Assembly (NCBI RefSeq): GCF_963576615.1
Contig: NC_088708.1
Coordinates: 1,798,001 to 1,862,000, forward strand
Direction: 5' to 3'
Length of the DNA: 64,000 nucleotides
Source of the DNA: Watersipora subatra
Taxonomy: Eukaryota; Bryozoa; Gymnolaemata; Cheilostomatida; Watersiporidae
Shown here one piece after another: positions 1-64,000 of this stretch. The notes beneath the pieces are model-generated. The model ran no database searches, had not been told where the DNA came from, and saw nothing but the letters and a program-made list of their open reading frames with translations. Every line of letters begins with the position of its first letter. The stretch's first letter is position 1. A program made the position numbers and the translations under genes.

Positions 1-1499
1 GTATACATATTATCAGAGGTAGCAGTTTTATTCTATTGGTGAGGCGGGCCAATAAGATGGTGAAGTCTTGTTTTTCGTGCCTTTTGGTTTCCACTAAAAC
101 TGTCGTCTCTCGTTCTTTTGGTAATTGTTGTATACGTATGCCGTTGGCACGAAACAAACATCGGTGTTTTTGCTGATGACGCTTTTGAATGCCATGTCTT
201 CAGCGATGCATCGCTAGCCTCTGAGGCCGACTGAACTATTAGCGATAAAATGATTTGAGCCAGAAAAGGGTGTCGGCTTATATGGCAAGTACAGGTCAAA
301 ACTAGGATTTGTAAACCAAACTTTAAACCTCGACTTATACGTCGGGTCGACTCGCACGCCAGAATTTACAGTAGTTGGTTCCTTGAGGTGCTGGTATAGT
401 AATACCAAAATACCAGAGTGTATGCTTGATTTGTTGTAATGTTGGAAACTCCTTATTGTCAGCAAGGAAATAGTATTTTAAGTGACACGCAGCAAAATCG
501 TCTCTTCCTGTATGACTAATAGCCATCACCGTGTAGTATTACTAGCAATGTATGAGATATTGCAGGTACTCAAGATCGTACAGGTAGCTTTAATTGGACT
601 CAGTGCTGTTTGTAGCTTTACTGGTAACTAGCACCGCGTTTAGTATCACAGGTATTCAATTCTGTCAGGATAATCTCTTCTAATTATAATTGCCTTCTCT
701 TTTGGAGTAGCCACTGACTTAAGGTACAAACACACTAGGCGATATTTAGTGTGATTTAGTACCTGGTGCTAATCCGCGCTAGAACTTGCTCAGCGAGCTC
801 ATGCAGAGCGATAACGCAAGACATTCTCTATCACAACTTTATCGTGCGTGAGATGCATTTCGATTGGTTGGTTTTTTCCAGAATGAAATTCAATAGCTGG
901 CAATTTTTTTGTATTGATGTTCACAAACGTACAGCAACAACATTTTGCTATTTAGTTACAATTGAAACATCATCAAAATGAACACTGAATTGTTCATAGA
1001 TTTATTAAAAGCACTCCCAGACCTGTGTGACACAACACACAAACATTACGAAGAAACCCGGTTGAAAACCAACATTTAGGAGTCAATAGTTGTGTGGGTT
1101 GACCATCGTGAGAATAATATATATATTATTATATATATTATATATTTATCCTATTAAAAATAAAAAACTAATATAAAGTAAACTATATATAAAAATTTTA
1201 AATATTACTGTTAAAAATACAAGAATCGTTTTTTCTTATGTCTTCTTGTAGTGTACAATCCAGGAAAGTGAGATTAACAAAAGCGGAAATTGTTACGTCG
1301 TTGCCTAGATGGCACCATATTGACTTAAATTTATTAACAACTCCGAAGAAACTAATGATACAGATTTTATTGGCAATTTGTGAGTGGGCCCACGTTATCG
1401 TTTGCTGGTGAATTGCGCAAGTGCGTTTAGGCACACGCCAGCGTTATCTCCGCGCTCCTCATGATGCACGCAATAAAATCGCCCAGTGTGTTTGGACCT
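1..1499. other. Intergenic or intronic, no gene recognised
   Basis: Three overlapping minus-strand reading frames (529-335, 465-214, 299-33) follow one another in different frames. They could be the remains of one frameshifted coding sequence, but I recognise no family. An AT-only stretch lies near 1118-1150. If TBC1D23 continues upstream, this is probably its intron. I see nothing else. Confidence 0.3.
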
Positions 1500-2392
1500 T
1501 TAAAGGTTGACTTGCAACAAAATTCACATTACAGTTATTTGGTATCAAAAGATTCACCATGTCTTACTCTGTTGTGTAGTAGGTGCCAAATCCGTGAAAA
1601 TGTGATTACAAGCTCTTAAAAGCTCAAAAACGAAAAGCCGCCATAGATTAGAATCTCTTTATTTCGATGACGTATTCATTACAGTTTGGTTATCGTCTTG
1701 TCACGTGATGTCCTCACGTGAATTGAAAGGCCAATAAAAAGCTCAATATAAACTTATCGTAGCACTAGTTAATGACAAACACTTCGGGTTTTGCCGAAGA
1801 CCCTGTATCAAATATAGATGCTCGCTACTTTACAGTTTTGTTTCGGCTTGGACTAATCGTCAAGTCGTAATCTGATCATGTGACCCAATACTTCGAAAAT
1901 AATTTTTGTAGCACTTTTCGATTATCACAGGTAACCAACAGGCTCGTCATGATTATCAGACAACGATATGTACTCCTTCGAGCTAAGGTTAAAAAGTTTA
2001 ACGATTTTTTATGGTAAGTTAAAAGATATCAGTGCTAAAAGTGACAGCATTACAATGACGATAAAATAGACGCGTAAGAACAATAGACATGGTTTTATGG
2101 AATGCGTGAAGTGTATTTGTGAAAATATTTCGACGAATGAGATTGCATGAAAGTGTAAACAGAAACCATCCTGTAACAACTACGTCCCATTTGAGCCGTT
2201 TTGGAAAGCGAATCCAAACTACAGCGGTCTTGTGTGGCTGTGATTAACTTCGTGTTTTAGCTTTAAGAGCTTGTAATCACCTTTCCACATATTTTGCACC
2301 TACAACACAACAGAGTAAGACATGGTGAATCTTATGATTCCAAATAACTGTAATGTGAATTTTGTTGCAAGTCAACCTTTAAGTTACGGCCA
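1500..2392. mobile_element. TTAA-flanked MITE, copy A (piggyBac-type target)
   Basis: An 893-bp non-autonomous element bounded on both sides by TTAA, the piggyBac target duplication. The terminal inverted repeats begin AGGTTGACTTGCAACAAAAT and run for about 130 bp. The interior holds a pair of CACGTG E-boxes near 1700-1725. A second copy in opposite orientation lies at 50760-51643. There is no transposase. Assignment to piggyBac rests only on the TTAA target. Confidence 0.7.
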
Positions 2393-2394
2393 CA

Positions 2395-3067
2395 CATGCC
2401 TATTTTTTCCCTGGTTCTGACCAAAATCACGAAATAAACGAGAAACACAGAATTATTCGACCACAATTTACAGAATTGTCAGAGCTGCTCATGCTTACCG
2501 AAATCGTCGACGAAACGTTTTTAATTGGCTAGATAAAGCTTTTGCAATTTATATAGTCCGAGACACATAACACGACACGCAAGAAACATACTAATGCAAT
2601 TCACCAAAGTGAATATGATGCAATTGACTTGATTGCGCTAAAGATGGCAACTCTTTCTGCAACGGAATTGTTGCTGCTAAAAATTGTTGTTAATAGCAAT
2701 TTCTTTTTTAGAAATTGTTATCAAAAAAGAAACGATTCGTAGTCAGTGTCCGAACGATAAAGAACCAACAATAGCGCAATTTAGGCAGTTGCATCGTATG
2801 TACTATGTTGAAATGCAACATGGTATTTAAATGGTATAAATGGTACTTTTATTGTGCATTGTAATACGTGTCTTGGACTATACCAATTGCGAAAGCTGCT
2901 AAAATCGCGCTCGGTAATAATTTGTTTAGCCGATTAAAAGCGGTTTTTCCGATGATTTCGGTGTGCATGCACAGTTCTGACGATTCTATAAATTTCGGCT
3001 GAATAATTCTGTGTTTTTCATTCATTTCGTGATTTCGGTCAGAACCAACGAAAAAATCGGCATGTTG
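2395..3067. repeat. Inverted duplication with an ORF-bearing arm
   Basis: The plus-strand stretch about 2395-2595 and the minus strand of about 3067-2850 are diverged copies of one sequence, separated by about 260 bp. The right arm keeps an open frame on the minus strand (3160-2849, 103 codons) with a hydrophobic stretch LPSAILAAFAIGIV near its end. The left arm has lost about 26 bp and its frame is broken. I do not recognise the product; it may be a transposon gene relic. Confidence 0.5.
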
Positions 3068-3383
3068 GGTCGTACCGTTACAGTCACTAAATTCCACTAT
3101 CCTGGGACTGCATACACTGGGCAGCCAATTTTTACTGCAACATTTGATATGGATATCCATTGTAGTACATGTACTATTATCTATTGCAGCACTATTTATC
3201 TATATCAGCAATTACAGACATGGTTTGCTGGGTAACAAGTATACCTTGTGTTTAAGGCTGGTTGGTATTTGAGCAGGTAATAGCGATTGGGTGGCTAGTT
3301 TGATGGTTGTCAGGCGCTGGTCAACAGCTAATTGACTGAAAGGTAACAGCAAGTTTTGTTATGTCCACTCCTACTCATTGTAG

Positions 3384-3598
3384 CCATTTGCTGGTCACCA
3401 ACTCGTGTCTCTACGTATTAAGAGATCTTCCCAAACAGAAGGGTCTTGCCATGGTTCTGTCTAGGAGGCCTCTCAAGAATATTGTCAAGATAACTTCGAA
3501 GAAGAAGTTGCCAGAACTAATCACTTTTAAATATGGCACATACGAGGAGGACGGCATGGTAGTGACTGACACCGAGAAATTTATCATAGACAAAGCAG
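3384..3598 (+). CDS. TBC1D23: TBC1D23 penultimate exon
   Basis: A 215-nt exon (1+213+1) after the acceptor cattgtag and before the donor gtgagg. It encodes the core of the C-terminal domain, including VKITSKKK and LITFKYG. The paralogous exon at 26274-26488 has exactly the same length and phases. Confidence 0.9.
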
Positions 3599-5369
3599 GT
3601 GAGGCTGTTGGATAATTGGAGAATTGGCGTCTGTCAATAGTGCAGCACTTCCGGGTTTTTAATCCCCTTCTGCATTGGCTTCCATTTATTGATTCTTAGC
3701 TGTCTTTTCATGTTTCAATCCAAAAAGTGTTTTGCATTTAGTGATGGAATCGTTGGTCGAGACTGATGGTGCGTTTACACTGGCCGACACCGACTCCGAT
3801 TAGGTGCCAATACCCCGACTCAGACAGGTACCTCCGACATTTCACGTATGGGTGCCGACACCGACTCCCACTTTACATTGCAACGATCAAACGATTTTTG
3901 TCGGTACCAACAGCCAATCACAGCGTTTCGCCGTTCTGACCTTCACCCGACCACGCGAAGACGATTACACATAAAAATCAACGCGCTTGATGTGGAAAAT
4001 TATATACTAGTACTACACTACTACTACTGCTCCTACTACTACTGCTAGAAGCAACTACTGAATGCCAAGCAATGAATGAATGATGAGGCAATGAAAATCC
4101 GAGCAAAGAACTGTACGTGCAGTTCTTTCGTCCGAGTAATTATAATAAATAAAATGAATAATGAAGAAGATTGAATGGTGAATGTATATTTGTGGTAGTA
4201 GTAGTGCGATGGACGCCGGGCCAACACTTTACACTTCTTGTAATTATTTGTTTGTATATATTTTATATGTCTGTAAATATTTTATTATATGAGTTGTCCT
4301 TTTTATTCTCTCTTTATTGCCTTTTTATTGTTGGCCTTGTTACTCGTTATGCTATCAATTGTCGTCGTTTATGTTGTCATATCAACGCACTAGCGGGCCT
4401 AATAATTGGCCATTTAAACATTGCTAGCCGGTGTTCTCACTCGGTCCCGTTAGCCGGAACGGGCAATTTTATTGTATATAAGGGAGCAACGCTCACTTAG
4501 TGGACAGAGCAAATGTCCGTACGCTCCTCAGCTAGTGAATTTCCTTCGCTAATAAAACATTGAATGAAATCACACGCAATTTATTTCTGTATGACATAAT
4601 CTAAATCGTGCCAAGTAAGGGCCGGCAAATTTCTTGACAGTTGTATTTACAGTCGTACTAGTAGTAGAACTAGTAGTAGTCGTACAACTGGCTATTCACT
4701 TTTAATTAATTTAAATTAAAGAAAAAAACTTGATTTTTTGGTACTCTCGTGTTCACATCGTTGCTAGCCATGCTGGTTCACTATTAAAAAGAGAACGAGG
4801 GAAAGTTTAATGACAGTCTTCTAGCCTCTCATTAAACCTAGCCCTTTCGTTTCATAAACTTAGCACTGTCATTAAAGCCTAGGCTCATTTAACCAGAGGC
4901 TCCTAGCTTCTGATTGGCTGATGAGCGTCCGACTTGTCGGTGCAACCGGGCACTGCTGGGTAGCTCCGACACCGACTTTCAGATCGGTGCCGACACCGAT
5001 TTTTCTGTTCACACCTACCGACACCGACTCATCAAATTTGTCTGTGCACGACAAAATCGGTGACAAAATCGGCCAGTGTAAACGCACCATGAGTTTATTA
5101 TATCAATACTGTACAGTCCTAATGACAGGACATTTGACATCCATAAATGAGAGTAGCACAATTTGTTTAGTTCTGCCAAGTGTCAGCAGGTGTATATATT
5201 TCTCTGCATATATCGAGTGCGTGTTGACAATGACTGGCGTGTCCCATTTACAGGTGACGCGGTGAAAGTGATAAAACAACAAGTAGTAAAACTATTGGAT
5301 GGCGAAGAACAGTCACAAGATTCTCCTGCCTCCACCCATTCGCCAGCTTCGGGTTCTGGTCATGAATAA
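3384..5369 (+). CDS. TBC1D23: TBC1D23, last two coding exons (5'-partial)
   Basis: C-terminal PH-like domain of TBC1D23, a catalytically inactive TBC protein that links golgins on the trans-Golgi to FAM21/WASH on endosome-derived vesicles (family knowledge). Exons are 3384-3598 and 5254-5369. The first matches the family block SHLLVT..LYVLR..KG..RRPL..IVKITSKKK.PELITFKYG, and the second starts GDAVKVIKQQVVKLLD, matching the human terminal exon, then adds a Ser/Pro-rich tail ending SGSGHE. Exon phases agree (an Ala-Gly pair is split across the junction). The intron holds a 1.3 kb MITE with an LTR-like insert. Exons for the TBC and rhodanese domains are not in the window. No exon equivalent to the upstream one of the paralogue was found before 3384. 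Confidence 0.9.
3767..5089. mobile_element. MITE with TGGTGCG ends in the TBC1D23 intron
   Basis: Perfect 19-bp terminal inverted repeats TGGTGCGTTTACACTGGCC (3767-3785) and its complement (5071-5089) are flanked on both sides by TGA, a 3-bp target duplication. The subterminal parts are rich in GCCGACACCGACT-like subrepeats on both ends. About 1.32 kb; an LTR-like segment sits in the middle. The 3-bp duplication would suit PIF/Harbinger or CACTA, but no transposase is seen. Confidence 0.75.
4190..4605 (+). mobile_element. Possible solo LTR nested in the MITE
   Basis: The segment has the parts of a retroviral-type LTR in order: a TATA-like TATATAAGGG near 4476-4485, a GC-richer putative R region with a short hairpin, and AATAAA at 4551-4556. 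It interrupts the MITE at 3767-5089. Its exact ends and a target duplication were not found, so this is a weak call. Confidence 0.3.
5254..5369 (+). CDS. TBC1D23: TBC1D23 terminal coding exon
   Basis: Starts after the acceptor catttacag and encodes GDAVKVIKQQVVKLLDGEE followed by a Ser/Pro tail and TAA at 5367-5369. An AATAAA overlaps the stop codon; a better placed poly(A) signal AATAAA lies at 5655-5660. Confidence 0.88.
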
Positions 5370-5699
5370 ACACTCAACTTCTCTCCGATTCCCAGTGACT
5401 ATCATAGCAATATCGAAGAAATATTATATTATTTACACGCAACTCGGCATTTATCTCTAAAAATTATTTTATTTATTTAACTATAATATACTTGCTATAG
5501 AAGTCAGTTCAGTGTCTGAGGGACTCATAAACTTTATCTGCATCAGAGTAAATTGTAAGTTTAGCTGCTTCTTACTTGAGTAGCTCTCTCTCTCTCTCTC
5601 TCAGGCTAAACAGACACATTATAAAAAATATATAAGAGTAATTATATGCGAGTAAATAAAACATCAAAAATAAATTTGTGGCCCGGCGTCCGCTAAAAT
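5370..5699. other. TBC1D23 3' flank with CT microsatellite
   Basis: Presumed 3' untranslated and downstream region. It contains a (CT)n run at 5581-5604 and AATAAA at 5655-5660. No other feature seen. Confidence 0.4.
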
Positions 5700-6795
5700 A
5701 TAACATTAACATAGCAGGTTACTACTATTTAATTTACTAACAGATAAATATTATTACAAGCAACATTTTCTTACCTATTAAATACAACCACGAATATTTT
5801 GCGCTTAGCTATGAAAACACTAAGTGAGTCACTAATGTTAAACTTGTTTATACAGCGACAAAAGCACAGTGTAGGTCTAGTCGGAAACGGCTATGTTGTT
5901 AGTTGTTTGAACATGTTTCTAGGTAATAGGGATAAAAACGATTTCAGTATTTAATATCTTACAGTCTATCTTTTCTTTATACTTATAAACTTTTTAAAGT
6001 GTATTATAGCATGCATTTTAATTTTTCAAAAAAACCACAATCATATTTCAGCTTCGGAATAATAGTAATCTAAGATTGACACTTTGTTGGAGCATGAAAG
6101 CAGAAAAATGTCCTCCTCGCTAGCTGACGCATTTTCATACGTTGCTGGAAGCATAAACAAGAAAGTGAAGTGCAGTATATTATGGTGCCTTACAGTGCCT
6201 CGAGTTTGCAACTCGAGTTGATAAGCTGAGTTATATTTACAAACTCGAGTTTGTAAAAGTAAGGTGCAACATATTGGTATTACAGTATCATAACCGTAGT
6301 TCTGGTTATATTAACAATGGTGCACCAACAGGCACCCGTTAGCTAATAAAAATTACATTATGTATGTATGTACTTTAAAACCACTGATCATTACCAGCTG
6401 TCGCAGACAACTACTACTACTGACTACAGCCACTACTGTCCCCTGTGAGCGGCTATTCTCTAAAGCTGGCAATGTTGCATGTAGGAAGAGAGCATCTCTT
6501 CATTCGGTGAATGTGAATAAACTGTGCTGCCTCAACTTTTGGCTGGCTTAATTATAGACTTTCATGGACTATTTCCATACTCATAATAATTAATACATTG
6601 TAACTTATGTACATTGTACATAACATGCACTCCTGTTAACAATAATTGTCTCAAATATAATTAATTTATATGCAGCTGTAATTTTTTTTTCGAATATTCA
6701 GTTTTTTGCTAGATTAATTCTAAGATTAATCGAAGATGAACTGGTTCAGACCAGTTATTAATCGCGATTATTGTTTTTAATCGTTGTACAGCTCT
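5700..6795 (+). mobile_element. hAT transposon relic, 5'-truncated copy
   Basis: Homologous to the complete short element at 37977-39110 from about 5700 to the right end, which finishes GTACAGCTCT at 6795. It keeps the start of a hAT transposase (about 6109-6180, MSSSLADAF... up to the first cysteine of a BED-type finger) and the C-terminal dimerisation motif VPCERLFSKAGN (6436-6551). Everything between is deleted. The left terminal repeat is missing. Confidence 0.65.
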
Positions 6796-6799
6796 AGTT

Positions 6800-8155
6800 C
6801 ATATAGAGGTTGGCGGTGTATTTTTTTAAATGATTTATCAGAATTTTTGGAAGATAAATTTAGCCCTATCACGGGCGAAGCGACAATCGCCTATATTGCT
6901 CTCTTTCTTCCGGTGAAGCGATATTCAACCTTTTGGATGCAATAAATCTGCTAACTCACCTCCAACTTGTCAAATGTCTATTAACAATTATGCATCGAGA
7001 AACCGAGAAATATCTCTACCAGTTGATATCTATTGCTTGCAATTAACCTCCGATGATATTACAGCCTGTGTCCTTCTTTGGAATTTGTTGGCATTTTTAA
7101 TTTTTATTTTGTTCTAAATTTGAAGACATATTTTTATTTTATATCTATATTTAACAATGTTGCATAAAAGCTCATTGCACTCATCGATATGTTTACTACA
7201 ATTTGCAGCCAAAACTAGCTTTTTATGTGCAATAGAAGAAGAGGAGTTACTAGCGTCGATCAATGATGTTATCAAATAATATACTATAAATCTGCAAATT
7301 CATGTTATATAATGATAATCTATCAAATGACACAAATATATATTCGTGAACAATTGACATAAACAAACCGTACTTATATTACATGCAGAAACAAAAATTA
7401 ACGTTTTTAAAACAAAAATATTTGCATCGTTTGCTGAGATAGCTGCGTTCTAATTGTTGCGTTTGATGGAATGAGCATCTTTTAGTTGTCCATTACCTTC
7501 CACAATATGTTCTGGCCTCAACTCTTCTTCTACACTGCTGAGCTAGTTGATATTAGCGTCTAAACATTTTTGTGGCAGAGCAAAACCTTTACCCGCTGCA
7601 TTTAGCACAAACACAACGAGTAAAATTTTGCTCGCTATACGTAATCTTTGGCCCAAAACTTGCAAACCGTTTTTATATGCATGTCCTTCGAAGAATTACG
7701 ATCGCGGTAAACATGGAACTACTATTAGCCTGAGACAGTTTTTATTTCTACGACGTTGTTTTCAAAGTTCATCTAGCATCGTAAATATAAACCTTTTTTT
7801 ATATATGTTCTTCGAAGTGTCAAGACCGCGTTAATGAAGAACTACTATTAGCCTGAGACCGTTATCGATTATTTTTATGGGTGTTGCTTTCGAAGTTGTA
7901 ACGGAAAAAGTGAAAAGCTTTGGAGTTGGACAATGAAAGAATTGATTGTTATTAATGTAAACGATTCATTATTAATACGATTTTCTGGACACTTTTCTAC
8001 TGGTCACTTGAAATTATGGGTTCATAAAGATCAAAGATAGTAAAGGAGCGGTCAAATGGAGATGACGTTCAATTAGAGGTTGGCGCTCTATTTTTCAACC
8101 CTTTTCTCGTAGTGGCAGTCAAATAGAGGTGGCAATCAATTACAGGTTTTACGGT
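6800..8155. mobile_element. MITE family ending GGTTTTACGGTA, copy 1
   Basis: A roughly 1.35-kb non-autonomous element. The left end starts near ATAGAGGTTGGCGG, and the right end reads CAATTACAGGTTTTACGGTA. It is collinear with 16122-18688, apart from an insertion there. Degenerate fragments of the same ends occur at 21800-21880 and 31750-31826. No transposase seen. Confidence 0.6.
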
Positions 8156-8159
8156 ATAT

Positions 8160-8335
8160 CCTGTGGTTGCAGCTGGTTGGTAGTCGAGCAGCTACATTGC
8201 GAGTAGTCTTCGATTTGATAGCTGGCAGATGCTGGTCAACAGCTGATTGACTGAAAGGTAACACCAACTTTATGTTATATCCACTCTTAAACATTGTAGC
8301 CAATTGCGAGTCACCGACTCGTGTCTGTAGGTGTG
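8160..8335 (+). pseudogene. Broken copy of TBC1D23 intron/exon junction
   Basis: Diverged copy of about 3255-3420: intron end, acceptor cattgtag and the first 30 or so bases of the penultimate TBC1D23 exon, sharing CTGGTCAACAGCT and TGACTGAAAGGTAAC. The exon part breaks at a TAG and stops after the motif for CTCGTGTCT. It begins within a few bases of the end of the MITE at 6800-8155. Confidence 0.75.
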
Positions 8336-8345
8336 GTAGAGCAGC

Positions 8346-9081
8346 CAACTCTTAGCCAATGTAGCAGCATCAGCCTTGACTAGACAAAGTTGGCGTAACT
8401 AAGAGAAAACTAACTGAAGTTCACATTTGTCTGAACCAATGGTTATGTTGGTGTCATAAGGTAACTGGTGAGCTGGTAGTCGCCTACTCTTGTTATAGCT
8501 TCAAGTTTGCTTTTTAGCTGAAGCTATTTGAATAAGGCTTAGCTACGGCTTACCCGTCTTCATTTACAACTCAACAAATGTTGCCTACAAATAACTTGAG
8601 GCTATAGCAGTATTCATCCCTAATGTACTTGTAATAATCGTTACTCTTAGGATAGCCTGGGTACCACTAGCACTCACATGACCGCTTCATATGTTCAACC
8701 GAATAATATGATACCTGTGCTGCAGTGTTAGGTTTATGCTTGTAGGAGTCACATCATGGGGCCGAGATATGGATAACAAGTGCTGTTTGTTAATAGTGTT
8801 TATGTGAGAAAAATTAGCAATCGTTGAGGATGAACAGCTAGTCCCTGATCAAACACAGCCGCTAGCTAATGTAGCCCGCACGCCTTGCCTGCGCTTGAGT
8901 AATCTACCTACTTAGCTGATTGTTGCTTATGCTGCATCAACCAATAAAAATTAAGTATATTTAATAGTATTAAATGGAAATGTGGGCTTGGCGTGGAAAG
9001 TTTGCCAGTTGAGTAGAGTATCTCTAGCTAAACAGAAGCCTCCTTGTGAGTACTCATACATGGTCCTAACTGGTAACTGGC
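8346..9081. other. No gene recognised
   Basis: Unique-looking sequence with no convincing reading frame or repeat structure. Confidence 0.3.
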
Positions 9082-9145
9082 ATGGACAAACGGAAGGCGC
9101 CGCTCTACACCCGTGAGTCGACTGCTCAGTTGATGGCTCTTGACT
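9082..9145 (+). CDS. Candidate first exon of TBC1D23-like gene
   Basis: ATG at 9082 has a purine at -3 and G at +4, with an in-frame TAA just upstream. Twenty-one codons (MDKRKAPLYTRESTAQLMAL...) end at a perfect donor GTAAGT in phase 1. The next known exon of the TBC1D23-like copy (13566) needs exactly a phase-1 partner, so joining is possible and leaves a Ser codon at the junction. There is no homology support. Alternatively, reading through the donor gives a 42-codon ORF to 9210. Confidence 0.25.
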
Positions 9146-9210
9146 GTAAGTACTGTAACTTGAGTACTTACCCAGAATTTATAAACTTACCCAAACTGAC
9201 GCAGCGCTAG

Positions 9211-9780
9211 ACTCGCAGTTATTTGCTTTCGATAAAATAATAGCCAGCTACCATAAAAACTTCCACTGCTGCGTTACCAGTACATATTTTTGTGTTTCTA
9301 CTGTTACCAATCCAAACTCGCGCTAACAATTTCCACACAGTGATCCCCAGGCTAGCTGATAAAATGGATACATACACTTTTGTACAAACTTACTTATAAC
9401 TGACAAAATTTTAAAGAGAAACTTCAATTATTCAGAGGAGTCAGCAGTCTGTCACAAAAAGAGATAGTACACATATACGCTTGCTTAACAGTCAAGAATA
9501 AAAGTCATGTAAAATGATTTTGGCAGCCAGCAGATGCAGAATCATGAGTTTATAAAATGGTATTGCCTTTTACACAAGAAGCTCTCCATCTTTGAGCTGG
9601 TTGAAATGTCAAAGTTAATACACATGCCTATGATTCAAATTATGTTGGCCAATAAAATATATAAACGTTTTCACAGGGCCATTTCAAATTGCTTTTTCTG
9701 CTTGTGTTAAGTACATAATATTTTTTATATTATTATAAAATCAATGTATTGTTTTTGTGGTAAGCTTATGCATGCCGGAA
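9211..9780. other. No gene recognised
   Basis: No reading frame, repeat or structure that I can support. Confidence 0.3.
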
Positions 9781-9990
9781 AGAAATGGCCGAGTGTTGTA
9801 AAGAACTTGCCCTGCGAACAACAGGGCTTTAATTCCTGATGGTTACAAGAATGGCATTCAACCTTAAATTGCTTTCAGCAAATGGGCAGTTTCTCTGCTT
9901 CTGAGCTCAGACAGGGCCAGCCAAGACTACAGACCCATCATACTCGATCATCAAGAGATTACACACACGCACGTGCGTTTACACACATGA
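9781..9990 (+). repeat. SINE-like element with tRNA-like head
   Basis: The first about 75 bp resemble a tRNA promoter: ATGGCCGAGTGTTGTAAAG at the A-box position and a degenerate B-box-like TTTAATTCCTGATGG. A body of about 100 bp and CA-rich sequence (acacacgcac) follow. It does not fold into an intact tRNA. No second copy of the body was seen. Confidence 0.35.
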
Positions 9991-11489
9991 ATGCATGTAT
10001 GAAAAATCAGAAATTGCCTTTCAGAACATTGGCACTATTTTTATCATAATAATAATAGGCCATATATTTATTATTAAACGTTAAGTTTTTATCAAAGAAA
10101 CACTTGAACAACAAACGGAGAACTTGTTTATTGTCATAAGAGCTCTGAACAGGTGAGAATCACTACCCAGAACACAATTATGAAAGTTGTGGGTACTCAC
10201 TGCACTCTGTTAGCATATCAATCATTATTCATTCTGTCGTGCTACTATGGTTGCTCAACATCTTACAATATCCTGTTAGATACGCCATGAGTATCCAGCA
10301 GGCACACTTAGTTGACATGATACAGTTATCAATACCTGACTATGTTTTCTACTATAGCCACCCACATTGATGTATAACAGCCAATAGCGAGCGAGCCGTG
10401 TACAACCACAACAGCCAAAAGCAAGCCGTGGGCAACTCAAATGAAGTTTTGACCGAAAAAACCATTAAATAAACATACATGATTACCCATTTTCGCACCC
10501 TAAATGCTAGGAATGTTTTACAATTGGGGGATATATTGTCCAGCCATTGTTCATGGTCAAAGCTTTCTAGGCTGATGCCAAAAAAAATATCTGGTTTGGC
10601 AATCAAAACATGGGGATCTTGGTGAGAGGGCATCGACCCGGAAGGTATTCACTATCTCAATGTAGCTCTAGCTGTTACACCCGGCTACAAACTAGTGAAA
10701 CTACTAACAGGTTCTCACTAAAAAACCCAAAATCGTGAGAAGGGTTTCTTTGGCTCACTTGATGTTAGTGCAGAACCAGAATGGGTTTCAGCTTTGTCTA
10801 CAACAAAACTGAGCTTCATGCTGATGTTCTACATCAGTGCAAATACACATAGCGTATAGTTTATCTGGTTTGAATCTGTGGAAACTTTACATAGCCTAAA
10901 ATTAGCTTTACACATAAAGTACTTGTTCACGCAGGTTGCCACTAGTTGAATGATCCTTGATATAGGTTGAAGTCAGCACCAGGTGACAGAGTTTAGCTAA
11001 CACTCTGTATTCACTGCCTCTCAATGCTTCAGAAATATTGTTTGCAGAGTTGCTGCTCCTTTGAAACCATAATTGCATTCAGGTTTCATGCAGTCAGAGA
11101 AAACCTTGCAACCCGATTTCAATAAACTTTAACAGGTGCTTGTGTCGAAGTTATATTACATCTCGTACTAATAAGCTACCGAACTTATTTTATACGTTTG
11201 TTAATCTATTCCTATTTAATCTTATGCACTTTCTGAAATGGTTATTATTAATAAGTTTGAAGGAAACTTTTCCATTTTTAGCTGCTGTAAGCAGTATCTG
11301 GTCAGTATTCAAAACTGCATGCTGCTCTCATCACACTGGTCATTTATTATGTATATTAGTTCACTGTAATAAAATTAAGTTCATCGTAATCTTCACAACT
11401 AAAAGCTCAAAAAACTGATTATTGGCAAAGACACACATCTTTGTAGTTGTTCCCATTTCCATGTGTTGAATGTTGCTATGGAGCACCTA
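9991..11489. other. Intergenic or intronic, no gene recognised
   Basis: Contains a 93-codon minus-strand frame (10633-10352) and a 92-codon plus-strand frame (11140-11418). Neither shows recognisable motifs or splice support. Confidence 0.3.
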
Positions 11490-11758
11490 GGATAGACATA
11501 GAGTGATTATCATCTATCATAGACAATAGAGTGATTATCACCTATGATAGACATAGAGTGATTATCACCTATAATAGACATAGAGTGATTATCACCTATG
11601 ATGGACATAGAGTGATTATCACCTATAATAGACATAGAGTGATTATCACCTATGATAGACATAGAGTGATTATCACCTATGATAGACATAGAGTGATTAT
11701 CACCTATGATAGACATAGAGTGATTATCACCTATGATAAACATAGAGTGATTATCACC
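11490..11758. repeat. 27-bp minisatellite
   Basis: About ten copies of ATAGACATAGAGTGATTATC plus CACCTATG. The period is a multiple of three, so both strands stay open (peptides with SIIGDNHSM or IITYDRHRV units), which is a by-product of the repeat rather than evidence for a protein. Confidence 0.95.
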
Positions 11759-12449
11759 CCTAGGGTACTCTGCTAAACAACCAGCTCGATGGAGTTACAT
11801 AGTTGTAAACTATCTGTCACCTGTTATCAAAAGGTCCATCAGTTGAAGATGCATAAGCTGAGTGGATCTACCAATTTATGAATCCTTTCCAATCCAATTA
11901 TGAATGCATCAACTGTATTACTATGATTACTTAATTTTTCATGTAATTTCGATATCAAAACAAGTGTGCATTAAAACTGATTGTTCAGTTTAGGATCATC
12001 AGATTTTGTTCTAGATTTTTTGCATTAGAAAGCTGACATATTTTTCTACCAGACTGTGGTGCATGCTTGGCTATCAATTTTTCTGAACACTACAGACTCA
12101 CGGATATAACACGAGAGGAGCTTTATGTATGCCAAGTTTGACAAGAGCGATACGCGTCTTAAAAATGCTACATCGCAATGAAACTTTTTCAGATACTGCT
12201 TAAATATATTCTGAGTAAGCTTACAAAAGTTCACAGTAAAATATATATTAGATCAAAATATACAGCAAAATTAGTACACAAATTTCAATCGGACAATTAG
12301 CAGAGTTATCACATCTCACCAGACATTATTGACAGCATGATGTTAAAAGATTAAAATTAGTAATTTTACTTACTGACCTATTCTCAGAGTTACAATGAAA
12401 TAAATTTAGGCAGGTATTCATCGCAAATCACGCTCTGTATGCCTGGGTA
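11759..12449. other. No gene recognised
   Basis: AT-rich sequence, possibly 3' flank of the minus-strand exons at 12450-12957. Nothing else supported. Confidence 0.3.
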
Positions 12450-12957
12450 CTATGTCTGTGCTCTGTCCACGTTCATGTCATGATCGCTATCATGATCTTC
12501 TTGTGGTGTTGAGGTTGTTGGTCCATGGTCAGTTAGTCCTAAACTAGCTGCATCCTCTCCTAAATGCAAAGATAAATGTAAGAGATCATTGTATTTAGTG
12601 TTTCCTGCATGCAACTGATTCTACCAACACTACTACAATTACTTCTCCTAGTTCCATGAGCTGGGTTGTCATCCCTACCTCATAAAAACAAATACTGGAG
12701 TCGTTTGATGACAGAATATTCATATACACAAAATAAATCATCAACTGCAACTGGCTATAAATCTTACAATTTCTTTCACTCGATTGACAGTTGTTGTATT
12801 GCTATGGAAACGATAATATAAAAATGTTTTGGTCAGCTAAAATATTTTAATTTCCACTAGTTACCAGAACTTTTACTCACCTTGTTCTTCTAAATGATCA
12901 TCAAAGGTGTCTTGATCTTCATATTTATCATCATCTGAACAAGCTTCATGACCAGTG
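12450..12957 (-). CDS. Acidic C-terminal tail, two exons, unidentified
   Basis: Minus-strand exons 12957-12881 (77 nt) and 12559-12450 (110 nt) join in frame across a GTGAGT/AG intron. They encode a 61-residue acidic tail beginning TGHEACSDDDKYEDQDTF, continuing through PQEDHDSDHDMNVDRAQT, and ending at TAG (12450-12452). The acceptor of the first exon follows cattgctattag. No family is recognised and no upstream exons were found. It would lie antisense inside the candidate first intron of the TBC1D23-like gene. The skewed acidic composition, intact splice sites and shared frame favour a real exon pair; the small size leaves chance possible. Confidence 0.4.
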
Positions 12958-13565
12958 CTAATAGCAATGATAGAGGCATTTAAAAATCGGCTTTCTATAA
13001 TTACCGATAGCAAACAAAATGCTGAAAAGCGCTCGTAGCGTAGTGCTTTTTAAAATGAGAATAACAATGGCGTAGTGCCCAACAGACATCTAGAATCTTA
13101 GGTAATTTACTCCTAGGATGTTCATACATCGATTAAAAAAATTAATTTTGCTATGATATTACTGGACAAGCAGTAAACTGTCCAAACCGTTTGCATCCAC
13201 TTGGAATATCGGCTACTCCGGGATCAGGGTGAAGGGAGCATAACTGCATCCCGGAATATCCTAGATCGGACTTAGAAGGGTTAATCACTATTCCTATCCA
13301 TATTGTTACAAACTGCTTTCTGATGCACGTTTATATATTTTGAAAGAGTTTAGTTGGCCAGAGTTGTTTTCCTTGTCAGCAAAATGAATCTATCAGCCAA
13401 GACTCCTGTCATCATTTTTGTGTTAGAAAATTTACAGCAATTCCTATTCTTGAATTATTTCTTCATTTGATCACTTTATGCTGACTGCTGCTGTTTTCTT
13501 CATCTTTGGCTTCTAATCTTATCTCCTGTTCAAATGTTTTTACATAAAAGGAATTTATTTGGCAG
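12958..13565. other. No gene recognised
   Basis: Intron sequence of the TBC1D23-like gene, if its first exon lies upstream. Nothing else supported. Confidence 0.3.
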
Positions 13566-13695
13566 CAACTGGAGGAGTCGATGAAAGAAGTGAAATTGGA
13601 AGCACTCTCACTCTTGATGATATTATTTCTAGGAAGAATACAAAGTTTCACTGCGATTGTGAGCAGGTCAAGGACAACGAGCAGTTTATTCCAAG
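13566..13695 (+). CDS. TBC1D23-like exon a
   Basis: A 130-nt exon (2+126+2) between acceptor atttggcag and donor GTGAGT. It holds FHCDCEQVKDNEQFIP, aligned to the segment that precedes the HLLVT block of TBC1D23. A 35-bp minisatellite begins 20 bp into the following intron. Confidence 0.72.
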
Positions 13696-15976
13696 GTGAG
13701 TGCTGCGCGCAGCAGTCAGGTAGCTGGCTAGGGTAAGTGATATGTACAGGGCGAGTAGCTGGCTAGGTTAAGTGATATGTACAGGGCAGGTAGCTGGCTA
13801 GGGTAAGTGATATGAGTAGGTCAGGTAGCTCAATAGGTTATAACATTTGGCCGTCTGACTAAAACTGAAGTACATGTATGTACGATGGAGTAATCATAAA
13901 GTTTCATCTCAGCTGTATTTTTTAAGAACGAATGCTACTCCAGTGCAATTCTAGTAGAAACAAGTGATGCTAAATTGGTGAGCTACTGACCTTATTTGCT
14001 AATAAACAGCTGCGAGAGGAAGAGTCAATATAATGCAGCCTGCTGAGAAAGTAATGTTTTATAAAAGTAGCGTTAATACTTCTGAGTGTTAATACTTCTG
14101 AGTGTTAATATTTCTGAGCGTTAATACTTCTGAGTGTTAATACTTCTGAGTGTTAATAATTCTGAGCGTTAATACTTATGAGTGTTAATACTTCTGAATG
14201 TTAACACTTATGAATGAAGTCCAGAAATGTGGAAATCTCACATGGTTATAGCATGAGCAACAAATATAATAATAACATCATCCATCCTAAAGCCTTATTT
14301 TTAAAAAGAAAATTCTTCACAATCATAGATAATGTAATAATTGTTAGTAAACATAATTTTTTTATGATAAGCATTAAAAAGTTCATTTACACCAACTCTT
14401 TAGCATATCCTCCTATCCAAACCGCTACTAGCTAATGTACATCCCTCAGGAGTCACATGTTGGTTGAATTATCTTTACTGCAAGCCCCCTGCAACCTCTC
14501 CCCGTTATCATTGCAAAAGGATGAAAAACACTGCAAAACAAACTAATATAAATGAGGAAAATGTGACCTTAACGAAGACCACCAGCTTCAACCTTATCTT
14601 AAAATAAAATCAAGTATGGCATTCTCTCATTCTTGCTTTGTGAAGTTTTACTTATCCTGCATCCTGATAGAAAAACTAGCTAACTTTTTCCTTCAATAGA
14701 GAGCCGTACAAATTAGCTTTGTTAGAGCAGTTTGTCGGCGCGTGTCAAGTACTACGTGTAGGTGTGAACCTACCAGCTAGCAACTCTCAGGGAGTCTCTA
14801 ATCGACTAATAATGTGACGCTGTTTGATTAGTATGAAGCTAATGAGTTATATCCCTAAAAACTGTTGGGGGTTGTGAAGGTCTTGCACGCTTGGCTCACT
14901 TGTTATAAATGAACTACCAACCATCAGGTCTGAGGTATGGGTCTCATGTGATATGATATTATGCCATGGTTACAAGGAGCACTAAGGCTGTACCAGCTAA
15001 CAGATTCTTCGCTATGCAAATAGAACTATTACTAGTTATAAAATTCTTGCATGGTATTTGCTATGATTAGTATTTCAAAGAGTCAAATGAAGTACAGAGT
15101 TATTCTTGTAATGCTTCAAGTTGTAGGTAATCTTTAGCCCTTTTGTTGTTATAATAACGTGGCGTGGTTGCTTTTAATATTTTTTAAGCAACTGACAATT
15201 TAGCCTTTCAATCATAGTTTCAAACTAAAATGCTTCAAGGGTATCAATTAAATTGCCTTACAAACTAAAGAGCAATATCCTGTACCACTTTGAGTCAGCC
15301 CACTAAGACTGCCTGCTCTGGTGAGTGCCAGATGGCGGCTAGCTTCAGAAATGTTCCGGGTGAAATTTTCTAACAGAGTCGAGTTTAGCCCGAGTGGGTC
15401 TTGTAACAAAAGTATTTGTTACAGTTAGTTAACAGATTAAAAATGATAGAGCAATGAGTGGTAGATAGAGCTCACCTCAAAGATTATGCGAATGTTTATG
15501 TAATGACATATATTCCTAAAGCGCAAGAGTACGCTATATATAAAAGACGCTATATATACACCTAACTTGGAACTATTCCATTCCTCCAGCTCACGCCTCT
15601 TTATATAAAAGCAGTAAAGTGTTCATATCAATTTGTTTCATAGATATAGTAAAAATCAGTTTCTTGCATATTCTAAAATATATTAGTTTAATAAATGTAT
15701 CGATATCAACTCAATCCATATATATACACGAGTATATTAGCATATATATACATACATATATATTTAAAACTATGTGTACTAAAAAACTACAAGTTTAGGT
15801 AAAACATTTTATTACTTAAAGTTTCGTGCGGTAGGCAAGCCTACCGCACGAAACATTAAGTAATAAAATGTTTTAACTAAACTTGTAGTTTTTTAGTACA
15901 CATAGTTTTATATCAGCTCTGTTTTTACTCTAAACATTGAGCACTCTTTTTACTAATGTGTATAAATATAACTTTT

Positions 15977-16016
<40 letters not shown>

Positions 16017-19000
16017 TAATATCAATCGATTGATTTCAATTCCATAGATAAAACCAATTTCAAGCCACGTTGTAAAAAACCAGTGTCATACTTATCTACC
16101 GTCAAGGCTCTTTATGAACTTCGTGGCGCTCTATTTTTCAACCTTTCCCCTATAGTGGCGGTAAATAGAGGTGGGGTTCAAATAGAGGCTTGCATCATAT
16201 TTCTCAAAAAAGCTCGTCAGAATTTTGGAAAGATAAATTTCACCCTTTAAGAGGTATAGCGAGTATCGCCTATATTTTGCACTCTTTTTTGGGCGGAGTG
16301 ACATTAGCCCTTTTAGATGCAAGAAATCTACTAACTTACTTCCAATTTGTCAAAGATCTCTAAATAAATATGCATTGAGAAGCCAAGAGATATCTCCACC
16401 CATTGATATCTATTGCTTGCAATTAACCTGTTATAATATTATAACCTGTGTCCTTCTTCGCATTTTGTTGTTCGCATCATATTATAGCCCGTGTCCTGTT
16501 TTGCAATTTGTTGGAGCTTTCAATTTTCATTTCATTCTAAATTTGAAAGCATATCTTTATTTTATAACTGTACTAGTTGAATTCCTGGCATTGTCCAGGA
16601 AATAAAAAAGTTTTTTAACAGGAAATCTATTTTTATTTAAAATATACAACATTTACCATTCTAACTTTTAAACTTCATGTCATGAGAAAAGTGTTTTTGT
16701 GCGGTTCAAATGAATTAAGAGAAAAAAGAAAACAACTGCAAAAGGTTAGAAACTTTTTTAAACAACTGTAACTTTTAAATTTCATACCATGAAAGAAGAG
16801 TTCTGTTGAAATAAATTAGGAGGAAAAATAAAACTATAAAAGTGTTTAATGTAAGTGTGAAATCATTAGCAAGTAATGGCTAAATATAGTCTGTATTGTT
16901 ACGATTACAATGAAAAACTATTTGGTATACAATTATATGATTTTAATTTGTTTTAATGTTGGCATCATAAAGTGAAAATATTGTATAGAGTGGTATAGGA
17001 ACCCATAGTAATTATATAATGCAATCACCTCCCGGTAAAAATCATCGTTAAAAATTAGTAACAAAACAATATGTGTTAACCTTAGTAACTATAGTTACCT
17101 ACAATACCTTTAGTGCATTTTGTGGTTATGATTTGCAAGAAAATGTAACATTACAATGTACTACGAGCAGAGTTCTTACCTTCGAGACAGACATGTAACA
17201 TAAACGCCGAATCTAACTTAAATGAATTTAGCTTACTACAAACATGTTTGAAGGAAATTATGTATTTTATAAAGGAAATGTATTTTAATAAACATTTAAC
17301 TAAAATTCTATCACCTAGCTACTTGTAAACCCGTTTTTATCATAACGCTCGACGCTGAATTGAGATATAACTGCCAAATTTTAATTTTGGGAGAAATTAT
17401 TGTTGATATCTTTTGGTAGAGAAAAATTTCACCTTAGTATGGCAAGAACCAAAAAGCATCAAGTTTCATAGAGCTAGGTAAAAACATATTTCTAACAGGG
17501 CATCGTAACGCGTGGGCACAGCAATGTATCAACCAATATGCCATTTAGCGTGTGCAATTGAGAAAAGGGCATACGGTATATAATAAGGGCGACAGAATTC
17601 TAAGGACTGTGTAGCTCAGAGATTAAATGCATGGTTAGAAACTCGCGGTCGCAATATTTGTGAGTTCTAATTCAGCACAAAGTGAGCTTTTCATTCCAAG
17701 ACTTTAATAGCTTTAATTGGAAACACAGATTCACAGAATCACAGACACACAAACACTGAGATTTATATATATATATAGATTTAACAATGTTTCATAAAAG
17801 CTCATTACATTCATCGAATTTTGAGCATGCTACTATTGCACTACTCAAAAGCCATACTGATTTTCTTGATAATTCTCCATATTCTGATTATTCATGACGA
17901 TCTCTCACAGCGCATAGCACTGGCAATCATACTATTATGCTATAAATCTGCTAATTTATAAGTTATGATATAATAATTTATCAAATGCCACAAATATATA
18001 TTCAAAAACAAGTGGCATAAACAAACCATGCTTATAATAGTTGCAGAAACAAAAAATAACACTTTTGAAACAAAATGTTTGCTTTATTAGCTCAGCTAGT
18101 TGCATTCTGATTGCTGCTTTCGTTTGAAACGGTTTCATCTTTTGCTGGCTATTTAATACCTCCCATGTCTTCTGACCTCAGCTCTTCTTCTGTACTGCTG
18201 AACTAGTCAATATTATCATCCAAACAATTTTTTTAGCAGAGCAAAACTTTCATGTGTTGCATTTTGCACGAATTAAAAACTTTTAGCCCCATGGGCGCTA
18301 AGCACAACCTTTAGCCTAAAACTACTAGTTCATATACCATCGTAAATATAAACCGTTTTTCACCTACAATGAAGTATCAAGACTGTGTTAAACAAGGAAC
18401 TACTATTATCCTGATACAGTTATAAATTATTTCTATGGTGCGGCTTTCAAAGTTTTCATAAACGAAATCAAAAAGCTTTGGAGTTGGAAACGGAATTCGA
18501 TACAATCAGAAACAACAAAAGAATCAATTGTTATTGTTGTAATCGAGTCATTAATAGTACGATTTTTCAAACACCTTTCTACTGGTCACTTGCTATTATG
18601 GGTTCATTACGATTCAAGAATGTCAAAGTGATGGTCAAATAGAGGTGGCTTTCAAATAAAGGTGGCGTTCAATTGGAGGTTTTACGGTATGTAAATCACT
18701 TTTAAATTTAGTATGAGTATCAATAATAATTGTCTTGAATTAAAACTGTATGTTGATTTATAAACAATTTTGTTTTTTGTTAATATTCTAGCGTTGAATG
18801 ATCAGTACCATGGTATGTCATATTATTGAACTGAAAGCAAGTTATATAGGCATTAAGTTAAAAAGAATCTGGCTGCAGGAAGTTAATTATTTGAAAGCCC
18901 AAGTTATGGAGTTATGTTCAGCGTATCACCCTTCGGGTAAACTTAAATATTTTCCAGGTGCTTCATGTATCCTTCTAGTAGACTTCAAGTGCATTTCAAA

Positions 19001-22000
19001 TGTACTCTAATCACCACCTTGATAGAGCCAGATAAACTCACCAACTGCACTTTTACCATCAAACTTAAGACATCAAGTCAGTCTTACTAGAAGTCAGCTT
19101 ACTAGCAACTTTTCTGAGATTATTAACCGTATTGAAGAGGAGCTAGACTGGAAACACTCTGGCAATAGGGAAGCTATGTGAGTTCTAAGGCCTCCGTATG
19201 ATGGTACATGAGTCCTTGTATGTTTGATTCTCAACTACATGTATGAGAGAATCATCGGTGTAGAGTGACATTTACTGCACTACATATAAGAATGTTTTCA
19301 TGTTCTGACAACGGTGATGTCTACGTATTTTGCGAAAGTTATTGTAGAAAAGACGACTTTTTAACCAGAGGTAATGTCCTCATAGATTGATGATCTCGAA
19401 GCATGCTTATAGTTGCTATCTATTATATTAACTTACCCCAAGCCATAGGCAATGCATGTCATCGCTTCATCTTTCTTATTCTCGCAGCTTTTGTAAACCT
19501 AGTATGAAATAAACTAAAATTTGCTAGGAAACCCGATTGTACTATCAACATACAGTCAAACATGGATATCTTGCCCACGGAGAGCTCAAACACATGGTTA
19601 ACTCGAACGGTTTCTTTGGTCCGTTCTCAGGTAATGATGAATTGCTATTGATAACTCGAATTCAACACTGTTAACTGGAACTGTTTTTTGCCCAACGGCT
19701 ACTGAAACGGTTGTTATCGCTTTAGAAAATCACTTTATTCCAAGCCATAGAGGTAAACCTCAACTTTTCATAATTCATAAGCGTCGTTATTACCACTATC
19801 GGCAAAATATTTTTGTCAACTACTTTTCTAAAGGTTAGGTGAAATTTGATTTATACCAAATATCCGCTTAGCGATCGCCCTTCGGAAGCAAGGAAAGTGG
19901 TATTCGTTAAGAGCAACACTCCGAGGCAGTTCAATTAGAAGTTTTACCAGGTTTTATGGTATATTGTATATCAATCTATCACTCACGCTTTTTGAATGGA
20001 TACTTATTGAACGTACATGTATTCTGTGTTTAGGTCAAACGATGAATAGTTTTCCGACGTTGATTCCGTGTTGAATCAACGTCGGAATGTTGAATGTTTA
20101 AAACGTCTTAAAGATTGTTGTAATTAAACGTATCTGTTGTCTTAGCTACAAAAAACTATTCATCGTTTGACCTAAACACAGAATAAGTTTGTACATTCAA
20201 TGAGTATCCATTCAAAAAGTGTGAGTGATATACAATGTACCGTAAAACCTCGTAAAACTTCTAATTGAACTGCCTCGGAGTGTTGCTCTTAACGAATCCC
20301 AGGTAAAGTGAGGTAATCTTTGCATAAACTTCAAGAAAAATCGGCAAAATTGATCGTAGGTAAAACGCTCAAAAGAAAAAAATGTCTTTTCTTTTGAGCA
20401 TTTCAACAACGATCAAGTTTTGCCAACGCCAATCTAAAAAATGTCCTGGCAATAACATCACCTCAAACAACAAACCAATCTCAAGTGATAGAAAAATCTC
20501 TATACTTTTTGATGAAAACGTTTTAAACTTTACATTAGAAGCATTTAATTTGAAACAAGCCATATATGTATATGTACATGTATCTTCTAATAAGTAAGTA
20601 AATACATGGACTTGTGACAGTAATCTGATAGCTCGAACGCTCTGATAATTCGAACACTTTCGCTCGGTCCCATGAAGTTCGAGTTATCCATGTTTGACTG
20701 TAATTACTAATGCGTTGTTATTCAATTACGCCATGCTAAGAAATATATATATGGCTCTTTCCAGCGTTACAAGTTATATCATATCGTCGCTACGACGTTT
20801 GAAAAGTTTGCCAAGGTTATAGCTACTAGTTATTATGTTGAATTTTAGTATTTATTTGTTAGAAAAGTCTTGATTATTTCAGTAACTCTTGCAACATGTT
20901 CAGGTGTATTTAAACTACTTCATAAGAAAACAACAAGTAGGGCATAACCAAATACCAGAAGTAATTACATGTACATGCATAGAACTAAAGCCTGCCCGTG
21001 TTTGGTTAAACTAGGTGTCAGTATGTGGGCAGTTATTGACAAGTGTCAGTATGTGGGCAGTTATTGACAAGTGTCAGTATGTAGGGCAGTTATTGACAAG
21101 TGTCAGTGTGTAAGGCAGTTATTAACAAGTGTCAGTGTGTGGGCAGTTATTGACAAGTGTCAGTATGTAGGGCAGTTATTGACAAGTGTCAGTATGTAGG
21201 GTAGTTATTGACAAGTGTCAGCATGTAGGGCAGTTATTGGCAAGTGTTAGTATGTAAGGCAGTTATTGACAAGTGTCAGTATGTAAGGCAGTTATTGACA
21301 AGTGTCAGTATGTAAGACAGTTATTGACAAGTGTCAGTATGTAGGGCAGTTATTGAAAAGTGTCATGCGACAACTGCTAATTATGACTAGGACATATCTT
21401 AATAGTTTAACTATTTTGTATGTAAAACTCGTTAAAATAAATGCTCTTCTGCTTAGCGTTGTGAAGTTTTACAGGAAGAGTTGTTGTTATACAGAGATAA
21501 GAAGTTATGAGAAAGGAAGAGGAAGTTCAAATTTGGTAGCACCACTGAAATATCAGAATAGAATTGACACATTTGTGCTATTTGCGGGAAAAAAAATTTT
21601 ATATTTTTATTTTTATATATTATCAGTATGAGCAGTGGTTGGCGCTGAAACTATTGAATGTGATTGACTTTTTAACCAACAACTTTGACCAAAAAACAGT
21701 CAGTATTTGGGTAGCTAAACCAAACTATTGGCATGGAGAAGCACTAGACACTCCAGTTAATGCGTGTTTAATTTCAAAATACTGTAATATTCGTGTTTGA
21801 ACGCCACCTATATTTGACTGCAGCTATAGGATAAGAGTTGGAAAAAAGAGTGCCAGGGTGTTCAAATAGAGATTTTACAGTTGCCTACACCTTGCGCAGT
21901 AGACCAGAGATTCTCAGCTGAAACAGCTTGCATTCTCCTATTGCTGTCTATACAGTTATTGCTGCCTATACAGTTATTGCTGCCTATACAGTTATTGCTG

Positions 22001-25000
22001 CCTATTTAGTTATTACAGTCAATATATTTATTGCTGCCTATATAGTTATTGCTGTCTATATAGTAATTGCTGTCTATATAGTTATTGCTGTTTATATGGT
22101 TATTACTTTCTATATAGTTCTTGCTGTCTATGTAGTTATTGCTGTCTATATAGTTATTGCTGCCTATATAGCTATTGCTGTCTATATAGTAATTGCTGTC
22201 TATATAGTTATTGCTGTTTATATGGTTATTACTTTCTATATAGTTATTGCTGTCTATATAGTTATTGCTGTCTATATAGTTATTGCTGTCTATATAGCTA
22301 TTGCTGTCTATATAGTTATTGCTGTTTATATAGTTATTACTGTCTATATAGTTATTGCTGTCTATATAGTTATTGCTGTATATATAGTTATTGCTGTCTA
22401 TATAGTTATTGTTGCCTATATAGCTATTGCTGTCTATATAGTAATTGCTGTCTATATAGTTATTGCTGTTTATATGGTTATTACTTTCTATATAGTTATT
22501 GCTGTCTATATAGTTATTGCTGTCTATATAGTTATTGCTGTCTATATAGCTATTGCTGTCTATATAGTTATTGCTGTTTATATAGTTATTACTGTCTATA
22601 TAGTTATTGCTGTCTATATAGTTATTGCTGTATATATAGTTATTGCTGTCTATATAGTTATTGCCGTCTATATAGTTATTGCTATCTATATAGTTATTGA
22701 TGTCTATATAGTTATTGCTGTCTATCTAGTAATTGCTGTTTATATAGTTATTGCCGTCTATACAGTTATTGCTGTCTATATAGTTATTGATGTCTATATA
22801 GTTATTGCTGTCTATATAGTTATTGCTGTCTATATAGTTATTGCTGTCTATATAGTTATTGTTGTTTATATATTTAATGCTACCTATATGGTTAATGCTG
22901 CCTCTATAGCTATCACTAATTGTAGTGGCAAAACTTATACATCAAGGCAAAAACAGAACTGCTAAGACTTTGTGGATTCACATTAGCCTGCAGCTATCGA
23001 GATGCATCTTTCTTCTATTTGCAAGCAGCACCGGTAGTTGCTGCCAACTGTGCACTAGATGTAATAAAGCTGCTCACTAAGTCTTTATTACAAACACAGT
23101 TGGCGGAACGTTTTATAAGAAACAAATGCCCTGAGCTCCTTAATGCGTACAGCTAATTCGAAGGTTATAATAGTTTGAAAGCATTTGAATCTAAAAATTA
23201 TAACATTAATTGATTTTGATGTACTCCTATAAAGGCTACGCCATAAAAAAGCAGTATGTATAGCTTGATTGACATCAATCCACTTATGATTATTGTTGGC
23301 AGGAGGTTTGCGCAGCTGCAATCAATAGATTGATAGGCAATATTTTAATAATTAGCTCATGCCGGCAGCACATCATTTTAAGTAGTGCACTTGTTTATAG
23401 CAGCTGTCAGTCCACAAGCTTACCTACATATCTCTTTCTTACGATCTAGCAGGATTGTACATATACATGTAATATATCTAGCAGAGTGTGTACACGTATG
23501 CATCATATCTAATAGGGTGTGCACATATATGCAACATATATGTGTCATGATCACAGAAACCATGGTTAAGTCAGGGTTATAAGATTTAGAGTTATCTACA
23601 CTAGCAGAAGGAAAAATCCTCACAGTTATTTTGCAAAAAGAACTTTGATTCTAGCTTAATTACAGCAGATTTTATGGTCAATAAACTGAATGCGCGTTTA
23701 CCATTAGTGCAAAAACATAGTTCTGAGAAAACTGGTGTTAAAGTTTGAGAAACGAAAACCAATGTACAATTTTGTTTACATTTCAAAACGTCATAGCAAC
23801 CAATATCAAGAGGTTGTGACATTTATCTAGATTTCCGTCTTTATATCTAAAAAATTATGCAGATTTTAAAAATCTAAACAGATTTTAGCTGGTTGTCATA
23901 GAAATAGCTGTATATCTATAAGAAAATGTATTACTTATTTTGCAGATATTAAAAACGGCTTGGCAGTGCCGCGATATTGAGCACAACCGTAGTATGATCA
24001 ACAAAATCTTAAAAAAAATAGTAACAGTAACATATTGTACACCATCACTATATACTTTGATTTTGTAAATTCGAATAATTATTCTTATAATTAAATATTG
24101 TAATAATCTTATAAGAATCGTTAAGAATATATCATTGTAGTTCCCTTTACCTTCACTGCTTTTGACATCAGTTGGAATACCAAAGTACTCATTATAAGTG
24201 TCAAAAATGTCAGAGTTATCTTTCAAATCGGCAAAAAAGAAACGATTACGTTTGTCGGACACCATTTTTCAGTACTTCCTGTTTAGCATAGCAACGGTTT
24301 TAAGGTTTTTTTTCCCCGAGGGTTAAAAACATTTATTATTTAAACTGACTTTAGATTCAGAAAGATCACTCTTTGATTGGCCCAGATGCACGTGTTACAA
24401 AAATCGTTACCAATATTATAAATTCAGTTGGTTGAACTGTAAAGTCGGATAACTCAACTTCGTGATTTGCGACTTAACCATGGTTTCTGTGACCGCGACC
24501 CATATAGCAGGTGTGTACATACATGTAACATATCGAGCAGAACTGTAGATACATGTAACATATCTAGTAGGATATGTACATACATGCAACATATTTAGCA
24601 GGGTGTATATATACATACACATAACATACTCAGCAGGGTGTGTACATACAGTACATGCAACATTTGTAGTCGGGTGTGGACACACATGTAACATATCTCA
24701 CAGGGTGTGTACATACATGTAACATACATATATACCATGTGTGTACATACATGCAACATATCTAGCTGGGTGTGGACACACATGTAACATATCTCACAGG
24801 GTGTGTACATACATTCTACATTAGTGGACTTCAGTTATTTGTAATCGGCAGCTCTGTGTGTCACGAAGAGAGATAGCTGCAGTTTTGCTGCCATTGCGTA
24901 AATAATTGCCCTGGATCTCTAAAAGCAAACTTGCCAGTCGCTAAATGGCAACAACCATGTTTAATTAATCATGTTCAAGAATCTGCTCTGTTGAAAACTT

Positions 25001-28000
25001 AACCTAATTTTAAAGATGTAAATAGTTATTACAACCCAGGCCTACAGACCTAAATAACTTCTTTTGTTGGCCTACAAGTCTACATCACTTCTTTTATTAA
25101 CCGACAGATCCAAATAACATTTCTTGTTGACCTCCTGCTGACCTACAGGTCTAAATAACCTCTCCTGCTGACCTACAGGTCTAAATAACCTCTCCTGCTG
25201 ACCTACAGGTCTAAATAACCTCTCTAGCTTACCTACAGGTCTAAATAACCTCTCCTGCTGACCTACAGGTCTAAATAACCTCTCCTGCTGACCTACAGGT
25301 CTAAATAACTTTTCTCGTTGGGCTTCATGACAAAACTAATTCAAAGTTATTATCTTTGGCTGACTATTTACAAGATGGTAAATTCAAATGTTGCTCTGAT
25401 GCATTTGTGCTGCTGCCTGAGTAAAGGTGCATAGAACCGTATATCACAAAAAAGTGAAAAGTTTAAAAGCTAAAATGTTGCAAGAGCAGCTAGAGCGAAA
25501 CAGATAATCTGATGAATGTGAATCAACAGTCATTACATGCGTAACAGTTATGGGATGAAAGGTTTGTGATTCATTTTACTGCTCTCTGATTGGCTGCTTA
25601 CTTACAACTTTTTATCTAACGGTAGTATGGCTCCTTACTCATGAACAACTCATCTCTTCTTCTGACTAATGGAAATTTACTGGCTCATCCTTAGTTAACT
25701 TCAGCTACTTTCATCCACTGTATAATTCTAATATGCCAGCTGTAAATTGCTAGTTAAAAGTTGCCAGTAGTCAGTTGCAAGCTACTACTAAATAATCACA
25801 TGGCTGAGATACCGAATGTATAACAATCCGTTAAAGAAAGCCCTTCTGCAGTGATGTTCAGACGCTGTAGCGGGTGAATCGGAGGTTGCTGCTCAGTATT
25901 CTCACAGTCAAGGATTACAATGTTGATGAGAATATGAAGTGCAGACTGACAGTAGAAACATATCTTTATGATCATATGAGTGACTCGTTATAACCATCAG
26001 ATAACAGCAGGGGATTCATAATCCCTACATTTTACGCTGGGTGACTGCATCGATAGGTCGGATGGGCTTCAATTGTTTGATTCCATAGCACTACTTTGTA
26101 TTAAGATATTCAATATACTAAATATACTAAAATATGTTGTTTTGACTTTGTAAAACGAATGGCTTTTGTTCACTATATAGTACTATGCAAATGAGAGAGT
26201 TGTCTCCTTTTCCTATCCCCGGAGATTTGCATTTTGTCTGCTGTTTTGGTTGATACAGGTGTGTCTTTTGCAGCCATCTGGTCATCACAGACAAGCATCT
26301 CTACATCCTCAGGATGACAGAAGTAGAACACAGATATATCGTTAAACTGAGACGTAAAATTAGCACCATCCTTAGAATAACAAAAAAGGCTAAAATGCCT
26401 GATGTGATCAAGCTTGAATACGGATCACGAGAGAGAACTGGAGAGCATGTCACAGATACCGACAAGCTCAACATTCCTAGGAAAGCAGGTGAGACGACGA
26501 CGTGCATCAGCTGAGTGTTGATCTATCTAGCCCTATCAATCATGCTTCCTGTCAAGAATCCCCTCTCTCAGCATTTATTTGATGATATCATAGAGCTGGG
26601 ATGGTATCCCATCCTTCCTGGTAGTTTTTAAATTCTTTTACCAACTTACGAAGTGAATCCTATTAGAACCACATGTCAATTTGAACCCTGGAGTCCTATG
26701 TTAGAGAACAACTATTGTGTCTCCTTCATTGAAATAAAAAAATAGAGATTTATCAAAATTGTAGGAAAGATGCGAATGAATCTGCGCACAGTCTTGTAAT
26801 TAGTGTCAACTTATTTAATGAGCCATTAACCATAGTCCTGGTCTGGTTTGTGAGTACAACACCTGACACACACACCATTCATAATTTGCCAAACGATTGA
26901 TTAAATTCTGTATGATGCTGCCTTGCTATTTCAACTTGATGACTATTATGATTCTCTCTATCTAAATGACTTATCATAGAAATACACATACATGTAAGTC
27001 CTCACCAACTCTCTGGTTTTATATGTGTAACCCTTGTTTTGCCAGCGATAAAAGTGTGCTGACACCCCCTTGTTCAGTATAATCATACTTCGACATACGA
27101 GTGCCCAAACATACAAGAAAATCAAGACACAGGCGGAATTTTGAGCAAGTTTATTCCTTGAGATGCGAGTATGAGATATGTGTATATACAGTATGTAGTT
27201 TAAGATATGAACATCAGCGGTCTCGATGGCCACTATGCTGCCAAGTACGCGAAACACCGCTTTCGAAAACAGCATCACTTAGTATTTTTCCTCAAGTCAG
27301 TTTAAAACAGTTTTTAAAAGACTGGCTAAATGTTATAGTGAATGAAAGGCAAAAAGCACCAAACTGGAAACAGATAATAAAAAGTTAAGATGACCAAATT
27401 AGAAATTAGAGTAAGTTTAGTAAGAGATTCAAACTTAGCTTCAAGTGTGTGTTTAGTAAGTTAATTTCATTTAAGTTAAATTCAAAGTTTCTGTTGCGTA
27501 GCGTCACAAAAGTTTTGTGTAACAAATGCGTTACTGTCCAGTCTCTCTCAGACCGCACTTAGCCATTACGTCTGTCTCAAAGGTAAAAACTCACAATAGT
27601 GTACACAGTGATGTTACATTTTATTGTAGATCATAACAACTAAATAAGTATTTGTTACTTTGTTAGCGTAGGTACTGAATTATAACAATTAAAAACACGT
27701 TTTTCTACGGTACTATCCTGTTTTTTGTAGATTTTTTCATACTATGGTAGCGGATTAATTTGTATCTAGTTATTTTATATAGGAAATAGTGTCTTGAGGC
27801 ATGAGTAAATTGACATACGAGCTCAGTCACGGAACACTTTAAGCACGTATGTCGAAGTATGACTACATAACTGACAATGGGGCAAGTTTTTACACGAGTT
27901 CACTAGTTGAAGTTTTTATGCAACTCTAGTAACATCTGTTCGATGGTTTTGATTGTTGATACATTTTTCTACAAAGATCTCTAAATAACTGAAGTGCAGT

Positions 28001-31000
28001 AAAAATGATGCTCATTAAGGTATTCGGTCTGGATTAAATTATTGTAATATTTAGACCTTGCTCTAGTTGACATTACTGTCAGTGTGTACACTTACGGAAA
28101 TGAGTTTACAAACTCACTTGATATGTCAGTATTGATTAGAACTCAGTCAATATGGCATCACAATGCTGCCGCAGGTGTCGGGCATCTGCATTATGTCTCA
28201 GATGACACATTGTTTTTGGTTTGTGAATACTTGCAGGTAAATTAAGACCAAATATGCAGGTAAAATTTATAAATATAAAATAGCTGGTTGACATTAGTAG
28301 CGGATTTATTCTCAAAATCAGCGGTGCTTGCTGACTGGTCAGAGTCAGCGCTTGTGCCATTCAGGCATTTCCTATGAGACTCAGCTTCGGCTTCAGTAGC
28401 CTGCTTGAACTACTAGAAAAAATATATGTGCCCAAGCTTTCCCAAAATGCTATAAATATGTATATACAGCATAAACTTAATTAAACTTATAATACACCCA
28501 AAAACAAACAAACACCTTCATCTAAAAGTTAGAATGGTATATGTCATATTTTTTGATTAAACATAAAAATTTTCTGTGCAAAAGCCTTTTTATAACTCAT
28601 GTAAAACTGGGCATTTAACTAGTACATGTATATATGTATGTATTTATGTATGTGTATATCTGTGCATATGTATAATTGTAAAAACGTTCCCACCTGAAGT
28701 CGAATTCCCTTCGTCTCCATGAAAAATCTTCAAAAATGCCTCAAGCACTTGTGAGCAGACTATCATGATCATTACCTCTATATTAGCTATTAGATAGATG
28801 CTTTCACGGTTGCTCGGCCTCCTCTCGCAATGGACTGGAGTTGCGCTGCTTTTTCTCATCATACAAGAGTTGACAGCAATGATTTATAAGATACTATCAT
28901 TTCTATGATTGGCATGATGTCTCCGAAAAATGTCACAGCATTCTCATGCGCACGAAGCTGGCTACAACCCACAGCTCTGTGGCACTTACTCGTTGTTTAG
29001 TTGTTCCATGATAGACTGCTCTGTACATCTTTAATGTCCTTATGACAACAGCAATTCCGAGGAAAATCTGGAATTTGTGAAGAGATTAGACTATTGAGGG
29101 ATTATAAATAATTCTCTATCACTATCCTGTATTTTATAAAACTTCCTTTGAGCCATCATAGCTTGTACTTAGAGTTTTCAGACCGAATTATGAATAATAA
29201 CTAAAGAGTGAACACGGTTTATTACAATCGTATAGCCTTGATTCATGAATACTCTTTAGTCCATGAATGTGTTAAAAAAGTGACCAATTTGTCGTTTGGA
29301 ACAGTGAAAAATATGCCGATTGTTCAGCTTTGTTCATATAAAACCAAGAAGAAACAGTTCAACATTACAACTCTGTGTAAGGTCTCTCTGAGCAACTCTT
29401 ATTGAGGCTATTTACTATTATTGTCATCATAAACTATATACATTGCATATCATTGGATGCAAATTGTCAAAACTCCACTGTTTCAATAGTAAGTAAAAAT
29501 TTGGAGGTTTTTTCTTAAGCAGTCTGGTAGTGTTACAAAGGGCCAAGGGTGGAGTCGACTAGGGTGGAGTCAACTAGGGTGGAGTCAACTAGGGTGGAGT
29601 CGACTTGGGTGGAGTCGACTTGGGTGGAGTCGACTAGGGTGGAGTCGACTAGGGTGGAGTCGACTTGGGTGGAGTCGACTTGGGTGGAGTCGACTTGGGT
29701 GGAGTCGACTTGGATGGAGTCGACTAGGGTGGAGTCGACTAGGGTGGAGTCGACTAGGGTGGAGTCGACTAGGGTGGAGTCGACTAGGGTGGAGTCGACT
29801 AGGGTGGAGTCGACTAGGGTGGAGTCGACTAATGTGGAGTCGACTAAGGTGGAGTCGACTAGGCCTATACCAACTGATCTTCTTCCACTCGTAAGAAAGG
29901 GCCTCCACAGTTCAAGCGAGTACATCAACACCCGTAGCTTGGTTAGCTTTAGCTCTGGAGTCGCTCGCTCTTGGGTTTAGTAGTTTAGTGGGCATCAACA
30001 AGGTCACTATAAGATTCAGCGGAGAATACTGAATGGCCTAGCTCTGATGGAACAGACGCTCCATCAGTCTGCTGTCATACTTATGACAAGACTTCTGGCA
30101 ATTATGTTAGACTATCTCGTTATCATGAGCTCATGAGTGCTTTTCCAAGAGATGCAGCCTGAAGAAAATATGACAAGTTGAGCACAGTGTGCGCAGGTAG
30201 TAGTCATGACAATGACAAATGAAGAGACCAATCAGTAGCCTACTTGCATGCCGGGATGACTGTTTGGAGACTCTAAGCAGAAAATTACAACTCTTTTCAA
30301 TGAAGTATTAAACAGAGAGAATGTTCTTACCAGCCTTATTGATATGTCTCAGCATGTAGAGGTGGAACGAGACACGAGACGTCTCGAGTATCGACCTGTC
30401 TCGTCTCGTATCGGTCTCGACTTAACTATTGCCAAACTCGAGACAGGAAATAGAACTAAAGCACCTGCGCACGGTTGTTAAAACATGGCTTCTTGCGGTA
30501 GCAACAACTCCATATATTGTAATGGATTGCGGGCACCTGCCTTTAAAGTTATACCCGGTCCGTTACTACCTGTTGCTATTGATTATGTTGGCCACTGAGT
30601 CTAATCATGCAGTCCGGACAACGGCCCTGTTATATTTTAGTTCGGTTCTGTGTCCTTAAAACAGATACCGGGTCATATCTAATTACTCTTCAGATAATCC
30701 AATTTAATAAATAAGACTTTTGCGGGTAAAATGTCTGTATTTTATCGTATCGTGTCTAAACACCAACTGCCCTTCATAAAATTTCGGGCCTCTTTTACGT
30801 ATATACTACCAATCGCGAGTAAAACTTGCCTGGACACGGAGAAACGAACGAAAGGCCGTGTCGACCATAGTCCGTGTTCGGTTAACAATTACGTTTTGTT
30901 AGCTCAATATAAGAATATACATGTGCATGTATACAGTAATTAGTATAATTTCATGAGTACAATTTAAATATAATTCACATACTACAGTTAATACACAAAC

Positions 31001-32136
31001 AAAACTTAACATTAATGAAACGATAAGAATGAAAGTGTTATCGTGTGTTCTTTTAGTTGCGGTATTTCTTTGTAGAGCGACGGCTATCGGTTTCATTACA
31101 CATTACATTAAAAAGTAAGAACTATTCAATAGATGGTAAAAATACACATGTACAAAGCAATATGTTTATAATAATTATGATCAATCAAGCTCAAAATTCT
31201 TAGAATATATAACTTCGGTATTTTAGAGTTGTTTGTGTCACTTCTGTTTACAAAAACTACATGCATATCACTATTAAAATGTTGTATTTAAATCGTTTAC
31301 ACCAGGCGAAAATTCAATTTAAAAATAGTTTTATTAATTTTATATATACCAAGTAGCTAGTACTTGTGTAGTGAAATCATCACCAAATGCTCATTATTTT
31401 ACTGTCTCGTGTCTCGAGTCTCGAATTTTTACAAGACAGTGTCTCGAGTCTCGTCTCGAACTTAAAAAACCTGTCTCGTTCCACCTTTATCAGCATGAGC
31501 TGCTTCCTATGAGACATTCAATAAAAGTAGAACTCAAGTCAAAGGAGATAATTTGGAGAAGCAAAATCAGAGTTATTGGTGTTTACTTTTTCCCAAGACA
31601 ACTCAGATACTTGGCTATGAATAGGGCTGGAAAACCTTAATATTAAATAATACAAATAAAATTAGTCTAATATAATTTCCTAACATTTCTATAATATTAT
31701 ACATGTATATATACTACCTAATGTGCTACTTTCTTAACTTACAATTACCATAAAACCTCTATTTGAATGTAAAACCTCTATTTGAACGCCATCTTTAATA
31801 GAACGCCACTCTACGAAAAGGTGTCACGACTTGTGTTATCAATCAGTGTCATAAGGTGACATGTTTTGACAAGTGTCAAAGCTTGTGCATTGCATATTCA
31901 ACTTTATCATAGAGTAACAATTGCTTACAGATGTAAGTACTGGTGTATTACATATGTTGTTATCAACTATACTCTAGGATGACAAGTTCTAATAAGTGTG
32001 AAGGCTTGTGCATTGCAGAAACTATTTTCAGCTTTGCCATGGAGTGACAAGTTCTGACAAGTGTTACCATTGTTGTATTACAGATGCCGTCATCAGGATT
32101 CTTAAACACATCAGAGTTTCTCCAGTAAGAGAATAA
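13566..32136 (+). CDS. TBC1D23 C-terminal domain paralogue
   Basis: Three exons, 13566-13695, 26274-26488 and 32084-32136, encode a diverged copy of the C-terminal PH-like domain of TBC1D23. Exon 1 gives ISRKNTKFHCDCEQVKDNEQ followed by FIP, matching human ...[21 protein letters not shown]. The AG|C junction restores the conserved Ser before HLVITDKHLYILR. Exon 3 gives DAVIRILKHIRVSPVRE and TAA, matching GDATKAIKQQ. All exons are open, have GT-AG sites and agree in phase. Identity to the neighbouring copy's 71-residue exon is roughly 35-40% by eye. No TBC or rhodanese exons were recognised between 5370 and 13565, so it may be a short stand-alone protein or a partial duplicate. ATTAAA at 32285-32290 could serve as poly(A) signal. 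Confidence 0.7.
13717..13836. repeat. 35-bp minisatellite, three copies
   Basis: Three copies of a unit containing GTAGCTGGCTAGGGTAAGTG, just inside the intron after exon a. Each unit carries a GGTAAGTG that resembles a 5' splice site, so the true donor at 13696 is followed by decoy-like donors. Confidence 0.9.
14070..14213. repeat. 16-bp minisatellite
   Basis: About nine copies of TTAATACTTCTGAGTG with minor variants (tctgagcg, tatgagtg). Confidence 0.9.
14214..15763. other. Intron sequence, nothing recognised
   Basis: AT-rich with short ATATA runs near 15535-15560 and 15720-15765. No gene or transposon could be supported. Confidence 0.3.
15764..15911. repeat. Near-perfect 148-bp palindrome
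   Basis: Arms of about 73 bp (15764-15836 and 15839-15911) are nearly perfect complements around a 2-bp AA centre; the tip reads GTGCGGTAGGCAAGCCTACC. Probably a foldback MITE. No clear target duplication; both flanks are TA-rich. Confidence 0.9.
15978..16014. repeat. (AT)n microsatellite
   Basis: Uninterrupted AT dinucleotide run. Confidence 0.95.
16870..17510. mobile_element. pogo/Tigger-family non-autonomous fragment
   Basis: Shares several blocks with 55300-55700 (for example AATTATATAATGCAA, TAGTAACTAT and GTTCTTACCTTC) and, in reverse, with 27560-27680. Inserted within the MITE at 16122-18688. Confidence 0.5.
17604..17776 (+). repeat. tRNA-derived SINE, copy 1
   Basis: The tRNA-like head has GTAGCTCAGAGATTAAATGC (A box) and GTGAGTTCTAATTC (degenerate B box). 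The tail reads CACAGACACACAAACACTGA then GATTTATATATATA. The tail recurs in reverse at 35292-35345 and, diverged, at 62537-62580, which defines a family. Confidence 0.6.
18690..19550. other. Intron sequence, nothing recognised
   Basis: A 70-codon plus frame (18798-19010) has no motifs or splice sites. No other feature. Confidence 0.3.
19551..20702. mobile_element. TA-flanked MITE, copy 1, carrying a nested insert
   Basis: Terminal inverted repeats TACAGTCAAACATGGATA (19551) and its complement (ending 20702), with TA at both ends as in Tc1/mariner targets. It aligns along its length with the 769-bp copy at 52876-53644, except for a roughly 400-bp insertion at 19900-20302. Subterminal parts contain repeated CTCGAA and AACTCGAAC words. 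Confidence 0.75.
19900..20302. mobile_element. Palindromic element nested in the TA MITE
   Basis: Absent from the sister copy at 52876-53644. Arms 19902-20052 and 20153-20298 are inverted copies, starting ATTCGTTAAGAGCAACAC. A small perfect hairpin TTCCGACGTTGATT/AATCAACGTCGGAA lies in the centre. The flanks GGAAAGTG (19892-19899) and GTAAAGTG (20303-20310) look like an 8-bp target duplication with one change, which would suit hAT. The arms include sequence related to the GGTTTTACGGTA family. Confidence 0.65.
20703..21014. other. Intron sequence, nothing recognised
   Basis: No coding or repeat signal. Confidence 0.3.
21015..21366. repeat. 28-29-bp minisatellite
   Basis: About twelve copies of GTGTCAGTATGTAGGGCAGT plus TATTGACAA, varying by one base in length. 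Confidence 0.95.
21800..21880. repeat. Fragment of the GGTTTTACGGTA MITE family
   Basis: Contains GAACGCCACCTATATTTGA and TTCAAATAGAGATTTTACAG, the end motifs of the family at 6800-8155. Confidence 0.5.
21930..22917. repeat. 18-bp minisatellite with 252-bp higher-order unit
   Basis: About 54 copies of GTTATTGCTGTCTATATA. Variant units recur in blocks: the TGCCTATATAGCTATTGCTG variant at 22161 returns at 22413, exactly 14 units (252 bp) later, followed by the same series of variants. One plus-strand frame stays open for 345 codons (repeating AVYIVI) because the period is a multiple of three; codon pattern and lack of unique sequence argue against a protein. Confidence 0.97.
22966..23440. other. 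Intron sequence, nothing recognised
   Basis: A 77-codon minus frame (23321-23088) lacks motifs. No other feature. Confidence 0.3.
23441..23560. repeat. Short diverged tandem array
   Basis: Three or four copies of a unit like GTACATATACATGTAATATA then TCTAGCAGAGTGT, related to the array at 24505-24820. It is followed by CACAGAAACCATGGTTAAGT, which occurs inverted at 24468-24492 next to that array. Confidence 0.8.
23885..24265 (-). other. Unrecognised 126-codon ORF
   Basis: The first 47 codons (MVSDKRNRFFFADLKDNSDI...) look coding-like; the remainder is AT-driven. The 5' end and downstream flank recur at about 59300-59440, where the coding-like middle is missing, so it is probably part of a dispersed element. 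No family assigned. Confidence 0.2.
24505..24820. repeat. About 32-bp minisatellite, TG/CA-rich
   Basis: About ten copies of a unit such as GTGTGTACATACATGTAACA then TATCTAGCAGG, variable in length. Confidence 0.9.
25025..25322. repeat. 30-bp minisatellite
   Basis: About ten copies of CTCCTGCTGACCTACAGGTC then TAAATAACCT; the first copies are more diverged. Confidence 0.95.
25323..26273. other. Intron sequence before exon b
   Basis: No gene or repeat recognised. The polypyrimidine-rich acceptor gtgtcttttgcag ends this stretch. Confidence 0.35.
26274..26488 (+). CDS. TBC1D23-like exon b
   Basis: A 215-nt exon with the same length and phases (1+213+1) as the TBC1D23 exon at 3384-3598. Conserved positions include HLVIT..HLYILR, LRR...ILRIT.K..MP..I..EYG, VTDTDK and the C-terminal KA before the junction. 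The ORF is intact between acceptor tttgcag and donor GTGAGA. Confidence 0.82.
26489..27065. other. Intron sequence, nothing recognised
   Basis: No coding or repeat signal. Confidence 0.3.
27066..27880. mobile_element. pogo/Tigger-type MITE
   Basis: Terminal inverted repeats TCATACTTCGACATACG (27084-27100) and its complement near 27846-27863 resemble pogo/Tigger ends; short outer extensions lie on both sides. The interior around 27560-27680 is the reverse complement of 17100-17200. No transposase. Confidence 0.65.
27881..29546. other. Intron sequence, no supported gene
   Basis: TG/TA-rich words occur at 28620-28675. A short minus-strand two-exon reading (29067-28990 and 28834-28790) is phase-compatible but too short to support (see rejected). 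Confidence 0.25.
29547..29863. repeat. 15-bp minisatellite with SalI-type GTCGAC core
   Basis: About 21 copies of GTGGAGTCGACTAGG with TAGG/TTGG/TGGA variants. The 15-bp period keeps several frames open on both strands (VESTRVESTR, VDSTLVDSTL, SRLHPSRLHP). It is GC-richer than its surroundings. Confidence 0.97.
30357..31489. mobile_element. Non-autonomous hAT element with 8-bp duplication
   Basis: A 1,133-bp element with ends TAGAGGTGGAACGAGAC and GTCTCGTTCCACCTTTA, flanked by the perfect 8-bp direct repeat TCAGCATG (30349-30356 and 31490-31497), the hAT hallmark. Both subterminal regions hold clusters of GAGAC/GTCTC and CTCGAG words. The interior is AT-rich with no transposase. Confidence 0.85.
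31750..31826. repeat. End fragment of the GGTTTTACGGTA MITE family
   Basis: Two tandem TAAAACCTCTATTTGAA motifs, then GAACGCCACTCTACG, as at the ends of the copies at 6800 and 16122. Confidence 0.55.
31850..32083. repeat. Degenerate about 62-bp tandem repeats before exon c
   Basis: Four diverged units with GTGACAAGTTCTGACAAGTG and TTGTGCATTGCAG. The last unit runs up to the acceptor ttgtattacag of the terminal exon at 32084; an equivalent of the acceptor is seen in an earlier unit (gtattacatatg). Confidence 0.6.
32084..32136 (+). CDS. TBC1D23-like terminal exon c
   Basis: Starts after ttgtattacag in phase 1, as required by exon b. It encodes DAVIRILKHIRVSPVRE then TAA (32134-32136) and aligns with GDAVKVIKQQVVKLLD of the neighbouring TBC1D23 exon. 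It lacks the Ser/Pro tail of that copy and is close to the human C-terminal length. Short, so less certain than exon b. Confidence 0.6.
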
Positions 32137-32521
32137 TCTCATCATCTATGAGACAAAAAGACACCGGTTAGCGAACACACTGACGCATTACCAAACGATG
32201 ATCGACCAACGCTTTCAACGACCTCGCTTAATACAATCAGCCACTATGTGGGGTTATTCGCAAGTCACTGGCGCAAGGCGAGCAATTAAATGATGCGTCA
32301 AAGCTAGTGATGTGAATAACAATATAATATACTTACTTCTATGCCTCCCTCCAGATCACTTTGTGCTGTCTGTAATAGGACTTGAGGGGATTGAAATTTG
32401 CCACCTACCCTCCTCGTTTTCACATATCTATTGAGAAAAATACTAGTCCAGCTCGGTATATTCTCTCCTTGGGAATTACCTATCTTTTGCTTTGAACAAC
32501 CTTCTTCCTTATTGACACCCA
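32137..32521. other. 3' flank of TBC1D23-like copy
   Basis: Contains ATTAAA at 32285-32290. Nothing else supported. Confidence 0.3.
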
Positions 32522-33060
32522 TTGCGTTCAATTAAATGTTTTACAACCAAACATAGATGTCATATTAGTACTAATGAATTGCACGCTTCAATGGTAAGCA
32601 GTTTCTATCGTCTGATGGCTAGACGAGTGTCAGTTATGTCTAGTAATTTGGTCGATCAGTGGAACAAGCTGGTCACTGGATCAGATGTGATTAAGTTCTT
32701 CGGATATATTCAAAGCCAAGATGAACATTTTTTCTGTAGATTTGCAGAGAGGTTTTCTGACCTTGATCAGCTTGAGCCATGTGTGTCATTCATTTCCAAT
32801 CCTTTCAACTCGAATGCTGGAAAGGTTGAGATTAAAATCATAACATTGTAAAATGACTTCAACCTCGAAGGCTGTCAGAGCGAATGAAACCTTTGATACC
32901 TTGTCGACACCTAAGAAGTTCACTGGCATATGGTCAGAAGTGAGGAAGGTTGCCAGTCTCTTTAGTTCAATCTATTTTTGAGAATCAGCATTTTCTGACA
33001 TAAATTTCATCAAAAGCGAACGCAGATCACACCATACTGATGCCTATCTGGTAATATCAT
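32522..33060 (+). pseudogene. hAT transposase C-terminal relic
   Basis: The open part (32522-32851) contains ERFSDLDQLEPCVSFISNPF, typical of Charlie/FAM200/GTF2IRD2-type hAT transposases. After a stop and frameshift, SLFSSIYF.ESAFSDINFIK and THTDAYL-like sequence (about 32945-33060) match the dimerisation domain. It is broken by at least one stop and one frame change. Confidence 0.6.
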
Positions 33061-33742
33061 TCTAGTTGCAGCATCAAATTACATACCAGACTACAAACTT
33101 TGGTGAACAGCATCAAGCACTAGCTTTCCTACTAACAAAAAGATTGAGATACCAGATTTTGTCAGTGGCAGCATTGTAGTGCCATAGCAAAGCTGGATTA
33201 TAATACCAAAAATTTGTTGAATTAAAAAATGTATTCATGAAATGCGGTAGATTTGGCCAATTCGAAATAGACAAGATTTGAAAACATACAAGTTAATTTT
33301 TTATAAACATTATGTAATAGATAACCTTTAGAAACAAGGTGAACCATATTACTGTACATGACTGATAAAAAGGATTTGTTACTAATTAAAATAGGACACT
33401 TTTCCTCTAAAATGTAATGATGTAAGTGGTAACATGGAAATTTAAATATTACTGGGATTGATGCAAATAATAGGGCTGAATGTTGATGTCTGTTTCCAAC
33501 CTTGTTGTCGCTGATAACTATTATGAAAAATCATAAATGTTACATATTTTATCTTCACAAAGCTGAGCATTACTACACATGTATCCATATCAATACATAT
33601 CAAATCATTTATCAGAGCAGAGAGATGTGCAACCTTATTAATCATTATCGATTATGTATAATCAAAGATCAACTGAACAAATCTTTTACTTCAGCGAGTG
33701 CCAAACTGGTGGCCCTTCACATGACTCAGCCAATGAAGTAGC
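33061..33742. other. No gene recognised
   Basis: AT-rich. A perfect 10-bp-arm palindrome CTAGTAAATAGTATTTACTA lies at about 33743. Confidence 0.3.
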
Positions 33743-33837
33743 TAGTAAATAGTATTTACTAGCGAAATTTAGATTTGTTGCTAATCTCGTTTTGCAAGAT
33801 TTAGATTTGTACGAGATTTAAATTAGTCACAAGACAA

Positions 33838-33878
33838 GATTTTGTAATGACTCCTTAAAAGGGAGTCATTACAAAATC
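33838..33878. repeat. Perfect 17-bp-arm hairpin
   Basis: GATTTTGTAATGACTCC and its exact complement are separated by 7 bp (TTAAAAG). It lies just beyond the 3' side of the integrase relic. Confidence 0.9.
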
Positions 33879-33918
33879 ATTGTATCGGTGAGCGAACAAC
33901 ATTTCTGATAAAGACTTA

Positions 33919-34390
33919 TTAAATCTCTCTACAAACGCTACTTTTTTTGTATAAAGTTCTTTGAATATTAGTGTTATGTTTTTTAATCAACTCGATAAAC
34001 TCACCCATAAATTCCTGACCATTATCACACATGATCGTTGTTGGGTAGTTTAGTGGAGATCTAGAGTAGTTTTTCTGTATAGCCTTTGAATCTTCACAGG
34101 CTGTTTTTGTTTTAATAGGTTCAGGTTCCTTAAAGCGAGAAGCAATATCTATTATAGTAAAAGTGTATTTGTATTTACCATCGTGGGGTAAATACAAAAC
34201 ATATCAACTAATGAGTATGATTTGGTTCATCTTGATTATAATGAGGATATGTAACAGTTTTTGGTTTAGGATTATAAATTTGATATATCAGTTGTCGATC
34301 TAACCAGTACTGTATTCGTTGTTTTGTCAATTCAGGGAACTTTTTGTGTAGCTTACTAGCGGCTAAAATAACCCTTTTGATAGCCAGTGG
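33919..34390 (-). pseudogene. Polinton/Maverick-type integrase relic
   Basis: The minus frame 34197-33919 has the retroviral-type integrase core: a tyrosine-rich strand with IIDIASRFKE and a downstream CDNGQEF block carrying the second acidic residue. Upstream, about 34390-34200, related coding sequence continues in another frame with a stop. It is a disrupted fragment; no capsid, polymerase or terminal repeats were recognised. Confidence 0.6.
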
Positions 34391-35291
34391 GACTGTTTTT
34401 GTAGCTTATCCATTTATTGCAAATTTTCTTTGAATTTACGTAAATACTTTTTAAACTTGCACAATTTTTAAGAATATTTCAACTTTAATACTATTTCCAT
34501 ACCGTGATTGTCTATTAGTTTCATTTAAAAACACTATAGATCTTTCCAAAAAGATTGAACGAGTAAATCATTTTTAGTTAGGTATACAATTTTCTTGCAA
34601 ACCGCAAACTTGAATCGGAATTGGAATATTTATTATCAGAGCACAAACAAAAATACTTTGAAACATTCAGACAATTACGTGATACATAAAGTGTATATTT
34701 TTAAAAACATTTTTTCTAATTCAGTTTTGCTTAATCTATACTCATTTTCAACAAAGGGATGCACTTTTATATCATCACGTAAAACTTGTTGTAACTTGGG
34801 TTGTTTCATCTTTTTAAAATTGTTTATATCTCATTTTGTTAGCAATCTCTCTCAATACTGGTACACTTTGATCTCCAAGTTCTGGTGGCAAATGACATTC
34901 TCTTTCGTATCTTGAAAGAAGTATTGCCAGTCTAAGTAGGCTCTATTTACAAAAATCACTTGGATTACACTTGGGTTGTTTTAGTCTCTGTTCATCATCT
35001 TGCCATTTATACAAAAGACAATTTTTATGAAAGAAAAGATAAATCAACAAAATTTCTGTTTCAATAGAATTCATTACCAGTAATATAAATTTAGGCATTG
35101 ATGGTACCTTTGTTATTTATTGGTGAACATTTACCATCTTACAAACTGTGACGAAATACGAGTTGTATCTAGTTGGTTTGGATTTGACTGATTCAGAGTG
35201 GTTTGATTTAAATTAGCGAGCTTGTATATCAGCTCGGTGGTCGTTTTAAATTTTATACCAATTACTATCTTGCTATCCATACTTATCTATA
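34391..35291. other. Unclassified, shares a repeat with 46.9 kb
   Basis: 34545-34680 is about 85% similar to 46875-47010 (AGATTGAACGAGTAAATC... and CACAAACAAAAATACTTT). Both look like remnants of one coding sequence (ELELE..LLSEHKQKYF in plus frame), possibly from the same transposon as the integrase. Not identified. Confidence 0.35.
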
Positions 35292-35452
35292 CATATATAT
35301 AAATCTCAGTGTTTGTGCATCGTCTGTGATTCGGTCTGTCCAGCTATAGCAATTAGTCTCTAGCAATCAATAATCCGTATTGCAGACGATGTGATCTCAT
35401 AACCTCCCTTCCACCAGGCGATAAGCTAACCAATTGAGCTGCATGAGATGCA
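35292..35452 (-). repeat. tRNA-derived SINE, copy 2
   Basis: Minus strand: tRNA-like head with ATGCAGCTCAATTGGTTAGC (A box) and, further on, GGTTATGAGATCACATCG near the B-box position. The tail ends CACAAACACTGAGATTTATA as in copy 1 at 17604. Confidence 0.6.
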
Positions 35453-36431
35453 TTGGATTTACTGGGTGATATTAGTGGATATTTAGGTTGAAATACGCAT
35501 AGCGACTCTGTATTACGTTACAATGCAATGTCACTAAAGCTTGATCTCACGGCTCTTATTAGTAAGTTTAGCAATACAGATACTAACTTGCTCAAATTAG
35601 CCATTGGCAATATGCCAGTGGCAGACAACTACATTACCTGTCACTGTTTATAGGCTGTTTTTAATACCTGGGCAATGCCGGTCATTCCATTAGTTTACCA
35701 TAAGTTATACTTGATACAAGTATTTGGCTCAAGTAATATGCTTTTTGGTGGTTCGGCATACATTTCGGTCAATGACCATCTATCTCATACAACCCACATT
35801 TATTTTTATGAACCTTTATTTTTTCATTATTTTTATCAATTTTTTCTTGTCAATCACCTCAAACTTTGGACAAAAATTGGAGTCATTGAGAACAAAGGTC
35901 ATTTACAAAGGTCATTGACTAAAATGGTCTTAGGGGAATGCCCTTTTGGCTCGTACCGCCTACTTATCTACTGTAGCTATGAGTTCCAATGAAGCCGGTG
36001 AACTTTCAGGCATGTAGAGCTTCTCAAGCAACTTTTATTAGAAGCCAGCAAACCACAACCGTTCAAGAGGTTGTCTAGCAGTTTTACTACTCTGTCTCCA
36101 CGTCAGCTCGGTCGCCAGCGGATATCTATTGATAGAGCCTCGGGATAAGATGGAAGTTGATCACTTGATCAACTTCCATAGCATAGATGGGAGTGATATG
36201 AGTGGTGTGAATGCGGAATGAAGAGCAATGTGCAGAATTCTAATTCAGTTTGAAAACAAGGAAGCGGAGGGAATTTATTGTATTATATGTGATGCTAGTA
36301 GTAGCAGTCATAGAACTGAAGAATACTCATTACAAAAGTATACAAATTGTATAAAAATGATTCAATGGCTAATATTTATATAGAAATAAAAAGGGCACAT
36401 CATAAACGTAACTGAGCAAGGAATCAAGTAA
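35453..36431. other. RAB20 3' region and flank
   Basis: AATAAA on the minus strand at 36279-36274, about 155 bp beyond the RAB20 stop, is a likely poly(A) signal. A 105-codon plus frame (35675-35992) shows no motifs. Confidence 0.4.
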
Positions 36432-36792
36432 TTAACAACACTTTTTGGCAGGTTTATCTATGGTAGCTTTAGGTGTTTGAGTTGCTTCAGCGATATCAAC
36501 TGTGTCAGTATGACGTTTAATCTTGTATGAACCAGAGACTTCAGCAAGACACTGGGAAAAGGCAAATTCGAATGCGTCAGTCACTCCTTCCCCAGTCTTA
36601 CTAGATGTTTCAAAGCTAAGCGGTGTCTTGCTATCTTGCTTTTCTAAATAAGTTTGATTGATTTCTGTAGCAAACTGCCGGGCCTCCTGCCTTGAGACAG
36701 CTCGTTTTGTGTCATCTGTAACTAAATCAAGTTTCGCTCCAACCACTACCTTTAAACAGTTTTCCTCTGGCAACAGCGGAAGAAACCTCGTC
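36432..36792 (-). CDS. RAB20: RAB20 exon 5
   Basis: A 361-nt exon after acceptor tttatgttgcag. It encodes residues 98-217: RTRFLPLL, the G4 region VVVGAKLDLV, the G5 motif ETSSKTG and the tail ending PAKKCC. Stop TAA at 36434-36432. Confidence 0.95.
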
Positions 36793-39700
36793 CTGCAACA
36801 TAAACAGAGTGCCTCCGTTACAACTACAGTATTATAGACCAAACACAGGTGTAGCAGATTCTACTGATAGAGAGGAGGCATTTTACAACGAAGTAAAGGG
36901 TTGTATTAAAATTACATAGCTCTCTACAAAAAACAATTTCTCCGCTCAGAGAACACAATACGCCCAATATATCCAGACAGTAAGTTCATTGAAATATAAA
37001 AACCCTCCGAGTTGCATTTCAGATGAAGCAATACGAACATAGCTCAACTCAAACAGCCGTCACAATTCAACAATATCACAAATAAAACCAACAAGGGTAA
37101 GTGTATGTTATACATATAATTGAAATTTGAACACAGACTTCTCTAGGCATAACCAAACCGCCATATTTCTCCACGGCTCAAACGCAAAGCATCACAGTCA
37201 TATGAAGAATAGCTATAACAATTTGAGTACAATGGGTGAGCCTAAGCTGCATTAGGGATCCTGGCTCCCTGACCAGGGGTTTGATGATGCCGAGTCATAT
37301 ATGCCGGTACACTTACAGATGTATGACAATAAATCAACTGTGGCGATGTTTGATGTCAAATGTTTAAAGAGAGTTGTGCTCTCCTTTTCTATCCTTATAT
37401 TGGAGTTGTTCAGCCTTCTCGTCATAATAATTGTAGGTTAAAAAGGCAATATGCTGCTGTACATGAATAAGGAGGAAATAGTGAGGTAAAATTGTAAGTT
37501 TTCAGTTAGTCTCTTTTAAACAGCGACGAGGTTGATGTAGTAAAACTACCCCATAATCTCTAGCTGATCGCCTATCACATTTCAGCTGACTTTTTTACAG
37601 CTAATTTGTGACAAATAACACAAGCCTACAATAATACATGCCTTGACACGCCTTATTTTTGCATCTTATTGTAGCAAGAATTTTAGGAGGTTAAGACTGA
37701 AATTCTTTATCAATTCTTTAGTGTGCTTTCGCAATAGAACAGTAAAGGTGAACAGCAATGTGAATGCAACTTTTTGAAATGAAATTGTTTTTGTCGCTTG
37801 AGGATTTCTCTTAAACACTTGCTTAAATTTCAAGCTTACCTGGTTATACAATCGATTTACGGATTTCATATTCGGATTTCTATTGACAGCCATCTTCTGT
37901 TATGAAAATCGCAAGACATTCTATTTCAATTCTTGTTGTATATTTATAAGCGCAAACAATACTCAGTAAAAAAAGTAGAGCTGCACAATGATCGCGTTAA
38001 TTAAACGATTAACGTGACTAATACAAATAAACGATTAACTGAGTTGGGCCAATTAATCTTCAATTAAAATGCAACCGAGGTGATGATCTTGATGTGGTTC
38101 CTTTCCTTTGTACTGCTTAGTACCATACGTTAGTAATACTAACGTAGCAGGTTACTACCATTTAATTTATTAGCAAATAAATATTATGACAAGCAACACT
38201 TTCTTACCAATAAATTAAACCACAATTATTTTGCACCCGACTATGAAAACACAGTGAGTCGCTAACATTAAACTTGTTTATACAATACAATGCACAAGCG
38301 CCGTGCCGATCTAGCCGTAAGCAGGCCATGTTGTTAGTTGTTTGAACATGTTTCTAGGTAATAGCAACAAAAGTGATTTCAGTATTATTTAATATCTTAC
38401 AGTTTATTTTTGTTTATTTTTAAAAACTTTCTTAAGTAAATTATACATGTATTTTCATTTTTCAAAAAAATCACAATCATATTTCAGCTTCAGAATATTA
38501 GTAATATAAGATTGACACTTTATTGAAACATGAAAGCAGAAAAATGTCTTCCACCCTAGGTAGTGCATAACTGTAAGTTGTTGGAAGCATAAACAAGAAA
38601 GCGAAGTGCAGTATATGCCAGAAAGAATTTGCTTACCACAACAGCACATCATCATTAAGATATATTTTAACTAATTCTCATCCTACCCGCAGAAATCATC
38701 ACCAGCTGTCGCAGACAATAACTAATACTACTGACTACTGGCACTACTGTCCCCTGTGATCAGCTATTCTCTAAAGCTGGCAATATTGTTATGTAGGAAG
38801 AGGGCATCTCTTTATTCAGATAATGTGAATAAACTGTGCTGCCTCAACTCTTGGCTGACTTAATTATAGACTTTCATAGACAGTTTTCATACTCATAATA
38901 ATTATTACATTGTAACTTTAGTACATTGTACATAACATGTACTACTGCTAACAATTGTTTAAAATATAATTAATCTATATGTATGTAGCTGTCTTATTTG
39001 TTTTTGAAGATGCAAGTTTTTGCTAGATTAATTCTAAGATTAATCGAAGATTAACTGGTTCAGACCAGTTATTAATCGCGATCAATTTTTATAATCATTG
39101 TGCAGCTCTAAAAAAAGTATACGAGAAATGTGGAAATCATTACTCTCCATATCTTAGCAGGCGCACCAACCAAACAGCAAGTTCCACTAAATTTCTGCAG
39201 AGCTACACTCTCAACACATTAATAACATTCTGTTCTCACAACACGTAAAGTCAAGTTTGAGATTTGAGTTTTTGCTAAGAATAAGTTGAGCCTGTAACAT
39301 CTTGAATCACTAAACCTATAGATATATTTTAGTGACTCAAGTAAGAGTTGATGTGACTCTGGTATTTTACCCTTTTAATCATGTTACACAGTGACAACCA
39401 AGTTCAATTGTATGCTCTGTGGTGATTTCTGGTTAACTCGCAGCTATATGCATTTAGCATTGTTCACTAATTAGAATCATCACAATCATTTGTATTCTGT
39501 TCATCTGTGTGGCACCATGTACACAAGTTTGAATGTTAAAAACCTTCTAACTACTAAATCGTTTGTACTTTTCTATCTAAAATATCAACCAATCTAGATT
39601 TAAGCAAAATTGCCCAAGTATTGGCTAGTGTAGACTATTTTATCAACTTAAGAATAATATTCTAAACACTTACCAAAAGACTGCTACATCTTTTTGTAGC

Positions 39701-42700
39701 ATTGCTTAAAAAAATAGAACCGCTGTAAGTACAGGTACTGGTAGAAATTGGAAATGTTTAGCAGCACCAAGTCGTTGGGTCGATAAAGATCTTTTAGATA
39801 TATATCTCTTTGAAATATACAGTGGTGTGAAAAATAAACGGACCACCTTATAAAACTTGATCATTGCTAGCGCGCAGCACTCAAGGTGATTAAATCCCTC
39901 ATTAAGCTCTTGTTATTGAGTAGAACCTATACATAGTATACATCAAAGGAAAGCTTAGAATGAGTAGAACTTGATGAAACTAATTTTAGCTTAAAACAAC
40001 AATGTTAGATAAGTTTTAGAGAGAGTCAAAGTTAGCAATTATTTTTGGCATTTCCATTCATTTTGAATAAAATTAAACCTCTATTTTATTTATGTTCAAA
40101 CTTAAAGCAGTGATGCTACTCAGATCAAAGACGTTGTGTGAAACAATCCTCATGTCGTTACGTTTTGCACAACAGAATAATTTGTCTTTGAAGTTGCTAA
40201 CTTGCTATAAAAGTGAACTTCTAGCGTTGGTAGATTCATTCAGTCAAACATCGACATCATGCCTCGTCATCTTACAGAAGCAACGGGAGCAATCATCCTA
40301 CACCTTTTCCAGGAACCGTTTGATGGTGTTACAAACAGTACTTTTAGCAACTTTTACTTCTTTGGCAATCTCCCGCTGTGATTTGCCTTCCTGGTAAAGG
40401 TGTACGATGACTGCTCGCTTTGCTTATGTAAGATGGCGAGGCATGATGTCGATATTTGACTGAATGAATCTACCAACGCTAGAAGTTCACTTTTATAGCA
40501 AGTTAGCAACTTCAAAGACAAATTATTCTGTTGTGCAAAACGTAACGACATGAGGATTGTTTCACACAATGTCTTTGATCTGAGTAGCATCACTGCTTTA
40601 AGTTTGAACATAAATAAAATAGAGGTTTAATTTTATTCAAAATGAATGAAAATGCCAAAAATAATTGCTAACTTTGACTCTCTCTAAAACTTATCTAACA
40701 TTGTTGTTTCAAGCTAAAATTAGTTTCATCAAGTTCTACTCATTCTAAGCTTTCCTTTGATGTATACTATGTATAGGTTCTACTCAATAACAAGAGCTTA
40801 ATGAGGGATTTAATCACCTTGAGTGCTGCGCGCTAGCAATGATCAAGTTTTATAAGGTGGTCCGTTTATTTTTCACACCACTGTATATATATCTTTGAAA
40901 TATATATATCTCTTTGAAATATATATACATCTCAAAATCTCTTTGAAATATATATATCTTTGAAATATATATACATCTCAAAAAATATATACCTTTGAGA
41001 TATATATATATCTCTTTGAAATATATATACATCTCAAAAAATATATACTTTTTAGATATATATATCTCTTTGAAATATATACCTTTTAGATATATATATA
41101 TCTCTTTGAAATATATATACATATCTCAAAAAATATATACCTTTGAGATATATATCTCTTTGAAATATATATACATCTAAAAAAATATATACCTTTTAGA
41201 TATATATATATATATATCTCTTTGAAATATATATACATCTCAAAAAATATATACCTTTGAGATATATATCTCTTTGAAATATATATACATCTCAAAAAAT
41301 ATATACCTTTGAGATATATATATATCTCAAAGATATTTACCTTTTTCATGCATATATATGTATATGTTATATTTATATAAATATATATCTTTGAGATATA
41401 TATATATCTCAAAGATATTTACCTTTTTCATGCATATATATGTATATGTTATATTTATATAAATATATATCTTTGAGATATATATTTATAAAATTAAGTA
41501 AGGTAAAAGTTAAAGTTCAGCTCTATTTTATTATTGAGCACTTTCAGGCAAGAGAATGCAAACCCTGAATCTATTATATATACATGTATATATATGAATA
41601 AGAAAGGCTTTAAAAGCTCTATAATGAACAAAATATTGTTATGTCATATTGCCATTTCCGAGTCATCACAATCACCAATTCAATTGGTGCGAGTTGGCGA
41701 CAGAGTCGCACAGTTTACCATTATTTCCCGTGGATAAATCACAATCCTGATTATAACCGGTTTTTTATTCAAAACAAGTGTGCCCAATTCCTGAGTATAT
41801 ACTACTATATGTATATACTGGTACGTATATATGGTACGTATATATGGTATGTATATAGCAGTATATACTGGTACGTATATATACTACTATGGTATGTATA
41901 AACTGCTTGGGCTAAATTTTCGCTAAACAAAATTGATGGAGTCTAATAAGGAAAGAACACAATTAAAATGGTTAAAAAGATATTACACTTCGAAAAAGGA
42001 AGTACCAAATAGATATGTAAACATGAGAGAACAACTTCTAACAATGTGACAATATTAAACAGATAACTTTCAGCAACACAATAAAACGGATTGAAAGAAT
42101 GGATGTGTATTTAAAATCTGATCCAGAAAGTGTTATGGTAGTATTTCAATAAGTATCCTGTAACTCTATCCAGTTACTAGTATAATTACTGTTTTGTAAT
42201 AGATTTAGTACAGTATGGTAAGGCCATGCGTTGTTAGGTAGGTTTGCCATGTTTACCCGACCATGGTTGCCATGGTAGGACCACACTGTTGCTATATGTC
42301 CGAAATGGCATTCATATTAAATTCAAAATCCTCAGCTGATACAATCAACATACAACAAACATAGCCATAGTTTGATAAACGTTGATCGAAGGGGCCAGTG
42401 TTTAAGCCTCCAACCTTCATCTTATTCGTCTCAGAAGGAACGTCCCTAATGCTTTCACAGATTGTAAAGAGTAGTTGGTAAGAATTTTATAATTCCAATT
42501 TTTGCTTAATTTATAATTACACATAAAGTGTCTTATTAATACTAAGCGTAAAAAGGCTACTGTGCACAGTTTAACTTCTAAAGTTTGCAACTGCTGCCGA
42601 GTTATGCTTTGAAAACGATGCACCTCATTTGACAGCTTTTTCTTTCTCCATAGAAGTAGATCAAATAAAACGAACAAAATGTTAGCCTGATACTCCATAG

Positions 42701-45627
42701 TGAGAAAAGGAATGACCAAGTACGGACACTTATTGAGCTATAGGATAGGACTATACATGTTTAACCTCTGATCTCAACTACCTATCTCAGATTGGAATCA
42801 CCGGCCATCTGAGAGTACACCAGCAAGCAGACAAACAATACTTTTATATCGAGGGACTGCAGATGACTAACAAATACAGGTTTTTTACTGAAAACTTCAT
42901 CAGTGACTCTCCCCGTTGCGCGTTTTAAGAAACAAGAGTTACCACTTACCGAAGGTCGTTAAAGCTGGAATGATTCCCGATGTCATACGTCAAAATGGCA
43001 GCACCCGCATCGCGGCAGTAGAATGTGCTCAACCCTGAGAACCTTTCCTCCCCAGCGGTGTCCTGAAACACCAGATTGCTATAAATCGTTGATCAACAGT
43101 CTATAGTCTATACTCTAGTCTATAGCAATAAACCACCAATAGCTATTATAGACAACTGTCCAAAAGCCTGTAGGAAACCACAACTATTATTACTATTAAC
43201 CACGTAGTAGATAAGTCTCGCTGAAGGGGCAACATACAGTATAAGGCTCATCTGAAAGATTTATGTTAGATATATGGCAGAGAGAAAGAAAGACTGATGA
43301 AAAAGGTAATATACCTCCATGTACATGCCTCCTTTGCTACTACTACTATGATAACAAAAAGTTTCATCATGGTGCGGAGTCTGCAATAGCTGGAGGATAT
43401 GGATGTGAAAGAGATACTAAATGTTTCCTCATTGAATGCCATTGCCTGAGTCAGAGTCAGTTGACTTTGATGAATTGCGTGCTTGATCACAGCTGTCTCT
43501 CGCGTACGAGCTGTAGTGAGAGCTAAGAGTTGACCTACTGTTGATGACTTAGGGGAGGAAAGAGATAAGGCTTGATATGATGGAGTCAGTACGACAAGCA
43601 AAGATTACGATGTAGAGTGTATAGCAGCATTCAAGCTTAAATCAGAACTAGGAGAAACGCCCACATGCGATGAAGAGCTCTGTTAGCACTAGATTCTCTC
43701 TGCCTCAGTTCCACTTTTCGAAAGGAAACACGGATAGGGATGAATATTACTTTCTGTTCACACAGCCAAAAACTAAAGACACTCTAACTAATCTGATAGA
43801 ATCTGTATACATATGTTTATACTTGGAATGAACACGACAACTGAAGTCAAATTCTAGTTAAGTGAGGCAGAATAAGGGCTTACCCATATGGCAATATTGT
43901 ATGGTCCCCACTGCTTAAGAAAGAATGATGCTCCTATTGTCTACAATATATACGGATATGATGAAATATTGCACCCTATGTAGGACTATGATAATGATTG
44001 AATAATGATAATGTATTGAAATGTGTGGATTTTTTACGTTTGTGTATTCCATCACCGTATTAGGTGCATCTATAAAAATCAATCTTGTTTTGTGATCTCG
44101 ATTTGTTAAAAACCTAGTGGCAAGCATAGTGAATCAACCATGTGCCATTCCTGAGATCCCTGGAACTTCAGGGATGGATTTTCTAAATTACTCCAATAAA
44201 TAGTCAATAACCCTAGTTGATAGAAGCAGGCATTAATTGACCAAAATTATTACCAAACATTGAAAACTGTATTTACTACATATTTTGACATTATATTACA
44301 TTATATGTCAAATACACTGTATTTGACATATATTGTACCATAGAAATAGGCTTTAGTCGCACAGACATGACCTCGATTGCTTCTCAAAGCGTGATCCATA
44401 ACTGGATTTGGTATTCTATCACTTATCAGTTAAGATTATGTATTTATTACCCACATATCTTAGCTATGAACATACACTGAAACAATTTTTCAAGAAAGCG
44501 TATGCCATATCATAATACTTTTTACTAATGATTATTAATAAGATCAACACGCAATGCTCAAGGTAGGCTGGCTGATGCTTCAACAGAAAGCCATATTATT
44601 AAAATGTGATATTATTAACAAGCCTCAAATTTTAGGCTAGAGACCGGTGATGTCACAAAAGAGTTGGCTTCACTTATTGCCGCCGTAAAGAAACCCACAG
44701 GCTATTTCAATAATCATCAAGTATTATGTAAGGGAGTCTTAACAAATTTATGGTGTTTACTAATAATAAGCATGGCTGAAAACCATCATTTCATGTAGCA
44801 GTGCATGGTTAGGAGTTGCTCAAGAAAAATGTGCCACATGTATTGTATTCAGTATATTTTGTTAAGCTGCCAAGACAAAACATCTTTTTGTTTTAGCTTA
44901 CTTTGAAAAATCTCACGGATATTGTATAAACTCACCTATGCAACATGTTGCAACATTAGATGGGTACCATTCAAAATGGACTACAAAAATGTCATCAAAT
45001 GGGATTTACAAACAAAGAATGTCCACAATAACACATTACCAAGTGGAGTCACTGATTTTTTTTGTAGTTGCTTATACCAATATTTGAATTGTATTTTGGT
45101 ATCTTTTGTAAATCATACCAGAAACATATAATTACAAAAATAAAAAATAAATTTATATTTCTTTAAGGCCTTTGTTTCATACAGTAAAAGTCACATTCAC
45201 CAAGTAAACATTTCTATAGGCTATAATGAACGAACAAGCCACCAATTTAGAGAGGTGAAAATTGTCCTAAGAGCATTATCCTCCAGCAGTTTCTGATTCT
45301 GTCACCTATATTTTAACACATACCTAATTGTAACATTTTTGAGAAAAATCAGTCTTTCACAAGACTAGAAACTTACACTCTCCGAACTCTTATTAAATGA
45401 ATCATCGATATAGCGAGAAACGAGACATGTCTTGCCTACATCGGCAGCACCAATGAGTACCACCTTCAGATCTCTACAAAATGAGGTAAAATATTATGGT
45501 GCTTATACACAGACAATAACTAGTCTTAAAACTTGCTTTTAATCTGTCAGGTTTGCAAGCGACGGTAGAAGAATAACTATTCTGAATTTTCTATCACTCA
45601 CGCTTTCCTTTTCGTAGAAACAGACAT
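36432..45627 (-). CDS. RAB20: RAB20 small GTPase, complete, five exons
   Basis: Exons 45627-45602, 45473-45377, 43940-43884, 43062-42950 and 36792-36432 give 654 nt, 217 residues plus stop; all introns are GT-AG and phases agree. The product is an atypical Rab of endosomes and phagosomes (family knowledge). Motifs: P-loop GAADVGKT (17-24), switch I TIGASFFLKQW (42-52), DTAGEERF (61-68), GAKLDL at the G4 position (116-121), ETSSKTG, and C-terminal KKCC for double prenylation. FFLKQW..YNIAIWDTAG, FYCRDAGAAILTYD and HTDTVDI match human RAB20 rather than RAB24 or others. The glutamine of DTAGQ is Glu and the Asn of NKxD is Ala. The ATG is chosen because MSVSTKRK ends at GTGAGT in the right phase. 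The last intron (6.2 kb) houses two transposons. Confidence 0.93.
37977..39110 (+). mobile_element. hAT element, internally deleted, in RAB20 intron
   Basis: Ends AGAGCTGCACAATGATCGCG and ATCATTGTGCAGCTCTA, flanked by AAAAAAGT on both sides (37969-37976 and 39111-39118), an 8-bp duplication. The interior retains a BED-finger start (KCSICQKEFAYHNSTSSL near 38600-38655) and hAT C-terminal remnants (about 38745-38860), both with stops. Sister of 5700-6795. Confidence 0.75.
39820..40883. mobile_element. Palindromic Tc1-like element in RAB20 intron
   Basis: A 1,064-bp element between TA dinucleotides, starting CAGTGGTGTGAAAAATAAAC and ending in its complement. The two halves are inverted copies of about 497 bp, more than 95% identical by eye, around a spacer of about 70 bp. 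Each arm carries the start of a Tc1-type transposase, MPRHLT, facing the centre. On the minus strand the frame runs across the centre through a helix-turn-helix block EGKSQREIAKEVKVAKSTVC after one stop. It is non-autonomous and probably recent, given arm identity. Confidence 0.85.
40884..41490. repeat. AT-rich tandem array in RAB20 intron
   Basis: Multiple copies of TATATATCTCTTTGAAATAT and ATATATACCTTTGAGATATA words, many self-complementary. A 100-bp subunit (TTTTTCATGCATATATATGT) is duplicated at about 41341 and 41424. Strong hairpin potential. Confidence 0.9.
41491..42949. other. RAB20 intron 4, proximal part
   Basis: A short repeat TATATACTGGTACGTATATA occurs at 41805-41895. Otherwise nothing recognised. 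Confidence 0.4.
42950..43062 (-). CDS. RAB20: RAB20 exon 4
   Basis: A 113-nt exon encoding DTAGEERFSGLSTFYCRDAG and AAILTYDIGNHSSFNDL plus two bases of R98. Acceptor gtgtttcag, donor GTAAGT. Confidence 0.95.
43063..43883. other. RAB20 intron 3
   Basis: A 111-codon minus frame (43601-43266) and an 87-codon plus frame overlap here with no motifs. No transposon recognised. Confidence 0.4.
43884..43940 (-). CDS. RAB20: RAB20 exon 3 (switch I)
   Basis: A 57-nt exon encoding TIGASFFLKQWGPYNIAIW. Acceptor tatattgtag, donor GTAAGC. Confidence 0.95.
43941..45376. other. RAB20 intron 2
   Basis: Contains a 13-bp-arm perfect hairpin TATGTCAAATACACTGTATT... near 44309-44336. Nothing else recognised. 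Confidence 0.4.
45377..45473 (-). CDS. RAB20: RAB20 exon 2 (P-loop)
   Basis: A 97-nt exon encoding DLKVVLIGAADVGKTCLVSR and YIDDSFNKSSES; donor GTAAGT, acceptor cattttgtag. Confidence 0.95.
45602..45627 (-). CDS. RAB20: RAB20 exon 1 (start)
   Basis: A 26-nt coding exon: ATG, MSVSTKRK, then GC completing an Ala codon with exon 2. The donor GTGAGT follows directly. Chosen because it is the nearest ATG-donor pair with the required phase; length from start to P-loop fits the family. Confidence 0.75.
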
Positions 45628-47871
45628 TCCAGTGATGTGCTAATTGAGCAGAGTCAGAGAGATGGCCGGCGGCTTACTGCTCGCATATTACAACCCACCG
45701 GTGAGCATCTGCCGATCTTTTCTACTGCGGCCACTAACAACAGCCAGAGCATAGATGACATGAGAGGACAAATACAACTGATGCTGAACCCTTAGCTCTG
45801 CAGTCACCTGTGATTGGACTTGCTGATAGTAACTATAGCTGCTGCAGCTCCCATAAATTGTGCTTATGTTTGCTTTACCAAACCAATTAATGTTCAACTT
45901 TGAATAGTTTCGTATAATCACAATAATGAAAATTCAATTAGTTTAGTGTGAACTGTTCCTAAAGATAAAGAAATCTATCTCATGTCTCCTGGTTATAGTT
46001 TTGAAGAGACATTTGCTGTTTCTACCTCAGTATAGCTTGTATAGGTTTAGATACAGGCTATAAGAAACCTTGTAATTATAATAATAGACATCTTGTTTGC
46101 TGATTTGCGGACATTGAGTTGGTATGATCGCTATACAAATATTTCATGCCAAAAATATGGAATTAGATAGAATATGCATAACATAGTAACAGGATACATG
46201 CATACTCCATAAAACATGATAGTATATGTAGCTTTAAAATTTACTGATTCGCAATATTTATTGCATTTTGCCTTAGAATAACGTAAACACAGATCATGAC
46301 AAACACCCTAAAAGCGGAGCAAAAAGAATAAAATGAGCTGTCATATTCATCTGAGTGAATTATTCCAACAACTCTTTTTGAGCCAGTGTCTTTAGCCATA
46401 AGAAAATTATGTTTCCTTTGTACTTAACGTAGATTAATATCGCGAATAATTTACATGAGTGTGTAAGAGGCATGCATAAAGCAGCTTGAAAAGATCTTTT
46501 CCTAGAGCAGTATTAAGCTCTGATGCTGTGATTAAGTATAGAGGTAATACCACAGTGTCAAAACAAGTGCATTAAAATTAAATCAAGATATGTAAAATTA
46601 TAGATAGATACAGTTTGTTGCCTACAAAAAGCCTTTCAGATAGTAGCCATGTCCTAAAAAAGCAAGTAGAATAGTTGTTTACAATTACTCATTTTGAATG
46701 AGGACTTAACATATGTACTAAAAAATAATCTTCCGGCAAGCATTCTATTTTTCAATTCTGCTAGCTATGTTTCATCTTATGACACATGTTAAAACATGTC
46801 CAGCTCAATTTAAACTTAGAACAACAACAACAACCTGTGATGGCACTAGCTACAAAAATACTAAGCTATATGTCTTTACAAGAAGATTGAACGAGTAAAT
46901 CTTTTTTAGTTAGGTATACAATCTTCTTGCAAACCACGAACTTGAATTGGAATAATTATTATCAGAACACAAACAAAAATACTTTCAAACATTCAGACAA
47001 CTACGTAAATCATTGAAACCAGGAAATGTGACCATATCTATAAAACTATTTTCTCCAAACATTTTTATGCATGCTGTAGATTAAGATTTTAACCGTGTTT
47101 ATGTCTTGCAATTTCTTAAAATTATACTAATGTTTGTCTAGTCAGAAAAAACTGAAATTGATAAAGTGAATGCACTCCTAGCATGTCAAAAAACATGCCG
47201 TGTTATCAAGTTTCTTTGAAAACAATATTTCAAAATCCTTGTTATCTAGAGAAGCTACAGAATCTGCCAAGCACAATTAAGCATTGCCAAATCTTAGCCA
47301 GCATAAGCGTCGATATCGTAAGCTATAGTTTATATATTAAGCAAATTAACAAAAATTGAAAATGATTTTGTGACGTATCTGCTCAAACAGGCGTGTTATT
47401 TCAGTTGGCATTACGAGCGCATTTACCCAAACAAGCTATGAAAAACACGAAAGAAAAAAATCCGGAAATAGTTTCATGAAATGCACAGACTTTGTCGCAC
47501 CAATCAATATGTAACATGAACACTCAATTCAAGCCGCTTATTTTATATAAGAGTAAAACACACAGTCAGTTTTAGGTTACTATAACACAGCAAATAATGA
47601 AAAAAAATTGATGTAGGGGAAGCATAATATATGTAGTGTCATACCGACCCTATTTGTTTCGCCAAGGATGAAGTACTTCGATCCAAGCGTAGATTACCAG
47701 TTATTGTAATAAAACATTATTTACGTTAGCCTTCGCGCTCGTGATCTAGATATAAATCAATCCATAAAGCAAACATAACCAACATTATGTACGCAGAGCG
47801 CTATTCTTGACAAGTTTAGTTTAATGCTCTTATGATTTACAATAGCTTTATCGAACCAACGCGTAAATCTC
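45628..47871. other. RAB20 5' flank
   Basis: No gene recognised. 46875-47010 is the second copy of the repeat at 34545-34680. The RAB20 promoter should lie here, but no core element stands out. Confidence 0.35.
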
Positions 47872-47897
47872 TCACGTGATGACAATTAATCACGTGA
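47872..47897. promoter_or_regulatory. Paired TCACGTGA E-boxes
   Basis: Two perfect palindromic E-boxes TCACGTGA at 47872-47879 and 47890-47897, separated by 10 bp. This is the core of MITF/TFEB/USF sites. They lie about 2.2 kb upstream of the RAB20 ATG. Similar E-box pairs occur in the TTAA MITEs, so an origin from a transposon is possible. Confidence 0.4.
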
Positions 47898-50759
47898 GGA
47901 TGAGGCAGTGCCCTTTCTAAGCGGAAAAGCTCCGATGCGTTAGCTAGCGCGTACTAAGAACGAAAAATTAGTACAACGGAGCAAAAAAGTTTGTTGATCT
48001 AGATTTTTACGTTGAAGTAAAAAGTTTATAAAACCAAGTTTATATAAACCAAGTATTCTGAAACTTGGAGAAAAAAACTTGGTAGGTATAGCTGCTGAGT
48101 TTGAGAAGACATTGTTTAAGCCAGTCCTGTCTAATGAGCTGGAAAGGGGACAAAAATCTAACTCATTTACTTCAATTAAAGCCTTGCTTTTAACAAAAAG
48201 TTATTCCTTGATTTCAGTAAAAAAGCAGTTTTTTTTAAATAAACAGATCGTCACATTTAATAGTTGACTCAGTTTTTAATTGGATATCTGCTATTGATTG
48301 TGACTGGGCGATTAAGCCATTGGCTAACTGAGTTTGCTATAGGTCTAAGGCTTTATAATAGACTTCCTTCATTGATTTTCAAAGTTCTAGAAATTTATAA
48401 ATGGGGAAGAATTGAAAACAGATGAATCTATTTACCCACTTCATAAACACAATACCGATGAATGTAGAGTAAATTAGACAGCTGTTGCCACAATGACCAC
48501 TTGGGTTGTTTGGATGACAAAAATTTTTGCTCAAAGGCTCTTTGGCCTTCTCAACACCACTAGAGCTGATGCTTGTCAGTGAGCTTATACACAGACTCAT
48601 GAGCTGATATACAGACTGGTAAAGCCCTCATTAAATTTGTGCTTAAACAATAGCACTCAAGTAAATGCTGCTATGATGTTTTGACCGGTAACGGTCAAAA
48701 TAGATATTTTTAGAGTTGGTAATTTTTATAATATGGATATTTTTAGAGTCGGTAACGTTTGCCAGCACCAGTCTGTGGTGCTGTTATTCAGATCCACTTG
48801 GCAAATACTGAGTCATTCAATAATTATTGATGTGTAGCCCATAGTTCTTTTTGTAAATTGCTTTACAAAATTGAAGACCATATTTTGCTACGAGCGTTTC
48901 CATTATAGTGGAATACAGGAGGGAGGGTTACAAACCGAAAGTTTATTCTGTATTGAGCCATAATAAAAATGAAGATAATGGAAAATGATGTAGGCTTATT
49001 TATATACCCATAAACGTTTAACATGCCTCCCGAACTCCATGTCGATGACATGTTTTGTCAAGCAACTTTGTGAATTTATCACCTACAATATTCATAATAG
49101 GAAGGTTTTTTGTACTCAATTTCTGGTTACTCCTTTATAAAATGAAATCATATATCTATAAGTTTCACTAGTCTGTGCAGGCTGTAAGCTCCACCAGCTG
49201 ATATCAAGGGTTTATTGATTTCCAATGTATGCTATCATGCTTTTTTGAACACAGCGTTTCCTTGGCACTATCGGTCCATGCGATGTACTATGCTTCACAC
49301 AACCAGAGAACATCAGTGTTTTTCTGCGTTTGTGAAAATGAAGATCTGCGTTCATGTTTTTCAGCTAATTAAGGCTGAATCTAGCGTTGCAATTGCAACG
49401 CTAGGCTCAGTCTTAACCTCAGTCTGTAACCTTAAGGTAACGGCTGGTTGATTTGGGGGTATGTGAAACCATATGTCCAATCAGAAGGAGTAAGCATGGT
49501 TAGCTGTTATTCAGGTTTGGCTGAAAACTTTGTGGAGTATTGTTTGGTTCCCTTCAAATAGTGAAGTAGTCATTTTCCAGCTTAACATCTAATTTGTGTA
49601 GACTTTGATTGTCAATTTGATGGTCATGTAGCAGATTAACCTAATTTTCTATTGTAGCCTTTCATTTGTGTCTTGGTGTTAGGTCCTTCTTATGTTGTAG
49701 GTAGTCTAGACACTATGGCACATGCTGAGTTTGTGTTAGCTTGGGATAGCGTGTGTCTTTTTGCTGTCCTCTTGATGTTGACGTTGGCTCAACATTGGCT
49801 GTTTTGACTTCACTGGTCGTTGATGACAGGAAAAGAGTTGTACCCTCGTAAAGAGGACACAACTCCTTTTTTGGCACATACTTTACTTATGTCAATGTTA
49901 CGAGTAGTGATCTTGAGTGTTATTGAGAGCTAAGTAACTATTATTAATTGGTTGCTGCCTGAGTATTTACCACACTACCACTGCATGCCCAGCTTGTTTG
50001 TTGTCTCCAATGTAGATGGTGCACCTAAGCCAATCTCACAAAGGTTTGTACCATCTGGCTTAGTACAAAAAACAGTACCATAGGCCGTTGGTTTAGATTG
50101 GTGTTGTTATGAAGTTACGTAGATGTTATACATAGCAGGCGGCATTTGGAAAGCTTACAATCATGTATAAAATATTGGCGATGTCTAGCAGGCTATGCTA
50201 AGCCTTTCCTGATTGTTCCATCTGATATGGTGAGTATGACATATAAAGAAGAATATAAATCAACTCAATGCTTTTGTCTTCATCCCCATTGTCGATGTAT
50301 CTCGCTGGAGTGCTTCTTATTCAAGTTGTATGATGATGAACTTCTTCATTGCAAATCGTATCGTCTTGGATGAACAAAGATTGCGCATCAGTAAATTTAC
50401 CATGTATTTGTGTCTATTTTTTGCAATAAAATCAATCACTCTACACAAGTTTATACACTTTAATAATTTAGTTGCGCATGGCCGTGTGTCGTTACACAAT
50501 TTTAGTTTCTAGTTGAGTTCATTTTTTTTACAGATTTTACAAGTTCGTACTGTATGTCACTAACAGTAACGTTTTGAGTAAGTTCAGGAGATAGTTAGGG
50601 AGATCTTCATGATTCATGTGATCACGTATTCAGTGCCATTCGGGTTTATAAAGTTTTAGTGAATTTTTTTCCGTGCAACAATTGTTGTGTCTCTTGGTAT
50701 AAGCTGTGTTTGTTCTTTGCAGAACGTTGAACTTTTGCCATTGTCTGTGCAGCACAGGC
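47898..50759. other. Intergenic, no gene recognised
   Basis: Unique-looking AT-rich sequence. It contains a 24-bp perfect palindrome at 49381-49404. No coding signal. Confidence 0.3.
49381..49404. repeat. 24-bp perfect palindrome
   Basis: CTAGCGTTGCAA is followed immediately by its complement TTGCAACGCTAG, with no spacer. Confidence 0.9.
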
Positions 50760-51643
50760 TTAAAGGTTAACTTGCAACAAAATTCACATTACCGTTATTT
50801 GATATGAAAAGATTCACCATGTCTTACTCTGTTGTGTTGTAGGTGCAAAATATGTGGAAATGTGATTACAAGCTCGTAAAAGCTCAAAAACGAACAGATA
50901 ATCGCAGCCACACGAGACCAACGTAGTTTAGATTCCCTTTCCAAAATGGCTCAAATGTGATGTAGTTGTGAGAGATGGTTTCTGTTTACACTTTCTTGCA
51001 ACCTCATTCGTCGAAATATTTTCACAAATATACTTCACGCATTCAATAAAACTATGTCTATTGTTCTTACGCGTCTGTTTTATCGTCATGGTAATGCTGT
51101 CACTTTTAGCACTGATATCTTATAACTTACCGTAAAAAATCGTTAAACTTTTTAACCTTAGCTCGAAGGAGTACATATCATTGTCTGATAATCATGACGA
51201 GCCTGTTGGTCACCTGTGATAATCGAAAAGTGCTGCAAAAATTATTTGCGAAGTATTGGGTCACATGATCAGATTACGACTTGACGATTGCATAATGCCG
51301 AAACAAAACTGTAAAGTAGCGAGCATCTATATTTGATACAGGGTCTTCAGTAAAACCCGAAGTGTTTGTCATAAACTAGTACTACTATAAGTTTTATATT
51401 GAGCTTTTTATTGGCCTTTTAATTCACGTGAGAACATAAGTGACAAGACGATAACCAAATTTCGTGGTTACGTCATCGAAATAAAGAGATTCCAATCTAC
51501 GGCGGCTTTTCGTTTTTGAGCTTTTAAGAGCTTGTAATCACATTTCCACATATTTGGCACTTACAACACGACAGAGTAAGACGTGGTGAATCTTTTGATA
51601 CCAAATAACTGTAATGTGAATTTTGTTGCAAGTCAACCTTTAA
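50760..51643. mobile_element. TTAA-flanked MITE, copy B
   Basis: An 884-bp element flanked by TTAA at both ends and collinear, in reverse orientation, with 1500-2392. The terminal inverted repeats are about 130 bp. Confidence 0.75.
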
Positions 51644-52571
51644 CATAGCTCATCGGAACTGACTAGGTAGTATACATAAAATTTAGCTGTCCTTTGTACT
51701 GTTGCTAGTTGATTTCTGCAAGTTTAATTAGCTAGCTGAATTTAAATAATTGTTAGCTATGGGTCTGGACCAAAAGAGGTAGAGATGTCAGTGCTGTAAG
51801 CAATGTGTGACATAGTGCAACCATATACTAAAATTAAACAACAACTATGATGATGCGTATACTTAATTACCAGTAGTTGAGAAAATAACAGCATCAATGC
51901 TGTTGAGGGAAATCAATGTTGCTTTTCGTACAACATTGCTGGTGAGTATTAGCATTTTACTGCTCTTTAGAATGTTTTTTTTTGCCCAGCTCTTCTACAT
52001 GGCAGACAAATTTTGCTGCTAGATGTTGGTTTAGTAGTGGCTGCTGTAATTGTTGGTATTACTACTAGATGCAGACAGTTTGGATGTCTTTGAGTTGGTA
52101 TTAGCAATGTGCATAGGGATGTGCATGGCTTCCGTTAGGGCAGCTTTAACCTTGGTGGGTGTTTTGACTAAGTTGGCTTGTGCTTGAATTGCTATGAAAT
52201 AATTGAATGAAGCAGGCAGACCTTTCAAGAGCATAGCAATTATTAATTTGTTCAAAATTGCTCCACCCACTGGAAAAAGCCTAGATACAGCTTGGATCCT
52301 ATCAAGTAGTCGGTAATGTCTTTGATATCTTTAATTTATATTGTCAGCAAATCTTTGTACATATTATTATTCATGGCTTTTTAAGCTAACATGTTTTCCT
52401 TATGTCTATCATCTGTAGCATTGCTAATCATTAGCTATGAGAATCTGTTGTCAAGATCTTCAGACAACTCTGCAAATCCTCTTCCATTTTTATAACAGTT
52501 CATGACTTCTATATCAATTAGTTGTGAAAAAATAGATTTGTGTATAGAAGTTTTCATGGCATACAAATCTA
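51644..52571 (-). pseudogene. Copia-type gag relic
   Basis: The minus frame 52270-52031 contains LNKLIIAMLLKGLPASFNYF, the core of Ty1/copia UBN2-type Gag, then a Ser/Asn-rich stretch. Upstream minus sequence (to about 52500) continues in other frames with stops. No LTRs, protease or polymerase recognised. Confidence 0.5.
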
Positions 52572-52875
52572 TACTATACTAGCTGTGCCTTCCGGTGTTG
52601 CCCGGGTATTAAAAATCAGCATATAAACAATGATAAGTGATGAGATTCACTTACCACTTGCTGGCAGGTAACTCTCCAGCAAGTGGCAGGCCATTGCCAA
52701 GTGGCCTGGCACATTGCTAATGGAAAATTCCACTAACCTAGCTAGTAAGCTTCAAATGCCGATAGGCAATGACACTGCGTCAGCATTGTTGCCCAGCTAG
52801 GCTATTCTAATAATAGCTATACCCTGAATGCAGACAGACATACGACACACGGACATCCTTTGAGAAATATATATA
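52572..52875 (+). repeat. Short retroelement-like repeat
   Basis: Begins ACTAGCTGTGCCTTCCGGTG then TTGCCCGGGTA, a start motif I associate with widespread invertebrate non-LTR/SINE repeats, and ends CAGACAGACATACGACACAC then TTTGAGAAATATATATATA. Type not certain. Confidence 0.4.
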
Positions 52876-53644
52876 TACAGTCAAACATGGATAACTCGCC
52901 CTGGGATAGCTCGAACACATGGTTGACTCGAACGGTTTTGTTTGGTCCGTTCCCACACAATGATAAATTGCTTCAGATAACTCGACCTCAACTTTGTTAA
53001 CTGGAACAGTTTTTTTGCCCAACGACTACCGAGACGGTTGTTATCGCTTTAGAATATCACTTTATTCCAAGACATAGAGATAAACCCCAACGTTAAGTAG
53101 TTCGTAGGCGTCGTTATTACCATCATCGGCAAAATATTTTCGTCAACGACTTTTCTAAAGGTTTGGTAAAATTTGATTTTTAGCAAACATCCGCTTAGCG
53201 ATGGTCCTACGAAGGCTAAGAAAAGCGAGGTAACCTTCTCATAAACTTCAAGAAAAATCGGCAAAATTGATCTTGATTAAAACTGGGTTAAAACGCTCAA
53301 AAGAAAAGGATGTCTTTTCTTCGGAGCATTTCAACAGCGATCAAGTTTTGCCAATTTTAATCTGAAAACGTCCTGGCAGTCACATCACATAAAACAACAA
53401 ACAAATCTCAAGTGGTAGAAAAATCTCTATACTTTCTGATAAAAACTTTTTAAACTTTACATTAGAAGCATTTAATTTGAAACAAGCCATTCATGCTTTT
53501 GATTTATATTATAGTTTGTATATGTACATGGATCTACTTATAAATACATGGACTTATGGCAGTGCTCTGATAACTTGAACGCTCTGATAACTCGAACACT
53601 TTCACTCGGTTCCGTGAAGTTTAAGTTATCCATGTTTGACTGTA
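52876..53644. mobile_element. TA-flanked MITE, copy 2
   Basis: A 769-bp copy of the element at 19551-20702 without the nested insert; ends TACAGTCAAACATGGATA and its complement. It abuts the retroelement-like repeat on its left. Confidence 0.8.
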
Positions 53645-54269
53645 TATAAATTAAGAGTATGACTGTCCGAAGCCAGGCCAAGATCGTTAGGAATAAAGTT
53701 GGGTATTCCAATTTATAGTTCGGCACTCCAACCACTAAGTGAACCTGTCGTATCTGTACTTGAACGAAAGCAAACAATTACCTGCGTATGTTTATTATCA
53801 AATTAGCTACTCACAAAAAATTTGTTAACAACCCATCCTGAGTTTAGTTTGGCAAAATCTTTTTTTTTATTGCAATTTATCGTAAGCATTACCCAGTCGT
53901 GCTAGGCGCATTACAGCTACGAGTTTTTACTAATTGTAGATCTATGGACTTTAGGTGATTGTAATTAAACACTAGTACTACTGAAAGTTATTATTTATAA
54001 TTTATCTGTAATAATAATGCTGTGAACTGTAATAATATTGATAGATCGTCCGACTTGGACATGTTCACGGTCTTTTCCCAAATGGCCAAAAAAGTGTTCA
54101 TTCCCATTCTGCAATGCATTTGTGGTTTTTTTCATGGCATCAGCTAATTTAAAGTCTTATGATGATTAACCTGGTATCAAAACATTTTTATAGATTGTAG
54201 TTCAAAAGTTATGACAGTTAATATGCGCCCCTGACAAATATTGGTTTTTGTCAAATTATAGAAGAGCGT
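53645..54269. other. No gene recognised
   Basis: No coding or repeat signal that I can support. Confidence 0.3.
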
Positions 54270-54355
54270 TAAAAAACTATTGTCTCTGACGAAAATCGAA
54301 CCTTTGCAGCTGATTGAAACGCTAGCACGCTACCATTATACCACTCAGGAGCCCA
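54270..54355 (-). repeat. tRNA-like SINE head
   Basis: On the minus strand TGGTATAATGGTAGCGTGCTAG (about 20 bp A box) and CAAAGGTTCGATTTTCG (B box) resemble a tRNA promoter, but the sequence does not form a full cloverleaf. The adjoining 54366-54400 (GACGATCTCTCACAGCGCAT) recurs at 17893-17930. Confidence 0.45.
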
Positions 54356-55289
54356 TAAGGACTTTACTCATGACGATCTCTCACAGCGCATAGGACTGGC
54401 AAACGTAATAGTGATTAATAAAGTGTGATTCCCATATGATGCACGTTTCCAAATTGTTATCCAAATGTAGCTGATTTCTAAGCCTATAACCTGTTGAGCT
54501 ACAAATGTAATAATGTAATACAGGCGAATGATAAACAGTATTTATTTATTGTGTGATGTAGCTTTATAGCATACGAAAGCACGAATAAGGAGGAAATTAT
54601 GTAGGACTAGTTATATAGTTGATACAATAATTACGTAAGTAATTAGGAGTCATCATGATGTGAATGCAAGAGTGTACAAGTCCAAATTGCAGAACAAGTT
54701 GAGTTATAAATTTTTGTTAATGATTTTCATTAAGCTCAGAGAATTGAGAAGTAATTGCAGCTATGATAAACTAACTGATATTAGACTGCTGAAATAAGAA
54801 ATCCAACATTTAATGATACATTGTTTTTACCAAATTCTCAGGCAAACGATCAGTGTTCTTTTCCGATAAATTTGTCAACTTCATTTCTAATGCACGATTA
54901 TTTTAATGGTTGAATAATAGGCGAACAGCACTTTCCCATTTTGGCATAAGTGAAAACTGTCAACTGATGTGTCGAATTTTTGGCTAAAATGCTAGCCTTG
55001 TGTCAATTATCAATTATCTTTCTTGGCTCATTCGTTATACAAAAATAAACCTAATATTTAATACACTTTTTCAATGTCGCTATGAAGATGGAAAACAAAT
55101 GTGTGAGTAGTCATATATGTGCATGTTCCTCTAATAGTTAACTTATCATCCATATAAATTCATATGTATCACTTTCAGCTAAGTAATATACATGTATATG
55201 AATTACAAAAAAATATGTACAATGATGCTTTTAGTAAAGACTTGAAAAAGAGTTTACATTAGTGAAAACAAATATTCATCTGGCACAGT
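54356..55289. other. No gene recognised
   Basis: Apart from the short repeat shared with 17.9 kb, nothing recognised. Confidence 0.3.
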
Positions 55290-57300
55290 GCACCCTCAGG
55301 ATATGATGTTGATCCGTTCCAAGGTTGGCATCGTATGGTAAAAAATTCGTATGTAGGGGTGTAGAGACCATCGTAATTATATAATGCAAACATCCCCTGG
55401 TAAAAATCCTCAAAATTTTATAAAAATGTGTCCATATTGAAAATTAGTAACAAAATAGTATGTTAACTTTAGTAACTATATTTACCTACAATAACTATAT
55501 TATATTTAGTGTATCTTAATGGTTATGATCTGCAATAAAATGCAACATTATAATGTGTGTACCAAATGCAATACGTATGATAATAAGTTCTTACCTTCAA
55601 GACGTACGTATAACATAAACTTTGAATTCACTTCAAATAAGTTTAGCTTACTAAACTCACATTTAAAATTAAGTTTTAGTATGTATTTTCAACTATTTTA
55701 CTGAATTTAAACTGTTTATCACGAAAATTTTATTCTTCGTCAGCTTCTCTCTTCATTTTCCCTATAATATTTAGCACGTCTGGTTTAAACCTTTTTCAAC
55801 CTAATTCAACAAGAAAGGCTGAGCGATGCAGTTATGGAAGGCGGCCTCTCACACATTTGACCATTTAATGGTCATTGAAAAGAAAAATGAAATTTTATTT
55901 ACTATACAGGACATACATACCTTTGGAGTAACGTGACTAAAGCTGGTACGTGTAGCGAGTAGAGCAGAGAGGAGGCAAAGAGGTATCAATGCTAATTATG
56001 TCGCTGTACACTTAAAAATAAATTTAATACGTAATGAAATGGAATTTTTTTAGCAGTCTAAAAGAAGTTGTCTAATCCTGTCCAATTTTTTCGACTGGTA
56101 TTTGGGTCCTGAAAAGCAAAAATGCGAAGAAGACACAGTTTTCCTGCTGGTGCAAAGAGTGCTCTAAAAACAAGCTAACCTGGTGCAATATAAAAGATAG
56201 CCTACTTTATCAATTATTGAAGATGATGCCTGCTGGTGCACTGTAAATTCTGGAGCAATGCAGAAAATTGCTAGCTAGCTAACGCTTGTAAAAAATCCAG
56301 AGAAGGTTGTACAGTAGTTTGTCTTGTATGAAATGTGCTCAAGAAGCAATGTAACCATACATACAGCATTTTGTACGGATTTATATCCTAGAGGGCAGGG
56401 CTTTAGCAAGTGCTAGAAAGTAATATGGATGCGTCAACTATCTTGAGTAGCTAGTTATAATATATGAGTTACATACGATGATTTGTATTTACGTAGTCAA
56501 AAACAGGCCCGCCTGCAAAGACATGATTAAACAAGAAAATAATTCAAAAAATGAAATAAATAAAACATGAAATAAAATAAAACATAAACTGAAATGAATA
56601 AAACATGAAAAACATGCCACTCAAAGAAGAAGATAAATTAATGATATACATTATACATACATTGTACAGTATTGTTTTTATGAACCAGTTCCCATCAGTA
56701 AATTAAACACTTTAGATCTTCTGCCGATATAGGCTTTTCTGTCTCTTCTACTTCCTTGCTACTACTAAATGGTTGCTCCTCTTGCGTGCTGATCCCGTGC
56801 ATGGCCTCCGACTCCTTCAAGTCGTCAGTCATAAGCTCCTCCTTGTGTTTGCTCTAACGGATTTATTGTTTTTAATAACAATATTTGCAATTGTTGATTG
56901 GTTGCGACCATATTCCTTGGCAATATTAACGATACGAGTGCCTTCTTCCTATTTATTTATGACCTCCAACTTTGTTGTCATGGAACTCATTTCTCGTTTG
57001 TCTTATAACGTTTGTATCGGTCTCAGATTCCATAGCTAATGAATTAAATATAGATACTTGTATATACGTATGCTGAATAAAGGTTTATAGTAAAAGGGAT
57101 AAGTAAATAAATCTAAATGTTGTGAAAAAGTTTTTGGCGGACCGCATTTCGACGTCTTTGTTATTTCGACGTACGTAATAAGCACATCGACTGCCAAATT
57201 TGAACTCGGGTGAAAATTTTCTTGAATTCGTATGGTGAAATAAAATTTATCTGAGATGAAAACCTCACCGTGTTCAAATTTGTAAGGTGAAAAGACCGTA
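55290..57300. mobile_element. pogo/Tigger-family element with transposase relic
   Basis: The left part matches the fragments at 16870-17510 and 27560-27680. The right part carries an antisense transposase relic (57032-56700). Exact ends were not resolved; the right end runs into the 17-bp repeat at 57296. Confidence 0.5.
56700..57032 (-). pseudogene. Tigger/pogo transposase N-terminal relic
   Basis: Minus strand reads KLEVINK, a stop, then EEGTRIVNIAKEYGRNQSTI, the CENP-B/psq helix-turn-helix of pogo-type transposases. After a frameshift, LKESEAMHGISTQEEQPFSS follows. At least two stops break the frame. Confidence 0.6.
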
Positions 57301-57382
57301 TCTTGAGGGTAATCGTATCTTGAGGGTAATCGTATCTTGAGGGTAGTCGTATTTTGAGGGTAATCGTATCTTCAGGGTGTAC
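57296..57382. repeat. 17-bp tandem repeat
   Basis: About five copies of CGTATCTTGAGGGTAAT. Confidence 0.9.
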
Positions 57383-57862
57383 ATCAATTATTGTAAAAGA
57401 CCAGCATAGTATTTTTCAAGCCATTTCTTGGCTGCAAGAGCTTCCGTTAAATAATACTTTTAATTCCAATTAATGCCAAGAAGTTACTTAAACCATTTCT
57501 AGAAACAACCAAAAAAGGAGTTTGTACCTAAGAATATCCACCGTTTGCCAAATGCGCCACCTTTTAATTGCCTTTCTGTTAAAATCAACTTAAATTTGAC
57601 GCAATCAAATCCTTAAACGAGTATTTTTAGATGAATGAGACACTAAACCATTTCCTTGAAGTCTTGAATTTTGAAGGTTTTTTACTACTTTAATTAGTGG
57701 AATAAAAAGACTAGTGTGGGTTTAATAAACGACCAATGAAAAATACTATTCTGAAGCGCTTTTCATGTTAACGAATATAGAATCTGTCGCCAGACACGCT
57801 CACATAAATTATGATTTTAAACATACTCATTTGATTGTTCACCATCTACCCTTTTTAGACAG

Positions 57863-57981
57863 TGTCTATGGTCATATCACATTGAAAATGCTAGTTCTCG
57901 TCCGATCACTGAAGCTAAGCAATGTTAAACCAGGATAGTACATGAATGGGTGACCGCCTTGAAACACCTGCTGCTGTAAAT
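57863..57981 (+). pseudogene. 5S rRNA pseudogene
   Basis: About 119 bp matching 5S rRNA along its length: GTCTATGGTCATATCACATTG at the 5' end (20 bases shown would be canonical GTCTACGGCCATA...), TCTCGTCCGATCACTGAAGC, AAGCAATGTTAAACC, GGGTGACCGCCTTGAA and a CTGCTGTAAATT end. Many changes hit the internal control region. It could be a dispersed copy or the head of a 5S-derived SINE. Confidence 0.8.
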
Positions 57982-59110
57982 TCATACACTTTTGCCAATG
58001 CGATCTCATCATTTCACAATTAAAAGACTGCTACCTACAGTGCACAGCTGAAAGTCTTTCTTTTGAAATATTTTATTCTGCTGCAATTTTAATTTATCTA
58101 GTTAGTGGCATAGATTTGACTTTGTTATAAATTCTACTTCAATACTTATTATTTTAACATTTTTAACAATTCAAAGTTTTAATTAAACTGAAGTAAATCA
58201 CTACACACTTATTCACCTGACAATAAACCCTAGAGAGGTTTTTAAGAACACTCAAGCAATGTTCTGACATAGTTCACTGTCATATTTTAATAGAATTTAG
58301 CTTTACGTGAATAATAAAACAGCGATTTGTAAATGCCAAAGAATAAATGAAATACCTTTATTATTTTTACTAATGAGCATCACTTTTGAAAGAGACTACC
58401 TTTTGCTTTCTAATAAAACTAAAAATTCCCCTGTCATACAGCCCACGACCAAAGTGATAATGGAAAAAAGAAAGGGTACTGCTGGTTGTTGAAAAAGTAG
58501 TTACAAAATGTCAGAGTTCTACAAAAGTAGAATTCTTTGAATCAGATCAGTTGTTGTTATTATTCTTGAGTAGCGTGTTGTTGAACATTAGCACTTGATG
58601 TTGATGGTTGCTGTGAGGACCTTCTATTTCTCCTCCTCCATAATAATTGAGAGACACGTGGACGGCCACTGCGACGACGTGGTGTTCCCGGAGGTTGTAT
58701 GTCCATGGTAGTTGTCAAGTTGTTTTGAAATGAAATTCAAAAGGTCAATTATGCAAAACAAAAGGTTGTATAAACATCAGACCTAATCTACTACTATCTC
58801 AAACCTATGTTTTACAACAATATAATAAATATTAATTCAAGCTGTAGGCCTAACCTACTGTACGTAATTTAACTAACAACAGCAATAATGAAATATAATG
58901 AAATATGTTTATTCTCTCTCTGAAATGCAATATTAAAAGTAAAATGGCAAGCTGAAAGTTTTGTTAGAAAGTTGAAAGTTGGTTGTGTTGAATGTAGAAT
59001 GGTTTTGACAGCGATATGTAACAGAAAGCAAGCATTAGCATTAACGCGTCTGGAAGTTTTCTGCAGACCGGAGTAAAATAAAGTAATAATCTTGTCACAA
59101 AGGGGCATTG
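57982..59110. other. Intergenic, one short basic ORF
   Basis: Contains the 48-codon ORF listed separately. Otherwise AT-rich with no supported gene. Confidence 0.3.
58560..58706 (-). CDS. Short basic ORF with AT-hook-like motif
   Basis: 48 codons: MDIQPPGTPRRRSGRPRVSQ, then LLWRRRNRRSS and a Gln/Ser-rich end, TAA at 58562-58560. RRRSGRPR is AT-hook-like. The high Arg/Pro content is unlike the AT-rich flanks, so it may be a small gene, a first exon or a transposon fragment. Unrecognised. Confidence 0.25.
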   Translation of the reverse strand: MDIQPPGTPRRRSGRPRVSQLLWRRRNRRSSQQPSTSSANVQQHATQE

Positions 59111-59289
59111 TAGTTCGGCCCTAGCTTGTAGATAAGATGTAAAGAAATCTGGCTAATGTTCTAGATAATTTAATGAAACCTTTGGTAATTGGACAAAAAA
59201 CAGGCTGATAAACTGTGTACCACATTTTCGTACCTGTAAGTCGGTCTACGCCTCAAACGGTCTACATTAATTAAAGAAACCTTCGGCGA

Positions 59290-59440
59290 TTAGACAATGC
59301 AATCATTATATACTTCGATGTTGTAAATTTTAATGATTATTATAATTAAATATTATAATAATTTTTTTATAAAATGAGGTAAATAATTCGAATAATAAAA
59401 TTGGCAAAAAAGAAACGATCACTTTTCAGTACTTCTAAGT
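59290..59440. repeat. Repeat shared with 24.0-24.3 kb
   Basis: Flanking blocks (TAATTAAATATTATAATAAT and GGCAAAAAAGAAACGATCAC) match 24050-24280; the coding-like centre of that region is missing here. Confidence 0.45.
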
Positions 59441-59923
59441 TAATTACAGAAACTTCGGCAATTGAACAATTCCATAGACTGGTGAAATGTGCACGTTTTT
59501 CTCGTGAAATTTGGACGACTTAATGGTTATACTATCTGTCGCACGGCCTTATTGGTGTTTTATTGACCGGTCTTAATTTTGATTCAAAAAAGGCTTCTCA
59601 AGTTTCTATTTCGATTTTAGGCCGAATTAATCTGTCTATTCATGTATCATCCGATCAGATGGGTTAGTTTTAGGATATTGCTGTAACCTTTTAAAGACTT
59701 GATAACATATTTAAATAGGTTTATATGTGTTTTGTATCATTTTTGTACTTGAACGACTCTACACAAAAATGGTTGAATTTGTTGAAGAGATTTTGGTACA
59801 ACGGTATAGTCACGGCCATTAACGGATAATTTTTCGGGAGTTGTGTACACATGTGCATTTATCATAAATCTCCCAAACAATCGCTTTTCTTGTGTTTGGT
59901 AGTGGGATTATTTAAGTTTTAAC

Positions 59924-60360
59924 GTGTAGGGTATGCCACCAGACTCTTATATTTAACATGTAGGGTCTGCCACCAGACTCTTATATTTAACGTGTAGGGT
60001 CTGCCACCAGACTCTTATATTTAACGTGTTATAGGGTATGCCACCAGACTCTTATATTTAACGTGTAGGATATGCCACCAGACTCTTATATTTAACGTGT
60101 AGGGTATGCCGCCAGACTCTTATATTTAACGTGTAGGGTCTACCACCAGACTCTTATATTTAACGTGTAGGGTATGCCACCAGACTCTTATATTTAACGG
60201 GTAGGGTCTGCCACCAGACTCTTATATTTAACGTGTAGGGTATGCCACCAGACTCTAATATTTAACGTGTAGGGTCTGCCACTAGACTCTTATATTTAAC
60301 GTGTAGGCTCTGCCACCAGACTCTTATATTTAACGTGTAGGGTCTGCCACCAGACTCTTA
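59924..60360. repeat. 34-bp minisatellite
   Basis: About thirteen copies of GTAGGGTCTGCCACCAGACT then CTTATATTTAACGT, with tctg/tatg variants mixed along the array. Confidence 0.97.
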
Positions 60361-62536
60361 TGAAACAGTATTGTCATAATGATAAATATTCTCATCTATG
60401 TTTAGAAACTGTAGCTAGATTATACTCTACTAACCCTTCCTTAATTCCTGTAATATTAAATTCGCCACCTGACAATAATCTAAAACTATTATTTACGTAC
60501 ATATATAACCTATACCAAAGATTAATCCAAGCATAGCATACAAACAGTGGTGGGAAAAATGTTAAAGGAAAGTGGGGGAGGTAAAGGAGGGGCATAAACA
60601 AGAAAAATTAATATTTAATCTCCCGTAAACAGAAACACCTGCATTGTAATAAGGCAAGTATGATTAAGTAAGTACAAAGAATGTCACAACGGAATGATTG
60701 AGGCCATAAATGTGATAAAACTGCAAAAGCTCCGAGCATATTTGGTGGTCTACAAAATGCAGTTTTTTGTCAAAAAATGCCCTAAGAAATCTCTCTACTT
60801 CCTATATAGGTAATTTAGAATCCAAATTTGAGAACTTTGGCCCAATTCTTACATAAAACGTGATAAAAATGGTGTAGTCTACCATAACATTTGATGGTAT
60901 CATACTAGTCTAACCTATTAGAATAGTAGTTTACTATAGCCTAGCCATTTATCATCACACTTACCATTACCACAAATTGCTATTGCTAGTATTAGAATCA
61001 ATATCTATATTATGATCAATATTTTCATTAAAATGTGTTAATAACATTACTAATGTCTGCATCTTATTTCATATTTACCGTATGTGTCCTACCATCTGCC
61101 AGCGCTCACAACAAGACTACGTTCACTCAACAGTTGCAAATTTCTGGTAACAATCTCTTTATGCTGTTGACAATCAGTGGTAGTTGACAATTCCTTCTAC
61201 CAATATATTCCATTCCACAAACCTGGGTTGTGTCCTATACAAACAGGTTTTTCTACATTTCAGCTAATTTTAGATCGTAATTATCTTTTTGATGCAAATT
61301 AAAATAGAATTAGTCTCTTCATTGATTTGCAGGACACAGTTAAATAAATAACATTCTGTATCTTTTTCTAATTTAGCTGAGCTTCTACAATCATATGCTT
61401 CATGACCAAAAGTGTGTAGCGCATTCATTCAGTGTATTCATCTACATGTATGTGTCTGATAATAATCTTCTATTTAAGTACGACGAGCAAAACTAATTAC
61501 TGATAAATTTGCCATGGGCTATTGCTGACCACATTCACAGTAGGTGTTTGACCCGCTGGTTGAAGAAGAAATGAGAAATGTCTGTGCAAGGCTCAAATTA
61601 AAACTTATCAATATTCATGAATTTTATAGGTTACGCGTTGTGTCTAATATTTAATCATTTTATATCTTTTACAAATTTTGTGACTCCTGTTTGCTTTTGA
61701 TTTGTAGCTTGGATTGTAATAGATATTTTATTGTAGTGCTTGTTTAACAATAAGTACCGTACGTCGTTACTAGCAATAAGTACGGCGATGCCTTCTCTCA
61801 TTATCAATCAGACAGCCCGTAGGTGGGTCCACAGGTGGGTGTTTAAGAGGCTGCTTCTTAGGGACCAAACGCAGTTTTGAAACCAAATATTTTTAGCGAG
61901 CTGGCGTGAAATATCACTGAAATCGGCTAAAATTGTGGAAACGCGTAGCATTTTCGCGGACTATTAAAAACACACCGTGGCAAAGTGAGATTTGTTAACT
62001 ATAGATATCTTAGCGTAGAGTAGATTTAAAGTGTATTAAACGGTAGTTTTTGTGGGATATAGAATTTTGCTTTGATTTTATATTTCTAATGATCACAATT
62101 TTAACCCTTTTGCCGGGTCAAAATCTTTTAAAATGACCAATAATAGTGTCATTTTTTGTTTAGAATTCAATAAAATTGGTATTCTATGAACATACATAGC
62201 TCAAACTCAAATTTATTTGCATCAACATGTTCCTTTTTAAATAAACATCTATTCACATATGTATTACAGCGAATGGCTATATATGGAATGTTTTCATACA
62301 ATTTTTTCGGCAGAGACCTCTGCCTCAGTCCTTACACCATGTTGTTATGCGTGTTCTTTGTAACCGTCGCTTATGTTCTTGCTTAAAAACAGCACAGATT
62401 TTATGTTTTTTGTCTGGGATTGTTCACAGAAGTGTCTAGCTGTGCATTTAGCGTGCATGTTTCCCAGGCCTGGTCTACCAGCAAGCTTACGAAACTTTTA
62501 GTAAACACCGAGCAGGCCTTCAATTACCTTCACAAT
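60361..62536. other. Intergenic, no gene recognised
   Basis: AT-rich. No coding, RNA or repeat feature supported; short frames have no motifs. Confidence 0.3.
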
Positions 62537-62585
62537 CTATATATATATATATATAAACCTCAGTGTTGGTCATCCAGTTATAGGG
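62537..62585 (-). repeat. SINE tail fragment
   Basis: TATATATAAACCTCAGTGTT and following bases match, diverged, the reverse complement of the SINE tail at 17740-17776. Confidence 0.4.
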
Positions 62586-63473
62586 ATTTAAATGATAGGT
62601 TCGCAACATGAAATTTTCAAAGGAAGAGAGAAGAGGAAAGATAAATCGAGCAGAAATTTTATTGTGATGAAATAAAATATAATACATGATAAATATGTAT
62701 TAGATGAAACCACAATTAATAATACAGTTTGCTCTCAATTATTAGTGCCCCCCCCCTCCATATTTTATTCCTATTTTCAGCATTTTGTAAATTATTCAAT
62801 ATAGGTACTTTTTAGTCCTGTAGAATTGTATATTAAATCAAAGCTTGTAAGGTATAGGTTTTAGGTATAGAAAGGTTTTTCAAATGATGTTTTAATGTTG
62901 TGAAAAAGGAGCTAGAAGTTTATCTTAATGTTAAACTTTTGTTCGCAAACTGGTTCATGCCATAAAAATATACTGACATTAAGCTTTGCCAACAATAATA
63001 ATGTTGCTTATATTTGTGTTGGCTCGTTAGTACATAAGAATGAACTCACTGTAACAAAAAAATAGGGGTTTCCATCGTTGCAATCACTACAGGCGCAAGA
63101 GTTGTCCTCCTTTACCTTTATTAATGGTGAGAAAGCAACTTTTAAAGTTACATTCAACTATTCAATGTTTAAAGTTAACGATTGTTCATTTTAAATGTGC
63201 TGAAGTTATATTATTCACATATTTTGCTTGATCCAGTGGTAATTGCTGAAAGAGAATGAGGAATGACACAATTGGTTGTCATTACCACTTTACACAAGTC
63301 CTAAAAATGTTTAATATGGAAAAATAGATTTATTTTTAGGAATGTCATTAACAAAACCATGTTTGGCTGCCTGACCAAAGAAAACCGAAGCATTTATTGT
63401 TGTATTTTGCTGATTCTTTTTTTCTTCACTTCAAAAGAGGAAGGCAAGAGAATGATACATAGAGCACATAATG
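62586..63473. other. Intergenic, no gene recognised
   Basis: A C9 homopolymer lies at about 62749. No other feature. Confidence 0.3.
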
Positions 63474-63545
63474 TGACTAGTTGAGTTATAGTGACTAGTT
63501 GAGTTATAGTGACTAATTGAGTTATAGTGACTAGTTGAGTTATAC
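63474..63545. repeat. 18-bp tandem repeat
   Basis: Four copies of GTTATAGTGACTAGTTGA. Confidence 0.9.
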
Positions 63546-63549
63546 CCTA

Positions 63550-63640
63550 CAGGATGAATTTATTCGCGGAGTTATATTTCGCGAAAATTGTATTTTCATG
63601 CATATTCGCGGATGAATTTATTCGCGGATGAAAACTGCCG
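63550..63640. repeat. TTCGCGGA-rich repeat fragment
   Basis: GATGAATTTATTCGCGGA occurs twice, with an inverted-looking TTCGCGAAAAT between. Probably part of a short transposon; ends not resolved. Confidence 0.4.
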
Positions 63641-63686
63641 CTCTCTAGGAAAAGTTAACTCTATTGCGGCTAGTAATAGTTATTAC

Positions 63687-63837
63687 TGCGCATGCGCACA
63701 CCGCGTGTTCCGGTTTATATTTAGCTTACAACTGCGAGGCGATCATGCTATTCTACGGTAAACAATTTTTGCTGCGTCCAGAGGTTTTCACGAATATTCA
63801 TCGCTTTGGAGGCCTTTGATAAGCCAACAACTTGCGG
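63687..63837 (+). promoter_or_regulatory. Promoter-like stretch with candidate first exon
   Basis: A perfect NRF1-type palindrome TGCGCATGCGCA (63687-63698) and an ETS-type TTCCGG (63708-63713) stand in CpG-richer DNA than the surroundings. About 125 bp downstream a perfect donor GTAAGT (63838) follows GCCAACAACTTGCG. This fits a TATA-less housekeeping promoter and a short 5' untranslated exon of a gene running off the right edge. No coding sequence is seen to confirm it. Confidence 0.4.
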
Positions 63838-64000
63838 TAAGTAATGAGTTTTTACATTTACTAAATTAGTTGAATTTTACTTTGGTTCTTCAGTAAAACG
63901 CAATACTACCGTATTTTTTCCATCCCTACTGCTTCATTATTTGTTTTAGTGTGAGAGAGAGATTTTTCATCACACACCGAAGAACAATGATTGCAAGGGT

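Follow-up and report, generated by a model that had tools for sequence, protein, structure and literature searches.

Organization of the locus

The window, which is the whole 64,000-nt stretch analysed here (bases 1798001-1862000 of the contig that carries it, C1), holds the 3′ end of a TBC1D23 gene and, downstream of it, a second and much shorter gene model. Full-length TBC1D23 is a bridge from golgin-97/245 to the vesicle. Its gene starts upstream of the window, ends at position 5369, and was the single one found in the 783,720,542 bases searched. The ATG of the short gene lies 3.7 kb beyond this end, on the same strand. The last three exons of the full-length gene (exon a, exon b and the last coding exon) are referred to as copy A, and the short gene model as copy B. 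The exons discussed below are as follows, in window positions unless C1 is given.

C1:1789131-1789210, + strand: last linker exon of the parent TBC1D23 gene, ending in phase 1
C1:1792056-1792167, + strand: copy A exon a, 112 nt, phase 1 to phase 2, like exon a of copy B
3384-3598, + strand: copy A exon b, 215 nt, the penultimate coding exon of full-length TBC1D23, grouping with full-length TBC1D23 in trees
5254-5369, + strand: last coding exon of copy A with the stop codon, in frame with exon b and retaining K672 (human numbering)
9082-9145, + strand: copy B start exon, 21 codons plus 1 nt, part of the annotated 153-aa protein, with no relative found
13566-13695, + strand: copy B exon a, linker end and start of the PH domain, phase 1 to phase 2
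26274-26488, + strand: copy B exon b, PH domain core with the altered basic patch KKAK
32084-32136, + strand: copy B last coding exon, C-terminal helix and TAA stop, with L in place of K672

With Lingula TBC1D23 (P0031) as the query, the W. subatra genome gave twelve matches with an E value of 1 or less, every one of them on the + strand of one contig. Ten of these, two of them weak (E 0.005 and 0.23), lie between C1:1774278 and 1789212 and cover residues 11-539 with gaps; the remaining two are copy A exon b, followed by copy B exon b. The Pfam family TBC1D23_C (PF19430) was found at three places, corresponding to two copy A exons and copy B exon b. These searches scored exons singly and kept the best candidates only, and the PF19430 search did not pick up exon a of copy B or the last exon of either copy, so that a further copy may remain in the genome if it has diverged strongly. 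Copy A exon b is 58% identical to Lingula TBC1D23, and the last exon of copy A gave 28.5 bits by tblastn, within the range of shuffled queries (to 29.3 bits), and 11.3 bits by profile.

Comparison of the two copies gave lengths of 112 versus 130 nt for exon a (A versus B), 215 versus 215 nt for exon b, and 116 versus 53 nt for the last coding exon. The exon at 3384 had been described in the original prediction as a neighbour of equal length; the equality of 215 nt holds, and the exon itself is now assigned to the last exons of full-length TBC1D23. Exon a is entered in phase 1 and left in phase 2 in both copies. The phase-1 donor of the linker exon fits exon a of either copy, and both joins are open to the stop. 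The phases thus fit both a stand-alone gene and an alternative 3′ end. As judged from its sequence, copy B reads as a tandem copy of the last three exons of TBC1D23 to which a new start exon has been added.

Gene model of copy B

The copy B exons of 64, 130, 215 and 53 nt join into an ORF of 153 codons ending in TAA. As originally predicted, the exons at 13566-13695, 26274-26488 and 32084-32136 are open, in phase and flanked by splice sites, with AG preceding all three and GT following the first two. The introns measure 4.4, 12.6 and 5.6 kb and contain minisatellites. All 153 of 153 residues of the translated ORF are identical (100% identity) to the NCBI/UniRef entry "TBC1 domain family member 23-like [Watersipora subatra]"; this protein therefore uses the start exon 9082-9145, which had been proposed to complete the ORF. 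An in-frame stop at 9067 lies 15 nt 5′ of the ATG at 9082 with no AG between them, so that in this frame 9082-9145 can serve as a start exon only. Its donor at 9145 ranked top among 83 phase-1 candidates extending from an ATG to a GT (at least 10 codons, interval 5371-13565). It scored 6.8 bits, below exon b (10.8 bits) and exon a (12.4 bits), on a vertebrate-like donor matrix. Exon a of copy B scores weakly when taken alone (24.6 bits by tblastn, 5.7 bits by profile).

The Ensembl annotation of the W. subatra assembly (783.70 Mb) is described as based chiefly on transcript alignment (PMC12902671). Copy B is already annotated as a gene model, in the NCBI/UniRef entry named above, and a PH-only gene is undescribed in the literature found: judged by titles and abstract openings, no publication concerned a TBC1D23 PH-only gene, and TBC1D23 together with bryozoa gave no literature match.

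Family membership and predicted fold

The resemblance of copy B to the last domain of TBC1D23, which had been noticed from the letters alone, proved to be far beyond chance. The protein matched PDB entries 6jm5 (E 3e-14) and 8qqf (E 4.3e-14) and the Pfam family TBC1D23_C (E 1.2e-13; 51.3 bits, cut-off 26.5), the only family above its cut-off, with Myosin_TH1 and PH_PLEKHM2 falling below. An AlphaFold2 model built from 29 aligned sequences had a mean pLDDT of 79.7, with values of 84-94 in ten-residue blocks from residue 31 to 140 and low confidence at the protein start. In Foldseek, the top four PDB matches of this model, with TM of 0.83-0.88 by target length (0.87 for both 8qqf_A and 6jm5_A), were all structures of the TBC1D23 C-terminal domain, whose PH-like fold the model shares. 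By this prediction, copy B makes up a complete PH domain of the 6jm5 and 8qqf type. RhoGEF and Slm1 PH domains, at ranks 5-50, share the general PH fold (TM by query mostly 0.42-0.57), but differ in that the above-cut-off sequence match of copy B is to TBC1D23_C alone.

By our own count on the alignment, the shared part starts at about residue 550-556 in human numbering, near the 545-684 construct of human TBC1D23 that is reported to suffice for LKB1 binding (PMC10899256).

Search for TBC and rhodanese exons

Copy B had been predicted to lack any TBC or rhodanese part, and as a gene model this is supported. A tblastn search with Saccoglossus P0006 and Capitella P0007 and a profile of 120 full-length proteins detected no TBC or rhodanese exons in the window. 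By tblastn, 20 shuffled queries reached up to 29.3 bits, more than the best N-terminal match (23.5 bits), and the best N-terminal profile match reached 3.8 bits, with shuffled frames giving up to 4.4. In the profile control, 40 of 40 N-terminal 45-residue pieces scored above 10 bits (range 15-92); the control is mild, because the pieces were uncut and the four proteins that supplied them, though excluded from the profile, had relatives remaining in it. The scores of copy B exon a and of the last exon of copy A lie close to or within the noise, so exons that are short or strongly diverged could escape these searches. Genome-wide, TBC and rhodanese parts were found only in the upstream parent gene. 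Copy B, as modelled, has neither the TBC and rhodanese part of the full protein nor the WDR11-complex-binding region between rhodanese and PH domain, of which exon a takes up only the linker end.

Relatives and phylogeny of exon b

To look for relatives elsewhere, as had been suggested, proteins of about 84-268 aa were searched, giving five matches including W. subatra itself. The other four (P0002-P0005) share exon b, with identities of 60-73% across 40-50% of the query. P0004 repeats P0002 without its start, and was therefore dropped from the tree and the counts, leaving three relatives besides W. subatra; P0002 and P0003 are 89% alike. In each of the four proteins the residue after exon b is Gly, as expected with a GT donor there, which suggests a donor at the same place in all of them. 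P0002-P0005 are single-exon predictions, so the stand-alone model is known for W. subatra alone. Of the exon-b residues, 33 of 72 are invariant among the four B sequences (copy B and its three relatives). In viral and genomic contig collections, 313 and 144 pattern matches to B relatives were obtained, of which tblastn confirmed none. The full-length W. subatra TBC1D23 protein is absent from the best 120 of 1134 full-length matches, though its exons are in the genome.

Trees of exon b were constructed from 73 columns and 32 rows, consisting of the four B sequences, copy A and 27 full-length rows hand-picked from these best 120 of 1134. The four B sequences formed one clade, and the split that sets it apart from copy A and all 27 full-length rows had support of 100/100. 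The B stem measured 1.50 changes per site in one model and 3.45 in another, the latter being the sum of 2.86 and 0.59 on both sides of the midpoint root, in a tree whose bootstrap had not settled; branches within B were at most 0.63, compared with either stem value. The length of the stem could partly reflect relaxed constraint. Copy A was placed with the full-length rows, next to the chiton P0017 in the first model, where the grouping was unsupported (0/73), and next to Lingula in the second (96/86). A sister relationship of W. subatra copies A and B was rejected (p-AU 0.0028), and a clade uniting B with copy A was compatible with the data (p-AU 0.404). With 73 columns and so long a stem, the point at which B attaches is unsure.

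The ligand-binding site

The PH domain of TBC1D23 was recently shown to read cargo tails through the acidic TLY motif. In human TBC1D23, binding of the acidic TLY peptide is reported to be reduced or lost on mutation of V626, K672, I675 or K632-K634, and to be about 20-fold weaker when K672 is replaced by Ala; a mitochondrial fusion of the C-terminal domain with BirA biotinylates the vesicle protein syntaxin-16, and mutations of the site reduce this labelling (PMC11093223). In human cells, the PH domain is described as necessary and sufficient for LKB1 binding, and K632-634 as critical for both FAM21 and LKB1 (PMC10899256).

These positions were compared between the four B sequences and 120 full-length rows (the best 120 of 1134). 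Among those rows, position 631 is always S and 632 always K (120/120 each), 633 has 117 K and 3 R, and 634 has 82 K and 38 R; in 4/4 B sequences the same positions are K, K, A and K, so that the full-length stretch SKKK has become KKAK. Outside this stretch, position 640 is T in 117 and S in 3 of these best 120 of 1134, and K in 4/4 B, and position 642 is K in 99, R in 17 and S in 4, and E in 4/4 B. The B sequences thus differ from the TBC1D23 C-terminal PH domain by S631K, K633A, T640K and K642E in all four. They resemble it in family match, in predicted fold, in the hydrophobic residues lining the pocket at 626, 629 and 639 (4/4; pocket position 675 is hydrophobic in W. subatra B), and in the number of basic residues within 628-635, which is four in 119 of the best 120 of 1134 full-length rows, five in one, and four in 4/4 B.

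The triad K632-K634 therefore reads K-A-K in B, and K631 makes up the charge; by its residues, the basic patch is moved rather than lost. Loss of the triad lowers the case for the same ligands, but not for membership of TBC1D23_C, as the triad lies outside the Pfam definition. At position 672, K is found in 116 of the best 120 of 1134 full-length rows and in copy A, and L in W. subatra B, which also has a short C-terminal tail. W. subatra B (P0001) is the only informative B sequence at 672 and 675, P0002 having a gap there, and P0003 and P0005 being uncounted as most likely translated intron. The change from SKKK to KKAK, fixed in 4/4 sequences, together with K672L, suggests that copy B may read a different ligand. 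Rapid change at sites that are invariant elsewhere, with fixation afterwards, is the pattern expected of re-specialisation.

Origin of copy B

In our view, copy B probably arose when the last three exons of TBC1D23 were duplicated in tandem, a partial duplication that gave rise to a second, PH-only gene with its own start exon. The copied exons would have come first, and the start exon would have been gained afterwards. The same arrangement could also be read as an alternative 3′ cassette, with the linker exon of the upstream gene spliced to PH cassette A or B, which would yield full-length proteins with two ligand specificities. Copy B does lie directly downstream on the same strand as a duplicate of the terminal three exons, and the linker donor suits both; however, such a match of phases is expected by descent alone, the annotated protein begins at 9082, and its start exon has a stop shortly before it as well as the best donor of the interval. 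A search with A-type and B-type words in proteins of about 363-1157 aa yielded 2 matches from 580 candidates, neither of them with a B-type domain, in an incomplete set that also lacked a W. subatra full-length protein with domain A. We regard the cassette as unlikely.

The long B stem and the large, minisatellite-bearing introns might instead be those of a decaying partial duplicate, a pseudogene still called by gene predictors, but frame, splice sites and stop are all intact, and the 33 invariant residues also speak against decay. The trees reject a duplication in W. subatra that postdates its divergence from the other B carriers, which implies that exon b was kept open in more than one lineage, and decay appears very improbable. 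The distance of B from every full-length row used, and its unsure attachment, would suit an ancient paralogue that predates bryozoans and was lost in most animals, a view compatible with the favoured one. However, the head-to-tail position beside TBC1D23 and the identical phases suit local duplication, a clade of B and copy A fits the data, and the only named one among the five matches in proteins of about 84-268 aa is W. subatra; great age therefore seems quite improbable.

Proposed function of copy B

Under the partial duplication, copy B is derived from the last three exons of a parent gene that is still adjacent to it. The TBC and rhodanese part of TBC1D23 is reported to bind golgins (PMC7274447), and the region between rhodanese and PH domain to bind the WDR11 complex (PMC7093645). 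Full-length TBC1D23 bridges, whereas copy B, which lacks the part that binds golgins and almost the whole WDR11-binding linker, is not expected to bridge vesicles to the Golgi. Copy B probably functions as a re-specialised reader of ligands. The 153-aa protein would be made and soluble, and would bind acidic peptide motifs of the TLY or LFa type, or a new variant of them, and perhaps phosphoinositides on endosome-derived vesicles. As a free reader, it could dampen TBC1D23-dependent capture by acting as a decoy, or it could be an adaptor with a ligand set of its own.

We tentatively propose that this PH-only sibling of TBC1D23, in which SKKK was re-registered to KKAK and then fixed, serves W. 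subatra and the other B carriers as an additional reader of endosomal cargo tails that is not tethered, and that it controls which vesicles TBC1D23 captures or serves a new class of ligands. A natural domain-only paralogue with a fixed swap in its reading site is a ready-made experiment on ligand specificity, and also on the possible control of vesicle capture by a free reader. In human cells, competition between LKB1 and FAM21 for the PH domain of TBC1D23 has been reported (PMC10899256). Copy B had been proposed to compete with full-length TBC1D23; a PH domain on its own would do so if it retained binding to cargo tails or FAM21, and such competition by copy B is plausible. The fixed change of the site favours a separate ligand set, which appears at least as likely as competition.

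Full-length TBC1D23 in Watersipora subatra

The W. subatra genome carries exons of a full-length TBC1D23 gene at 1774278-1803369 of its first contig, C1, the last of these ending at window 5369. A full-length W. subatra TBC1D23 protein was not found in the A-/B-type word search (580 candidates, ~363-1157 aa), and was likewise absent from the best 120 of 1134 full-length rows.

Other features of the window

Repeats, gene fragments and a 5S rRNA in the window
1500-2383 and 50760-51643: MITE-like element, two copies, with terminal inverted repeats
21939-22913: minisatellite, 18-nt unit x 54, in an intron of copy B (the proposed PH-domain-only TBC1D23-like gene)
29546-29863: minisatellite, 15-nt unit x 21, copy B intron
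33922-34203 (-): integrase-core (rve) fragment, E 1.3e-5, under the curated cut-off
36435-36860 (-): probable terminal exon of a gene for a Ras-superfamily GTPase, Pfam Ras match
39795-40315 and 40388-40908: arms of a long palindrome
52034-52330 (-): fragment resembling copia-type LTR-element gag (E 0.0015), under the cut-off
57864-57982 (+): full-length 5S ribosomal RNA, scoring 75.4 bits

The longest open frames in the window, on both strands, come from the two copy B intron minisatellites, each with a unit length divisible by three. The Ras-like exon scored 25.7 bits against the Pfam cut-off of 21.6 and ends in a double cysteine (KKCC); it had no match among PDB sequences at E 0.001.

The rve fragment is probably a transposable-element remnant. 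The two-copy element, ~880 nt long with terminal inverted repeats of ~120-140 nt and a likeness of 92-95%, resembles a MITE. The palindrome arms, 521 nt each and separated by a 72-nt spacer, show 96% complementarity.
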